Assembly (NCBI RefSeq): GCF_963675165.1
Contig: NC_087382.1
Location: 5,433,963 to 5,497,962, forward strand
Direction: 5' to 3'
DNA length: 64,000 nt
DNA from: Halichondria panicea
Lineage: Eukaryota > Porifera > Demospongiae > Suberitida > Halichondriidae
Shown here: positions 1-64,000 of the stretch, piece after piece
How positions within the stretch are numbered: position 1 is the first letter of the stretch
Layout: each line of letters opens with the position of its first letter
Made by a program: the position numbers and the translations under genes
Notes under the pieces: model-generated
Told to the model about the DNA's origin: nothing
The model's database searches: none
The model's input: only the letters and a program-made list of their open reading frames with translations

Positions 1-77
1 GACTGTATGAATAGATTCACTCAGGTGTGTCTCTGAGCACAGCTGGATATGATAAATAGATTCACTCGGATTGTTGC
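1..77. other. 3' flank of a type II transporter module
   Basis: The stretch is near-identical to the end of the type II transporter 3' flank seen again near 30210, 39150, 44550, 56230 and 61360. It has two imperfect copies of an ATAGATTCACTC motif. It stops at the target duplication GTTGC of the retrotransposon that follows. No coding potential is seen. It shows that a type II transporter probably lies just left of the window. Confidence 0.75.
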
Positions 78-322
78 TGAGATAACTTCAATAATTCATT
101 AAATCAGAACTCTGATACATACAAAATACACAGGCTATTTATACAAAAACAATACTAGAAAGAACCTTCTAGAACACTGGTACAGAAATGACTAAATATA
201 AGAACATGAAACCACTAGAACTAACACAACACAGTATTTACGGAATCACAGGTTTACAGTACAGTATTTACGGAATCACAGTCTTTATCTTAATGTTTGT
301 TCCATGTCGTAAGGATACCACA
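78..322 (-). repeat. 3' LTR of the Ty3/gypsy element
   Basis: On the minus strand it starts TGTGGTATCC and ends TTATCTCA, giving the TG...CA ends expected of an LTR. It matches 4172-4404 almost throughout. It holds extra bases absent from the other LTR: about 8 bp around 153 and 2 bp around 200. A polypurine tract abuts its inner edge, which identifies it as the 3' LTR. Confidence 0.9.
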
Positions 323-333
323 TTTCCTCCCCT
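323..333 (-). promoter_or_regulatory. polypurine tract of the Ty3/gypsy element
   Basis: The minus strand reads AGGGGAGGAAA directly before the TGTGG of the 3' LTR. This is the expected position for the plus-strand primer of reverse transcription, just after the last pol codon. Confidence 0.8.
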
Positions 334-334
334 G

Positions 335-1685
335 TTAAATGTTAGTGTACCCACCATATCGATCAGGCCTGTTGCGATTTCTTTGCGGATATTGTCGAGC
401 TGTTAATGCACCAGTTGAGGGTGACTCATCAGGTGGGGTCGGAGACAGATCAGTTGACTGATCAGGGGAAACTTCAAAATCTTGCAAATCGTTGTGAGCT
501 GCCGTATTGTCGAAATCGTTTGGATTTGTTATATCGTCTTGTGACGACTTGGTGGTGGAAAGAGAATGAGTTCTATCACGTATGTGGTCGAGATGTCGCC
601 GTAGTATCCTGCCATCACCAATTTCCACTTTGTAAGATACTGGTCCTGTCTGTTGTACAATGCTTCCTGGAAGCCTTGTTCGGAAATCTTTGAGCATTAC
701 TTGTTGACCAACAGAGAACGTCCTCGGTTTAGCATGTTTGTCATGTTGCTGTTTCTGTTTCATCTGCTTGTCAGATACCTTTCCCTCTGTGTTTGGTTTG
801 AGGAGATCGAATCATGTACGTATTTTTCTTTGAAGGAACAGTTCACTCGGTGAGACGTTAGTGGTAGCATGTGGAGTTGAGCGGTATGAGTCCTTCTCTC
901 TCTCCAGCTTTCATGGCTCTTTTGAACGTTTGTACAAATCGTTCAGCTTGGCCGTTCGTGGAGGGATGGTATGGAGCACTTCGTATGTGTCTTATGCCAT
1001 TGGCTTGGCTAAATTCTTGGGATGTGAATTGTGCACCATTGTCGGAAACAATCTGTTCTGGTAGTCCATACCGAGCAAATAGTGCTTGCAGTGCCTCGAT
1101 TGTGTTTTGAGACGTGGTGGAAGACATCTGAATCACTTTTGGCCACTTGAAATGGGCCACTAGAAACATTTTGTTAAGAATGGACCAGCGTAGTCAATAT
1201 GGATCCTTTTCCATGGGCTGTTTGGCCAAACCCAAGGATGGAGTGGTGCTACTGCAGGTTTAGAGGCTTGTTCCTGGCACGATAGGTACGCTTTTGCTTG
1301 GTTTTTGATGTCTTTATCGAGTCCACTCCACCACACGTAACTGCGGGCAATAGCCTTCATTCGGACATTCCAGGGTGGTTCTTATGGAGAGCACGAAGGG
1401 TCTTTGCATGCAGGTTCTGTGGAATGATTGTGCGAATCCCCCACATCAAGCAACCACTTTCGATGCCAATTTCAAGACGGCGATTGAAATATGGTTGTAG
1501 ATCCGGTGTCACTTTCTGTGGCCATCCTGATTTGACATACTTTAACACCTTGCTTAAGGTTGGGTCACGTCGGGTAGCCATCTGCACCTGCTGAGATGTT
1601 ACAGGAAGAGCTTCGATTTGAGCCACATTGAAAGTGTGAATAGCATTAATGTCAGTCGTTTCGTACGAATCTTGTACTGGCAAGG
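335..1685 (-). pseudogene. integrase region of the Ty3/gypsy pol, broken
   Basis: Three reading-frame pieces together give an integrase. The N-terminal zinc-binding part has the H-x-H pair in HKNHPGMSE, but the first cysteine of the CxxC pair appears to be replaced (YLSCQ). The catalytic core has its three acidic residues in HIDYAGPF, IVSDNGAQFT and TNGQAERFVQ. The C-terminal part (PGSIVQQTGPVSYKVEIGDG) reads into the last stop just before the polypurine tract. Frame is lost near 1160-1180, where a short deletion removes residues after the first catalytic aspartate, and again near 1357 and 860. Catalysis by this copy is not expected. Confidence 0.85.
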
Positions 1686-1689
1686 GGAG

Positions 1690-2956
1690 ACGTGATATAA
1701 TGCATCAGCATTGCTGTGTGCTTGAGTGGGCTTGAATTTTATATTGTAGTCATAACCTGAGAGAAAAATTGCCCAACGTTGGAGACGAGCAGCTGCTAGG
1801 GACGGTATTCCTTTCTTTGGGCCAAATATAGCTGTCAGAGGTTTGTGTGTGAATTTTCTGCCATACAAATACTGGTGAAACTTTTTGGTACCAAATACCA
1901 ATGCCAGTGCTTCTTTCTCGAGTTGAGCATAGTTTTGTTCACTTGTCGTTAGCGTGCGTGAAGCAAAACAGATTGGTCTCTCAGCCCCGTCTGGTAGTAC
2001 ATGAGAAATAACGGCTCCAATGCCATAGGCTGACGCGTCCGCAGCCATGTTGATTGGTAGGTCCGGGTCATAGTGGGTGAGCACATCAGATGATGTAAGT
2101 TGTTTCTTTGCTTCTGTAAAAGCTTCCTGACATTCCTGTGTCCATTCCCACTTATGACTCGCTTGCAGAAGTTGGTTGATTGGGTAAAAGATGTTAGAGA
2201 GATTCTTGATGAACTTTCCGTAGTAGTTCAGCAACCCGAGAAGTTCTTGAACATTCTTTGGTTCTGGAGCCTGTGCGATAGCATCAACTTTACTTGGAAG
2301 AGCTTGGATTCCCTCTTTGCTGATCTGATGACCAAGATATTCTACCGACTTGGCCAAAAAAATACATTTCTCCTTCTTCAATCGCAACCCATGTTCTGTA
2401 AAAGGTTTTAGGACTTGCTCCAGATTGTGTAGGTGGTCTTCTTCATCCACTCCTGTTATCAACAGATCGTCTAAGTAGCAGATAACGTGAGGCACTCCAC
2501 GTAGGATGGTGTCCATCAGTCTTTGAAATATTGCTGGGGCTGACGCCACGCCAAAAGGAAGTCGGCTGAACTGGTATAACCCTTGATGGGTATTGATAGT
2601 CACGTATTTGGTAGAGTCCTTATCGAGTTCGACCTGTAGATACGCTTGTGAAAAGGGAGCCATTTGCTAGTGTTGCGAATAGGTCTTCGGGTTTAGGCAA
2701 GGGGTACTGATCAACTTCAAGGTCTTGGTTGATAGTCACTTTATAGTCGCCGCAGAGTCGAAAACGTCTGTCTTTCTTGGGAACTGCGACCAACGGTGCT
2801 ACCCAGTCACTGCTAGGTATTTTCTGGATGATACCTTGTTGCTCCATGCGGTCCAATTCATCTCCAATAGCCTCTTTGGTTGCATAAGGAAAGGACGTGG
2901 TTTGAAAAACCGAGGAGTAGCATCTGGTCGTACTCTGAGAGTGGCTTTGTGTGAGG
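1690..2956 (-). pseudogene. reverse transcriptase and RNase H region of Ty3/gypsy pol, broken
   Basis: The palm motif VICYLDDLLITG is intact, as are VPKKDRRFRLCGDY upstream and the RNase H start NMAADASAYGIGAV. The order RT then RNase H then integrase fits Ty3/gypsy. Near 2645-2655 a short deletion fuses GSLFT to a QAYLQ-encoding stretch in the wrong frame. This removes the first catalytic aspartate segment expected between them. A second frameshift lies near 1685 at the end of RNase H. The element cannot make an active polymerase from this copy. Confidence 0.88.
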
Positions 2957-3419
2957 TCACAGTACCTTGAACAATGAATCGTATTCCTGTAACAAATTCT
3001 TTAGTGTACCTGCAGGGGGAGATTTGACAGTTGCAATACATTTCCAGTCCAACTGGAGGTACTTCAGCCAATTGCGTCCAAAAAGACAAAAGACTTGGTC
3101 CACTTCCAGCAAGCACCAGCCGAGCCACCTGTTCTCCATAATTAACACACACATTAATCTGACCTGTTACCATCATAGCCTCATCTGTATATGTCTTTAG
3201 CAAAATATTGGACTTACGCAGCTTGAATTTAGAGAACTTGGCCTTTCTGGTGGCCTCAGAGATAATAGATATTGCAGCTCCGGTATCGATTTCCATCTTG
3301 AGTGGAGTATCCTCGATCTTGACTGTAACTGTGATCGGCTGTGTAGAAGGCTCGGTCAATCGGTATAGGTGGTAAGTGTCAGCTTCTGAGTCGGTCGAGC
3401 TGTTCCCATCTGGTTCCAC
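2957..3419 (-). pseudogene. aspartic protease region of the Ty3/gypsy element, broken
   Basis: The retropepsin active-site motif appears as MEIDTGAAISII around 3265-3300, followed by a GPSL segment. The frame changes near 3090 within GPSLL, where the expected GRNWL motif is found in another frame. Further loss of frame follows before the reverse transcriptase. The continuing frame upstream carries the nucleocapsid. Confidence 0.8.
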
Positions 3420-4157
3420 TAAGTGAGTTTTGAACCTTCTCTTCTCTGTCTTCTTGAACTGAGAGGGTGGGTTGGAGCGGCAGGCTGGTGCTATGTGTCC
3501 CTGCTTTCCACATGAGTGACACTCTGCATCCTTGAAACGGCAATCAGCTGCGGAGTGATTCGACTTTCCACAGCGGTAACAAGGTTGGTTTGGCTGCAGT
3601 CTCCTTTTGCTTTGTATGCTCTTGATGGAGGGGTTGAGCGCTCTGGTGTTGCTCTCTGCTGCTTCCATTCCCTGTGCGATTTCCATTGCTCTCTTCAAAG
3701 TAAGTTCTGTTTCGGCTAATAGTCTTCTTTGCATTGCTTCGCTTCGGAGTTCTGCAACGAAACGGTCACGTAGGGCTTCAGTGAGATACGCCCCAAAATT
3801 TCAGTGTGTTGCCAGCTTGAGTAAAGCTGCATCGTATTCTGCTAAAGATTCGTCAGGGACTTGATCCCTTTTTTGAAAATGAAAACGTTCTGCGATCACC
3901 GCTCGTGTCGGTTCCTAGTGCTTCCGTAGTGCAGCAAATATTTCTCCCTTTGTCTTCGATTTGGGAGCCTCAGGTGCAAGCAAGTCACATAGAAGACTGT
4001 AGGTCGTTGCACCAATGGAGCTGAGGAGAATAGGTACTTGCTTATCATCAGGGACTGTATTCGCCGTGAAGTAGAGGTCTACCTGATCCAGGTAGGTCTT
4101 GATAGACTCTTGGTCTGGTCTGTAATTGTTGAGAGTTCCATAGTGTGTGGCTGCCAT
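3420..4157 (-). pseudogene. gag / nucleocapsid region of the Ty3/gypsy element, broken
   Basis: The start ATG lies about 14 bases inside the 5' LTR. The N-terminal part (YRPDQESIKTYLDQVDLYF) is the short gag type common in invertebrate gypsy elements. Two CCHC zinc knuckles follow, CYRCGKSNHSAADC and CHSCGKQGHIAPAC, around 3480-3590. Two in-frame stops interrupt the reading frame: a TAG at 3915-3917 and a TGA near 3800. No clear tRNA primer-binding site is visible between the LTR and the ATG. Confidence 0.82.
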
Positions 4158-4171
4158 TGCTGTAGGCTACT

Positions 4172-4404
4172 TGATCTCGTCAATAATTCATTAAATCAGA
4201 ACTCTGATACATACAAAATACACAGGCTATTTATACAAAAACAATACTCCTTCTAGAACACTAGTACAGAAATGACTAAATAAGAACATGAAACCACTAG
4301 AACTAACACAACACAGTATTTACGGAATCACAGGTTTACAGTACAGTATTTACAGAATCACAGTCTTTATCTTAATGTTAGTTCCATGTCGTAAGGATAC
4401 CACA
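4172..4404 (-). repeat. 5' LTR of the Ty3/gypsy element
   Basis: It matches the 3' LTR over about 225 bases, differing by small indels. Its inner terminus is altered: TGATCTCGTC replaces TGAGATAACTTC, so the exact inner end is uncertain by several bases. Its outer end CCACA abuts the GTTGC target duplication. Confidence 0.85.
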
Positions 4405-4467
4405 GTTGCCACCAATAAAACCATCCCTATAATTAAATATATATACCTGTGTGTGTGTGTGTCTGTT

Positions 4468-5550
4468 ATGAGACAAACTAACTCTACAAACGAAGGCAGC
4501 CCTCTGGTATCAAGGAATGGCTGCTAGTGCAAGTACATGTATACAGAGCTATTCCAACAGAGCATTTCTCTTCTTTTGCCCCCCTGGTCTTCGCTACCAC
4601 AGGTGGCCTTAGCCCAGCAGCTGCAGCCTTCTACAAACGCTTGGCCAGCATCCAGCACCATGCACCATTGGCTGGCTAAGATCATTCTCACTACTCAGAT
4701 CCTCTATCATGTGTCTGAGAGGTGCCAAATCTTCGAAGTCATCCTTCAACGGCCATCTATAGCTGCTTCCGTGGACCTCACCATTGCAGACTCCAACCTC
4801 TCTGTCTGAACTCTGAATAATTATAGCTTCACATTACCTTGCCTTATCCATTTCTCAGCCTCCGTTACTCAAAATTATTCAATACATGTTAAAAAAAAAC
4901 AGAGCATTTCTCGTTTGGGTCTGGAGTATGCTGTTTATGATCAGTTAGTTTCTCATGTATTCCGTCAACGACCTGATGTCAATTTTGAAATGGCTAGATC
5001 TAGATGCTATCCCTGTAATTGCATTTGGTTTTTTGGAGCTGTTTTCTCAGGATGGCTAGTTGACGCTAAGCTGGGGAACTATATAGAGTAGTATTGTTCC
5101 TCCAGTATTTGTTTTCTAGTGCCACACTATAGCTCCTGGCATTGCTCATTACTTGAGCTTGTTTCTAATTCTGGAACCAGTCTACTACTATATCACAGTG
5201 ATTTAGGCAGTCCATTATAATTGAAATATTACATTCGGTTTCTCAAAGTTGCTCACAATGTTACTTGCTATATATTATAGTACCATGTGCAGCTATAGAT
5301 ATATAGTTTGTGCTCAAGCTCCATACAACATGAGAGGAGTGCATGTTTGGAGGGTACATACGGCACTTGCGCTGATGTCACCTTCAATTATCAGCTTTTC
5401 TTTTCTATTGAACATCACTATATTATATGGGATTAAAGCCGCTGTCAGTCTGCTTGGCTTCATCCTATACTTGTCTCCTGGCTCGCTGGTACAAGAGGAG
5501 AGTTTGAGATGAGGACACAAGCTTTTGTGGAGGAATTCTATATAATCTGT
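4468..5550 (+). pseudogene. transporter pseudogene, alpha class, with retrotransposon fragment
   Basis: It begins with the family leader MRQTNSTNEGSPLVSRNGC and meets TAG at codon 20. A retrotransposon fragment splits the sequence inside the first membrane helix (next entry). After it, shifted pieces of TM1-TM2 are recognisable, including the GWLVDAKLGN-like loop near 5050. The stretch from about TM3 to TM9 is missing. The end resumes with the AQAPYNMRG motif and the GFILYL-type last helix. It belongs with the copies at 44691 and 61493, which also sit directly upstream of type I genes. Confidence 0.88.
4571..4899 (+). mobile_element. 5'-truncated non-LTR retrotransposon fragment
   Basis: The insert ends in a run of A's and is flanked by CAGAGCATTTCTC (4558-4570 and 4900-4912), a duplication of host coding sequence. 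It encodes part of a motif resembling the C-terminal tail found after the reverse transcriptase in some invertebrate elements (AFYKRLASML, SFSLLRSSIMCLRG in better copies). In this copy the frame is damaged and part of the segment is deleted. Poly(A) plus target duplication indicate target-primed insertion. The element family is not identified. Confidence 0.8.
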
Positions 5551-5925
5551 TATATAGACACGTTTTTTTCATCATCTGCAATCATGCATGTATGTCGTAA
5601 AATGTAAATGTGTTACTACATGATATAAAAATATTATTTTTTATTTGTTGTGTTAATTATTTTCATCAGTAGATCTCTATATACAGTCATGCAATTTGTC
5701 AATGGACACCTCTGATAATATATATTTTAGCTTGTCTGTACTAACGATCGATTGTATGTGAAACTAAACTTCTAATAGCAACATGATTCCTTTGAAGTTC
5801 CACTATAATTATATATTTTTATAAGAACCACACAGTAGTTACAAGTTTCACTCATTGCAACAAATAGATTTTGCTCTCCTATAGTTACAACAATAGTGTT
5901 TGCCATCCCTACATGTGCATCAGTT
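5551..5925 (+). other. spacer before type I transporter
   Basis: No gene is seen. The stretch recurs before the type I genes at 46186 and 62965. It ends in a pyrimidine-containing stretch (TTGCTCTCCTATAG) and CAG-like triplets just before the start codon, so a 5'-UTR splice acceptor is possible but unproven. Confidence 0.6.
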
Positions 5926-7488
5926 ATGAGACAAACTAACTCTAGGAGCGGAGGCAGCCCTCTGGTATCAAGGAATGGCTGATGCAAGTACAGAGTGAGG
6001 TGGTTCTATTCCAAAGGAGCATTTCTCGTTCTGGTCTGGGTTATGCTGTTGACTATAGCCTGTATATCAGTGTACCATGTGTTCCATCAACAACCTTATG
6101 TCAATTCTGTAATTTCAAAATGGCTACTTGCTATCCCACCTGTGTTTGGTTTGTTTGGAACTGTTTTCTCAGGATGGTTAGCTGACGCTAAGCTTGGGAA
6201 CTACAGAGTGATGAAATACAGTTTTGTGCTGTTATTTCTTACAAGTTTGTTTTCTAGTGCCATCACCCTAGTTTCTGGCATTGCTCATTACGTGTATGTT
6301 GTGAGTGTCTTGTACTGCATAGGTGGGAGTCTCTCTATAGTAGCTGTGGTAGCATGCTATGTTACTTCACTACAACTTGGCCTGGATCAGATGCCTGATG
6401 CTTCATCTTCCAATATCACTAGTTTTATTGCCTGGTTTGCATTCAGTATCTATGCTGGTGTTTGGATTCCTTATGTTGCCGATTTGCCCATTATATCTGG
6501 TACTTTGTGTAGCAGTCAAATGCCATATCGGGTTGTTCAACTTTACAGTTTGCTGCCACCTTTGTGTATGAGTGCTGTTCTTATTCTTGACTTTCTCCTA
6601 GCTAAGAAATGGCTTATAATTGAGCCAAAGTCACCTCAGTCTCTAACAACCATCTACCAAGTTCTCAAGTTTGCAGCCAAGCACAAAGCTCCCCTCAATC
6701 GCAGTGCTCTCACATACTGGGAGGAAGACGTACCTTCAAGAATGGACCTGGGAAAGTTAAGATATGGTGGACTATTCACTACGGAGCAAGTTGAAGATGT
6801 GAAGACCATCCTATGTTTGTTACCCCTCTGCTTAACGCTATGGCTTCTTGGGTGCTCACTTGCAATATTCCATCCGTTAAACCATGCTTATAGTGTTTAT
6901 CCTCCAGATTGGAATTGTTATGTTTCAAGGCTTCTGTCTTTGTTCACATATCACAATTTGTGGTGTGGTATGGTTTGGACAATCTTTTATGAATTTGTTC
7001 TATACCCAGTGATTTGTAACAAGCTTCCCAGCATCCTTAGAAGAATTGAGATAATTTCTCTCTTCAATATGACTCTCAGTATTGTGTTTCTAATTCTGGA
7101 ACTACTACAAACCAATTTCGATGATTTCGATGCAATCAAGTATGTTACAATCGTCTTAACTTCAATTTCTAGAGGTTTGCTCACAATGTTGCTTGCTAGT
7201 ACCATGCTGGAGTTAATTTGTGCTCAAGCTCCATACAACATGAGAGGATTGTTTGGAGGGTGTTTGGTGTTGGTGTTGTTTTCATCTTTTATTATTGGCT
7301 ATTGCTTTCCATTGAACGTCAGACTCACAATATATGGGGTTATTGTTAGAGTAGGGATCAGTCTGCTTGGATTTATCCTGTACTGCCTCCTGGCTCGCTG
7401 GTATAAAAGAAGAGTTAGAGACGAGGACTACAATGCACACAGAGTGGTGGAGGAGGTCTATGATCGATATTTGTCAGCTCAGCATTAA
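5926..7488 (+). pseudogene. type I POT-like transporter, one stop codon from intact
   Basis: The frame runs the full 520 codons to the family C-terminus [10 protein letters not shown]. It is interrupted only by TGA at 5980-5982 (codon 19), where the sister genes at 46186 and 62965 have TGG and type II genes have TGT or TGC. Everything downstream, from [10 protein letters not shown] through twelve predicted helices, is open. Type I marks are VYHVFHQQPYVNS after TM1, NHAYSVYPPDWNCY in the TM7-8 loop, and NAHRVVEE near the end. The next in-frame ATG lies inside TM1, so reinitiation would lose the cytosolic N-terminus and probably part of TM1. It could be a young pseudogene, a readthrough case, or an assembly error. 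Confidence 0.75.
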
Positions 7489-7864
7489 GATATCTGCCTA
7501 TGCACAGAACCACCATTTATGTTGGTATAGATGTACAGGTGATTCATTGTGAACAGCTTGCACACACACACGTACACACAAAAAAGCGTGCTATATAAAC
7601 AGTTTTAGTATGCTCACTGCACTTCTTTTTTTTCATCAGTCTTGCAATTTATCATTGGACACCTTTGATTATCTTTGAGCTTGTATTAACAATCGATGGC
7701 ATGTACAAATACTGAAACTGCAATAACCCTTTCAGGGAAGATAGTTGCTATGATTATAAGTGTGTCGCACTGCATGCAAGAATAATATAATTTCACTCAG
7801 TATTACAATACAATAATAATATATAGAAACTTAGATTTTGCTCTACTAATTACAGTATACGTTT
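7489..7864 (+). other. 3' flank of type I transporter
   Basis: Noncoding stretch with short CA runs near 7560-7580 and a T-rich tract. It recurs after the copies at 24346 and 48360, which shows it belongs to the ancestral module. No RNA gene or regulatory element was recognised. Confidence 0.55.
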
Positions 7865-8395
7865 AGCAGCCATCCCTACATGAGACTGTGTGTGTGTGAC
7901 TGTCTGCATGATATATAAGACAAACTATAACTCTACAAATGAAGACAGCCCTCACAGTGAGGTGGTTCTATTCCAAAGGAGCATTTCTCCTTCTGGTCTG
8001 GATTTTGCTGTTGACTATAGCCTGTTCCTCGGTGCCTGGTGTATCCCCCTGGTGCCAATGTTATAATTTCGAAATGGCTACCTGCATGCTACTGGTTTGT
8101 TAGGAGCTGCATGTTTTCTCAGGATGGCTAGCTGACGCTAAACTACTTGGGAACTACAGAGTGATGAAATACAGTTGTTTCTTCCTATGCTTTCTAGTCA
8201 CTTGCACCCTAGTTCCTGGCGTTGCTCAATATACGTGAATGTCTTGTACTGCATAGGTGCATGGGAGTACGTCTCTTTATCGTAGCAGGAGTAGCATGTT
8301 TTGTTACCTCACTATACAACTCGGCCTGGATCATATCCAAAACTTTAAGTATGCTGCAAAATCATCAACAACAATTACTGCAAAGGAAGAAATCG
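7865..8395 (+). pseudogene. decayed transporter fragment (TM1-TM5 part)
   Basis: The stretch matches the transporter from just before the start codon to the LGLDQMP motif, but with many indels. The leader is reduced to an ACAAACT...GACAGCCCTC stretch, and the frame is lost repeatedly within and after TM1. Similarity ends after CTGGATCATATCC. Equivalent pieces lie at 24709 and 48726. In all three the fragment is the last transporter-derived sequence before the non-transporter part of the module. Confidence 0.82.
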
Positions 8396-8672
8396 CATAA
8401 TTATGCCATATACATGTATACATGACTTGTAGTCATGGCAATGTCAATGGAATACGAATGTAATTACTTATGAAGCTCTTGGAAAGGCTTACTATAAAAA
8501 TTATTATGGTAGGACAAAACAAATTTGCCATAATTATTTTGAGAAGGTATACCATCGACTTGGGTATTTCCGAAAAAACCTGTGGCCGTTTGGCAACAGC
8601 TTTACAAAGCCATTAAGATTAAAGAAACAATCATCAATAACTAAAGCTAAAACATAATTATGCGAGCACTAT

Positions 8673-11600
8673 CACATTGTTCCAGTGGATTCAACCGACT
8701 TTTGTCAGGACTATCGAAATGAAACTTGTTTCACTCTCGAGCAGTTTGTTCAAACAGACCTGTTATCTGGTGGAGACAATCTCACTTTAAGCTTTCTACC
8801 TGGATATCATGTGTTAACTGATCATTTATTGATTCGTAACTTCTCGCATGTGTAAATCACTGGCCAGAACACAAGTATACAACTGTAGTTGGATTTCATA
8901 GCAATGGTATGATACTTTTTGTTAGTATTTCTGAATTAAATATTGAAAACTTTGGTTTTGTTAGAGCGAATTTAGGACCTCAAAACAATGATCAAACTTT
9001 TATCATTGACGGTGCCAATGATGTGCACATCAATAAAGACTGCTACTTTTCAGACTTGAAAAACCACCTCGTTAAAATTGTTAATACTCAAACTGTAACA
9101 ATTGAGAGCACTCTCTTTATAAACAACACTGGTCAAGCACTGCACATTGAGGCTGATGATGTGTACATAGCAAATAGCAAGTTCACTAGAAATGATGGAG
9201 GTGGTGCAGTTGACATTGAATCAAACAATACGCTGATCACCAACACAGAGTTCAACTACAATAGTGCTGTGAGCGGAGGAGCATTACAAGTGGTATCTGG
9301 TACTGTAGTGATCACTTGGTGTAACTTCACAAATAATATAGCTTCTCAGGATGGTGGATCGATTCATGTTGTCTCAGGCAGTGTGTCCATCTCCGACAGT
9401 GAGCTGACAAATAACATTGCTGACTATGGTGGAGCGATCGATGTTTACTCAGGTAGTTTGTCCATCTCCAACAGTGAGCTGGCAAATAATAGTGCTGACT
9501 ATGGTGGAGTGATTGATGTTGTCTCAGGTAGTATGTCCATCTCCAACAGTGAGTTGACACACAACAGTGCTGTCTACTATGGTGGAGCGATTGATGTTGT
9601 CTCAGGTAGTGTGTCCATTTCCAACAGTGAGCTGACAAACAACAGTGCTGGCTATGGTGGAGCGATTGATGTTGTCTCTGGCAGTGTGTCTATCTCCAAC
9701 TGTGAGCTGAAAAACAACGGAGCTGACTGTGGTGGAGCAATTCTTGTTGACTCAGGTAATGTGACAGTGTCCATCTTCAACAGTGAGCTGAAAAACAACA
9801 GAGCTGACTCTGGTGGAGCGATTTATGCCGGCTCAGGTAATGTGTTCATCTCTAACAGTGAGCTGACAAAAAACAGTGCTAACATTGGTGGAGCGATTTA
9901 TGTTGACTCAGGTCATGTCATTGTGTCCAACAGTGAGCTGAGAAACAACAGAGCTGACTCTGGTGGAGCAATTTATGCCGGCTCAAGTAATGTGTCCGTC
10001 TCCAACAGTGAGCTGACAAACAACAGAGCTAGAGATAGAGGAGTGATATATGTTGATTCAGGCGAAACGTCCGTCTTTAACAGTACCCTAGCCAACAACA
10101 GTGTTGACCTTGGAATGATTTATGTTTCTCGGTCTTTCTTGATATTTAAAGGCACTAACATTGCTAATAACATAGCCAGGTTCTATGGAGGATGGAGGCA
10201 TTATTTATGCTTTTAACAGTCGAGTCGACTTTAATGGACCTACAACATTCAGTAATAATCGTAGTATGCTTGGAGGAGCCATCAGCGCTGAACAGAGTCG
10301 AATATACATTAACACGGAAGGAGTGATCATCATCAACAACACGGCTACCTTTGGAGGAGAGATATTTCTGAGAGAAAGTTCACTCTTCGTATATAAGCCA
10401 ATAAAGATCTATCAAAACACAGCACACCAGGATGGTGGAGGGATTTAGGCTTTTTCAAGTACAATTGAATTTCACACTGCAAGTAAACAAAGTGAGATTA
10501 CTGAAAACATTGCCGAGAATGGTGGAGGTATTTATGCAGTAGCAACAACCCTTAACCTTACTCAATCATACGTTAACATTGACTCAAACACAGCTAATGC
10601 TAGTGGAGGTGGAATGTATCTACAGCAATTTTCGAAACTGTACCTATTTAAAAAGGACTCTGAGGAAAACTTAACATATGTCACGTTGATGATTAACAAC
10701 AACGTGGCTCAGTACGAAGGGGGGATATTTGTGGCAGATGACACACAGAGGAGCCCGTGTGGAGGAGGGGCCACAGAAGATGATGCTACTCAAACTATTT
10801 TTGCTGAATGCTTTTTTCAAACAATTAAATTGTATAATCATGCCTCCGTAAACTATTTCATGACTAACAACAAAGCTACCCAGTCAGGAGCAGACATCTA
10901 CGGAGGTCTGTTGGACAGGTGTACAGCAAGTAAAAATGCTGAATATAAATCTTCAAAAGGGTTGGACTACATCAGTAACACTATAAAATCCTCCACCGAA
11001 TTGTCAATATCCTCTAGACCTGTTTAAGTATTTCTTTGCAAAAATGACTATAAAGTTATTTCCACAAGAAAGGGATACACATTTAAAATCAGTGTTATGG
11101 TTGTTGACCAAGTTGGAAATCCAATAAAAGCAACAATTCGCATGTTCTGTTATCACTGAGAGTGAGAGTTGGTCGTCTCAAAGAAGGACAGGCAGAACAA
11201 GAAGTTGGCAATCAGTGCACAGAATTAGAGTACAATGTATTCTCACAAGACAGCTCTGCTCAAGTGGAACTCTATGCTGAAGGTCCATGTATTAATTTGG
11301 GAATTTCAAGACAACTTATCAATATTTCTTTTCAAATCTGCTCATGCCCTATTGGGCTCAAATCTGTCGAGTCCGATATTGAGTACAAGTGTGTTTATGA
11401 TCTAGATTTGCAACAAAGATATCGGATAACAAACTGTTTTGAGGAAAATGGAACCGTAACGCTGGAAAGAAATAACAACATGTGGATAGAAGTCATAAAT
11501 ACTACGAAACAGGTTACGTTGTTAGCAGTACATTTGACTATTGTGTGCAAAAACCAGTCAACATCAGTCTAAGCAACCCTGACAAACAGTGTGCCTACAA

Positions 11601-12951
11601 TCGAAGTGGTGTCTTGTGTGGAGAATGTGAACCAGGACTCAGTCTTGTATTAGCTACGTCAAACTGTAAAGAATGCTCTGATCTTTACCTTCTTCTACTA
11701 ATACCATTTGCGCTGGCAGGCATATTGCTAGTTACTTTAATTCTCGTGCTCAACATCACTATAGCAACTGGAACTATTCATGGCCTCATATTTTACGCCA
11801 ACATAGTAGTTGCTAATAAAGCAATTTTCTTTTCTAGTTTAAACAACTTTTTATCAGTTTTTGTATCTTGACCTGGGAATCGAGACATGCTTTTACGATG
11901 GAATGAACTCTCAAGCAAAAGTACTCCTTCAAGTTGTCTTTCCCGCTTACCTGTTTCTTCTTATGTTTCTTATTATCATTTTGAGCAAGTACTTTGACTC
12001 ATTTGCAAAGCTCCTCTTCAAAAGGAACCCAGTTGCTGCCCTAGGCACTCTCGTTTTATTCTCTTATTCAAAATGTTTACAGTTTATCATTGATGCACTA
12101 CAAAACAGGGTCTTGGAATATCCTGACGGATCCACCGAGACTGTATGGTTGTTTGACGGCAATGTGCTATACTTCACTCCCAAACACACCCCTCAGTTTG
12201 TTGATGCAGCCATAATCCTCATTGCTGGTGGATTGTTCACTGTGCTGCTCTTTTTTGGACAATGGTTTCCGCGCTGTTCTAAGGTTATGAAATGGACCAA
12301 AAACACAAAGTACATTGGTTTCATGGACGCATATCATGCTCCATTCACTCCCAAGCATCGCTACTGGGTGGGACTGCTCCTTTTTGCTCTTATTGTTCAG
12401 CTTCCATGGCTCCAGACAATTTTCTTCCCATGCTATCATCTGGGGCTGTATCAGTTGGACTGATTGGATGGAAACTACTGAATAATCGTTTGTATAAAAG
12501 TAAGTTCTGTGATTCCCTCGAAAATCTCTATCTACTCAACGTTGCTATTCTAGCATTTGGCACCTCCTATGTCAAAGATACAAATAAAGATCAGTCAGCA
12601 CTAGCCAATATTTCAATGGCTATATCATTCATCATATTTGTGACAACCCTCAGCTACCATTTTTACCAATTCGTACTCAAGAAGAGTAATACATGGCTGA
12701 AGATAGAGAACACCATAAGGAACTTAGGAGCAGGTGCTGCAGACATGAGACTCCGACGAGCTAAAAATGCCCGGAAAATGTATCAGCTGGTAGCCGATGA
12801 AAACAATGATAATGAATTACTCGAAGCAATAGACAAATATGAACAAAGTGACCCCTTGGACCCACCTTACACTGATGGAGCAATGGAAGAAGCTGACCCT
12901 GATCGTTACATCACTCCTCCCATCATCAGACCAGCCACGAGGCCTGACTAG
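8673..12951 (+). pseudogene. beta-helix repeat, multi-pass membrane protein, pseudogene
   Basis: The N-terminal part is Cys-containing and ectodomain-like (FCQDYRNETCFTLEQF). It is followed by a long array of GGAI-type repeats that predicts a right-handed parallel beta-helix. Next come a Cys-rich segment (CGECEPGLSL near 11630) and several hydrophobic segments from about 11690 to 12680. The C-terminus is a polar tail. This layout is that of large surface proteins I associate with sponges and cnidarians; no function is known to me. Breaks are many: TAA at 8853, a frameshift near 8880, a 7-bp tandem duplication at 10185-10198, TAG at 10446, and frame losses near 11025, 11155, 11530, 11860 and 12430. 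Some frame losses could be unrecognised introns, but the stop codons and the 7-bp duplication argue for a dead gene. Confidence 0.8.
9280..10110 (+). repeat. eleven tandem beta-helix coding repeats of about 75 bp
   Basis: Each unit encodes about 25 residues of the form SGSVSISNSELTNNSAGYGG followed by AIDVV. The Ser-Asn-Ser core and Gly-Gly-Ala-Ile turn recur at fixed spacing. Units differ by a few substitutions, and single units are lengthened by one or two residues. The regular Asn ladder and turn positions fit one helical rung per unit. Confidence 0.85.
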
Positions 12952-13326
12952 CTGAGACTATCCTACAGAGACAAGCTAGCCCCCCTCACCACAGAGGACT
13001 ACAGAAGACCAGCCCAAGGTTGTAAATCAATTGTACAGAATGACAACCACAATGCAAGGTTGTTACAACCTGTTTTCCAGGTTGTAACAACCTTTCTGCA
13101 ACCAAACCACCTTGTAGCAAGCTTGTTACAAGCTTGACATTTCTGTATGGGAGTGCTGACCGTTATCTACCCCTCTCTAGAATATTGATACTTGTAATGC
13201 ACTCTAGTATAACTCCATGCACCCCAGCTGTCTAATAATGTTTTAAGTACTGTTAAGTGTATATGAGTCACTGTTACAATGATAGCATGTGCATGATGTC
13301 GCTTACCTGCTACCATGGTCTGACAG
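12952..13326 (+). other. spacer between beta-helix pseudogene and DNAJC13 exons
   Basis: No exon of DNAJC13 earlier than the one at 13327 was recognised here. The spacer holds a strong hairpin (separate entry) and a smaller one at about 13119-13137 (CAAGCTTG, loop TTA, CAAGCTTG). It ends with the splice acceptor GTCTGACAG of the first recognisable DNAJC13 exon. Confidence 0.5.
13056..13094. repeat. perfect 17-bp inverted repeat with 5-bp loop
   Basis: The arms AAGGTTGTTACAACCTG and CAGGTTGTAACAACCTT are exact reverse complements around TTTTC. Each arm itself contains a shorter palindrome, so cruciform or foldback structure is possible. It lies about 100 bp after the end of the beta-helix pseudogene. 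No function is assigned. Confidence 0.8.
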
Positions 13327-16300
13327 GTTGAGATGGCCCTAGAGGCGCTGTACAACGTGATCCATAACAACGCAGGAGTGGAGACACAGTGCAACGGACA
13401 TTTTAATCTCCTCTTCTCATTCTTCAGGTTCCAGGGTGCCAAGAAGCTGCAGATGCTCACTCTCAAGGTACACAAAACACGCACTCTGATTGATTTGGGT
13501 GTGACTTTACCTCATAATAGTATGAAAATAAAGGTATAGATTACAAAGATGGGGTGGGGCTATTGCTGTGAGCGAAGTTTTGTCCTGATTCGTGAAAAAG
13601 GTTTTTGGGGGGGGGGGCGTAATCTACACCGTCTCTTTGTGAGCAGTTTACACGTTATTGTAAGCAAAAATTCAGAGTTTATAGTTCAGAGTTTTGATAT
13701 GGTTAGGTGAGAATGAGCAGGTTTGATTCTTGGGCTACTAGATCCATTGGCAGCACGTCCAATTTAATGAGGTGGCCTTGAGACGATCTTGCACCCCTAA
13801 TTTGCGAAAAGGTGGACTCTCGAACATTACCCGCTACAGTGTATACGGTATTATGGCTTGTGTTATCATTCCTTTAAGCCACTCGTGTATGTAGCTTATG
13901 TATACATGTATAAGTGTGATATCATGATTATGTAGTGTTTGTATTACGATGCTCGAGTTGTTACCTATACATGTACTGAAGCTATGTCAACTGAAAATTC
14001 ATTTGCCCGAAAAATTCATTTTCTACAGTATTTGCAGTGTACATAAAACAAATACATAAAACAAAACCTTCTACAGTGAATACCTTCAATGTACATTGTA
14101 TATCACTATTAGTTATCTATCTAGCGTATAGTATATAGTGTTCAATGCTGAGCTGACAAGTATCGATCATAGACCTCCTCCACAGCAGCTTGTGCATTGT
14201 AGTCCTCGTCTCTAACTCTCCTCTTGTACCAGCGAGCCAGGAGGCAGTACAAGATGAATCCAAACAAACTGATGCCTGTCTTCACTCCGAATATGACCAG
14301 CGGAGTATTTTAAGTCTAATTCTAACTTTACCTCTATAATATAAAAGATTAAAACAAGTACATTCGTGTAGCCAGTTAGAAGCCCTCTCATTCTGTACGG
14401 AGCTTGAGCACAAACTAACTCCAGCATAGCGCAAATGAGTATCATTCGTAGCAAACCGTTTGATATTGAAGTTAAGTACAATATAACAACCATTTGTTTG
14501 TTCATTAAGTATTGAGTTAGGCTCAAATGTATAACGAGAAAAGTGATGTTGAGAATGGTATTCACAAAAGACACTAGGCCAATTCTTTTTAGAATACTCG
14601 GAAACTTGTTTCTGAATACCGGGTAAATAACGAACTCGTTAATCAAGGTACATATCATTCCGTACCACCAAGTGTTGTAGGTTACCAAGCCAATTAATAG
14701 CGAATTACAATAGGTTGAACCTAGTGGATTTATCTTTGCAATCATTCGTGAGTTATTGAGCATAAGAGGGAAGCAGACAAACCATAGTGAAATACTGAGA
14801 GTAAACAAACGTAAAATTGTCTTCACATCTTCGACTCTGTAGTGAATGGTCCACCGTATCTCGACTTTCCCAGGTCCATTCTTGAGGGTACGTCTTCCTC
14901 CCAGTATGTGAGAGCACTGCAATTGAGGGGAGCTTTGTGCTTGGCTGCAAACTTGAGAACTTGGTAGATGGTTTTTATAGCTTGTGGTGAATTGGGCTCA
15001 ATAATCAACCATGACTTGGCTAAGATGAAATCCAAAACAAGAATGATACTCATGCATAAAGGTGGTACAATTAACAATAGCTGGGTACTATTTGTGCTGT
15101 GAAGCACACTTGTGCAACTCTTCGAGAGACAATAAACGGCAATAAAACTGAGCCACACACCAACAAAAATACTGAAAATGTACCAAGCAATAAATGCAGT
15201 GATGCTTGAGGAAGAGGCATCTGGCATCTGGTCCAAACCAAACTGTAGTGAAGTTACAATGGAGGCTACCAACCCCACCATAAAGATGCTACCCCCCAAA
15301 GTGAACAAAGTATAGGCTACGTAGTAATTTTGTAAATTCGTGGGGACTAGAAGAAATGCGCTGAAAGCCATTTTTGTGAGAAATAACAGTATCCAACCAA
15401 TCCGAAGTATTTTGTAGTTTCCAAGTCTTGCGTCTGCTACCCACCCTGATATAACACTTGCCAGCAAGCCAAACAAACAAACAGGAATACCAATCCACCA
15501 TTTCTGGAAGTTGTGTTCTTTTATATAGCTGGAAAGTATGCTTAATAATGTGAAGTATGCTATGCTTGCCAAAGTAACATTGAACAGGAGAAGAAACGCT
15601 CCCTTAGAGTAAAACCATCTTACTTGATAGTGACATTTGCAGCGGTGTCTTGTGTTTGGTAGATTACTTGTAGAATTGAACTGATTCATTTCTCTCGAAC
15701 TTGCAAATCATATGCACTAAATCAAATGAACCAAACTATTGTTGATGTTCATTCATGCTTAAAAGAAACACATGTCATGTGTGTATATGTAGTACTTCAT
15801 TATTTTCATGGAAAATGAAAGGTACAGTACAGTAACTGTGCGTGCAGCATGGGCGTTCGTTTTTCTTGCTATTCGTATCTGCTCAGTTAGTAGTTTTCTA
15901 GAGCCTAGTAACTTGAATATACTATTACCGTGACACTATCCCGTGATAACATGCAGCTATGAAATATGAAATAGGCAAATTGTGACTTTGCAGGTGACCT
16001 AAACTATATAAATATTGATGCACTGGAATTCGTACAGTGAAACGAAGTCTGAATACCATAACACAATAGTGGGTCAACTTGGCGAGGAAATTCGTTTGGC
16101 AAATCTTGATAGGATTAATTGTGTTCTTTTGATAGCGCACGTAATCAACAACGCATGCGCAGCAAAATCCCTATTTTATAGAATGTGCATGCAATTGCTA
16201 TAGCAGCTCGCCATGTTTACCTACTATGTAATTGTAATCGGTGCTTATTATAATTATAATTTATTTTATGGAAATGTCTTGTGTTATTGGATGCCATTGA

Positions 16301-19300
16301 GTTAATTTGGGGACAAGTTCACCTTTACGTGTGTATATCGCTGCAGTTGGTGTCAAGCGTGACAGGGAACAAGAGTTGTGTGTCCAGCATTGCAGAGTCC
16401 AACGTCCTGCAGTACCTCTTACTGGTGCTCTACATGCTTCCCACTTGTAAGTCGCTATACATGACCGTGTAAATATCCGTTGCAGTATATGGGTTTACCT
16501 GTTCAACTTTGAGTAAAGGACACTTATAAAGTCACGACTTTGTAGATACATTTTCAAAAGGGTTTACACAATTTCTAATTTATGGGCGGAATTACTGTTC
16601 TCCAGATGATTTTTATCCCTATATATGAATCGAACCTATACACAACCACTATACATACAGCGCACTGCTACATGCATGACATAGCTTCTTATAATTATAT
16701 CGCTTTGTCTTGTGTTGCAGCCCATGCATTGGTGCTGGAAGTGTTCCAAGCCCTCACTTCAAACACTCAGATTGTCAAGGAGAGCATTCAAAAAGGTTGG
16801 GCTTGCATTACACACACATTAGCACACACATTACTTGACACAGTGTTTAATTGGTGTGTCCTGTACAGCATGTGCCTCGTTACTGAATGGCTTGTACGTA
16901 AACATCATGCCATGCACATTATCTTCCATATTCTAATATAGGTACATGTATACATTTCAGAGATCCATCCGTAAATAGAATACCTGCATTCTGCCGTCAT
17001 AATAATATGTAACAACAAGAATGCCTTGCCAGGTTGCATGGTTGGGGTTAGTATAGTATTATACACGTACAGAAAACACAGGAAAACTATACTAACTGGT
17101 GTACTAATCAAGGCTCCTCTGCCCATACAGGTGCCCTGATTTACCTCCTTCAGTTGTTCTGCAACTCTCAGAACCCGACCGTTCGTGAAGAGACTGCCTC
17201 CCTTCTTGCCAAAATGATCACCGACAAATTAGTGGGTCCTAAAGTGAGAATTGTCCTTTCCAAGTTCTTACCTCTAATCTTTATGGACGCTATGAGAGAC
17301 AACTCTGAGGCCAGCGTTCACATGTTCGAGAGTGAGTAAACACAAAGGATTAAATTTTGAAATGGTGCATATAGTAGCTTTCTAATTATGTAGCAAAGGG
17401 TCACGCTCTAGGAAATTGCATTAATGGTTACTTGTACCATAGTTTGAAAACTTGTTTTGTTTGTGAATTTGGGTGTTTTAGTTCTCTTGCTCAATTAAAA
17501 GAACCTCTTTGTAACACAAAGGATTAAAGTGTGAAATGGTGGTGTAGCTTCGTTAATTAAGGTCACGCTTTAGTGCATTAACGGTTACTGGTATGTAGGT
17601 TGAAAGCCAGGTTGTTTTCTTTGTGTAAAACACACAAAATAAATGCACGCAGTTACTTTCATTATATATTATTCGTTCTCTTGCTCAATTAAAAGAAACT
17701 CTTTGTAATTTAATTCAGACAATCAGGAGAATCCGGAGCTGATTTGGAACAACGAGGCCAGAGAGAAAGTGTCAGGAGTAGTGTCTAAAATGAACAAGGA
17801 GTGAGTTGAGGGTTTCGGTGGTTTACGTTGTATTTAATTTGACTCTGGTAATGGAGCGTTGTTCACTTCAGTAGAAAACAATTCAGAAGGGTCCCTGATG
17901 TGTGATGGATTGTGAATATATGTAGTCACTAGCTAACTTTGAATGGCCATAAACTATTCAAATCCAAAGTAAAAAAGATGCATTCTGTAACTGTATAACG
18001 ATCTCATGGTATGTTAGTTTGAATAACTTTTTTCCCTATAATAGGTTCTTCCTTAAGCAGAAGGAAGACCCCAACACTCTGTGGAGGTTGCCCGACAATT
18101 TTAAGGTGGTCTATTCACAGGTACAAGGAGAGATCATGGTGGGCGGAGTCTTTTTAAGGATATTTATATCGCAGCCTACTTGGGTGAGTGTCAACTGATC
18201 GACTAAACGTACTAGATGCTCCTAGCTATTGCTGTTATGCGATTATGTACATATCTGCCTTTACATGTAGCATAATTTTATTGTGTACGTTCTGAGGAAA
18301 CCAAAGGAGTTTTTGATATCACTACTCGACAAGTTTGGACAGCTCTCACAGTCTGCTCATCCTGATGTGAGTGAATGTTTTATGTGCTAAATGTGTGTGT
18401 GTGTTTTATTAGTCACATACTGTTGTTACGGTACATTTGTTGAGGGGTTAGATGTGCAATTATTAAAATGTACGTATAATAAATTTGTTGTTACACCAAA
18501 ATTCCTTATTCTGCGTTTACACTGTATAACTCCAATTGTCAGACTTACTATCCTAACCCCCCCCCCTCCAGGGAGAGATCCTGGAGATAGTGTCAGAGGC
18601 TTGTGTTTGTCTCTTTACTGCCCAACCATCACTAGCGGACCAGGTAAGCTCCTAGAGTGATGGAAGCTAGCCCCTCTTAACGATCACCCGTGCGTGGTGG
18701 AAAGGTCAACCATGCATGCATGTACCTTAATTGATAATTATTCTGTAATTATCAGTCCTCTCAATCTATCTCCGGTTCTTGTTCCAGGTTCCACCGCTGG
18801 GTCACATTCCCAGGATCCTGGCCCGAATGAAGGCTGACAACGAAGTTATTCCAAAAGCTTGTCTTCAGGTCACACACATACTGGCAGACAGCGAGGTAAA
18901 AATACAATACATTCATTTAATACAACTGTACAAGTTCAAACGTACCTGCTACGCGTTATGTAATGTTGCTCACCATTCTCATTTACCTTTGATTTAGTGA
19001 AGCACTTTTTCTAAGCTTGCGGGTTGTACAAAATTAATAAATGTGTCAAGCTTGTCTTAGTTTCTCTTTTTCTGTGGTTACTGTACCAGCAAAATAATAA
19101 TTTAGCTCGATAAGCATCAATTTTTATTTTCTATTGCCTGCAGTATTGAGTTGGTTGTTAAGGTTTCTCTTAACTTTCACAGGTTTGTGTGCGAACGATG
19201 TCCAAGTGTGACACAGTGGTTCCGTTGATCTGTGCCATGAAGAAGAGGAAAGACAGTGTACACGTTGCCGCAGAGACCATCAAAAAGCTGTATGACCTCA

Positions 19301-20105
19301 TGATTCCCGAGCTAGTGGTACAGGTATGTGAATCGTATGGAATACTAGGAACTATAATTGATTGACATATTCACATACGTGTTAATAAGTGACTCATCCC
19401 TGTTCCACGTACACAGGCCGTGAATGGAGAGTTGATCCCGTTCCTACTGAAGCTGCTTGAGGATCCTCTGTCTGAGTGTGACAAGCCGTCAGCCGCTAAA
19501 GCACTCATAGCTGAGTCCCTCAAGAACATGGCTAAAGACCTCGCCAATGGAGAGAGGGTCAGTACATAGCTCAAAACAAAATAGTACCCCACAGATTAAT
19601 CATAGTTGAACCATAATTATGTATACAGCTAGAGGATGTACCTGTACATGTACATTGTAGCTCTTCTATGACCATTAGTATGAACCGAAACTCAACCTAA
19701 ATAAGCACATGTGTAGACAAAAATTAATGATGACCGCTCCCTGTAGTAGTATTGCACTGACAATTTGTGTGAATTTGCTTATCATCAATCTTGGTTGCCA
19801 GGAAGTTTAACGAATCACATGCTCACCCACCCCCTTCTCCACACACACACACACACACACACACACAACCACAGATATTAGAGATACTGGAAAAATCCCC
19901 TGTGTGGTCGGCATACAAAGACCAGAAACATGATCTCTTTCTCACCAACACGACTGTATCTGGTTACCTTACGGGTCCGTCTGGCGTAGCTGGTTATCTC
20001 ACGGCTGGAACCTCGTCGTCGGCTAACAATGCAAACAGTTCTGCCCCACCCCCACTAGAGCCGCCGGAGGACGCACCCACTGGCGATGATGACGATGATG
20101 ACTAG
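13327..20105 (+). CDS. DNAJC13: DNAJC13/RME-8 C-terminal exons, copy 1 (12 exons)
   Basis: RME-8/DNAJC13 is a J-domain protein that works with Hsc70 on early endosomes in retromer and clathrin dynamics. Exons were read from similarity and GT-AG borders: 13327-13467, 16347-16446, 16721-16795, 17131-17331, 17719-17800, 18045-18183, 18289-18366, 18572-18643, 18788-18895, 19183-19323, 19417-19557 and 19875-20105 with stop. They encode armadillo-like repeats and the family end block ([30 protein letters not shown]), then an Asp-rich tail. All exons keep one frame. The seventh exon has GTAC where the other copies have the acceptor GTAG. An AG at 18269-18270 would add 18 in-frame bases. The large N-terminal part, including the J domain, is not seen upstream in this window. 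This is therefore either the tail of a gene with a very long intron or a 3' fragment duplication. Confidence 0.85.
13468..14141 (+). other. DNAJC13 copy 1, first intron, left part
   Basis: It begins at donor GTACAC. There is a G-run near 13608-13618. No further exon or RNA gene was recognised. The right boundary is the stop codon of the antisense transporter. Confidence 0.55.
14142..15689 (-). pseudogene. divergent POT-like transporter nested antisense in DNAJC13 intron
   Basis: The start [18 protein letters not shown] differs from the tandem family leader, and most helices are clearly divergent. The central loop ([18 protein letters not shown]) and the tail [14 protein letters not shown] are virtually those of the tandem copies. 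Two breaks occur. One is at 14829-14842, where GAGCAAGTTGAAG is shortened by 4 bases to GAGTCGAAG, shifting the frame after TM6. The other is around 14295-14325 before TM12. Without these it would be about the family length. It may be the oldest local member and a relative of the founder of the array, or a separate paralogue partly overwritten by gene conversion. Confidence 0.85.
15690..16346 (+). other. DNAJC13 copy 1, first intron, right part
   Basis: It holds the upstream flank of the antisense transporter and then unremarkable AT-rich intron sequence. A GCATGCGC stretch near 16154 is noted. It ends in the acceptor CGCTGCAG. No other feature is seen. Confidence 0.5.
19839..19867 (+). repeat. 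CA microsatellite before DNAJC13 copy 1 last exon
   Basis: A CA run sits about 7 bases before the acceptor ACCACAG of the terminal exon, in place of a conventional pyrimidine tract. Its length differs strongly between DNAJC13 copies: long at 27104, short near 35133, and interrupted in copy 4 near 51550. Confidence 0.85.
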
Positions 20106-21086
20106 CTGTATCTTAGGTTGTTATATAATTGTATTTGAGTTGTGAGTACAAAAACTGCTTTCTATTTTTAAAGTCTGTAATAATTAATAATTGTATCGTG
20201 GATTTTGAGGTACATGACATAATACATTTTAATTTTGATTATGGTAAAGATCATGCAGTTGAAAACTGATAATCATGTATGACTGTGAAAGTGTCTCTTT
20301 GTGATGTCAGGAGTGCATGAATATTGAGTCATGCACTCCTAGGTCCTGGTGATGTGAACTGTACGTGATTTGGATCTGAGGCAGTTCTTAGTTCAGATCA
20401 AAGTTCGCATTAAATTTATGCATGCATGCATATCAGCGTATTCCTCTGGAATGATGGTGCATGGCGCTTATGAATAATCAAACAGCTGCCGGATGAAAAC
20501 GGATGTACGAAAAACAAGAAGCTGATTTTTCACCCGACAATGTATAGGTCTACCTATGAAATGACATTTGCAATATAATTTATGATCTGTGTCTGATAAA
20601 TTGCTGTTTGCTCTAGTGTAAATCATTGTTTTTATGTCAGGTAACCTGCATGAACGTATATGCATGATTGTCTTCAGCATATCAAGTCTCTGCATGCATG
20701 ATGTAAACCACATTGAAAATAATAACCAACACCAACCCATTTTGTTTACGTCCTTTTAATTTAACCATTAGCTACATGCTTATTTTATCTCCAACTGTGT
20801 TCCTTAGTTTGAAGAACTGAAGAGATATCATTGAGCAGCTCAGCCAGCCCTATACTTCCTACATACCATTTTAGAAAACTTCCTTATTTGTACACTTTTT
20901 CCTCACTTTAGATTGCTTTTTCTATTTTCGACTCAACCCTAATACTAATGTGTCTTGTATAGACAGACGTCTAAGGCTTGACAAATATACAACTGCTATC
21001 GGTATAATTATACTTGATATTTCTCTGTGGCTGTTTTAGTTTCATTTTCCAGTATATGTAATTATGTATTAGACGGTACAATTGTA
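20106..21086 (+). other. 3' flank of DNAJC13 copy 1
   Basis: The stretch recurs after copies 3 and 4, so it is part of the module; after copy 2 most of it is deleted. It includes an inverted repeat at 20309-20340 (AGGAGTGCATGA, 8-bp loop, TCATGCACTCCT). ATGCATGC runs and AT-rich sequence make up the rest. A terminal GAAGAACTGAAGAGATATCA stretch near 20811 is repeated in other modules, but no exon was established. Confidence 0.55.
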
Positions 21087-21336
21087 AGCAGGCCGGATAA
21101 GTGAATATGCCGGTAATCGAATAGATAAACCACGCCTTGATCCACCCACTTTATTGATAAACAGCAGTGTCACTGGTTGTCTGCGCATGCGCAGAAGATA
21201 AGCAAGCATGTCTCCATGGTAACAGCTGCAACGCGCATGCGCATTTTAGGGACACGCCCATTTTCAGAATTAGAAAACTGCCAAGCCGGATAATCGAGGT
21301 TCCGGATAATAGGGCCGGATAATCGAGGTTCTACTC
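21087..21336. mobile_element. pogo-like MITE remnant
   Basis: The right end reads CCGGATAATCGAGGTTCTAC, which resembles Tigger/pogo-type termini. CCGGATAA motifs are repeated near both ends. TA lies at both junctions (21085-21086 and 21337-21338). Sister modules carry the empty site ACAATTGTATGAATG. The left terminus does not pair well with the right one, so the element is rearranged or only one end is genuine. It contains two CGCATGCGCA palindromes. Confidence 0.6.
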
Positions 21337-21362
21337 TATGAGGTTTGTTTTTTGACCGTTAA

Positions 21363-22359
21363 GGCCACTCCAAGTGACACTCTGGTTTCTGGTCCTGAAT
21401 TTTTTCTAATTGCATGCGGGCGGGCGGCTTTTCTCATTATGTCATTATCAATGCATTTGCACTAATTATTATAGCATGTTAGTCTAAGAGTAAAACTGTC
21501 TATCACTGACATAAAAATAGAGGTGATTCTGAAATTCCCATGCCTAATTTTCCACGCCAATATAGAACAAAACAAGCCATATAAAGTTGTGATTACACTC
21601 ACTTATACCACACTTATGTCACCACTCATTAGTCAACAGCTGTAGGATAATTATATTATACAGCCCCAGGCATGCACAGTTTTCTTTTTGTTCAAGAAAG
21701 TAAGCAAAGAGAAAAGAGCCATGCTTGACGGTACTAAGACTCAAAGCGACGGCAGAAGCACGGAAGCTGCTCTCCAACAACATGGCTAAGCTTCCATGGG
21801 TCCATGGGCGTGGTTTAGTCCAAGAAGAGCTTGCAACTCCAGTAAGGGACGTTGAACGGTCAATGCTTGGACCAAGGAAGCTCGAGCATCTGTAGGAGTC
21901 GACGCATTGCTAAACTAGCTCTTTTCTTTGACGGCTGCAAAATCCGACAGTCTTGTTTTTTTTGCAGTCTGCATCGTGGATTGAATTGTTGCTAGGGGGA
22001 GGTCCTTTTATAGTGCTGCGATCACGTGGTATAAGTCAGATATGCCACATCTATACTTGGGAGGATATGCACCCCATATATCTAGGTGTGGTATATCCTA
22101 TATATACATACTTAACGCATTAAAATATTGTAAACCATGTATATACCGTACTCTACCGAGATTACGCCCATCCTAATCCAGGTGGGATGGGCTTAATTTC
22201 ATTTTATCTAGGTGTTTGCCTCGAAATTAAGCCCACTCATTAAAAAACTATTCTTCTCTGTCTGCGTCTGAGGCATCACCTTATGAATCTCATTATTTTG
22301 CAAATGACCTATTTTGTACCGCATGGACCATTCTGCGCATACTCGTTTCGCCATAAAGG

Positions 22360-22402
<43 letters not shown>

Positions 22403-22531
22403 GTTACCATGAAAAAAAAAAAAAAAAAAAAAAAAAATAATGAGATAGAAATCCAATAATGAGATAGAAATCCAAGAATAAAATCTGATGCAGGCGGTGG
22501 ACCAGAAACCAGAGTATCACTTGGAGTGGCC
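21363..22531. mobile_element. Harbinger-like non-autonomous DNA transposon
   Basis: The ends are 33-bp inverted repeats starting GGCCACTCCAAGTGA with one mismatch. TAA is duplicated at the borders (21360-21362 and 22532-22534). Sister modules have the uninterrupted site GACCGTTAATGGGAG. A 3-bp TWA target with GGCC ends suggests the PIF/Harbinger group. No transposase reading frame was seen. Its right part holds two long poly(A) tracts. Confidence 0.82.
22363..22437. repeat. two long poly(A) tracts
   Basis: A run of 37 A's is followed, after GTTGTTACCATG, by 26 more. They lie inside the Harbinger-like element. Such runs are prone to length error in assemblies. Confidence 0.9.
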
Positions 22532-22896
22532 TAATGGGAGAGGTATTTTGTTTTTCCAAATGCACATATTCACCATTCTTCGCCATGTAGTATATATGCA
22601 AACAGTTTGTCAATGGGCACTTATTTTGATGCTTTTTGAGCTTGTATTAACAATCGATGGGATATTAATACTGAAAATTAAAGCAATAACATGACTCTGC
22701 TCATGACTATATTTAGTCAAAGTAGTAAACCACTTTGTTCAACATTTACATACGTACATGCACAAGTGCATTGCATGATTGTGCATGCATGTATCTTCAT
22801 GCATGTGCATATATAGGCCTACTGCAAGAACTATATTTAGTCAAAGTATTAGTGTTTAGCAGCCATCCCTATATGCATGTGCACTGTGTGTCTGTT
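22532..22896 (+). other. upstream region of hybrid transporter
   Basis: The stretch is near-identical to the regions before the type II genes at 27926, 36845 and 53925. It contains ATGCATG-rich sequence and a TTTAGCAG/CCATCCCTA stretch about 35-45 bases before the start codon that could be a splice acceptor. No promoter motif was identified. Confidence 0.55.
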
Positions 22897-24345
22897 ATGA
22901 GACAAACTAACTCTACGAGCGGAGGCAGCCCTCTGGTATCAAGGAATGGCTGCAAGTGCAAGTACAGAGTGAGGTGGTTCTATTCCAAGGGAGCATTTCT
23001 TGTTCTGGTCTGGAATATGCTGTTGACCATAGCCTGTGTGTCAGTGTCTCATATATTCCGTAAACGACATGATGTCAATATTGTAATTTCAAAATGGCTA
23101 TTTGCTATCCCACTTGTGTTCGGTGTTTTTGGAGCTGTTTTCTCAGGATGGCTAGCCGACGCTAAGCTGGGAAACTACAGAGTGATGAAATACAGTTTTG
23201 TACTGTTGTTTCTTATAGCTTTGCTTTTTAGTGTCGTCACCCTAGTTCCTGGTATTGCTCATTACGTGTATGTTGTGAGTGTCTTGTACTGCATAGGTGG
23301 GAGTCTCTCTATAGTAGCTGTGGTAGCATGCTTTGTTACCTTATTACAGCTTGGCCTGGATCAGATGCCTGATGCTTCATCTTCCAATATCACTAGTTTT
23401 ATTGCCTGGTTTGCATTCAATATCTATGCTGGTTTTTGGATCCCAAACGTTTCCAATTTGCCCATTATATCTGGTGCTTTGTGTAGCAGTCAAATACCAT
23501 ACTGGGTTGTCCAACTTTACAGTTTGCTGCCACCTTTGTGTATGAGTGCTGTTCTTATTCTTGATTTTCTCCTTGCTAAGAAATGGCTTATAATTGAGCC
23601 AAAGTCACCTCAGTCTCTAACAACCATCTACCGTGTTCTCAAGTTTGCAGCCAAGCACAAGGCTCCCCTCAATCGCAGTGCTTTCACATATTGGGAGGAA
23701 AACGTACCTTCAAGAATGGACCTGGGAAAGTCAAGATATGGTGGACCATTCACTACAGAGCAAGTTGAAGATGTGAAGACTATCCTACGTTTGTTACCCC
23801 TCTGCTTAACGCTATGGCTTCTTGGGTGCTCACTTGCAATATTCCATCCGCTAAACTATAATGTTTATCCTCCAGATTGGAATTGTTATGTTTCAAGGCT
23901 TCTGTCCTTGTTCACATATCACAATTTGTGGTGTGGTATGGTTTGGACTGTCTTTTATGAATTTGTTCTATACCCAGTGATTTGTAACAAGCTTCCCAGC
24001 ATCCTTAGAAGAATTGAGATAATTTCTCTCTTCAATATGACTCTCAGTATTGTGTTTCTATTCTGCAACTACTACAAACCAATTTCGATGATTTCGATGC
24101 AATCAAGTATGTTACAATCGTCTTAGCTTCAATTTCTAGAGGTTTGCTCACAATGTTGCTTGCTAGTACCATGCTGGAGTTAATTTGTGCTCAAGCTCCA
24201 TACAACATGAGAGGATTGTTTGGAGGGCGTTTGGTGCTGGTGTTGTTCTCATCTTTTATTATTGGCTATTGCTTTCCATTGAACGTCAGACTCACAATAT
24301 ATGAGGTTATTGTTAGAGTAGGCATCAGTCTGCTTGGATTTTTTA
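22897..24345 (+). pseudogene. hybrid type II/type I transporter, frameshifted and 3'-deleted
   Basis: The 5' half is type II (VSHIFRKRHDVN after TM1, like the gene at 53925). From the TM7-8 loop on it is type I (NYNVYPPDWNCYVSRLLS, as at 46186). One A is missing near 24060 (GTGTTTCTATTCTG against CTAATTCTG), which shifts the frame in TM9. Near 24340 the last helix jumps directly into the type I 3' flank, deleting the ARWYKRR...SAQH end. The structure fits unequal recombination between a type II and a type I gene that collapsed the module between them. Confidence 0.9.
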
Positions 24346-24708
24346 TCTATGCACAGAACTTATGTTGGTATAGATGTACAGGTGATTCACTGCAAACAGC
24401 TTGCACACACACGTACACACAAAAAAGCGTGCTATATAAACAGTTTTAGTATGCTCACCGCACTTCTTTTTTTTTTCATCAGTCTTGCAATTTATCATTG
24501 GACACCTTTGAGTATGTTTGAGCTTGTATTAACGATCGACGGCATGTACAAATACTGAAACTGCAATAACCCTTTCAGGGAAGATAGTTGCTATGATTAT
24601 AGGTGTGTCGCACTGCATGCAAGAATAATATAATTTCACTCAGTATTACAATACAATAATAATAGAAACTTAGATTTTGCTCTACTAATTACAGTATACA
24701 TTTAGCAG
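24346..24708 (+). other. type I 3' flank after deletion junction
   Basis: It matches the flank after the 5926 and 46186 genes. The local sequence TTTTTTATCTATGCAC preserves the empty target site of the TIR element inserted at 47758 in the sister module. No gene is seen. Confidence 0.6.
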
Positions 24709-25245
24709 CCATCCCTACATGACTGTGTGTGTGTGTGTGTGTGTGACTGTCTGCATGTTATATAAGACAAACTATAACTCTACGAACGAAGACAGCCCTC
24801 ACAGTGAGGTGGTTCTATTCCAAAGGAGCATTTCTCCTTCTGGTCTGGATTCTGCTGTTGACTATAGCCTGTTCCTCAGTGCTTGGTATATCCCCCTGGT
24901 GTCAATGTTATAATTTCGAAATGGCTACCTGCATGCTACTGGTTTGTTAGGAGCTGCATGTTTTCTCAGGATGGCTAGCTGACGCTAAACTACTTGGGAA
25001 CTACAGAGTAATGAAATACAGTTGTTAATGTTTGCTTTCTAGTCACCTGCACCCTAGTTCCTGGCGTTGCTCAATATACGTGAATGTCTTGTATTGCATA
25101 GGTGCATGGGAGTCTCTTTATCGTAGCAGGAGTAGCATGTTTTGTTACCTCACTATACAACTCGGCCTGGATCATATCCAAAACTTTAAGTATGCTGCAA
25201 AATCATCAACAACAATTACTGCAAAGGAAAAAATCGCATAATTAT
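24709..25245 (+). pseudogene. decayed transporter fragment (TM1-TM5 part)
   Basis: Counterpart of the fragments at 7865 and 48726, sharing their indels, for example the loss of most of the leader and the stop after TM1. A longer GT microsatellite precedes it. It ends in the same place, after the LGLDH-encoding stretch. Confidence 0.82.
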
Positions 25246-25516
25246 GCCATATACATGTATACATGACTTGTAGTCATGGCAATGTCAATGGAATACGAAT
25301 GTAATTACTTATGAAGCTCTTGGAAAGGCTTACTATAATTATTGTGGTAGAAAAAAACAAATTTGCCATAATTATTTTGAGAAGGTATATACCATCAACT
25401 TGGGTATTTCCGAAAAAAACCTGTGGCCGTTTGGTAACTGCTTTACAAAGCCATAATCATCAATAAACTAAGCTAAAACATAATTATACCGTATAGCAGG
25501 TAATTTTATTGTGTAG
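25246..25516 (+). other. junction between transporter fragment and DNAJC13 intron
   Basis: At 25487-25500 the sequence TACCGTATAGCAGG resembles the terminus of the CCGTATAGC MITE family. It separates module sequence also seen after the 7865 fragment from DNAJC13 intron sequence (TAATTTTATTGTGTAG). The same junction occurs at 49509-49522, so both arose from one event. Confidence 0.6.
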
Positions 25517-27102
25517 GTTCTGAGGAAACCAAAGGAGTTTCTGATATCACTACTCGACAAGTTTGGACAGCTCTCACAGTCTGCTCATCCTGATGTGAGT
25601 GAATATTTTATGTGCTAACTGTGTGTGTGTTTTATAGTAAAAATTAGTCACATACTGTTGTTACGGTACATTTGTTGAGGGGTTAATTAGAAAAGATGTG
25701 CAATTATTTAAAATGTACGTATAATAAATTTGTTGTTACACCAAAATTCCATTCAAATTTATTCTGCATTTACACTGTATAACTCCAATTGTCAGACTTA
25801 CTACCTAACCCCCCCCCCCTCCAGGGAGAGATCCTGGAGACAGTGACAGAGGCTTGTGTTTGTCTCTTTACTGCCCAACCGTCACTAGCGGACCAGGTAA
25901 GCTCCTAGAGTGATGAAAGCTAGCCCCTCTTAACGATCACCCGTGCGTGGTGGAAAGGTCAACCATGCATGCATGTACCATTAATTGATAATTATTCTGT
26001 AATTATCAGTCCTCTCAATCTATCTCGTTCTTGTTCCAGGTTCCACCGCTGGGTCACATTCCCAGTATCCTGGCCCGAATGAAGGCTGACAACGAAGGTA
26101 TTCCAAAAGCTTGTCTTCAGGTCACACACATATACTGGCGGACAGCGAGGTAAAAATACAATACATTCATAATACAACTGTACAAGTGTCAAATTAATAG
26201 GGTCAAACGTACCTGCTACATGTTACGTAATGTTGCTCACCATTCTCATTTACCTTTGATTTAGTGAAGCACTTTTCTATCTAAGTTTGCGAGTTGCACA
26301 AAATTAATGAATGTGTCAAGCTTGTCTTAGTTTCTCTTTTTCTGTGGTTACTGTACCAGCAAAATAATAATTTAGCTCGATAAGCATCAATTTTTATTTT
26401 CTATTGCCAGTATTGAGTTGGTTGTTACGGTTTCTCTTAACTTTCACAGGTTTGTGTGCGAACGATGTTCAAGTGTGACACAGTGGTTCCGTTGATCTGT
26501 GCCATGAAGAAGAGGAAAGACAGTGTACACGTTGCTGCAGAGACCATCAAAAAGCTATATGACCTCATGATTCCCGAGCTAGTGGTACAGGTACGTGAAT
26601 CGTATGGAATACTAGGAACTATAATTGATTGACATATTCACATACGTGTTAATAAGTGACTCATCCCTATTCCACGTACATAGGCTGTGAATGGAGAGTT
26701 GATCCCATTCCTACTGAAGCTGCTTGAGGATCCTCTGTCTGAGTGTGACAAGCCGTCAGCCACTAAAGCACTCATAGCTGAGTCCCTCAAGAACATGGCT
26801 AAAGACCTCGCCAATGGAGAGAGGGTCAGTACATAGCTCAAAACAAAATAGTACCCCACAGATTAATCATAGTTAAACCATAATTATGTATACAGCTTGA
26901 GGATGTACCTGTACATGTACATTGTAGCTCTTCTATGATCATTAGTATGAACCGAAACTCAACCTAAATAAGCACATGTGTAGACAAAAATTAATGATGA
27001 TCGCTCCCTATAGTATTGCACTGACAATTTGTGTGAATTTGCTTATCATCAATCTTGGTTGCCAGGAAGTTTAACGAATCACACGCTCACCCACCCCCTT
27101 CT

Positions 27103-27158
<56 letters not shown>

Positions 27159-27395
27159 CCACAGATATTAGAGATACTGGAAAAATCCCCTGTGTGGTCG
27201 GCGTACAAAGACCAGAAACATGATCTCTTTCTCACCAACACGACTGTATCTGGTTACCTTACAGGTCCGTCTGGCATAGCTGGTTACCTCACGGCTGGAA
27301 GCTCATCGTCGGCTAACAATGCAAACAGTTCTGCCCCACCCCCACTAGAGCCGCCGGAGGACACACCAGCTGGCGATGATGACGATGATGACTAG
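25517..27395 (+). pseudogene. DNAJC13: DNAJC13 3' fragment, copy 2, frameshifted
   Basis: It contains only the last six exons: 25517-25594, 25825-25896, 26040-26149, 26450-26590, 26684-26824 and 27165-27395. The third has a 2-bp insertion (CACACACATATACTGG), which brings a stop before the exon end. A G-for-T change in the same exon gives GAAGGTATT, a new GT. Missense changes include Ser to Phe in the VCVRTM exon. The acceptor of the first exon is the intact GTAG missing from copy 1. Upstream sequence is the transporter-fragment junction, so no promoter or earlier exon belongs to it. Confidence 0.88.
27104..27158 (+). repeat. long CA microsatellite before DNAJC13 copy 2 last exon
   Basis: About 27 CA units directly precede the acceptor ACCACAG. 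It is the longest version among the four copies. Confidence 0.9.
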
Positions 27396-27925
27396 CTGTA
27401 TCTTAGGTTGTTATATAATTATATTTGAGTTGTGAGTACAAAAACTGCTTTCTATTTTTAAAGTCTGTAATAATTAATAATTGTATCGTGGATTTTGAGG
27501 TACATGACATAATACATTTTAATTTTGATTATGGTAAAGATCATGCAGTTGAAAACTGATAATCATGTATGACTGTGAAAGTGTCTGGGAGAGGTAGTTT
27601 GTTTTACCATTCTTCACCATGTAGTATATATGCAAACAGTTTGTCCATGGGCACTTATTTTGATGATTTTGAGCTTGTATTAACAATCGATGGGATATTA
27701 ATACTGAAAATTAAAGCAATAACATGACTCTGATCATGACTATATTTAGTCAAAGTAGTAAACCACTTCGTTCAACATTTACATACGTACATGCACAAGT
27801 GAATTGCATGATTGTTCATGCATGTATCTTCATGCATGTGCATATACATAGGCCTACTGCAAGAACTATATTTAGTATTAGTGTTTAGCAGCCATCCCTA
27901 TATACATGTGCACTGTGTGTCTGTT
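27396..27925 (+). other. shortened DNAJC13 flank joined to type II upstream region
   Basis: The DNAJC13 flank stops after GACTGTGAAAGTGTCT and jumps to GGGAGAGGTAGTTTG, which deletes roughly 0.9-1 kb present after copies 3 and 4. The remainder is the standard type II upstream region. Confidence 0.65.
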
Positions 27926-29479
27926 ATGAGACAAACTAACTCTACGAGCGGAGGCAGCCCTCTGGTATCAAGGAATGGCTGTTGCAAGTACAGAGTGAGG
28001 TGGTTCTATTCCAAGGGAGCACTTCTTGTTCTGGTCTGGAATATGCTGTTGACCATAGCCTGTAGGTCAGGGTCTCATATATTCCATAAACGACATGATG
28101 TCAATTTTGTAGTTTCAAAATGGCTATTTGCTATCCCTATTGTGTTCGGTGTTTTTGGAGCTGTTTTCTCAGGATGGTTAGCTGACGCTAAGCTGGGAAA
28201 CTACGGAATGATGAAATACAGTTTTGTACTGTTGTTTCTTATAAGTTTGCTTTCTAGTGTCATCACCCTAGTTCCTGGCATTGCTCATTACGTGTATGTT
28301 GTGAGTGTCATGTACTGCATAGGTGGGAGTCTCTCTATAGTAGCTGTGGTAGCATGCTTTGTTACCTTATTACAGCTTGGCCTGGATCAGATGCCTGATG
28401 CTTCATCTTCCAATATCACTAGTTTTATTGCCTGGTTTGTATTCAATATCTATGCTGGTATTTGGATCTCAAACGTTTCCAATTTGCCCATTATATCTGG
28501 TGCTTTGTGTAGCAGTCAAATGCCATACTGGGTTGTCCAACTTTACAGTTTGCTGCTACCTTTGTGTATGAGTGTTGTTCTTATTCTTGATTTTCTCCTT
28601 GCTAAGAAATGGCTTATAATTGAGCCAAAGTTACCTCAGTCTCTAACAACCATCTACCGTGTTCTCAAGTTTGCAGCCAAGCACAAGGCTCCCCTCAATC
28701 GCAGTGCTCTCACATATTGGGAGGAAAACGTACCTTCAAGAATGGACCTGGGAAAGTCAAGATATGGTGGACCATTCACTACAGAGCAAGTTGAAGATGT
28801 GAAGACCATCCTACGTTTGTTACCCCTCTGTTTAACACTATGGCTTCTTGGGTGCTCACTTGCAATATTCCATCCACCACATGAAACATTGTATCTTCCC
28901 GATGTGAATAGTTATGTTTCAGAGCTTCTGGCCTTAATCACATACAACTCTTGGTGGTGTGGTATGGTTTGGACGGTCTTTTATGAATTTGTTCTATACC
29001 CTGTGATTCGTAACAGGCTTCCCAGCATTCTTAGAAAAATCGGAATCATTTCTTTCTTAATCACGGCTCTCAACATTGTGTTTGTAATTCTAGGACTAGT
29101 CCACTACTATCACAGTGATTTAATGGTAGTTCATTATGTCATTGTGATATTATATTCAGTTTCTCAAGGTTTGTTCATAATGTTGCTTGCTAGTGCCATG
29201 CTGCAGTTAGTTTGTGCTCAGGCTCCATACAACATGAGAGGAATGTTTGGAGGGTGTATAACACTTTCGTTGATGTTACCTTCGATCATCAGCTATTCTT
29301 TACCATTTAAATTCACATTAACAATACTATATGGGATTAAAGCCGCTGTCAGTCTGCTTGGATTCATCGTGTACTGCCTCCTGGCTCGCTGGTACAAAAG
29401 GAGAGTTAGAGACGAGGACTACAATGTACAAGCTGTTGTGGAGGAGGTATATGATCGATACTTGTCAGCTCAACATTGA
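27926..29479 (+). CDS. type II POT-like transporter, intact, 517 residues
   Basis: A single open exon runs from MRQTNSTSGG to DRYLSAQH. About twelve hydrophobic segments are expected, as described under 46186. The frame stays open upstream to 27812, but the MRQTN start is chosen because it is the only Met shared by all copies including pseudogenes. Gene-specific changes are NYGMMKYSF for NYRVMKYSF in the GWLADAKLGN loop, EPKLPQ for EPKSPQ after TM6, and GMFGGCITLSLMLPSIISYS in TM11. The 3' part from TM8 on is duplicated immediately downstream. It is one of six copies with no visible lesion. Substrate is unknown. Confidence 0.85.
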   Translation: MRQTNSTSGGSPLVSRNGCCKYRVRWFYSKGALLVLVWNMLLTIACRSGSHIFHKRHDVNFVVSKWLFAIPIVFGVFGAVFSGWLADAKLGNYGMMKYSFVLLFLISLLSSVITLVPGIAHYVYVVSVMYCIGGSLSIVAVVACFVTLLQLGLDQMPDASSSNITSFIAWFVFNIYAGIWISNVSNLPIISGALCSSQMPYWVVQLYSLLLPLCMSVVLILDFLLAKKWLIIEPKLPQSLTTIYRVLKFAAKHKAPLNRSALTYWEENVPSRMDLGKSRYGGPFTTEQVEDVKTILRLLPLCLTLWLLGCSLAIFHPPHETLYLPDVNSYVSELLALITYNSWWCGMVWTVFYEFVLYPVIRNRLPSILRKIGIISFLITALNIVFVILGLVHYYHSDLMVVHYVIVILYSVSQGLFIMLLASAMLQLVCAQAPYNMRGMFGGCITLSLMLPSIISYSLPFKFTLTILYGIKAAVSLLGFIVYCLLARWYKRRVRDEDYNVQAVVEEVYDRYLSAQH

Positions 29480-30300
29480 CTAAATTTTGTTCTGTTACGA
29501 CTGCATGATACGTTTTATCCTCTGTCTTTTTGTCGCTCATACATCTTCAGAACAATTATACGTAAATGAGTGAACTATATACATGTAGCATTGTGTTTGG
29601 GTGTGTTGGTATGTGTACTGGCGTGGTGTGTTGTGATCTATCTTGATCTACCCTGTTCTATCCTGATGTGTTTTGTTATGTATTTATCACACTATTGTTG
29701 TGTGATCACTTTTGTTATGATTATCATGCACCTTTCGTTTCTGGATTGTTCTGGACTATTCTCGATTATTCTCTTATTCTCGATCAGCCCCCTGGGACTT
29801 AACTCTTATAAATAGCATTACCTTTTTCAATTGTTGTTGTTGCTGATACCATGTACTTATTGTGAATTTACTTATGAAGTAAAAAATGTTTATTGGCAGT
29901 CAATCTCTGAACTTGAAACAATAGCAATAAATAGTCTAGCCTGTCTAGCTATATACTGTTTTGCATGGTTGCAAGAAGAATCCAACAGGCTGTTTTGCAC
30001 ACATAATTAGTTAAATTATTCTCTAATACAGTCATGCAATTTATCATTGGACATCTTTGATTATCTTTGAGCTTGTATTAACGATCAATGCATGTACAAA
30101 TACGCTCATAGCAACATGATTATTATGGCCATTTGGGAGAAATCTGTTGAAGTTCCACCATGCACTATAACTATGTTGACTTATTGTACGAACCACTCCA
30201 TGCATGGGCACTGTATGAATAGATTCACTCAGGTGTGTCTCTGAGCACTGGATATGATGAAGAATAGATTCACTCAGGATCGTTGCCACCAATAGATATT
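29480..30300 (+). other. 3' flank of type II transporter
   Basis: An AATAAA at 29926-29931 is a candidate poly(A) signal. A roughly 80-codon hydrophobic frame at 29570-29815 recurs in other modules, but its frame is broken or altered in some, so it is not annotated as a gene. No other feature was recognised. Confidence 0.55.
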
Positions 30301-30804
30301 GTCTTTTATGAATTTGTTCTATACCCTGTGATTCGTAACAGGCTTCCCAGCATTCTTAGAAAAATCGGAATCATTTCTTTCTTAATCACGGCTCTCAACA
30401 TTGTGTTTGTAATTCTAGGACTAGTCCACTACTATCACAGTGATTTAATGGCAGTTCATTATGTCATTGTGATATTATATTCAGTTTCTCAAGGTATGTT
30501 CATAATGTTGCTTGCTAGTGCCGTGCTGCAGTTAGTTTGTGCTCAGGCTCCATACAACATGAGAGGAATGTTTGGAGGGTGTATAACACTTTCGTTGATG
30601 TTACCTTCGATTATCAGCTATTCTTTACCATTTAAATTCACATTACCAATACTATATGGGATTAAAGCCGCTGTCAGTCTGCTTGGATTCATCGTGTACT
30701 GCCTCCTGGCTCGCTGGTACAAGAGGAGAGTTAGAGACAAGGACTACAATGTACAAGCTGTTGTGGAGGAGGTGTATAATCGATACTTGTTAGCTCAACA
30801 TTGA
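30301..30804 (+). pseudogene. 3' half of a type II transporter (tandem-duplicated tail)
   Basis: It encodes TM8 to the C-terminus of the 27926 gene in an open frame, but has no 5' half and no own start. Differences from the parent include GMFIML for GLFIML, FTLPILYG for FTLTILYG, VRDKDYN for VRDEDYN, and NRYLLAQH for DRYLSAQH. Several alter residues identical in the other full copies, which fits relaxed constraint. Confidence 0.92.
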
Positions 30805-31702
30805 CTAAATTTTGTTCTGTTACGACTGCATGATATGTTTTATCCTCTGTCTTTTTGTCGATCATACATCTTCAGAACAATTATACGTAAATGAGTGAAC
30901 TATATACATGTAGCATTGTGTTTGGGTGTGTTGGTATGTGTACTGGCGTGGTGTGTTGTGATCTATCTTGATCTACCCTATTCTATCCTGATGTGTTTTG
31001 TTATGTATTTATCACACCATTGTTGTGTGATCACTTTTGTTATGATTATTATGCACCTTTCGTTTCTGGATTGTTCTGGACTATTCTCGATTATTCTCTT
31101 ATTCACGATCAGCCCCCTGGGACCTGACTCTTATAAATAGCATTACCTTTTTCAATTGTTGTTGTTGCTGATACCATGTACTTATTGTGCATTTACCTTG
31201 TTACTTACGAAGTAAAAAATGTTTATTGGCAGTCAATCTCTGAACTTGAAACAATAGCAATAAATAGTCTAGCCTGTCTAGCTATATACTCTTTTGCATG
31301 GTTGCAAGAAGAATCCAACAGGCTGTTTTTTGCACATATAATTAGTTAAATCATTCTCTAATACAGTCATGCAATTTATCATTGGACACCTTTGATTATC
31401 ATTGAGCTTGTATTAACGATCAATGCATGTACAAATACTGAAACTACGCTCATAGCAACATGATTATTATGGCCATTTGGGAGAAATCTGTTGAAGTTCC
31501 ACCATGCACTATAACTATGTTGACTTATTGTACGAACCACTCCATGGCACTGACTGTATGAATAGATTCACTCAGGTGTGTCTCTGAGCACTGGATATGA
31601 TGAAGAATAGATTCACTCAGGATCGTTGCCACCAATAGATATTGCGCAACCGTCCCTATAATTAGATATATCTGTGTGTGTGTGTGTGTGTCTGTGTCTG
31701 TT
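30805..31702 (+). other. second copy of the type II 3' flank
   Basis: Up to 31643 it is unit 2 of the tandem duplication. The rest, ending in a GT microsatellite, corresponds to the region before the retro-interrupted pseudogenes. Confidence 0.7.
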
Positions 31703-31764
31703 ATGAGACAAACTAACTCTATACGAACGAAGGCAGCCCTCTGGTATCAAGGAATGGCTGCTAG
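31703..31764 (+). pseudogene. transporter start codon fragment fused to DNAJC13 intron
   Basis: Only the leader of a retro-interrupted type pseudogene remains (ATGAGACAAACTAACTC through GGAATGGCTGCTAG). The next bases, TATATGAATTTACCAG, are DNAJC13 intron sequence equivalent to about 16483 in copy 1. TATATG is a possible microhomology at the join. Confidence 0.85.
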
Positions 31765-34700
31765 TATATGAATTTACCAGTTCAACTTTTGAGTGAAGGA
31801 CACTTATAAAGTCATGACTTTGTAGATATATACATTTTCAAAAGGGTTGTATGCAATCACTAATTTATGGGCAAAAGTACTGTCTTCCGTCTTTTTTCAC
31901 TGATTTTTATCCCCATGAATCGAGCCTGTACACAACCACTGTATACATACAGCGTGCATGCATGACATGGCTTCTTATAATTATATCGCTTTGTCTTGTG
32001 TTGCAGCCCATGAATTGGTACTGGAAGTGTTCCAAGCCCTCACTTCAAACACTCAGATTGTCAAGGAGAGCATTCAAAAAGGTTGGGCTTGCATATTACA
32101 CACACATAAGCACACACATTAATTAATTGACACAGTGTTTAATTGGTGTGTCCTGTACAGCATGTGCCTTGTTACTGAATGGCTTGTACGTATCATTGGC
32201 ATGCACATTATCTTCCATATTCTACTAATATATGTACATGTATATACATTTCAGAGATCCATCCGTAAATAGAATACCTGCGATCTGCCATCGTAACAAG
32301 AATGCCTTGCCTGGTTGCATGGTTGGGGTTAGTATAGTAATATACACGTACAGAAAACACAGATACTAACTGGTGTACTACTCAAGGCTCCTCTGCCCAT
32401 ACAGGTGCCCTGATTTACCTCCTTCAGTTGTTCTGCAACTCTCAGAACCCGACCGTTCGTGAAGAGACTGCCTCCCTTCTTGCCAAGATGATTACTGACA
32501 AATTGGTGGGTCCTAAAGTGAGAATTGTCCTCTCCAAGTTCTTACCTCTAATCTTCATGGACGCCATGCGAGACAACTCTGAGGCCAGCGTTCACATGTT
32601 CGAGAGTGAGTAAACACAAAAGATTAAACTGTGAATTGGTGCATGGTAGCTTCCTAATTAAGTACCAAAGGGTCACGCTCTTGGAAATTGCATTAACAGT
32701 TACTGGTATGTTGTGAATTTAGGTGTTTTAGTTCTCTTGCTCAATTAAAAGAACCTCTTTGTAACACAAAGGATTAAAGTGTAAAATGGTCGTGTAGCTT
32801 CGTTAATTAAGGTCACGCTTTAGTGCATTAACGGTTACTGGTATGTAGGTTGAAAAACCAGGTTGTTATGTTTGTGTCAAACACACAAAATGAATGTACG
32901 CAGTTACTTTCATTATATATTATTCTTTCTCTTGTTCCATTGAAAGAAATTCTTTGTAATTTCAGACAATCAGGAGAACCCGGAGCTAATTTGGAACGAC
33001 GAGGCCAGAGAGAAAGTGTCGGGAGTAGTGTCTAAAATGAATAAGGAATGAGTTGAGAGTTTCGGTGGTTTACGTTGTATTTAATTTGACTCAGGTAATG
33101 GAGCGTTGTTCACTTCAGTAGAAAACAATTCAGAAGTTTCCCTGATGTGTGAATATATGTAGTCACTAGCTAACTTTGAATGGCCATAAACTATTCAAAT
33201 TCAAAGTAAAAAAGATGCATTCTGTAACTGTATAACGATCTCATGGTATGTTAGTTTAAATAACTTTTTTCCCTATAATAGGTTCTTCCTCAAGCAGAAG
33301 GAAGACCCCGACACTCTGTGGAGGTTGCCCGACAATTTGAGGTGGTCTATTCACAGGTACAAGGGGAGATCATGGTGGGCGGAGTCTTCTTAAGGATATT
33401 TATATCGCAGCCTACTTGGGTGAGTGTCCACTGATCGACTAAACGTACTAGATGTTCCTAGCTATTGCTGTTATGAATTGTATGATTATGTACGTATCTG
33501 CCTTTACATGTAGCATAATTTTATTGTGTAGGTTCTGAGGAAACCAAAGGAGTTTCTGATATCACTACTCGACAAGTTTGGACAACTCTCACAGTCTGCT
33601 CATCCTGATGTGAGTGAATATTTTATGTGCTAAATGTGTTTGTGTGTTTTATAGTAAAAATTAGTCACATATATCTACTGTTGTTACGGTACTTTTGTTG
33701 AGGGGTTAATTAGAAAAGATGTGCAATTATTAAAATGTACGTATAATAAATTTGTTGTTACACCAAAATTCCGTTCAAATTTATTCTGCATTTACACTGT
33801 ATAACTCCAATTGTTAGACTTACTATCCTAACCCCCCCCCCCCTCCAGGGAGAGATCCTGGAGACAGTGACAGAGGCTTGTGTTTGTCTCTTTACTGCCC
33901 AACCATCACTAGCGGACCAGGTAAGCTCCTAGAGTGATGGAAGCTAGCCCCTCTTAACGATCACCCGTGCGTGGTGGAAAGGTCAACCATGCATGCATGT
34001 ACCATAACAAATTAATTGATAATTATTCTGTAATTATCAGTCCTCTCAATCTATCTCCAGTTCTTGTTCCAGGTTCCACCGCTGGGTCACATTCCCAGGA
34101 TCCTGGCCCGAATGAAGGCTGACAACGAAGTTATTCCAAAAGCTTGTCTTCAGGTCACACACATACTGGCGGACAGCGAGGTAAAAATACAATACATTCA
34201 TAATACAACTGTACAAGTAATAAGAGTCAAACGTACCTGCTACACGTTATGTAATGTTGCTCACCATTCTCATTTACCTTTGATTTAGTGAAGCACTTTT
34301 TCTATCTAAGCTTGCGGGTTGTACAAAATTAATGAATGTGTCAAGCTTGTCTTAGTTTCTCTTTTTCTGTGGTTACTGTACCAGTAAAATAATAATTTAG
34401 CTCGATAAGCATCCATTTTTATTTTCTATTGCCAGTATTGAGTTGGTTGTTAAGGTTAACTTTTACAGGTTTGTGTGCGAACGATGTCCAAGTGTGACAC
34501 AGTGGTTCCGTTGATCTGTGCCATGAAGAAGAGGAAAGACAGTGTACACGTTGCCGCAGAGACCATCAAAAAGCTGTATGACCTCATGATTCCCGAGCTA
34601 GTGGTACAGGTATGTGAATGTATGGAATACTAGGAACTATAATTGATTGACATATTCACATACGTGTTAATAAGTGACTCCTCCCTGTTCCACGTACACA

Positions 34701-35386
34701 GGCCGTGAATGGAGAGTTGATTCCGTTCCTACTGAAGCTGCTTGAGGATCCTCTGTCTGAGTGTGACAAGCCGTCAGCTGCTAAAGCACTCATAGCTGAG
34801 TCACTCAAGAACATGGCTAAAGACCTCGCCAATGGAGAGAGGGTCAGTATAGCTCAAAACAAAATAGTACCCCACAGATTAATCATAGTTGAACCATAAT
34901 TATGTATTATACAGCTTGAGGATGTACCTGTACATGTACATTGTAGCTCTTCTATGATCATTAGTATGAACCAAAACTCAACCTAAATAAGCAAATGTGT
35001 AGACGATGATGATTAATTAATGATGACCGCTCCCTGTAGTAGTATTGCACTGACAATTTGTGTGAATTTGCTTATCATCAATCTTGTTTGCCAGGAAGTT
35101 TAACGAATCACACGCTCACCCACCCCCTTCTCCACACACACACCCACAACCACAGATATTAGAGATACTGGAAAAATCCCCTGTGTGGTCGGCGTACAAA
35201 GACCAGAAACATGATCTCTTTCTTACCAACACGACTGTATCTGGTTACCTTACGGGTCCGTCTGGCGTAGCTGGTTACCTCACGGCTGGAAGCTCATCGT
35301 CGGCTAACAATGCAAACAGTTCTGCCCCACCCCCACTAGAGCCGCCGGAGGACACACCCACTGGCGATGATGACGATGATGACTAG
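31765..35386 (+). pseudogene. DNAJC13: DNAJC13 3' fragment, copy 3, splice site and frame broken
   Basis: It contains ten exons: 32007-32081, 32405-32605, 32966-33047, 33282-33419, 33532-33609, 33849-33920, 34073-34180, 34469-34609, 34702-34842 and 35156-35386. The donor after 33047 is AT instead of GT. The next exon has lost one base (GACAATTTGAGG against GACAATTTTAAGG), which leads to an early stop. The exons after that are open and match copy 1 closely. Ala to Glu in SHELVLE is another change. It starts inside an intron, so it has no 5' part. Confidence 0.9.
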
Positions 35387-36844
35387 CTGTATCTTAGGTT
35401 GTTATATAATTGTATTTGAGTTGTGAGTACAAAAACTGCTTTCTATTTTTAAAGTCTGTAATAATTAATAATTGTATCGTGGATTTTGAGGTACATGACA
35501 TAATACATTTTAATTTTGATTATGGTAAAGATCATACAGTTGAAAACTGATAATCATGTATGACTGTGTGAAAGTGTCGCTTTGTGATGTCAGGAGTGCA
35601 TGAATATTGAGTCATGCACTCCTAGGTCCTGGTGATGTGAACTGTACGTGATTTGGATCTGAGGCAGCTCTTAGTTTAGATCAAAGTTCGCATTAAATTT
35701 ATGCATGCATGCATATCGGCGTATTCCTCTGGAATGATGGTGCATGGCGCTTATGAATAATCAAACAGCTGCCGGATGAAAACGGATGTACGAAAAACAA
35801 GAAGCTGATTTTTCACCCGACAATGTATAGGTCTACTTATGAACAACATTATAATTAAAAATGATAGTCCATGCAATTTTAAGAAAAATTTGGCATATGA
35901 CATTTGCAATATAATTATGATCTGTGTCTGATAAATTGCATAATATTCTGTTGAAGTTCCACCATGCTCTAGTGTAAATCATTGTTTTTATGTCGGGTAA
36001 CCTGCATGAACGTATATGCATGATTGTCTTCAGCATATCAAGTCTCTGCTGCTCATACTGCATGCATGATGTAAACCACATTGAAAATAATAACCAACAC
36101 AACCCATTTTGTTTACGTCCTTTTAATTTAACCATTAGATCTAGCTACATGCTTATTTTAACTCCAACTGTGTTCCTTAGTTTGAAGAACTGAAGAGATA
36201 TCATTGAGCGGCTCAGCCAGCCCTATACTTCCTCCCATTTTAGCCTTATTTGTACATTTTCTTCCCCAAATCGTATACATTTAGATCGCTTTTTTCTATT
36301 TTTGACTCAACCCTAATACTAGACGTCTAAGGCTTGACAAATACAAGTGCTATACGGTATAATTATACTTGATATTTCTCTGTGGCTGTTTTAGTTTCAT
36401 TTTCCAGTATATATATAATTATGTATTAGATGGTACAATTATATTAACTGTATGAATGTGGTATGAGGTTTGTTTTGACCGTTAATGGGAGAGGTATTTT
36501 GTTTTTCCAAATGCACATATTCACCATTCTTCGCCATGTAGTATATATGCAAACAGTTTGTCAATGGGCACTTATTTTGATGCTTTTTGAGCTTGTATAT
36601 TTCAATCAATGGGATATTAATACTGAAAATTAAAGCAATAACATGACTCTGCTCATGACTATATTTAGTCAAAGTAGTAAACCACTTCGTTCAACATTTA
36701 CATACGTACATGCACAAGTGCATTGCATGATTGTGCATGCATGTATCTTCATGCATATCCATATATATAGGCCTACTGCAAGAACTATATTTAGTATTAG
36801 TGTTTAGCAGCCATCCCTATATACATGTGCACTGTGTGTCTGTT
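35387..36844 (+). other. DNAJC13 flank joined to type II upstream region
   Basis: The full-length version of the module spacer, without the transposon insertions found in its counterparts. It therefore supplies empty sites for the elements at 21363, 51994 and 53278. The segment around 36430-36490 marks the iteration boundary. No gene was recognised. Confidence 0.6.
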
Positions 36845-38401
36845 ATGAGACAAACTAACTCTACGAGCGGAGGCAGCCCTCTGGTATCAAGGAATGGTTG
36901 TTGCAAGTACAGAGTGAGGTGGTTCTATTCCAAGGGAGCATTTCTTGTTCTGGTCTGGAATATGCTGTTGACCATAGCCTGTATGTCAGGGTCTAAAATA
37001 TTCCGTAAACGACACGATGTCAATTTTGTAATTTCAGAATGGCAACTTGCTATCCCTATTGTGTTCAGTTTTTTTGGAGCTGTTTTCTCAGGATGGTTAG
37101 CTGACGCTAAGCTGGGGAACTACAGAGTGATGAAATACAGTTTTGTACTGTTGTTTCTTATAAGTTTGCTTTCTAGTACCGTCACCCTAGTTCCTGGCAT
37201 TGCTCATTACGTGTATGTTGTGAGTGTCTTGTACTGCATAGGCGGGAGTCTCTCTATAGTAGCTGTGGTAGCATGCTTTGTTACATTATTACAGCTTGGC
37301 CTGGATCAGATGCCTGATGCTTCATCTTCCAATATCACTAGTTTTATTGCCTGGTTTGTATTCAATATGTATGCTGGTGTTTGGATCTCAAACGTTTCCA
37401 ATTTGCCCATTATATCTGGTGCTTTGTGTAGCAGTCAAATGCCATACTGGGTTGTCCAACTTTACAGTTTGCTGCCACCTTTGTGTATGAGTGCTGTTCT
37501 TATTCTTGACTTTCTCCTAGCTAAGAAATGGCTTATAATTGAGCCAAAGTCACCTCAGTCTCTAACAACCATCTACCGTGTTCTCAAGTTTGCAGCCAAG
37601 CACAAGGCTCCCCTCAATCGCAGTGCTCTCACATATTGGGAGGAAAACGTACCTTCAAGAATGGACCTGGGAAAGTCAAGATACGGTGGACCATTCACTA
37701 CAGAGCAAGTTGAAGATGTGAAGACCATCCTACGTTTGTTACCCTTATGTTTAACACTATGGCTTCTTGGGTGCTCACTTGCAATATTCCGTCCACCACA
37801 TGAATCATTGTATCTCCCCGATGTGAATAGTATATATGTTTCAGAGCTTCTGGCCTTAATCACATACAACTCTTGGTGGTGTGGTATGGTTTGGACGGTC
37901 TTTTATGAATTTATTCTATACCCTGTGATTCGTAATAGGCTTCCCAGCATTCTTAGAAAAATCGGAATCATTTCTTTCTTAATCACGGTTCTCAACATTG
38001 TGTTTGTAATTCTAGGACTAGTCCACTACTATCACAGTGATTTAGTGGCAGTTCATTATGTCATTGTGATATTACATTCAGTTTCTCAAGGTTTGTTCAT
38101 GATGTTGCTTGCTAGTGCCATGCTGCAGTTAGTTTGTGCTCAGGCTCCATACAACATGAGAGGAGTGTTTGGAGGGTGTATGGCACTTGTGTTGATGTCA
38201 CCTTCATTTATCAGCGATTCTTTTCCATTGAAATTCACATTAACGATATTATATGGGATTAAAGCCGCTGTCAGTCTGCTTGGATTCATCGTGTACTGCC
38301 TCCTGGCTCGCTGGTACAAAAGGAGAGTTAGAGACGAGGACTACAATGTACAAGCTATTGTGGAGGAGGTGTATGATCGATACTTGTCAGCTCAACATTG
38401 A
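36845..38401 (+). CDS. type II POT-like transporter, intact, 518 residues
   Basis: The frame is open from MRQTN to SAQH, and one residue longer than its neighbours because of an extra Ile in the TM7-8 loop (DVNSIYVSELL). Distinctive residues are MSGSKIFRKRHD after TM1 and SEWQLAIPIVFSFFG in TM2. The C-terminus has [11 protein letters not shown]. Its closest relative by position is the 53925 gene, one 17.1-kb module later. It lies downstream of DNAJC13 copy 3 on the same strand. Confidence 0.85.
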   Translation: MRQTNSTSGGSPLVSRNGCCKYRVRWFYSKGAFLVLVWNMLLTIACMSGSKIFRKRHDVNFVISEWQLAIPIVFSFFGAVFSGWLADAKLGNYRVMKYSFVLLFLISLLSSTVTLVPGIAHYVYVVSVLYCIGGSLSIVAVVACFVTLLQLGLDQMPDASSSNITSFIAWFVFNMYAGVWISNVSNLPIISGALCSSQMPYWVVQLYSLLPPLCMSAVLILDFLLAKKWLIIEPKSPQSLTTIYRVLKFAAKHKAPLNRSALTYWEENVPSRMDLGKSRYGGPFTTEQVEDVKTILRLLPLCLTLWLLGCSLAIFRPPHESLYLPDVNSIYVSELLALITYNSWWCGMVWTVFYEFILYPVIRNRLPSILRKIGIISFLITVLNIVFVILGLVHYYHSDLVAVHYVIVILHSVSQGLFMMLLASAMLQLVCAQAPYNMRGVFGGCMALVLMSPSFISDSFPLKFTLTILYGIKAAVSLLGFIVYCLLARWYKRRVRDEDYNVQAIVEEVYDRYLSAQH

Positions 38402-39306
38402 CTAAATTTTGTTCTGTTACGACTGCATGATACGTTTTATCCTCTGTCTTTTTGTCGATCATACATGTTCAGAACAATTAGATCTATACATAAATGAGTG
38501 AACTATATACATGTAGCATTGTGTTTGGCTGTGTTGGTATGTGTACTGGCGTGGTGTGTTGTGATCTATCTTGATCTACCCTGTTCTATCCTGATGTGTT
38601 TTGTTATGTATTTATCACACTATTGTTATGTGATCACTTTTGTTATGATTACATGCACCTTTCGTTTCTGGATTGTTCTGGACTATTCTCGATTATTCTC
38701 TTATTCTCGATCAGCCCCCTGGGACTTGACTCTTATAAATAGCATTACCTTTTTCAATTGTTGTTGTTGCTGATACCATGTACTTATTGTGAATTTACTT
38801 ACGAAGTAAAAAATATTTATTGGCAGTCAATCTCTGAACTTGAAACAATAGCAATAAATAGTCTAGCCTGTCTAGCTATATACTCTTTTGCATGGTTGCA
38901 AGAAGAATCCAACAGGCTGTTTTGCACACATAATTAGTTAAATCATTCTCTAATACAGTCATGCAATTTATCATTGGACACCTTTGATTATCTTTGAGCT
39001 TGTATTAACGATCAATGCATGTACAAATACTGAAACTACGCTCATAGCAACATGATTATTAGGCCATTTGGGAGAAATCTGTTGAAGTTCCACCACGCAC
39101 TATAACTATGTTGACTTATTGTACGAACCACTCCATGCATGGGCACTGTATGAATAGATTCACTCAGGTGTGTCTCTGAGCACTGGATATGATGAAGAAT
39201 AGATTCACTCAGGATTGTTGCCACCAATAGTTATTGCGCAACTGTCCCTATAATTAGATATACCTGTGTGTGTGTGTGTCTGTGTGTGTCTGTGTCTGTG
39301 TCTGTT
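38402..39306 (+). other. 3' flank of type II transporter
   Basis: It corresponds to 29480-30300 followed by the region before the retro-interrupted pseudogenes. The small hydrophobic frame seen in other flanks is shifted here (ATTACATGCACC against ATTATCATGCACC), evidence against it being a gene. It ends with a GT-rich microsatellite. Confidence 0.6.
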
Positions 39307-40493
39307 ATGAGACAAACTAACTCTATACGAACGAAGGCAGCCCTCTGGTATCAAGGAATGGCTGCTAGTGCAAGTACACGTACAAAGCATTCCAACAAAG
39401 CATTTCTCTTCTTTTACCCCCCTGGTCTTCGCTACCACAGGTGGCCTTGGCCCAGCAGCTGGAGCCTTCTACAAACGCCTGGCCAGCATGCTCTCGGACA
39501 AATGGAAGCAACCATACTGCACCACCATTGGCTGGCTAAGATGTAGAATATCATTCTCACTACTCAGATCCTCTATCATGTGTCTGAGAGGTGCCAAATC
39601 TTCGAAGTCATCCTTCAACGACCATCTAGCTGCTTCCCGCGTGGACCTCACCATTGCGGACTCCAACCTCTCTGCATGTCTGAACTCTGAATAATTATAG
39701 CTTCACATTACCTTGCCTTATTCATTTCTCAGCCTCACAATAATATTTCAATACATGTTTAAAAAAAAACAGAGCATTTCTCGTTTTGGTCTGGAGTATG
39801 CTGCATGTTTAGTGTCTCATGTATTCCTTCAACGACCTGATGTCAATTTTGAAATGGCTAGATCTAGATGCTATCCCTATAATTGCGTTTGGTTGTTTGG
39901 AACTGTTTTCTCAGGATGGCTAGTTGACCCTAAGCTGGGGAACTATATAGATCTATATAGAGTAATTGTTAATTGTTCCTCCTCCAATATTTGTTTTCTA
40001 GTGCCATACTAATTCCTGACATTGCTCATTACTTGAGTTTGTTTCTAATTCTGGAACCAGTCTACTACTATATCACAGTGATTTAGGCAGTCCATTATAT
40101 ATTATCATAGATATACATGTAGTAGAGGGATATAATCTACTATCTATGATTATAATTTTCATTGACATAATTATTACATTCAGTTTCTCAAAGTTTGCTC
40201 ACAATGTTACTTGCTATATAGTACCATGTGCAGCTATAGATATATAGTTTGTGCTCAGGCTCCATACAACATGAGAGGAGTGCATGTTTGGAGGGTGCAT
40301 GGCACTTGCGCTGATGTCACCTTCAATTATCAGCTCTTCTTTTCTATTGAACATCACTATAATCATTATATGGGATTAAAGCCGCTGTCAGTCTGCTTGG
40401 CTTCATCCTGTACTTGTCTCCTGGCTCGCTGGTACAAGAGGAGACTTTGAGATGAGGACACAAGCTTTGTGGAGGAGCTCTATATGATCTGAC
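39307..40493 (+). pseudogene. transporter pseudogene, beta class, with retrotransposon fragment
   Basis: The leader MRQTNSIRTKAALW has shifted frame relative to the intact genes. After the retro-insert come remnants of TM1-TM3, then a jump across the central part. The end regains AQAPYNMRG in a shifted frame and ends near GTGGAGGAGCTCTATATG. A short palindromic insertion at about 40095-40155 distinguishes this class (here and at 56382) from the alpha class. Confidence 0.88.
39409..39769 (+). mobile_element. 5'-truncated non-LTR retrotransposon fragment
   Basis: One of the two best preserved copies, with that at 56484. An open frame (39368-39694) includes TTGGLGPAAGAFYKRLASML and SFSLLRSSIMCLRGAKSSKS, then a stop, a 3' UTR and poly(A). 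The insertion point in the transporter sequence is identical in all five carriers. Confidence 0.82.
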
Positions 40494-40766
40494 ACGTTTT
40501 TTTCATCATCTGCATGTCTGTCAATCATGCATGTATGTCGTAGAATGTAAATGTGTTACTATATGATACAAAAATATTATTTTTCATTTGTTGTGTTTCC
40601 ACACATAATTATTTTCATCAGTAGATCTCTATATACAGTCATGCAATTTGTCAATGGACACCTCTGATAATAATTAGCTTGTCTGTGTTAACGATCGATT
40701 GTATGTACGAATCTGAAACTAAACTTCTAATAGCAACATGATTCCTTTGAAGTTCCACTATAATTA

Positions 40767-42173
40767 AGTAGAGATGTCAGACCGGAAGTAGTGCGTGGGC
40801 GTATTTTCGTACAGTAGGTAAAAACCGGACCAGAAAGTGAGTGAACAAGAAGGGCTTTCCGCAAGCCCTGGAAGAGTCTAGCAAACAACAGCTGTTCCCA
40901 GGGGCAAAAAATAGCGTAGAATTTGATTTTTATAACAGTTTTTATGATTTTAGCATTTGATGCTTGTTCTGTGTGTGATTTTTTCTCAAAGGTGATCATC
41001 ATTTTCTCAACCAAACATGAAAATGAACAAAAACACAAGTGAGCATGTCTTTTATCTCTAACTCTCTCCAGATTATGCAAAAAGTTGCTACAATAAGCTT
41101 TTATTTCTTGCGGAATCACATATTGCATGGATAGATGGGTGGAGCTGAGAATAGAAATGCAGTAAAATCAAGCCAAGTGTACCAATTGCTGTATTTATTT
41201 CTTAGAAGTTCTTAGAAGTTACTGAAAGTAATTATTGAAAGCCTCTGTTGAAAAGAAACAAGAAAAATTGAAGAGAATTCCAGGGACAACAATGTAATCT
41301 ACCAAAACTATTAAATTGCAAGAACTGATTCAATTTGCACACAAAACAACATAAGAGTAATCTACTGTATTAATTAGAAGCTGTCAACAGAGTGTATCAT
41401 AGATTTATAGTTGTATGGCCTTAAATCTACATCACACTAATAACGAATTATTTAGACCAAATGAAATTGACAGCTTTTAAAGATCAAGAAACAGATACAA
41501 GCGTAGGTGGACATTGATGAGAGTTCTGAAACAAGATACCATATACTGTACGAAATAAAAGATAGCATGGTTACTTTAAATCCAAAAGAACTCTCTGAAG
41601 CAGGAGACATCATACCATTATAGGGACATCAAGTGAATCGAGGCTACAGATATGCTAACTTTAAGATCATTTCCGGTATTAACAACAATTTCATAAGTCC
41701 CGCCCAAGTACATTAAAATGCGGTAAATTTTTGTACGAATTTTTTCCTAACTACCGTATAGCGGGTATATTTCGAGGGTATAAATGTTCGCGGTTTTCGC
41801 GGATTGAGCCTGTACCGCGAAAATTTATACCCACGAAAATTTATAATAGTAGGCGTGTTCAGTATTATGGATTCGAGGCTAACAGTGGAGTGGTACAGCT
41901 GCATGTTGATGTGCGCATGCGCCAAAAGGCTGGAACTCAGACCACGAAAATAAAATCCGCGAAATCCTTTGTAATGGTCCATCCGCGAAAATTTATACCC
42001 TCGAAATATACCCGCTATACGGTATAGTGTTCTTCAAAACACTGTATCTCTGCATTCGCTTGATCAAATCCAGTGCAGTAAAGTTTTTCTGGTTTGCCTG
42101 GAGTGTTCAAAAGAGATAGTAATACATAGGAGTTAGAAATAGCAAAAATGAAAATCGGTCTGACATCGCTATT
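40767..42173. mobile_element. 1.4-kb TIR DNA transposon, non-autonomous, copy A
   Basis: The ends are AGTAGAGATGTCAGACCG and CGGTCTGACATCGCTATT, which pair over about 16 of 18 bases. Flanking transporter spacer sequence shows it is an insertion absent before the type I genes. Exact termini and the target duplication are uncertain by 1-3 bp because of AT-rich flanks. It contains a 133-codon minus-strand frame (40727-41128, partly outside) without any recognised domain, so no transposase is claimed. A separate MITE is nested in it. Confidence 0.78.
41754..42022. mobile_element. CCGTATAGC-family MITE, 269 bp, nested
   Basis: The termini CCGTATAGCGGGTATATTTC and its complement CCCGCTATACGG form long inverted repeats, so the element can fold on itself. 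TA is duplicated (41752-41753 and 42023-42024). The sister transposon at 57835 has the intact site CCTAACTATAGTG. It contains a TGCGCATGCGCC palindrome at 41912-41923. Confidence 0.92.
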
Positions 42174-42292
42174 ATAAGAACCACACAGTATAGTTACAAA
42201 TCATTGCAAATCAAAATCTCTACTGAGATTTTGCTCTCCTATAGTTTCAACAATAGTGTTGGCAGCCATCCCTACATGTGTGTGCATCTGTT

Positions 42293-43834
42293 ATGAGACA
42301 AACTAACTCTACGAGTGAAGGCAGCCCTCTGGTATCAAGGAATGGCTGTTGCAAGTACAGAGTGAGGTGGTTTTATTCCAAAGGAGCATTTCTCGTTCTG
42401 GTCTGGATTATGCTGTTGACTATAGCCTGTATATCAGTGTCTCATATATTTCGTAACGTCAATTTTGTAATTTCAAAATGGCTATTTGCTATTCCTATTG
42501 TGTTTTGTTTGTTGGGAGCTGTTTTCTCAGGATGGCTAGCCGACGCTAAGCTGGGGAACTACAGCGTGATGAAATACAGTTTTGTACTGTTGTTTCTTAC
42601 AACTTTGCTTTCTAGTGTCGTCACCCTAGTTCCTGGCATTGCTCATTACGTGTATGTTGTGAGTGTCGTGTACTGCATAGGTGGGAGTCTCTCTATAGTA
42701 GCTGTGGTAGCATGCTTTGTTACCTTATTACAGCTTGGCCTGGATCAGATGCCTGATGCTTCATCTTCCAATATCACTAGTTTTATTGCCTGGTTTGCAT
42801 TCAGTATCTATGCTGGTGTTTGGATCCCGAACGTTTTCAATTTACCCATTATATCTGATACTTTGTGTAGTCAAATGCCATACTGGGTTGTTCAACTTTA
42901 CAGTTTACTGCCACCTTTGTGTGTGAGTGCTGTTCTTATTCTTGACTTTCTCCTTGCTAAGAAATGGCTTATAATTGAGCCAAAGTCACCTCAGTCTCTC
43001 ACAACCATCTACCGTGTTCTCAAGTTTGCAGCCAAGCACAAGGCTCCCCTCAATCGCAGTGCTCTCACATATTGGGAGGAAAACGTACCTTCGAGAATGG
43101 ACCTGGGAAAGTCAAGATATGGTGGACCATTCACTACGGAGCAAGTTGAAGATGTGAAGACCATCCTACGTTTGTTACCCCTCTGCTTAACACTATGGCT
43201 TCCTGGGTGCTCACTTGCAATATTCCATCCACCACATGGAACATTGTATCTTCCCGATGTGAATAGTTATGTTTCAGAGCTTCTGGCCTTAATTACATAC
43301 AACTCTTGGTGGTGTGGTATGGTTTGGACGGTCTTTTATGAATTTATTCTATACCCTGTGATTCGTAATAGGCTTCCCAGCATTCTTAGAAAAATCGGAA
43401 TCATTTCTTTCTTAATCACGGCTCTCAACATTGTGCTTGTAATTCTAGGACTAGTCCACTACTATCACAGTGATTTAATGGCAGTTCATCATGTCATTGT
43501 GATATTATATTCAGTTTCTCAAGGTTTGCTCACAATGTTGCTTGCTAGTGCCATGCTGCAGTTAGTTTGTGCTCAGGCTCCATACAACATGAGAGGAGTG
43601 TTTGGTGGGTGTATAACACTTGTGTTGATGTCACCTTCGATTATCAGCGATTCTTTTCCATTGAAATTCACATTAACAATATTATATGGGATTAAAGCCG
43701 CTGTCAGTCTGCTTGGATTCATCGTGTACTGCCTCCTGGCTCGCTGGTACAAAAGGAGAGTTAGAGACGAGGACTACAATGTACAAGCTGTTGTGGAGGA
43801 GGTGTATGATCGATACTTGTCAGCTCAACATTGA
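42293..43834 (+). CDS. type II POT-like transporter, intact, 513 residues
   Basis: The frame is open from MRQTNSTSEG to SAQH. It is shorter than the 53925 gene by four residues after TM1 (FRNVNFVI against FRKRHDVNIVI) and lacks one Ser in TLCSQMPYW. The latter 3-bp loss is shared with the type I gene at 46186. Other marks are GNYSVMKYSF in the TM2-3 loop and LPGCSLAIFHPPHGT in TM7. The 59085 pseudogene is its counterpart one module later. It lies downstream of the TIR transposon on the same strand. Confidence 0.85.
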   Translation: MRQTNSTSEGSPLVSRNGCCKYRVRWFYSKGAFLVLVWIMLLTIACISVSHIFRNVNFVISKWLFAIPIVFCLLGAVFSGWLADAKLGNYSVMKYSFVLLFLTTLLSSVVTLVPGIAHYVYVVSVVYCIGGSLSIVAVVACFVTLLQLGLDQMPDASSSNITSFIAWFAFSIYAGVWIPNVFNLPIISDTLCSQMPYWVVQLYSLLPPLCVSAVLILDFLLAKKWLIIEPKSPQSLTTIYRVLKFAAKHKAPLNRSALTYWEENVPSRMDLGKSRYGGPFTTEQVEDVKTILRLLPLCLTLWLPGCSLAIFHPPHGTLYLPDVNSYVSELLALITYNSWWCGMVWTVFYEFILYPVIRNRLPSILRKIGIISFLITALNIVLVILGLVHYYHSDLMAVHHVIVILYSVSQGLLTMLLASAMLQLVCAQAPYNMRGVFGGCITLVLMSPSIISDSFPLKFTLTILYGIKAAVSLLGFIVYCLLARWYKRRVRDEDYNVQAVVEEVYDRYLSAQH

Positions 43835-44690
43835 CTAAATTTTGTTCTGTTACGACTGCATGATACGTTTTATCCTCTGTCTTTTTGTCGATCATACATG
43901 TTCAGAACAATTATACGTAAATGAGTGAACTATATACATGTAGCATTGTGTTTGGCTGTGTTGGTATGTGTACTGGCGTGGTGTGTTGTGATCTATCTTG
44001 ATCTACCCTGTTCTATCCTGATGTGTTTTGTTATGTATTTATCACACTATTGTTGTGTCATCACTTTTGTTATGATTATCATGGATTGTTCTGGACTATT
44101 CTCGATTATTCTCTTATTCTCGATCAGCCCCCTGGGACTTGACTCTTATAAATAGCATTACCTTTTTCAATTTGTTGTTGCTGATACCATGTACTTATTG
44201 TGAATTTACTTACGAAGTAAAAAATATTTATTGGCAGTCAATCCCTGAACTTGAAACAATAGCAATAAATAGTCTAGCCTGTCTAGCTATATACTCTTTT
44301 GCATGGTTGCAAGAAGAATCCAACAGGCTGTTTTGCACACATAATTAGTTAAATCATTCTCTAATACAGTCATGCAATTTATCATTGGACACCTTTGATT
44401 ATCTTTGAGCTTGTATTAATCAATGCATGTACAAATACTGAAACTACGCTCATAGCAACATGATTATTATGGCCATTTGGGAGAAATCTGTTGAAGTTCC
44501 ACTGCTATAACTATGTTGACTTATTGTACGAACCACTCCATGCATGGGCACTGTATGAATAGATTCACTCAGGTGTGTCTCTGAGCACTGGATATGATGA
44601 ATAGATTCACTCAGGATTGTTGCCACCAATAGATATTGCTCGCAACTGTCTGTATAATTAGATATACCTGTGTGTGTGTGTGTGTCTGTT
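43835..44690 (+). other. 3' flank of type II transporter
   Basis: Standard flank. The small repeated hydrophobic frame here has a short internal deletion (ATCATGGATTGTTC). The uninterrupted target site GGATTGTTGCCACC of the Ty3/gypsy element lies near 44613-44627. Confidence 0.6.
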
Positions 44691-45790
44691 ATGAGACAAA
44701 CTAACTCTATACGAACGAAGGCGGCCCTCTGGTATCAAGGAATGGCTGCTAGTGCAAGTACATGTACAAAGCTAATCCAACAGATGCATTTCTCTTCTTT
44801 TACCCCCCTGGTCTTCACTACCACAGGTGGCCTTGGCCCAGCAGCTACATCCTTCTACAAACGCCTGGCCAGCATGCTCTCGGAAAAATGGAAGCAACCA
44901 TACAGCACCATGCACCATTGGCTGGCTAAGATCATTCTCACTACTCAGATCCTCTATCATGTGCCTGAGAGGTGCCAAATCTTCGAAGTCATCCTTCAAC
45001 GGCCATCTATATAGCTGCTTCCGTGGACCTCACCATTGCGGACTCCAACCTTTCTGTCTGAACTCTGAATAATTATAGCTTCACATTACCTTGCCTTATC
45101 CATTTCTCCTCTGTCACTCAAAATTATTCAATACACGTTAAAAAAAACAAAACAGAGCATTTCTCGTTTGGGTCTGGAGTATGCTGTTTATGATCAGTTA
45201 GTGTCTCATGTATTCCGTCAACGACCTGATGTCAATTTTGAAATGGCTAGATCTAGATGCTATCCCTGTAATTGCGTTTGGTTTTTTGGAGCTGTTTTTT
45301 CAGGATGGCTAGTTGACGCTAAGCTGGGAACTATATAGAGTAGTGTTGTTCCTCCAGTATTTGTTTTCTAGTGCCAACTATAGCTCCTGGCATTGCTCAT
45401 TACTTGAGCTTGTTTCTAATTCTGGAACCAGTCTACTACTATATCACAGTGATTTATAGGCAATCCATTATAATTGAAATATTACATTCGGTTTCTCAAA
45501 GTTGCTCACAATGTTACTTGCTATAATTATAGTACCATGTGCAGCTATAGATCTAATTTGTGCTCAAGCTCCATACAACATGAGAGGAGTACATGTTTGG
45601 AGGGTACATACGGCACTTGCGCTGATGTCACCTTCAATTATCAGCGTTTCTTTTCTATTGAACATCACTATATTATAGCCGCTGTCAGTCTGCTTGGCTT
45701 CATCCTATACTTGTCTCCTGGCTCGCTGGTACAAGAGGAGAGTTTGAGATGAGGACACAAGCTTTTGTGGAGGAGCTCTATATAATCTGT
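44691..45790 (+). pseudogene. transporter pseudogene, alpha class, with retrotransposon fragment
   Basis: Counterpart of 4468 and 61493. After the insert, the TM1-TM2 remnants and the AQAPYNMRG segment are recognisable in shifted frames. The central part is missing. A stretch before the last helix (TATATGGGATTA) present in the 4468 copy is deleted here (TATTATAGCCGC). Confidence 0.88.
44795..45152 (+). mobile_element. 5'-truncated non-LTR retrotransposon fragment
   Basis: Same insertion as in the four sister pseudogenes. In this copy the A-run is interrupted (AAAAAAACAAAACAGAGC), and the internal SFSLLRSSIM frame is shifted by a deletion after GGCTGGCTAAG. Confidence 0.78.
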
Positions 45791-46185
45791 TATATAGACA
45801 CGTTTTTTTCATCATCTGCAATCATGCATGTATGTCGTAAATGTAAATGTGTTACTACATGATATAAAAATATTATTTTTTATTTGTTGTGTTTCCACAC
45901 ATAATTATTTTCATCAGTAGATCTCTATATACAGTCATGCAATTTGTCAATGGACACCTCTGATAATATATATTTTAGCTTGTCTGTACTAACGATCGAT
46001 TGTATGTACGAATCTGAAACTAAACTTCTAATAGCAACATGATTCCTTTGAAGTTCCACTATAGTTATATATTTTTATAAGAACCACACAGTAGTTACAA
46101 GTTTCACTCATTGCAACAAAATAATAGATTTTGCTCTCCTATAGTTACAACAATAGTGTTTGCCATCCCTACATGTGTATCAGTT
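45791..46185 (+). other. spacer before type I transporter
   Basis: It matches 5551-5925, with a few indels, for example a TTTCCACACATAATTATT segment present here. No gene was recognised. Confidence 0.55.
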
Positions 46186-47739
46186 ATGAGACAAACTAAC
46201 TCTAAGAGCGGAGGCAGCCCTCTGGTATCAAGGAATGGCTGGTGCAAGTACAGAGTGAGGTGGTTCTATTCCAAAGGAGCATTTCTCGTTCTGGTCTGGG
46301 TTATGCTGTTGACTATAGCCTGTATATCAGTGTACCATGTGTTCCATCAACAACCTTATGTCAATTCTGTAATTTCGAAATGGCTACTTGCTATCCCATC
46401 TGTGTTTGGTTTGTTCGGAACTGTTTTCTCAGGATGGTTAGCTGACGCTAAGCTTGGGAACTACAGAGTGATGAAATACAGTTTTGTGCTGTTATTTCTT
46501 ACAAGTTTGTTTTCTAGTGCCATCACCCTAGTTCCTGGCATTGCTCATTACGTATATGTTGTGAGTGTCTTGTACTGCATAGGTGGGAGTCTCTCTATAG
46601 TAGCTGTGGTAGCATGCTATGTTACTTCACTACAACTTGGCCTGGATCAGATGCCTGATGCTTCATCTTCCAATATCACTAGTTTTATTGCCTGGTTTGC
46701 ATTCAGTATCTATGCTGGTGTTTGGATTCCTTATGTTGCCGATTTACCCATTATATCTGGTACTTTGTGTAGTCAAATGCCATACTGGGTTGTCCAACTT
46801 TACAGTTTGCTGTCACCTTTGTGTATGAGTGCTGTTCTTATTCTTGATTTTCTCCTTGCTAAGAAATGGCTTATAATTGAGCCAAAGTCACCTCAGTCTC
46901 TAACAACCATCTACCGTGTTCTCAAGTTTGCAGCCAAGCACAAGGCTCCCCTCAATCGCAGTGCTCTCACATATTGGGAGGAAAACGTACCTTCGAGAAT
47001 GGACCTGGGAAAGTCAAGATATGGTGGACCATTCACTACAGAGCAAGTTGAAGATGTGAAGACTATTCTACGTTTGTTACCCCTCTGCTTAACGCTATGG
47101 CTTCTTGGGTGCTCACTTGCAATATTCCATCCGCTAAACTATAATGTTTATCCTCCAGATTGGAATTGTTATGTTTCAAGGCTTCTGTCCTTGTTCACAT
47201 ATCACAATTTGTGGTGTGGTATGGTTTGGACTGTCTTTTATGAATTTGTTCTATACCCAGTGATTTGTAACAAGCTTCCCAGCATCCTTAGAAGAATTGA
47301 GATAATTTCTCTCTTCAATATGACTCTCAGTATTGTGTTTCTAATTCTGCAACTACTACAAACCAATTTCGATGATTTCGATGCAATCAAGTATGTTACA
47401 ATCGTCTTAGCTTCAATTTCTAGAGGTTTGCTCACAATGTTGCTTGCTAGTACCATGCTGGAGTTAATTTGTGCTCAAGCTCCATACAACATGAGAGGAT
47501 TGTTTGGAGGGTGTTTGGTGCTGGTGTTGTTCTCATCTTTTATTATTGGCTATTACTTTCCATTGAACGTCAGACTCACAATATATGAGGTTATTGTTAG
47601 AGTAGGCATCAGTCTGCTTGGATTTATCCTGTACTGCCTCCTTGCTCGCTGGTATAAAAGGAGAGTTAGAGACGAGAACTACAATGCACACAGAGTGGTG
47701 GAGGAGGTATATGATCTATATTTGTCAGCTCAGCATTGA
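46186..47739 (+). CDS. type I POT-like transporter, intact, 517 residues (reference copy)
   Basis: Likely an integral membrane carrier of the POT/PTR (SLC15-like) branch of the MFS. Predicted helices lie near residues 31-50, 66-84, 97-118, 124-145, 163-182, 205-228, 295-314, 335-358, 371-392, 402-425, 440-458 and 468-488. Family marks are GWLADAKLGNY (83-93), [17 protein letters not shown] (151-167), the TM6-7 loop with [18 protein letters not shown] (269-286), and ELICAQAPYNMRG (426-438), which matches the POT TM10 QAPxxM motif. The ExxERFxYYG proton motif of classical POTs is not recognisable; [10 protein letters not shown] (22-31) occupies its place. The C-terminus is basic then acidic ([12 protein letters not shown]). 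Substrate and coupling cannot be inferred. The gene is a single exon, preceded by an alpha-class pseudogene. Confidence 0.85.
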   Translation: MRQTNSKSGGSPLVSRNGWCKYRVRWFYSKGAFLVLVWVMLLTIACISVYHVFHQQPYVNSVISKWLLAIPSVFGLFGTVFSGWLADAKLGNYRVMKYSFVLLFLTSLFSSAITLVPGIAHYVYVVSVLYCIGGSLSIVAVVACYVTSLQLGLDQMPDASSSNITSFIAWFAFSIYAGVWIPYVADLPIISGTLCSQMPYWVVQLYSLLSPLCMSAVLILDFLLAKKWLIIEPKSPQSLTTIYRVLKFAAKHKAPLNRSALTYWEENVPSRMDLGKSRYGGPFTTEQVEDVKTILRLLPLCLTLWLLGCSLAIFHPLNYNVYPPDWNCYVSRLLSLFTYHNLWCGMVWTVFYEFVLYPVICNKLPSILRRIEIISLFNMTLSIVFLILQLLQTNFDDFDAIKYVTIVLASISRGLLTMLLASTMLELICAQAPYNMRGLFGGCLVLVLFSSFIIGYYFPLNVRLTIYEVIVRVGISLLGFILYCLLARWYKRRVRDENYNAHRVVEEVYDLYLSAQH

Positions 47740-47757
47740 GATATCTGCCTTTTTATC

Positions 47758-48359
47758 CAGGGCCGTAGCCACCAGTCCTGGTTTCAACCTGACCACTTTT
47801 TCGAGGTGAATAGGCAATGGTTGTCACTACAGTAAACACATAATTGACAAAAAATGCAGTGAACCATAGATTATAGAGGAGATTCCAATCTCCTCTATAA
47901 TGGAATCTCCTCTATAATCTATGAGTGAACTTCTTCTGCAGTGCAAAACATGCAAGCATGCTAGAACTATAAGTGATCAAGACTATTAGTCTACATGCTA
48001 TCATTGCTATGGCGAGAGAGAATCCCTTCCAAGTCTTCCAGACCAAGCTCACCATCCAGCTAACCATTTTTTGTTCCCCAAGCGATCATTTGGAAAGTCC
48101 AAACCAGTTCTGTGGTCTTGCCATTACAACTTTGCTGTTTCTCCATCATGATAAGAATCAAGATGTTGTGTTCTGTAACATTTGTGTTAGGGCTAAGCTT
48201 TAAAGCTGAACAGAATCTAGTGCAGGTAGCCAGTAGAGAAGGGGCGTTACCAACGATACCTGAAATGGGTGTGGCCTAAAAAATTCAACGCGCATAGCGC
48301 GCCGATTTGTTCTATTTCATAACAACCTGACCACTCTAAAGTTGGTGGCTACGGCCCTG
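47758..48359. mobile_element. 602-bp TIR element with CAGGGCCGTAGCCACC ends, copy A
   Basis: The terminal inverted repeats are CAGGGCCGTAGCCACCA and TGGTGGCTACGGCCCTG. TTATC is duplicated (47753-47757 and 48360-48364). The empty site survives near 24343. A frame containing DVVFCNICVRAKL hints at the zinc-finger start of a transposase, but most of it is missing. The 5-bp target and CAGGG ends would suit a hAT-like group with 5-bp duplications; that assignment is tentative. Confidence 0.85.
47865..47923. repeat. 59-bp perfect palindromic insertion inside the TIR element
   Basis: Arms of 23 bp (CATAGATTATAGAGGAGATT and three more bases) are exact complements around a 13-bp loop. AGTGAAC is duplicated on both sides (47858-47864 and 47924-47930). 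The second copy of the host element (51994) lacks it. It is thus a separate small insertion or a templated repair product. Confidence 0.85.
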
Positions 48360-48725
48360 TTATCTATGCACAGAACCATTTATGTTGGTATAGATGTACA
48401 GGTGATTCACTGTGAACAGCTTGCACACACACGTACACACAAAAAGCGTGCTATATAAACAGTTTTAGTATGCTCACCGCACTTCTTTTTTTTTTTCATC
48501 AGTCTTGCAATTTATCATTGGACACCTTTGATTATCTTTGAGCTTGTATTAACGATCGACGGCATGTACAAATACTGAAACTGCAATAACCCTTTTCAGG
48601 GATGATAGTTGCTATATGATTATAGGTGTGTCGCACTGCATGCAAGAACAATATAATTTCACTCAGTATTACAATACAATAATAATAGAAATTAGATTTT
48701 GCTCTACTAATTACAGTAATACATT
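48360..48725 (+). other. type I 3' flank, right part
   Basis: Same sequence as 7500-7864 and 24350-24708. No gene is seen. Confidence 0.55.
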
Positions 48726-49262
48726 TAGCAGCCATCCCTACATGACTGTGTGTGTGTGTGTGACTGTCTGCATGTTATATGGGACAAACTATAAACTCTA
48801 CGAACGAAGACAGCCCTCACAGTGAGGTGGTTCTATTCCAAAGGAGCATTTCTTCTTCTGGTCTGGATTCTGCTGTTGACTATAGCCTGTTCCTCAGTGC
48901 CTGGTATATCCCCCTGGTGCCAATATTATAATTTCGAAATGGCTACCTGCATGCTACTGGTTTGTTAGGAGCTGCATGTTTTCTCAGGATGGCTAGCTGA
49001 CGCTAAACTACTTGGGAACTACAGAGTAATGAAATACAGTTGTTAATGTTTGCTTTCTAGTCACCTGCACCCTAGTTCCTGGCGTTGCTCAATATACGTG
49101 AATGTCTTGTACTGCATAGGTGCATGGGAGTCTCTTTATCGTAGCAGGAGTAGCATGTTTTGTTACCTCACTATACAACTCGGCCTGGATCATATCCAAA
49201 ACTTTAAGTATGCTGCAAAATCATCAACAGCAATTACTGCAAAGGAAAAAATCGCATAATTA
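48726..49262 (+). pseudogene. decayed transporter fragment (TM1-TM5 part)
   Basis: Third copy of the fragment at 7865 and 24709. It is closer to the 24709 copy, with which it shares the downstream MITE-end/DNAJC13 junction at 49509-49522. Confidence 0.82.
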
Positions 49263-49538
49263 TGTATACATGTATACATGACTTGTAGTCATGGCAATGT
49301 CAATGGAATACGAATGTAATTACTTATGAAGCTCTTGGAAAGGCTTACTATAATTATTGTAGTAGAACAAAACAAATTTGCCATAATTATTTTGAGAAGG
49401 TATACCGTCAACTTGGGTATTTCCGAAAAAAACATGTGGCCGTTTGGCAACTGCTTTACAAAGCCATTAAAGAAATAATCATCAATAAACTAAGCTAAAA
49501 CATAATTATACCGTATAGCAGGTAATTTTATTGTGTAG

Positions 49539-51797
49539 GTTCTGAGGAAACCAAAGGAGTTTCTGATATCACTACTCGACAAGTTTGGACAGCTCTCACA
49601 GTCTGCTCATCCTGATGTGAGTGAATATTTTATGTGCTAAATGTGTGTGTGTTTTATAGTAAAAATTAGTCACATACTGTTGTTACGGTACATTTGTTGA
49701 GGGGTTAATTAGAAAAGATGTGCAATTATTTAAAATGTACGTATAATAAATTTGTTGTTACACCAAAATTCCATTCAAATTTATTCTGCGTTTACACTGT
49801 ATAACTCCAATTGTCAGACTTACTACCTAACCCCCCCTCCCCCTCCAGGGAGAGATCCTGGAGACAGTGACAGAGGCTTGTGTTTGTCTCTTTACTGCCC
49901 AACCATCACTAGCGGACCAGGTAAGCTCCTAGAGTGATGGAATCTAGCCCCTCTTAACGATCACCCGTGCGTGGTGGAAAGGTCAACCATGCATGCATGT
50001 ACCATAACAAATTAATTGATGACTATTCTGTAATTATCAGTCTCTCCGGTTCTTGTTCCAGGTTCCACCGCTGGGTCACATTCCCAGGATCCTGGCCCGA
50101 ATGAAGGCTGACAACGAAGTTATTCCAAAAGCTTGTCTTCAGGTCACACACATACTGGCGGACAGCGAGGTAAAATACAATACATTCATAATACAGCTGT
50201 ACAAGTGTCAAATTAATAGGGTCAAACGTACCTGTTACATGTTACGTAATGTTGCTCACCATTCTCATTTACCTTTGATTTAGTGAAGCACTTTTTCTAT
50301 CTAAGCTTGCGGGTTGCACAAAATTAATGAATGTGTCAAGTTTGTCTTAGTTCTCTTTTTCTGAGGTTATTGTACCAACAAAATAATAATTTAGCTCGAT
50401 GAGCATCAATTTTCATTTTCTATTGTCAGTATTGAGTTGGTTGTTAAGGTTTCTCTTGACTTTCACAGGTTTGTGTGCGAACGATGTCCAAGTGTGACAC
50501 AGTGGTTCCGTTGATCTGTGCCATGAAGAAGAGGAAAGACAGTGTACACGTTGCCGCAGAGACCATCAAAAAGCTATATGACCTCATGATTCCCGAGCTA
50601 GTGGTACAGGTATGTGAATCTGTTGGCATGGTATGAAATACTAGGAACTATAATTAATTATTCACATACGTGTTAATAAGTGACTCATCCCTGTTCCACG
50701 TACACAGGCTGTGAATGGAGAGTTGATCCCGTTCCTACTGAAGCTGCTTGAGGACCCTCTGTGACAAGCCGTCAGCCGCTAAAGCACTCATAGCTGAGTC
50801 CCTCAAGAATATGGCTAAAGACCTCGCCAATGGAGAGGGGTCAGTATACATACATGTAGCTCAAAACAAAATAGATTAATCATGGTTGAACCATAATTAT
50901 GTATACAGCTTGAGGATGTACCTGTACATGTACATTGTAGCTCTTCTATGATCATTAGTATGAACCAAAACTGAGGGGTTGGTAGATTATGGTAGCATAA
51001 TTTTGAGCATAATAGGTACATTTTTTTGGTGAGAATTATGCTGGCATAATAGGCACATTTATAACAATTACGAGAATAATAGGGAGGTTCCCAGAAATAC
51101 AGGTCAGTACGAGTCATAAGTATAAACAATTGGAATTACTGGTGCATGGTTAATTATCTCCTTGCAATTCTAGTGTCAGTCGCGTGGCAATTATTTATAG
51201 TTTGATGTTACTTAATTGTGCGACGACATGGGGCCTATGTTGTGCTTTGGAGGAATAATGTGGGAATAATGTGGGAATAATAGGTGATTTGAAAAGAATA
51301 ATAGAAAAGAATAATAGGCTGTTTATTTGAGCATAAAAGAGTAGCGTAATAATTATCTCGAGCATAATCTACCAACCCCTAAGTCCAAAACTCAATCTAA
51401 ATAAGCACATGTGTAGCCAAAAATTAATGATGATTGCTCCCTATATAGTTATTGCATGTGTTTCACTGACAATTTGTGAGAATTTGCTATCATCAATCTT
51501 GGTTGCCAGGAAGTTTAACGAATCACACGCTCACCTACCCCCTTCTCCACACATACACACATACAGATATTAGAGATACTGGAAAAATCCCTTGTGTGGT
51601 CGGCGTACAAAGACCAGAAACATGATCTCTTTCTCACCAACACGACTGTATCTGGTTACCTTACGGGTCCGTCTGGCGTAGCTGGTTACCTCACGGCTGG
51701 AAGCTCATCGTCGGCTAACAATGCAAATAGTTCTGCCCCACCCCCACTAGAGCCGCCGGAGGACACACCAGCTGGCGATGATGACGATGATGACTAG
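49539..51797 (+). pseudogene. DNAJC13: DNAJC13 3' fragment, copy 4, 8-bp deletion
   Basis: Last six exons: 49539-49616, 49849-49920, 50062-50169, 50469-50609, about 50708-50837, and 51567-51797. The fifth has lost 8 bases (CCTCTGTGACAAG against CCTCTGTCTGAGTGTGACAAG), which creates an immediate TGA. The donor that follows has also lost AG (GGAGAGGGGTCAG). The intron after it carries a TIR element. Otherwise the exons are close to copy 1, including the intact acceptor GTAG that copy 1 lacks. The 5' limit is the same as in copy 2. Confidence 0.9.
50970..51384. mobile_element. 415-bp TIR element in DNAJC13 copy 4 intron
   Basis: The ends are ACTGAGGGGTTGGTAGATTA and its near-complement ending CTACCAACCCCTAAGT. 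CCAAA flanks both sides (50965-50969 and 51385-51389). If ACT is counted as target rather than element, the duplication is CCAAAACT, 8 bp. Copies 1-3 have the empty site. The inside is rich in GGAATAAT repeats and has no coding frame. Superfamily is uncertain. Confidence 0.83.
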
Positions 51798-53277
51798 CTG
51801 TATCTTAGGTTGTTATATAATTGTATGAGTTGTGAGTTGTGAGTACAAAAACTGCTTTCTATTTTTAAAGTCTGTAATAATGTATCGTGGATTTTAAGGT
51901 ACATGACATAATACATTTTAATTTTGATTATGGTAAAGATCATGCAGTTGAAAACTGATAATCATGTATGACTGTGAAAGTGTCTCTTTGTGACAGGGCC
52001 GTAGCCACCAACTTTAGAGTGGTCAGGTTATGAAATGGATCAAATTGGCGCGAATTTTTTGGCCACGCCCACCTCCGGTATCGTTGGTTACGCCCCTTCT
52101 CTACTGGCAATACTACTGCTGGAAGCTTAGCCCTAACACAATAATGTTACAGAACACAACATCTTGCAGCAAAGTTGTATTTGGCAAGACCACAGACCTG
52201 GTTTGGACTTTCCAAATGATCGCTTGGGGAACAACAAATTGTTAGCTGGATGATGAGCTTGGTCTGGAAGACTTGGAAGGGACTCTCTCTCGCCATAGCA
52301 ATGATAGCATGTAGACTAATAGTCTTGATCACTTATAGTTCTAGCATGATGCTTGCATGTTTTGCACTGCAGAAGAAGTTCACTGCATTTTTGTCCATTA
52401 TGTGTGTTTACTGTAGTGACGACCATTGCCTATTTACCTCGGAAAAAGTGGTCAGGTTGAAACCTGACTAACCTGACTGGTGGCTACGGCCCTGTGTGAT
52501 GTCAGGGTGCATGAATATTGAGTCATGCACTCCTAGGTCCTGGTGATGTGAACTGTACATAATTTGGATCTGAGGCAGCTCTTAGTTCAGATCAAAATTC
52601 ACATTAAATTTATGCATGCATGCATATCGGCGTATTCCTCTGGAATGATGGTGCATGGCGCTTATAAATAATCAAACAGCTGCCGGATGAAAACGGATGT
52701 ACGAAAAACAAGAAGCTGATTTTTCACCCGACAATGTATAGGTCTACCTATGAAAAAAAATTTGGCATGACATTTGCAATATAATTTATGATCTGTGTCT
52801 GATAAATTGCTGTTGAAGTTCCACCATGCTCTAGTGTAAATTATTGTTTTTATGTCAGGTAACCTGCATGAACGTATATGCATGATTGTCTTCAGCATAT
52901 CAAGTCTCTGCATGCATGATGTAAACCACATTGAAAATAATAACCAACACCAACCCATTTTGTTTACGTCCTTTTAATTTAACCATTAGCTACATGCTTA
53001 TTTTAACTTCAACTGTGCTCCTTAGTTTGAAGAACTGAAGAGATATCATTGAGCGGCTCAGCCAGCCCTATACTGATCCTATATACCATTTTAGAAAACT
53101 TCCTTATTTGTACACTTTTTCCTCACTTTAGATTGCTTTTTTCTATTTTTGACTCAACCCTAATACTAATGTGTCTCGTATAGACGTCTAAGGCTTGACA
53201 AATATACAACTGCTATATACGGTATAATTATACTTGACTGTGGCTGTTTTAGTTTCATTTTCCAGTATATATAATTA
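51798..53277 (+). other. 3' flank of DNAJC13 copy 4
   Basis: Module spacer as at 20106 and 35387, interrupted by the TIR element in the next entry. The hairpin seen near 20309 is weakened here by base loss (GTCAGGGTGCATGA). No gene was recognised. Confidence 0.55.
51994..52494. mobile_element. 501-bp TIR element with CAGGGCCGTAGCCACC ends, copy B
   Basis: Same family as 47758 but inserted in the opposite orientation. TGTGA is duplicated (51989-51993 and 52495-52499), and copies 1 and 3 of the flank show the site TCTTTGTGATGTC empty. It lacks the 59-bp palindrome. The two copies agree in a 5-bp target size. Confidence 0.88.
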
Positions 53278-53503
53278 CCGTATAGCGCGAAATTTTCGAG
53301 GCACTTATATTTCGTGGATTGGCCTCTAAAAGCCATTTCGTTGCACAATGTTCGCGGAATGACTGCTTACCGGAAGCCACGCCTTTAAATCTTGCACGTT
53401 ATAGCAGGTAAAGAACGATTTTCGTGGACTTAATTTTCGTGTAGGATTGCTAACCCACGAAATCCACGAAAATTAAGCCCCTCGAAAATTTCGCGCTATA
53501 CGG
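53278..53503. mobile_element. CCGTATAGC-family MITE, 226 bp
   Basis: The ends CCGTATAGCGCGAAATTTTC and the complement GAAAATTTCGCGCTATACGG form long inverted repeats. TA is duplicated (53276-53277 and 53504-53505). Equivalent sites in the other modules read AATTATGTATTAG without insertion. It shares terminal bases but not the interior of the 41754 copy, so it is a second subfamily. Confidence 0.92.
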
Positions 53504-53924
53504 TATGTATTAGACGGTACAATTGTATGAATGTGGTATGAGCTTTGTTTTGACCGTTAATGGAGAGGTATTTTGTTTTTCCAAATGCACATATTCATCA
53601 TTCTTCGCCATGTAGTATATATGCAAACAGTTTGTCAATGGGCACTTATTTTGATGATTTTTGAGCTTGTATTAACAATCGATGGGATATTAATACTGAA
53701 AATTAAAGCAATAACATGACTCTGCTCATGACTATATTTAGTCAAAGTAGTAAACCACTTCGTTTAACTTTACATACGTAGATCTACATGCACAAGTGCA
53801 TTGCATGATTGTGCATGCATGTATCTTCATGCATGTGCATAAATATAGGCCTACTGCAAGAACTATATATATAGTATTAGTGTTTAGCAGCCATCCCTAT
53901 ATACATGTGCACTGTGTGTCTGTT
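53504..53924 (+). other. upstream region of type II transporter
   Basis: Same sequence as before 22897, 27926 and 36845. ATGCATGC-rich; no promoter motif recognised. Confidence 0.55.
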
Positions 53925-55478
53925 ATGAGACAAACTAACTCTACGAGCGGAGGCAGCCCTCTGGTATCAAGGAATGGCTGTTGCAAGTACAGAGTGAGGT
54001 GGTTCTATTCCAAGGGAGCATTTCTTGTTCTGGTCTGGAATATGCTGTTGACCATAGCCTGTGTGTCAGTGTCTCATATATTCCGTAAACGACATGATGT
54101 CAATATTGTAATTTCAAAATGGCTATTTGCTTTTCCTATTGTGTTTGGTTTTTTTGGAGCTGTTTTCTCAGGATGGCTAGCTGACGCTAAGCTGGGAAAC
54201 TACAGAGTGATGAAATACAGTTTTGTACTGTTGTTTCTTATATCTTTGCTTTCTAGTGTCGTCACCCTAGTTCCTGGCATTGCTCATCATGTGTATGTTG
54301 CGAGTGTCTTGTACTGCATAGGTGGGAGTCTCTCTATAGTAGCTGTGGTAGCATGCTTTGTTACCTTATTACAGCTTGGCCTGGATCAGATGCCTGATGC
54401 TTCATCTTCCAATATTACTAGTTTTATTGCCTGGTTTGTATTCAATATCTATGCTGGTTTTTGGATCTCAAACGTTTCCAATTTGCCCATTATATCTGGT
54501 ACTTTGTGTAGCAGTCAAATACCATACTGGGTTGTCCAACTTTACAGTTTGCTGCTACCTTTGTGTTTGAGTGCTGTTCTTATTCTTGATTTTCTCCTTG
54601 CTAAGAAATGGCTTATAATTGAGCCAAAGTCACCTCAGTCTCTAACAACCATCTACCGTGTTCTCAAGTTTGCAGCCAAGCACAAGGCTCCCCTCAATCG
54701 CAGTGCTCTCACATATTGGGAGGAAAACGTACCTTCAAGAATGGACCTGGGAAAGTCAAGATACGGTGGACCATTCACTACAGAGCAAGTTGAAGATGTG
54801 AAGACCATCCTACGTTTGTTACCCCTCTGTTTAACACTATCGCTTTTTGGGTGCTCACTTGCAATATTCCATCCACCACATGAAACATTGTATCTTCCCG
54901 ATGTGAATAGTTATGTTTCAGAGCTTCTGGCCTTAATCACATACAACTCTTGGTGGTGTGGTATGGTTTGGACGGTCTTTTATGAATTTATTCTATACCC
55001 TGTGATTCGTAACAGGCTTCCCAGCATTCTTAGAAAAATCGGAATCATTTCTTTCTTAATCACGGCTCTCGACATTGTGTTTGTAATTCTGGGACTAGTC
55101 CACTACTATCACAGTGATTTAGTGGCAGTTCGTTATGTCATTGTGATATTACATTCAGTTTCTCAAGGTTTGTTCCTAATGTTGCTTGCTAGTGCCATGC
55201 TGCAGTTAGTTTGTGCTCAGGCTCCATACAACATGAGAGGAGTGTTTGGTGGATGTACAATACTTGCGTTGATGTTACCTTCGATTATCACGGATTCTTT
55301 TCCATTGAAATTCACATTAACAATATTATATGGGATTAAAGCCGCTGTCAGTCTGCTTGGATTCATCGTGTACTGCCTCCTGGCTCGCTGGTACAAAAGG
55401 AGAGTTAGAGACGAGGACTACAATGTACAAGCTGTTGTGGAGGAGGTGTATGATCGATACTTGTCAGCTCAACATTGA
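53925..55478 (+). CDS. type II POT-like transporter, intact, 517 residues
   Basis: The frame is open from MRQTNSTSGG to SAQH. Distinct residues include KWLFAFPIVFGFFGAV in TM2, HHVYVASVLYC in TM4, LSLFGCSLAIF in TM7, and GGCTILALMLPSIITDS in TM11. Its 5' half matches the 5' half of the hybrid at 22897 (VSHIFRKRHDVNIVISKW), so a gene of this kind was the type II parent of that recombination. The position is equivalent to 36845, one module earlier. Confidence 0.85.
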   Translation: MRQTNSTSGGSPLVSRNGCCKYRVRWFYSKGAFLVLVWNMLLTIACVSVSHIFRKRHDVNIVISKWLFAFPIVFGFFGAVFSGWLADAKLGNYRVMKYSFVLLFLISLLSSVVTLVPGIAHHVYVASVLYCIGGSLSIVAVVACFVTLLQLGLDQMPDASSSNITSFIAWFVFNIYAGFWISNVSNLPIISGTLCSSQIPYWVVQLYSLLLPLCLSAVLILDFLLAKKWLIIEPKSPQSLTTIYRVLKFAAKHKAPLNRSALTYWEENVPSRMDLGKSRYGGPFTTEQVEDVKTILRLLPLCLTLSLFGCSLAIFHPPHETLYLPDVNSYVSELLALITYNSWWCGMVWTVFYEFILYPVIRNRLPSILRKIGIISFLITALDIVFVILGLVHYYHSDLVAVRYVIVILHSVSQGLFLMLLASAMLQLVCAQAPYNMRGVFGGCTILALMLPSIITDSFPLKFTLTILYGIKAAVSLLGFIVYCLLARWYKRRVRDEDYNVQAVVEEVYDRYLSAQH

Positions 55479-56381
55479 CTAAATGTTGTTCTGTTACGAC
55501 TGCATGATACGTTTTATCCTCTGTCTTTTTGTCGATCATACATGTTCAGAAAAATTATACGTAAATGAGCTAACTATATACATGTAGAGTTAAGTCATTG
55601 TGTTTGGCTGTCCTCTTGGTATGTGTACTGGCGTGGTGTGTTGTGATCTATCTTGATCTACCCTGTTCTATCCTGATGTGTTTTGTTATGTATTTATCAC
55701 ACTATTGTTGTGTGATCACTTTTGTTATGATTATCATGCACCTTTCGTTTCTGGATTGTTCTGGACTATTCTCGATTATTCTCTTATTCTCGATCAGCCC
55801 CCTGGGACTTGACTCTTATAAATAGCATTACCTTTTTCAATTGTTGTTGCTGATGATACCATGTACTTATCGTGAATTTACTTACGAAGTAAAAAATATT
55901 TATTGGCAGTCAATCCCTGAACTTGAAACAATAGCAATAAATAGTCTAGCCTGTCTAGCTATATACTCTTTTGCATGGTTGCAAGAAGAATCTAACAGGC
56001 TGTTTTGCACACATAATTAGTTAAATCATTCTCTAATACAGTCATGCAATTTATCATTGGACACCTTTGATTATCTTTGAGCTTGTATTAACGATCAATG
56101 CATGTACAAATACTGAAAAACTACGCTCATAGCAACATGATTATTATGGCCATTTGGGAGAAATCTGTTGAAGTTCCACCATGCACTATAACTATGTTGA
56201 CTTATTGTACGAACCACTCCATGGTACTGACTGTATGAATAGATTCACTCAGGTGTGTCTCTGAGCACTGGATATGATGAAGAATAGATTCACTCAGGAT
56301 TGTTGCCACCAATAGTTATTGCGCAACTGTCCCTATAATTAGATATACCTGTGTGTGTGTGTGTCTGCGTCTGTGTCTGTT
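55479..56381 (+). other. 3' flank of type II transporter
   Basis: Standard flank. The region of the repeated hydrophobic small frame has an altered start (ATGTAGAGTTAAGTCATTG). It ends with a GT microsatellite. Confidence 0.6.
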
Positions 56382-57561
56382 ATGAGACAAACTAACTCTA
56401 TACGAACGAAGGCAGCCCTCTGGTATCAAAAAATGGCTGCTAGTGCAAGTACATGTACAAAGCATTCCAACAAAGCATTTCTCTTCTTTTACCCCCCTGG
56501 TCTTCGCTACCACAGGTGGCCTTGGCCCAGCAGCTGGAGCCTTCTACAAACGCCTGGCCAGCATGCTCTCGGACAAATGGAAGCAACCATACAGCACCAC
56601 CATTGGCTGGCTAAGATGTAGAATATCATTCTCACTACTCAGATCCTCTATCATGTGTCTGAGAGGTGCCAAATCTTCGAAGTCATCCTTCAACGACCAT
56701 CTAGCTGCTTCCCGCGTGGACCTCACCATTGCGGACTCCAACCTCTCTGCATGTCTGAACTCTGAATAATTATAGCTTCACATTACCTTGCCTTATTCAT
56801 TTCTCAGCCTCACAATAATATTTCAATACATGTTTAAAAAAAACAGAGCATTTCTCGTTTTGGTCTGGAGTATGCTGCATGTTTAGTGTCTCATGTATTC
56901 CTTCAACGACCTGATGTCAATTTTGAAATGGCTAGATCTAGATGCTATCCCTATAATTGCGTTTGGTTGTTTGGAACTGTTTTCTCAGGATGGCTAGTTG
57001 ACCCTAAGCTGGGGAACTATATAGATCTATATAGAGTAATTGTTAATTGTTCCTCCTCCAATATTTGTTTTCTAGTGCCATACTAATTCCTGACATTGCT
57101 CATTAATTGAGCTTGTTTCTAATTCTGGAACCAGTCTACTACTATATCACAGTGATTTAGGCAGTCCATTATATCATAGATATACATGTAGTAGAGGGAT
57201 ATAATCTACTATCTATGATTATAATTTTCATTGACATAATTATTACATTCGGTTTCTCAAAGTTTGCTCACAATGTTACTTGCTATATAGTACCATGTGC
57301 AGCTATAGATATATAGTTTGTGCTCAGGCTCCATACAACATGAGAGGAGTGCATGTTTGGAGGGTGCATGGCACTTGCGCTGATGTCACCTTCAATTATC
57401 AGCTCTTCTTTTCTATTGAACATCACTATAATCATTATATGGGATTAAAGCCGCTGTCAGTCTGCTTGGCTTCATCCTGTACTTGTCTCCTGGCTCGCTG
57501 GTACAAGAGGAGACTTTGAGATGAGGACACAAGCTTTGTGGAGGAGCTCTATATGATCTGA
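56382..57561 (+). pseudogene. transporter pseudogene, beta class, with retrotransposon fragment
   Basis: Nearly the same as the copy at 39307, one module earlier, including the internal deletion and the short palindromic insertion near 57173-57222. Differences are few, for example GGTATCAAAAAATGG in the leader. Confidence 0.9.
56484..56843 (+). mobile_element. 5'-truncated non-LTR retrotransposon fragment
   Basis: Same insertion as at 39409, with its frame open over 108 codons (56443-56769) and a slightly shorter A-run. The preserved frame reflects recent duplication rather than demonstrated function. Confidence 0.82.
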
Positions 57562-57834
57562 CACGTTTTTTTATCATCTGCATGTCTGTCAATCATGCAT
57601 GTATGTCGTAGAATGTAAATGTGTTACTACATGATACAAAAATATTATTTTTCATTTGTTGTGTTTCCACACATAATTATTTTCATCAGTAGATCTCTAT
57701 ATACAGTCATGCAATTTGTCAATGGACACCTCTGATAATAATTAGCTTGTCTGTGTTAACGATCGATTGTATGTACGAATCTGAAACTAAACTTCTAATA
57801 GCAACATGATTCCTTTGAAGTTCCACTATAATTA

Positions 57835-58977
57835 AGTAGAGATGTCAGACCGGAAGTAGTGCGTGGGCGTATTTTCGTACAGTAGGTAAAAACCGGACCA
57901 GAAAGTGAGTGAACAAGAAGGGCTTTCCGCAAGCCCTGGAAGAGTCTAGCAAACAACAGCTGTTCCCAAGGGTAAAAAATAGCGTAGAATTTGATTTTTA
58001 TAACAGTTTTTATGATTTTAGCATTTGATGCTTGTTCTGTGTGTGATTTTTTCTCAAAGGTGATCATCATTTTCTCAACCAAACATGAAAATGAACAAAA
58101 ACACAAGTGAGCATGTCTTTTATCTCTAACTCTCTCCAGATTATGCAAAAAGTTGCTACAATAAGCTTTTATTTCTTGCGGAATCACATATTGCATGGAT
58201 AGATGGGTGGAGTTGAGAATAGAAATGCAGTAAAATCAAGCCAAGTGTACCAATTGCTGTATTTATTTCTTAAAAGTTCTTAGAAGTTACTGAAAGTAAT
58301 TATTGAAAGCCTCTGTTGAAAAGAAACAAGAAAGATTGGAGAGAATTCCAGGGACAACAATGTAATCTACCAAAATTATTAAATTGCAAGAACTGATTCA
58401 ATTTGCACACAAAACAACACAAGAGTAATCTACTGTATTAATTAGAAGCTGTCAACAGAGTGTATCATAGATTTATAGTTGTATGGCCTTAAATCTACAT
58501 CACACTAATAACGAATTATTTAGACCAAATGAAATTGACAGCTTTTAATTAAAGATCAAGAAACAGATACAAGCGTAGGTGGACATTGATGAGAGTTCTG
58601 AAACATGATACCATATACTGTACGAAATAAAAGATAGCATGGTTACTTTAAATCCAAAAGAACTCTCTGAAGTAGGAGACATCATACCATTATAGGGACA
58701 TCATAAAGTGAATCGAGGCTACAGATATGCTAACTTTAAGATCATTTCCGGTATTAACAACAATTTCATAAGTCCCGCCCAAGTACATTAAAATGCGGTA
58801 AATTTTTGTACGAATTTTTTCCTAACTATAGTGTTCTTCAAAACACTGTATCTCTGCATTTGCTTGACCAAATCCAGTGCAGTAAAGTTTTTCTGGTTTG
58901 CCTGGAGTGTTCAAAAGAGATAGTAATACATAGGAGTTAGAAATAGCAAAAATGGAAATCGGTCTGACATCACTATT
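57835..58977. mobile_element. 1.1-kb TIR DNA transposon, copy B (without nested MITE)
   Basis: Same element as at 40767 in the same context, ending CGGTCTGACATCACTATT. The absence of the MITE at CCTAACTATAGTG dates that MITE insertion after the module duplication. No recognised transposase. Confidence 0.8.
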
Positions 58978-59084
58978 ATAAGAACCACACAGTATAGTTA
59001 CAAATCATTGCAATACTAGATTTTGCTCTCCTATAGTTTCAACAATAGTGTTGGCAGCCATCCCTACATGTGTGTGCATCTGTT

Positions 59085-60627
59085 ATGAGACAAACTAACT
59101 CTACGAGCGAAGGCAGCCCTCTGGTATCAAGGAATGGCTGTTGCAAGTACAGAGTGAGGTGGTTTTATTCCAAAGGAGCATTTCTCGTTCTGGTCTGGAT
59201 TATGCTGTTGACTATAGCCTGTATATCAGTGTCCCATATATTTCGTAACGTCAATTTTGTAATTTCAAAATGGCTATTTGCTATTCCTATTGTGTTTTGT
59301 TTGTTGGGAGCTGTTTTCTCAGGATGGCTAGCCGACGCTAAGCTGGGGAACTACAGAGTGATGAAATACAGTTTTGTACTGTTGTTTCTTACAACTTTGC
59401 TTTCTAGTGTCATCACCCTACTTCCTGGCATTGCTCATTACGTGTATGTTGTGAGTGTCGTGTACTGCATAGGTGGGAGTATCTCTATAGTAGCTGTGGT
59501 AGCATGCTTTGTTACCTTATTACAGCTTGGCCTGGATCAGATGCCTGATGCTTCATCTTCCAATATCACTAGTTTTATTGCCTGGTTTATATTCAGTATC
59601 TATGCTGGTGTTTGGATCCCGAACGTTTCCAATACCCATTATATTTGGTACTTTGTGTAGCAGTCAAATACCATACTGGGTTGTCCAACTTTACAGTTTG
59701 CTGCCACCTTTGTGTATGAGTGCTGTTCTTATTCTTGACTTCCTCCTAGCTAAGAAATGGCTTATAATTGAGCCAAAGTCACCTCAGTCTCTAACAACCA
59801 TCTACCGTGTTCTCAAGTTTGCAGCCAAGCACAAGGCTCCCCTCAATCGCAGTGCTCTCACATATTGGGAGGAAAACGTACCTTCGAGAATGGACCTGGG
59901 AAAGTCAAGATATGGTGGACCATTCACTACAGAGCAAGTTGAAGATGTGAAGACCATCCTACGTTTGTTACCCCTCTGCTTAACACTATGGCTTCTTGGG
60001 TGCTCACTTGCAATATTCCATCCACCACATGAAACATTGTATCTCCCCGATATGAACAGTTATGTTTCAGAGCTTCTGGCCTTAATCACATACAACTCTT
60101 GGTGGTGTGGTATGGTTTGGACGGTCTTTTATGAATTTATTCTATACCCTGTGATTCGTAATAGGCTTCCCAGTATTCTTAGAAAAATCGGAATCATTTC
60201 TTTCTTAATCACGGCTCTCAACATTGTGCTTGTAATTCTAGGACTAGTCCACTACTATCACAGTGATTTAATGGAAGTTCATTATGTCATTGTGATATTA
60301 TATTCAGTTTCTCAAGGTTTGCTCACAATGTTGCTTGCTAGTGCCATGCTGCAGTTAGTTTGTGCTCAGGCTCCATACAACATGAGAGGAGTGTTTGGTG
60401 GGTGTATAACATTTGCGTTGATGTCACCTTCGATTATCAGCCATTCTTTTCCATTGAAATTCACATTAAGAATATTATATGGGATTAAAGCCGCTGTCAG
60501 TCTGCTTGGATTCATCGTGTACTGCCTCCTGGCTCGCTGGTACAAGAGGAGAGTTAGAGACGAAGACTACAATGTACAAGCTGTTGTGGAGGAGGTGTAT
60601 GATCGATACTTGTCAGCTCAACATTGA
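59085..60627 (+). pseudogene. type II transporter with a 2-bp deletion
   Basis: Counterpart of the 42293 gene, with the same short FRNVNFVI segment. In the TM5-6 loop CCAATTTGCCCATT has become CCAATACCCATT, which shifts the frame and gives a stop at 59658-59660. The remaining frame (59509-60627) is open to SAQH with all later motifs intact. No second lesion is seen, so the break is young or an assembly artefact. Confidence 0.82.
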
Positions 60628-61492
60628 CTAAATTTTGTTCTGTTACGACTGCATGATACGTTTTATCCTCTGTCTTTTTGTCGATCATACATCTTCAGAA
60701 CAATTATACGTAAATGAGTGAACTATATACATGTAGCATTGTGTTTGGCTGTGTTGGTATGTGTACTGGCGTGGTGTGTTGTGATCTATCTTGATCTACC
60801 CTGTTCTATCCTGATGTGTTTTGTTATGTATTTATCACACTATTGTTGTGTCATCACTTTTGTTATGATTATCATGCACCTTTCGTTTCTGGATTGTTCT
60901 GGACTATTCTCGATTATTCTCTTATTCTCGATCAGCCCCCTGGGACTTGACTCTTATAAATAGCATTACCTTTTTCAATTGTTGTTGTTGCTGATACCAT
61001 GTACTTATTGTGAATTTACTTACGAAGTAAAAAATATTTATTGGCAGTCAATCTCTGAACTTGAAACAATAGCAATAAATAGTCTAGCCTGTCTAGCTAT
61101 AATCTTTTGCATGGTTGCAAGAAGAATCTAACAGGCTGTTTTGCACACATAATTAGCTCTAATACAGTCATGCAATTTATCATTGGACACCTTTGATTAT
61201 CTTTGAGCTTGTATTAACGATCAATGCATGTACAAATACTGAAACTACGCTCATAGCAACATGATTATTATGGCCATTTGGGAGAAATCTGTTGAAGTTC
61301 CACCATGCACTATAACTATGTTGACTTATTGTACGAACCACTCCATGCATGGGCACTGTATGAATAGATTCACTCGGGTGTGTCTCTGAGCACTGGATAT
61401 GATGAATAGATTCACTCAGGATTGTTGCCACCAATAGATATTGCTCGCAACTGTCCCTATAATTAGATATACTGTGTGTGTGTGTGTCTGTT
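60628..61492 (+). other. 3' flank of type II transporter
   Basis: Standard flank with the repeated hydrophobic small frame (60718-60963), the empty site of the Ty3/gypsy element near 61419, and a GT microsatellite. No gene recognised. Confidence 0.6.
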
Positions 61493-62592
61493 ATGAGACA
61501 AATTAACTCTATACGAACAAAGGCAGCCCTCTGGTATCAAGGAATGGCTGCTAGTGCAAGTACATGTACAAAGCTATTCCAACAAAGCATTTCTCTTCTT
61601 TTACCCCCCTGGTCTTCGCTACCACACGTGGCCTTGGCCCAGCAGCTACATCCTTCTACAAATGCCTGGCCAGCATGCTCTCGAACAAATGGAAGCAACC
61701 ATACAGCACCATGCACCATTGGCTGGCTAAGATCATTCTCACTACTCAGATCCTCTATCATGTGTCTGAGAGGTGCCAAATCTTCGAAGTCATCCTTCAA
61801 CGGCCATCTATAGCTGCTTCCGTGGACCTCACCATTGCGGACTCCAACCTCTCTGTCTGAACTCTGAATAATTATAGCTTCACATTACCTTGCCTTATCC
61901 ATTTCTCAGCCTCCGTCACTCGAAATTATTCAATACATGTTAAAAAAAAAAACAGAGCATTTCTCGTTGGGGGCTGGAGTATGCTGTTTGATCAGTTAGT
62001 GTCTCATGTATTTCGTCAACGACCTGATGTCATTTTGAAATGGCTAGATCTAGATGCTATCCCATAATTGCGTTTGGTTTTTTGGAGCTGTTTTCTCAGG
62101 ATGGCTAGTTGACGCTAAGCTGGGGAACTATATAGAGTAGTGTTGTTCCTCCAGTATTTGTTTTCTAGTGCCACACTATAGTTCCTGACATTGCTCATTA
62201 CTTGAGCTTGTTTCTAATTCTGGAACCAGTCTACTACTATATATCACAGTGATTTAGGCAGTCCATTATAATTGAAATATTACATTCGGTTTCTCAAAGT
62301 TTGCTCACAATGTTACTTGCTAGTATCATGTGCAGCTATAGTTTGTGCTCAGGCTCCATACAACATGAGAGGAGTGTTTGGTGGGTGTATGGCACTTGTG
62401 TTGATGTCACCTTCAATTATCAGCTCTTCTTTTCTATTGAACATCACTATTATAATTAAGATTAAAGCCGATCTGTCAGTCTGCTTGGCTTCATCCTGTA
62501 GATCTACTTGTCTCCTGGCTTACTGGTACAAGAGGAGAGCTTGAGATGAGATGAGGACACAAACTTTTGGAGGAAGTCTATATAATCTGTTA
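61493..62592 (+). pseudogene. transporter pseudogene, alpha class, with retrotransposon fragment
   Basis: Counterpart of 4468 and 44691. Unlike those, its late segment encodes IVCAQAPYNMRGVFGGCMAL in one frame. It therefore keeps TM10-11 better, or has been corrected by a functional gene. The TM3-TM9 part is missing as in the others. Confidence 0.87.
61596..61952 (+). mobile_element. 5'-truncated non-LTR retrotransposon fragment
   Basis: Same insertion as in the four other pseudogenes, ending in an A-run before CAGAGCATTTCTC. It shares the alpha-class deletion after GGCTGGCTAAG. Confidence 0.78.
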
Positions 62593-62964
62593 TATAGACA
62601 CTTTTTTTCATCTGCATGTCTGTCAATCATGCATGTCGTAAAATGTAAATGTGTTACTACATGATGTAATAATTATTGTTGTATTTCTACACATAATTAC
62701 TTTCATCTCTCTATACACAGTCATACAATTTGTCAATGGACACCTCTGATAATAATTATGTATTAACAATCGATTGCATGTACGAATACTGAAACTAAAC
62801 TTCTAATAGCAACATGATTCCTTTGAAGTTCCACTATAATTATATATTTGTCTTTATAAGAACCACACATGCAGTAGTTACAAGTTTCACTCATTGCAAC
62901 AAATAGATTTTGCTCTCCTATAGTTACAACAATAGTGTTTGCCATCCCTACATGTGCATCAGTT
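62593..62964 (+). other. spacer before type I transporter
   Basis: It matches 5551-5925 and 45791-46185 with several small deletions. No gene was recognised. Confidence 0.55.
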
Positions 62965-64000
62965 ATGAGACAAACTAACTCTACGAGCGGAGGCAGCCCT
63001 CTGGTATCAAAGAATGGCTGGTGCAAGTACAGAGTGAGGTGGTTCTATTCCAAAGGAGCATTTCTCGTTCTGGTCTGGGTTATGCTGTTGACTATAGCCT
63101 GTATATCAGTGTACCATGTTTTCCATCAACAACCTTATGTCAATTCTGTAATTTTGAAATGGCTACTTGCTATCCCATCTGTGTTTGGTTTGTTCGGAAC
63201 TGTTTTCTCAGGATGGTTAGCTGACGCTAAGCTTGGGAACTACAGAGTGATGAAATACAGTTTTGTGCTGTTATTTTTTACAAGTTTGTTTTCTAGTGCC
63301 GTCACCCTAGTTCCTGGTATTGCTCATTACGTATATGTTGTGAGTGTCATGTACTGCATAGGTGGGAGTCTCTCTATAGTAGCTGTGGTAGCATGCTATG
63401 TTACTTTACTACAACTTGGCCTGGATCAGATGCCTGATGCTTCATCTTCCAATATCACTAGTTTTATTGCCTGGTTTGCATTCAGTATCTATGCTGGTGT
63501 TTGGATTCCTTATGTTGTCGATTTGCCCATTATATCTGGTACTTTGTGTAGCAGTCAAATACCATACTGGGTTGTCCAACTTTACAGTTTACTGCCACCT
63601 TTGTGTGTGAGTGCTGTTCTTATTCTTGACTTTCTCCTAGCTAAGAAATGGCTTATAATTGAGCCAAAGTCACCTCAGTCCCTCAAAACCATCTACCGTG
63701 TTCTCAAGTTTGCAGCCAAGCACAAGGCTCCCCTCAATCGCAGTGCTCTCACATACTGGGAGGAAAACGTACCTTCAAGAATGGACCTGGGAAAGTCAAG
63801 ATATGGTGGACCATTCACTACGGAGCAAGTTGAAGATGTGAAGACCATCCTACGTTTGTTACCCCTCTGCTTAACGCTATGGCTTCTTGGGTGCTCACTT
63901 GCAATATTCCATCCGCTAAACCATGCTTATAGTGTTTATCCTCCAGATTGGAATTGTTATGTTTCAAGGCTTCTGTCTTTGTTCACATATCACAATTTGT
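62965..64000 (+). CDS. type I POT-like transporter, 5' part, runs off the window
   Basis: The frame is open for 345 codons from MRQTNSTSGG to the TM8 start (LFTYHNL), with TGG at the codon that is TGA in the 5926 copy. It carries the type I marks VYHVFHQQPYVNS and NHAYSVYPPDWNCY. LKWLLAIPSVFG and LLFFTSLFSS are specific changes in TM2 and TM3. Whether the 3' part is intact cannot be judged. Confidence 0.83.
   Translation, partial: MRQTNSTSGGSPLVSKNGWCKYRVRWFYSKGAFLVLVWVMLLTIACISVYHVFHQQPYVNSVILKWLLAIPSVFGLFGTVFSGWLADAKLGNYRVMKYSFVLLFFTSLFSSAVTLVPGIAHYVYVVSVMYCIGGSLSIVAVVACYVTLLQLGLDQMPDASSSNITSFIAWFAFSIYAGVWIPYVVDLPIISGTLCSSQIPYWVVQLYSLLPPLCVSAVLILDFLLAKKWLIIEPKSPQSLKTIYRVLKFAAKHKAPLNRSALTYWEENVPSRMDLGKSRYGGPFTTEQVEDVKTILRLLPLCLTLWLLGCSLAIFHPLNHAYSVYPPDWNCYVSRLLSLFTYHNL

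Follow-up and report, generated by a model that had tools for sequence, protein, structure and literature searches.

A tandem array of carriers weakly related to SLC15A4, with DNAJC13/RME-8 3' fragments and signs of sequence exchange among its copies

The stretch of DNA analysed here, 64 kb long and referred to below as the window, contains, as revealed by self-BLAST, five iterations of one module, variously shortened, which carry nine carrier ORFs and four 3' fragments of DNAJC13/RME-8. Common to the modules are single-exon carriers of three types (A, B, and C), two pseudogenes, P and Q, and the DNAJC13 3' end. Five of the carrier ORFs are complete (C3, C4, C5, C6, and C7), one is open at the window edge (C9), and three are broken (C1, C2, and C8). 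The first-pass annotation had counted six unbroken carriers among many pseudogenes; the pseudogenes are there, and as C9 is open only as far as the window end, the six are five complete carriers and one unfinished. The carrier-derived features are listed below, with the evidence for pseudogenes and duplicates in brackets.

4434..5811, plus strand: P1, carrier pseudogene without the gene middle (self-BLAST)
5926..7488, plus strand: C1, type-C carrier interrupted by a stop (codon 19)
7498..8661, plus strand: Q1, carrier pseudogene, N-terminal part only (self-BLAST)
14145..15689, minus strand: I, divergent carrier pseudogene in inverted orientation, frameshifted; two of its tracts are array-like
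22897..24341, plus strand: C2, hybrid carrier, 5' type-A and 3' type-C, frameshifted
24343..25493, plus strand: Q2, carrier pseudogene joined to D2 (self-BLAST, junction)
27926..29479, plus strand: C3, type-A carrier, intact
30301..31644, plus strand: tandem partial duplicate of the C3 3' end and downstream flank (self-BLAST, junctions)
36845..38401, plus strand: C4, type-A carrier, intact, start of module 4
39287..40766, plus strand: P4, carrier pseudogene (self-BLAST)
42293..43834, plus strand: C5, type-B carrier, intact
44655..46067, plus strand: P5, carrier pseudogene (self-BLAST)
46186..47739, plus strand: C6, type-C carrier, intact
48360..49515, plus strand: Q4, carrier pseudogene (self-BLAST, junction)
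53925..55478, plus strand: C7, type-A carrier, intact, start of module 5
56362..57834, plus strand: P7, carrier pseudogene (self-BLAST)
59085..60627, plus strand: C8, type-B carrier, frameshifted by 2 bp
61460..62842, plus strand: P9, carrier pseudogene (self-BLAST)
62965..64000, plus strand: C9, type-C carrier, 345 codons, still open where the window ends

The DNAJC13 fragments and the remaining elements are as follows.

16481..20105, plus strand: D1, 3' fragment of DNAJC13, ten exons recognised, AC in place of AG at the exon-5 acceptor (tblastn, Pfam RME-8_N)
25494..27395, plus strand: D2, exons 5–10, 2-bp insertion in exon 7
31759..35386, plus strand: D3, ten exons, joined to the start of a P pseudogene, 1-bp deletion in exon 4, exon-3 donor AT
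49516..51797, plus strand: D4, exons 5–10, exon 9 with deletions of 8 bp and 1 bp
78..4404, minus strand: LTR retroelement, coding region in several pieces (RVT_1, RT_RNaseH, and zf-CCHC matches; LTR pair; flanks)
8658..12951, plus strand: beta-helix gene (Chlam_PMP repeat), spread over several frames or exons and containing hydrophobic stretches; module 1 only

The retroelement, which we take to be of the Ty3/gypsy type, sits in a carrier downstream flank and has an apparent 5-bp target duplication, GTTGC. A 271-bp inverted-repeat element is present in module 4 and missing at the corresponding site of module 5, where the left flank is 98.3% identical. Rfam and tRNA scans of the window returned nothing at their thresholds.

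The period of modules 4 and 5 is 17,075 bp, and 16,804 bp beyond the 271-bp element private to module 4: in the self-BLAST, positions 36446–41753 are 96.9% identical to 53521–58828 (offset 17,075), and positions 42023–47212 are 94.3% identical to 58827–64000 (offset 16,804). The proposed 17.1-kb period therefore stands; of the two modules called full, only module 4 is complete within the window, module 5 being cut by the window end with 10.5 kb visible. Since bases 1–77 find their best match in the type-B carrier downstream flank (93.5%) and module 5 is cut, the array continues beyond both ends. Module 1 is left-truncated. Module 2, composed of C2, Q, and D2, is the one described earlier as collapsed to a hybrid gene, as its A/C hybrid carrier confirms, and module 3, composed of C3, a 1.3-kb partial duplication, and D3, agrees with the description of a carrier plus a direct fusion, its P pseudogene being joined straight to DNAJC13. 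The join between Q and DNAJC13 intron 4, filler included, is identical in modules 2 and 4 and is best read as a putative deletion of ~9.6 kb. The join of P to DNAJC13 in module 3 is a separate one, located at a short shared sequence; the local 1.3-kb duplication and inserted elements also set the modules apart. The ordering of the five iterations by junctions, insertions, and deletions is thus borne out by self-BLAST and by the shared joins and indels. The window holds head-to-tail paralogues with common breakpoints, in which intact genes are mixed with pseudogenes (P, Q, I, and the broken carriers). Module 1 has extra content between Q and DNAJC13, the beta-helix gene and the inverted carrier I, and indicates that the 17-kb module, which looks derived, may be the deletion product of a longer parent with both.

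The carriers appear to be weak relatives of SLC15A4, a point missing from the earlier reading. The profile match, with an E value of about 5e-12 over profile positions 75–388, takes in the GwladaklG loop and the GGpftteqvedvk segment, and among the solved SLC15 members homology was found through SLC15A4 chains only. SLC15A4 (PHT1) is an endolysosomal peptide/histidine transporter, and ExxER is the TM1 proton-coupling motif of SLC15/POT transporters. Unlike SLC15A4, the window carriers lack this motif (no E..ER or E..EK in C3–C7 or in the first part of I, six of six sequences), and they have a valine aligned with what we take to be the position of the SLC15A4 TM4 lysine. Pfam PTR2 was not matched by C4, C6, or I, nor was any Pfam family matched at E 0.001 by the carriers tested; MFS_1 gave a weak match for I (E 0.0029, below its cut-off). 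Five carriers have 11–12 hydropathy peaks; the MFS fold of SLC15/POT transporters has 12 spans. An AlphaFold2 model built from seven window proteins reached a pLDDT of 36 and was discarded. No relatives were found by tblastn in the prokaryote and viral contig collections searched, a result which, given their content, says nothing about animals.

The identity of the DNAJC13 3' fragments, already named in the first-pass annotation, is supported by tblastn with a human DNAJC13 sequence and by an independent Pfam RME-8_N match that narrowly exceeds its cut-off (26.5 bits against 25.4; E 2.5e-6). As in DNAJC13/RME-8, the 3' exons contain the IWN motif and a double-YLT tail running up to the stop, and both YLT motifs are retained in all four copies. 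DNAJC13/RME-8 also has a J domain and PH-like domains at its N terminus; a pattern search alone places the J-domain-type HPD at four sites in the window, all within exon 5 of D1–D4, and at none beyond the fragments. Unlike DNAJC13 itself, every copy in the window is lesioned. Nonetheless, variable sites in exons 5–10 comprise 11 nonsynonymous and 20 synonymous changes (P = 2e-6), and those in exons 1–4 of D1 and D3 comprise 4 and 16 (P = 1e-7). The private changes of D4 are 27 intronic, 3 silent, and 1 amino-acid; those of D1 and D2 alter amino acids at the intron rate, and in D1 the silent private changes mildly exceed the intronic ones (P = 0.04). The four copies thus show lesions and yet a divergence with apparent coding constraint, for which the word "passenger" would not account.

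Sequence swapping among copies is a well-known route of gene-family change, and its traces within the carrier ORFs are new over the earlier reading. Up to column 600 there are 37 A/C diagnostic columns, and the hybrid C2 follows type A at 34 of them; past column 900 there are 116, of which 106 show the type-C state and the other 10, at the truncated 3' end, neither state. No A/C diagnostic column lies between 600 and 900. The types are homogenised around codons ~200–290: silent divergence for C4/C6 and C7/C6 is 0.036 in codons 240–280, compared with 0.08–0.61 in other 40-codon windows, and is likewise low (0.018–0.077) in codons 200–240. The underlying dN/dS table is without C2, C8, and copy I past its first frameshift, and the codon counts omit gapped and stop codons. 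Sites contradicting the types make up 7 of 8 in columns 600–780 and 15 of 92 elsewhere in a homoplasy test that omits C2 and ends near column 1040, where C9 stops; the shuffling in columns 600–780 has a scan-corrected P of 0.005. A PHI-like permutation gives P = 0.004. Tracts whose genealogy contradicts that of their flanks are thus present, with the shared-variant measure as the exception: where C4 and C7 differ, other copies carry both states at 25 of 62 sites in the ORF and at 7 of 18 in the downstream flank, a control that speaks against explaining shared variants by conversion, since flank sites with mixed states like those of the ORF prevent this measure from setting the ORFs apart. Short tracts nevertheless seem to pass between carrier ORFs, with the middle homogenised across types.

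The inverted copy I diverges from the array with a dS of 1.4–2.4, or saturated, before codon 240, and of 0.19–0.24 in codons 240–280. At codons that agree in amino acid and in their first two bases, the third base of I agrees with that of C4 at 42/49 in the core, 32/35 in the tail, and 58/140 elsewhere, and with that of C6 at 41/49, 26/32, and 75/156, respectively. The core, the tail, and columns 600–780 were delimited post hoc, with the alignment already seen; the scan-corrected P values are weaker, a scan over all positions giving permutation P values of 0.0012 for I/C4 and 0.041 for I/C6, beside the 0.005 above. In the tail, 10–11 of 133 bases separate I from five type-A/B copies, and 16–19 separate those copies from type C (C1, C6), with the caveat that from column 1440 onward I matches type A at just 9 of the 15 diagnostic sites, five of which are clustered. 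The otherwise saturated copy I thus seems array-like, in a conversion-like manner, around codons ~200–290 and at the 3' end. Synonymous constraint, i.e., purifying selection on the DNA or RNA, could instead make the carrier middle homogeneous and similar in I, as the core also encodes the best-conserved part of the protein, silent divergence drops by a similar factor in the A/C and I/array comparisons, and an antisense ORF spans the core in several copies. We disfavour this explanation as unlikely, because core variants are shuffled between types (the 7 of 8 informative sites), because in the 3' tail I is nearer to types A/B than type C is, which is unexpected for an outgroup under constraint alone, and because Rfam gave no family at cut-off in the window.

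Carrier ORFs contain 1–2 indels where 7.5–21 would be expected from the flanks (five overlapping comparisons), an expectation inflated by the simple repeats and pseudogene P in those flanks; ORF indels between modules are mostly frame-preserving. Private carrier changes, 78 nonsynonymous and 32 synonymous, do not depart from neutral (P = 0.14), so the case for carrier function rests on frame preservation. Divergence is 4.0% in the ORF and 1.8% in the flanks for C4/C7 (0.6% in pseudogene P), and 3.7% and 2.4%, respectively, for C3/C4. The 6.1% divergence of P5/P9, above that of C5/C8 (2.2%) and C6/C9 (2.6%), weighs against the reading preferred below. It is also worth mentioning that codons 58–116 hold 15 nonsynonymous and no synonymous private changes; positive selection is not claimed, because nine such bins were counted and their sum is neutral-like.

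Taken together, the window very probably holds a true tandem array of an animal genome, subject to birth-and-death evolution through unequal recombination and deletion together with ectopic gene conversion, in which DNAJC13 is carried along as a hitch-hiker. The engine would be non-allelic homologous recombination inside the carrier ORFs: unequal crossing-over between carriers would have given the A/C hybrid of module 2, selection would keep the carrier frames open, and the DNAJC13 fragments would be passengers. Concatenated haplotypes of a highly heterozygous animal, with modules 4 and 5 (or more) as alleles, would account for the 3–6% difference between these modules, which falls within the heterozygosity of some marine invertebrates, and for the ratio in the DNAJC13 copies, where silent changes are many and amino-acid changes few, as between alleles. 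Such an assembly artefact is improbable in view of the private structures and hybrid gene in modules 2 and 3, the 271-bp element missing from the module 5 sister site, and the recurrence of the three carrier types within module 4 and within module 5; pure assembly duplication is likewise unlikely because of the inserted elements, private junctions, 3–6% divergence, and mostly frame-preserving ORF indels. The DNAJC13 fragments might also be functional truncated genes for a C-terminal regulatory piece (IWN, YLT), co-amplified as useful; the constraint in exons 1–4 and 5–10 and in D4 fits this, as do the YLT motifs kept in all copies and the reported role of human YLT1 in holding back endosomal localisation (PMC12404652). 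With at least one lesion per copy, in splice sites of D1 and D3 and as indels in D2, D3, and D4, and with private amino-acid changes of D1 and D2 matching the intron rate, we regard it as very unlikely. More speculative still, and barely credible to us, is selection of the array as a unit, in which carriers would shuffle halves around a fixed linker and truncated DNAJC13 pieces (IWN/YLT) would be translated endosomal regulators co-amplified with carriers of endolysosomal type. For the birth-and-death array with hitch-hiking DNAJC13 there remains the paradox that broken DNAJC13 fragments appear more constrained than open carriers, which bears on when and from what they were copied.

The first-pass description of the locus as actively changing is upheld by the hybrid carrier, two independent deletions, the local duplication, and the signs of ectopic conversion. 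For a "nursery" of new functions no evidence was found, private amino-acid changes being near the neutral ratio. The longer parent module, the lesions in all four DNAJC13 copies, the SLC15A4 likeness, and the exchange within ORFs had been missed. The window may serve as a compact record of the growth and decay of a tandem family, with a longer parent, two deletions, a crossover hybrid, and conversion-like tracts reaching an inverted pseudogene.

Among the matches listed for DNAJC13/RME-8, SLC15 in sponges, and tandem-array conversion, titles and the starts of abstracts do not describe this locus, which leaves its absence from the literature unproven. It is a fresh example of an already known kind of evolution. 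The metal-pump cluster HMA4 of Arabidopsis halleri similarly combines tandem membrane-transporter copies with recurrent ectopic gene conversion in coding sequences (PMC3749932); it differs in being a plant cluster of three copies with a known dosage phenotype, whereas the window, to which no phenotype is attached, has at least nine ORFs, numerous pseudogenes, and an inverted partner. In non-syntenic regions of Acropora, lineage-specific families expand in disordered clusters, ascribed, as proposed here, to non-allelic homologous recombination (PMC12314368); those are megabase regions followed across phased haplotypes and species, and the present array is seen in one 64-kb window of one genome.

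Self-comparison reveals a dense net of direct repeats, largely accounted for by one module combining carrier genes, carrier pseudogenes (P and Q) and a 3' fragment of DNAJC13/RME-8 (D1–D4). The carrier ORFs, numbered C1–C9 from left to right, fall into type A (C3, C4, C7), type B (C5, C8) and type C (C1, C6, C9), with C2 being an A/C hybrid:

Module 1, right part only: type-B-like carrier flank (1-77), LTR element insertion, P1, C1, Q1, beta-helix gene, inverted divergent carrier pseudogene I (14145..15689, minus strand), D1 (16481..20105, plus strand)
Module 2: C2, Q2, D2 (25494..27395, plus strand)
Module 3: C3, tandem 1.3-kb duplicate of the C3 3' end, D3 (31759..35386, plus strand)
Module 4: C4, P, C5, P, C6, Q, D4 (49516..51797, plus strand)
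Module 5: C7, P, C8, P, C9, ending at the window edge

The module order and counts of the first-pass annotation are upheld by self-comparison, except that module 4 alone is complete, and five complete carriers plus the unfinished C9 replace the six unbroken genes proposed. The offset between modules 4 and 5 is 17,075 bp at first and drops to 16,804 bp beyond an element of 271 bp (41753-42023; inverted ends of 41 bp), present in module 4 and missing from module 5; that such an array was created by the assembly is unlikely. The Chlam_PMP/beta-helix repeat gene (8658-12951), with tandem offsets of about 75 bp by self-BLAST and hydrophobic stretches later, is confined to module 1, where Q1 and the inverted carrier flank it. 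A 1.17-kb stretch 5' of C2 (21362-22532) has 34-bp inverted repeats (97%) at both borders. Another element with 17-bp inverted ends (CAGGGCCGTAGCCACCA) occurs twice in opposite orientation on either side of Q4-D4 (47757-48356 and 51994-52488); aligned homologous positions in other modules lack it.

Complete carrier ORFs comprise one exon of 513-518 codons and show 11-12 hydropathy peaks. Among solved structures they match SLC15A4 chains only (E 2.5e-11 with one sequence, 5e-12 with a profile of seven), and they retain both the GGPFTTEQVEDVK segment and a loop motif that follows TM2. ExxER is absent from all six carrier sequences checked, and the carriers tested gave no match to Pfam PTR2. Judged by sequence, the window carriers are relatives of SLC15A4. 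In five overlapping comparisons their ORFs contain 1-2 indels versus 7.5-21 expected from the flanks, a number that is high because the flanks contain simple repeats; seven of the eight ORF indels are multiples of three, as are two of three in a sixth comparison, C2/C6. Private substitutions (78 nonsynonymous, 32 synonymous) are close to the neutral ratio, and codons 58-116, one bin of nine, hold 15 nonsynonymous and no synonymous changes. Divergence is patchy along the module: 4.0% in the C4/C7 ORFs versus 1.8% in the flanks and 0.6% in the P pseudogene, 3.7 versus 2.4% for C3/C4, slightly higher in the ORF than in the flanks for C5/C8 (2.2 versus 1.4%), and highest, above the carrier ORFs, in P5/P9 (6.1%).

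Silent divergence of C4/C6 and C7/C6 reaches a minimum of 0.036 in codons 240-280 and is also low in 200-240, with 0.08-0.61 in other windows; for C7/C1 it is 0.096 in codons 240-280. Between I and the array, dS is 1.4-2.4 or saturated before codon 240 and 0.19-0.24 in codons 240-280. Where the amino acid and the first two codon bases agree, I shares the third base with C4 at 42/49 in the core (about codons 200-290), 32/35 in the tail (the ORF 3' end) and 58/140 elsewhere, and with C6 at 41/49, 26/32 and 75/156, respectively. Since the core and tail limits were set after the alignment had been viewed, a permutation scan was added (P = 0.0012 versus C4, 0.041 versus C6). Silent constraint could mimic the core, and homoplasy and tail tests were therefore made. 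Among eight copies, sites contradicting the type grouping make up 7 of 8 informative sites in alignment columns 600-780 versus 15 of 92 elsewhere (P = 7e-5 uncorrected, 0.005 by scan); a neighbouring-compatibility permutation test gave P = 0.004. Of 133 tail bases, 10-11 separate I from the five type-A/B copies and 16-19 separate the latter from C1 and C6, so that I is closer to A/B than type C is, which is odd for a copy that is the outgroup elsewhere; yet of the 15 A/C diagnostic sites from column 1440 onward, I matches A at nine, C at five and neither at one. Conversion is the single process found that fits the core, I and tail patterns jointly. C4/C7 differences with both states seen in other copies (25/62 ORF versus 7/18 flank sites) give it no support, and because this control and the scan-corrected P values weaken the case for conversion, synonymous constraint on the core is kept as an unlikely alternative, at roughly one chance in ten.

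The module-forming events were read from junction sequences. Q2|D2 and Q4|D4 are joined identically, with the same filler separating Q from DNAJC13 intron 4, which argues for a single event. As module 1 retains the beta-helix gene, I and upstream DNAJC13 exons in this interval, the simplest reading is that a longer parent lost about 9.6 kb by deletion. The P|D3 join is different and sits at a short shared sequence; with upstream exons retained, D3 apparently derived independently from a longer module. C2 has the type-A state at 34/37 diagnostic columns on its 5' side and the type-C state at 106/116 on its 3' side, the switch falling where A and C cannot be told apart; it is the product expected if unequal crossing-over had deleted the P-B-P interval. 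Type B is a mosaic, with an upstream flank resembling type C by eye, a mixed 5' ORF (A state 22/37, C state 9/37) and a type-A 3' part (112/116), and is not a clean reciprocal of C2.

D1–D4 are 3' exons of DNAJC13/RME-8: D1 gave six distinct tblastn blocks in seven rows with a human sequence and, independently of that query, a Pfam RME-8_N match (2.5e-6), and all four fragments close with a doubled YLT tail. The first YLT is reported to restrain endosomal localisation of human DNAJC13 (PMC12404652), and IWN motifs are suggested conformational control points (PMC9642905). Intron 9 of D4 contains an inverted-repeat element (50973-51384, ends GGGGTTGGTAGATTATG), apparently flanked by a target duplication of 8 bp. 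All four copies are damaged. Nonsynonymous and synonymous counts are 11 and 20 at variable sites of exons 5-10 (P = 2e-6), and 4 and 16 for D1/D3 differences in exons 1-4 (P = 1e-7). Split by copy, private amino-acid changes in D1 and D2 occur at the intron rate and look neutral. D3 (0/575 sites versus 11/982 intronic, P = 0.009) and D4 (1 amino-acid change versus 27 intronic, P = 8e-5) look constrained, their private changes being nearly all intronic or silent despite frameshifts in both. Most simply, much of this divergence would date from a time when the sequences were functional DNAJC13, or were being refreshed from it; however, D2 and D4 share a truncation junction, and the D4 pattern after truncation is not accounted for.

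Ectopic conversion between tandem transporter genes is described for HMA4 of Arabidopsis halleri (PMC3749932), and disordered clusters expanded through non-allelic recombination for corals (PMC12314368). The window array resembles the former in conversion among tandem transporter genes and the latter in growth through non-allelic recombination, both proposed here from sequence, and is clearly a new example of an already known kind of evolution.
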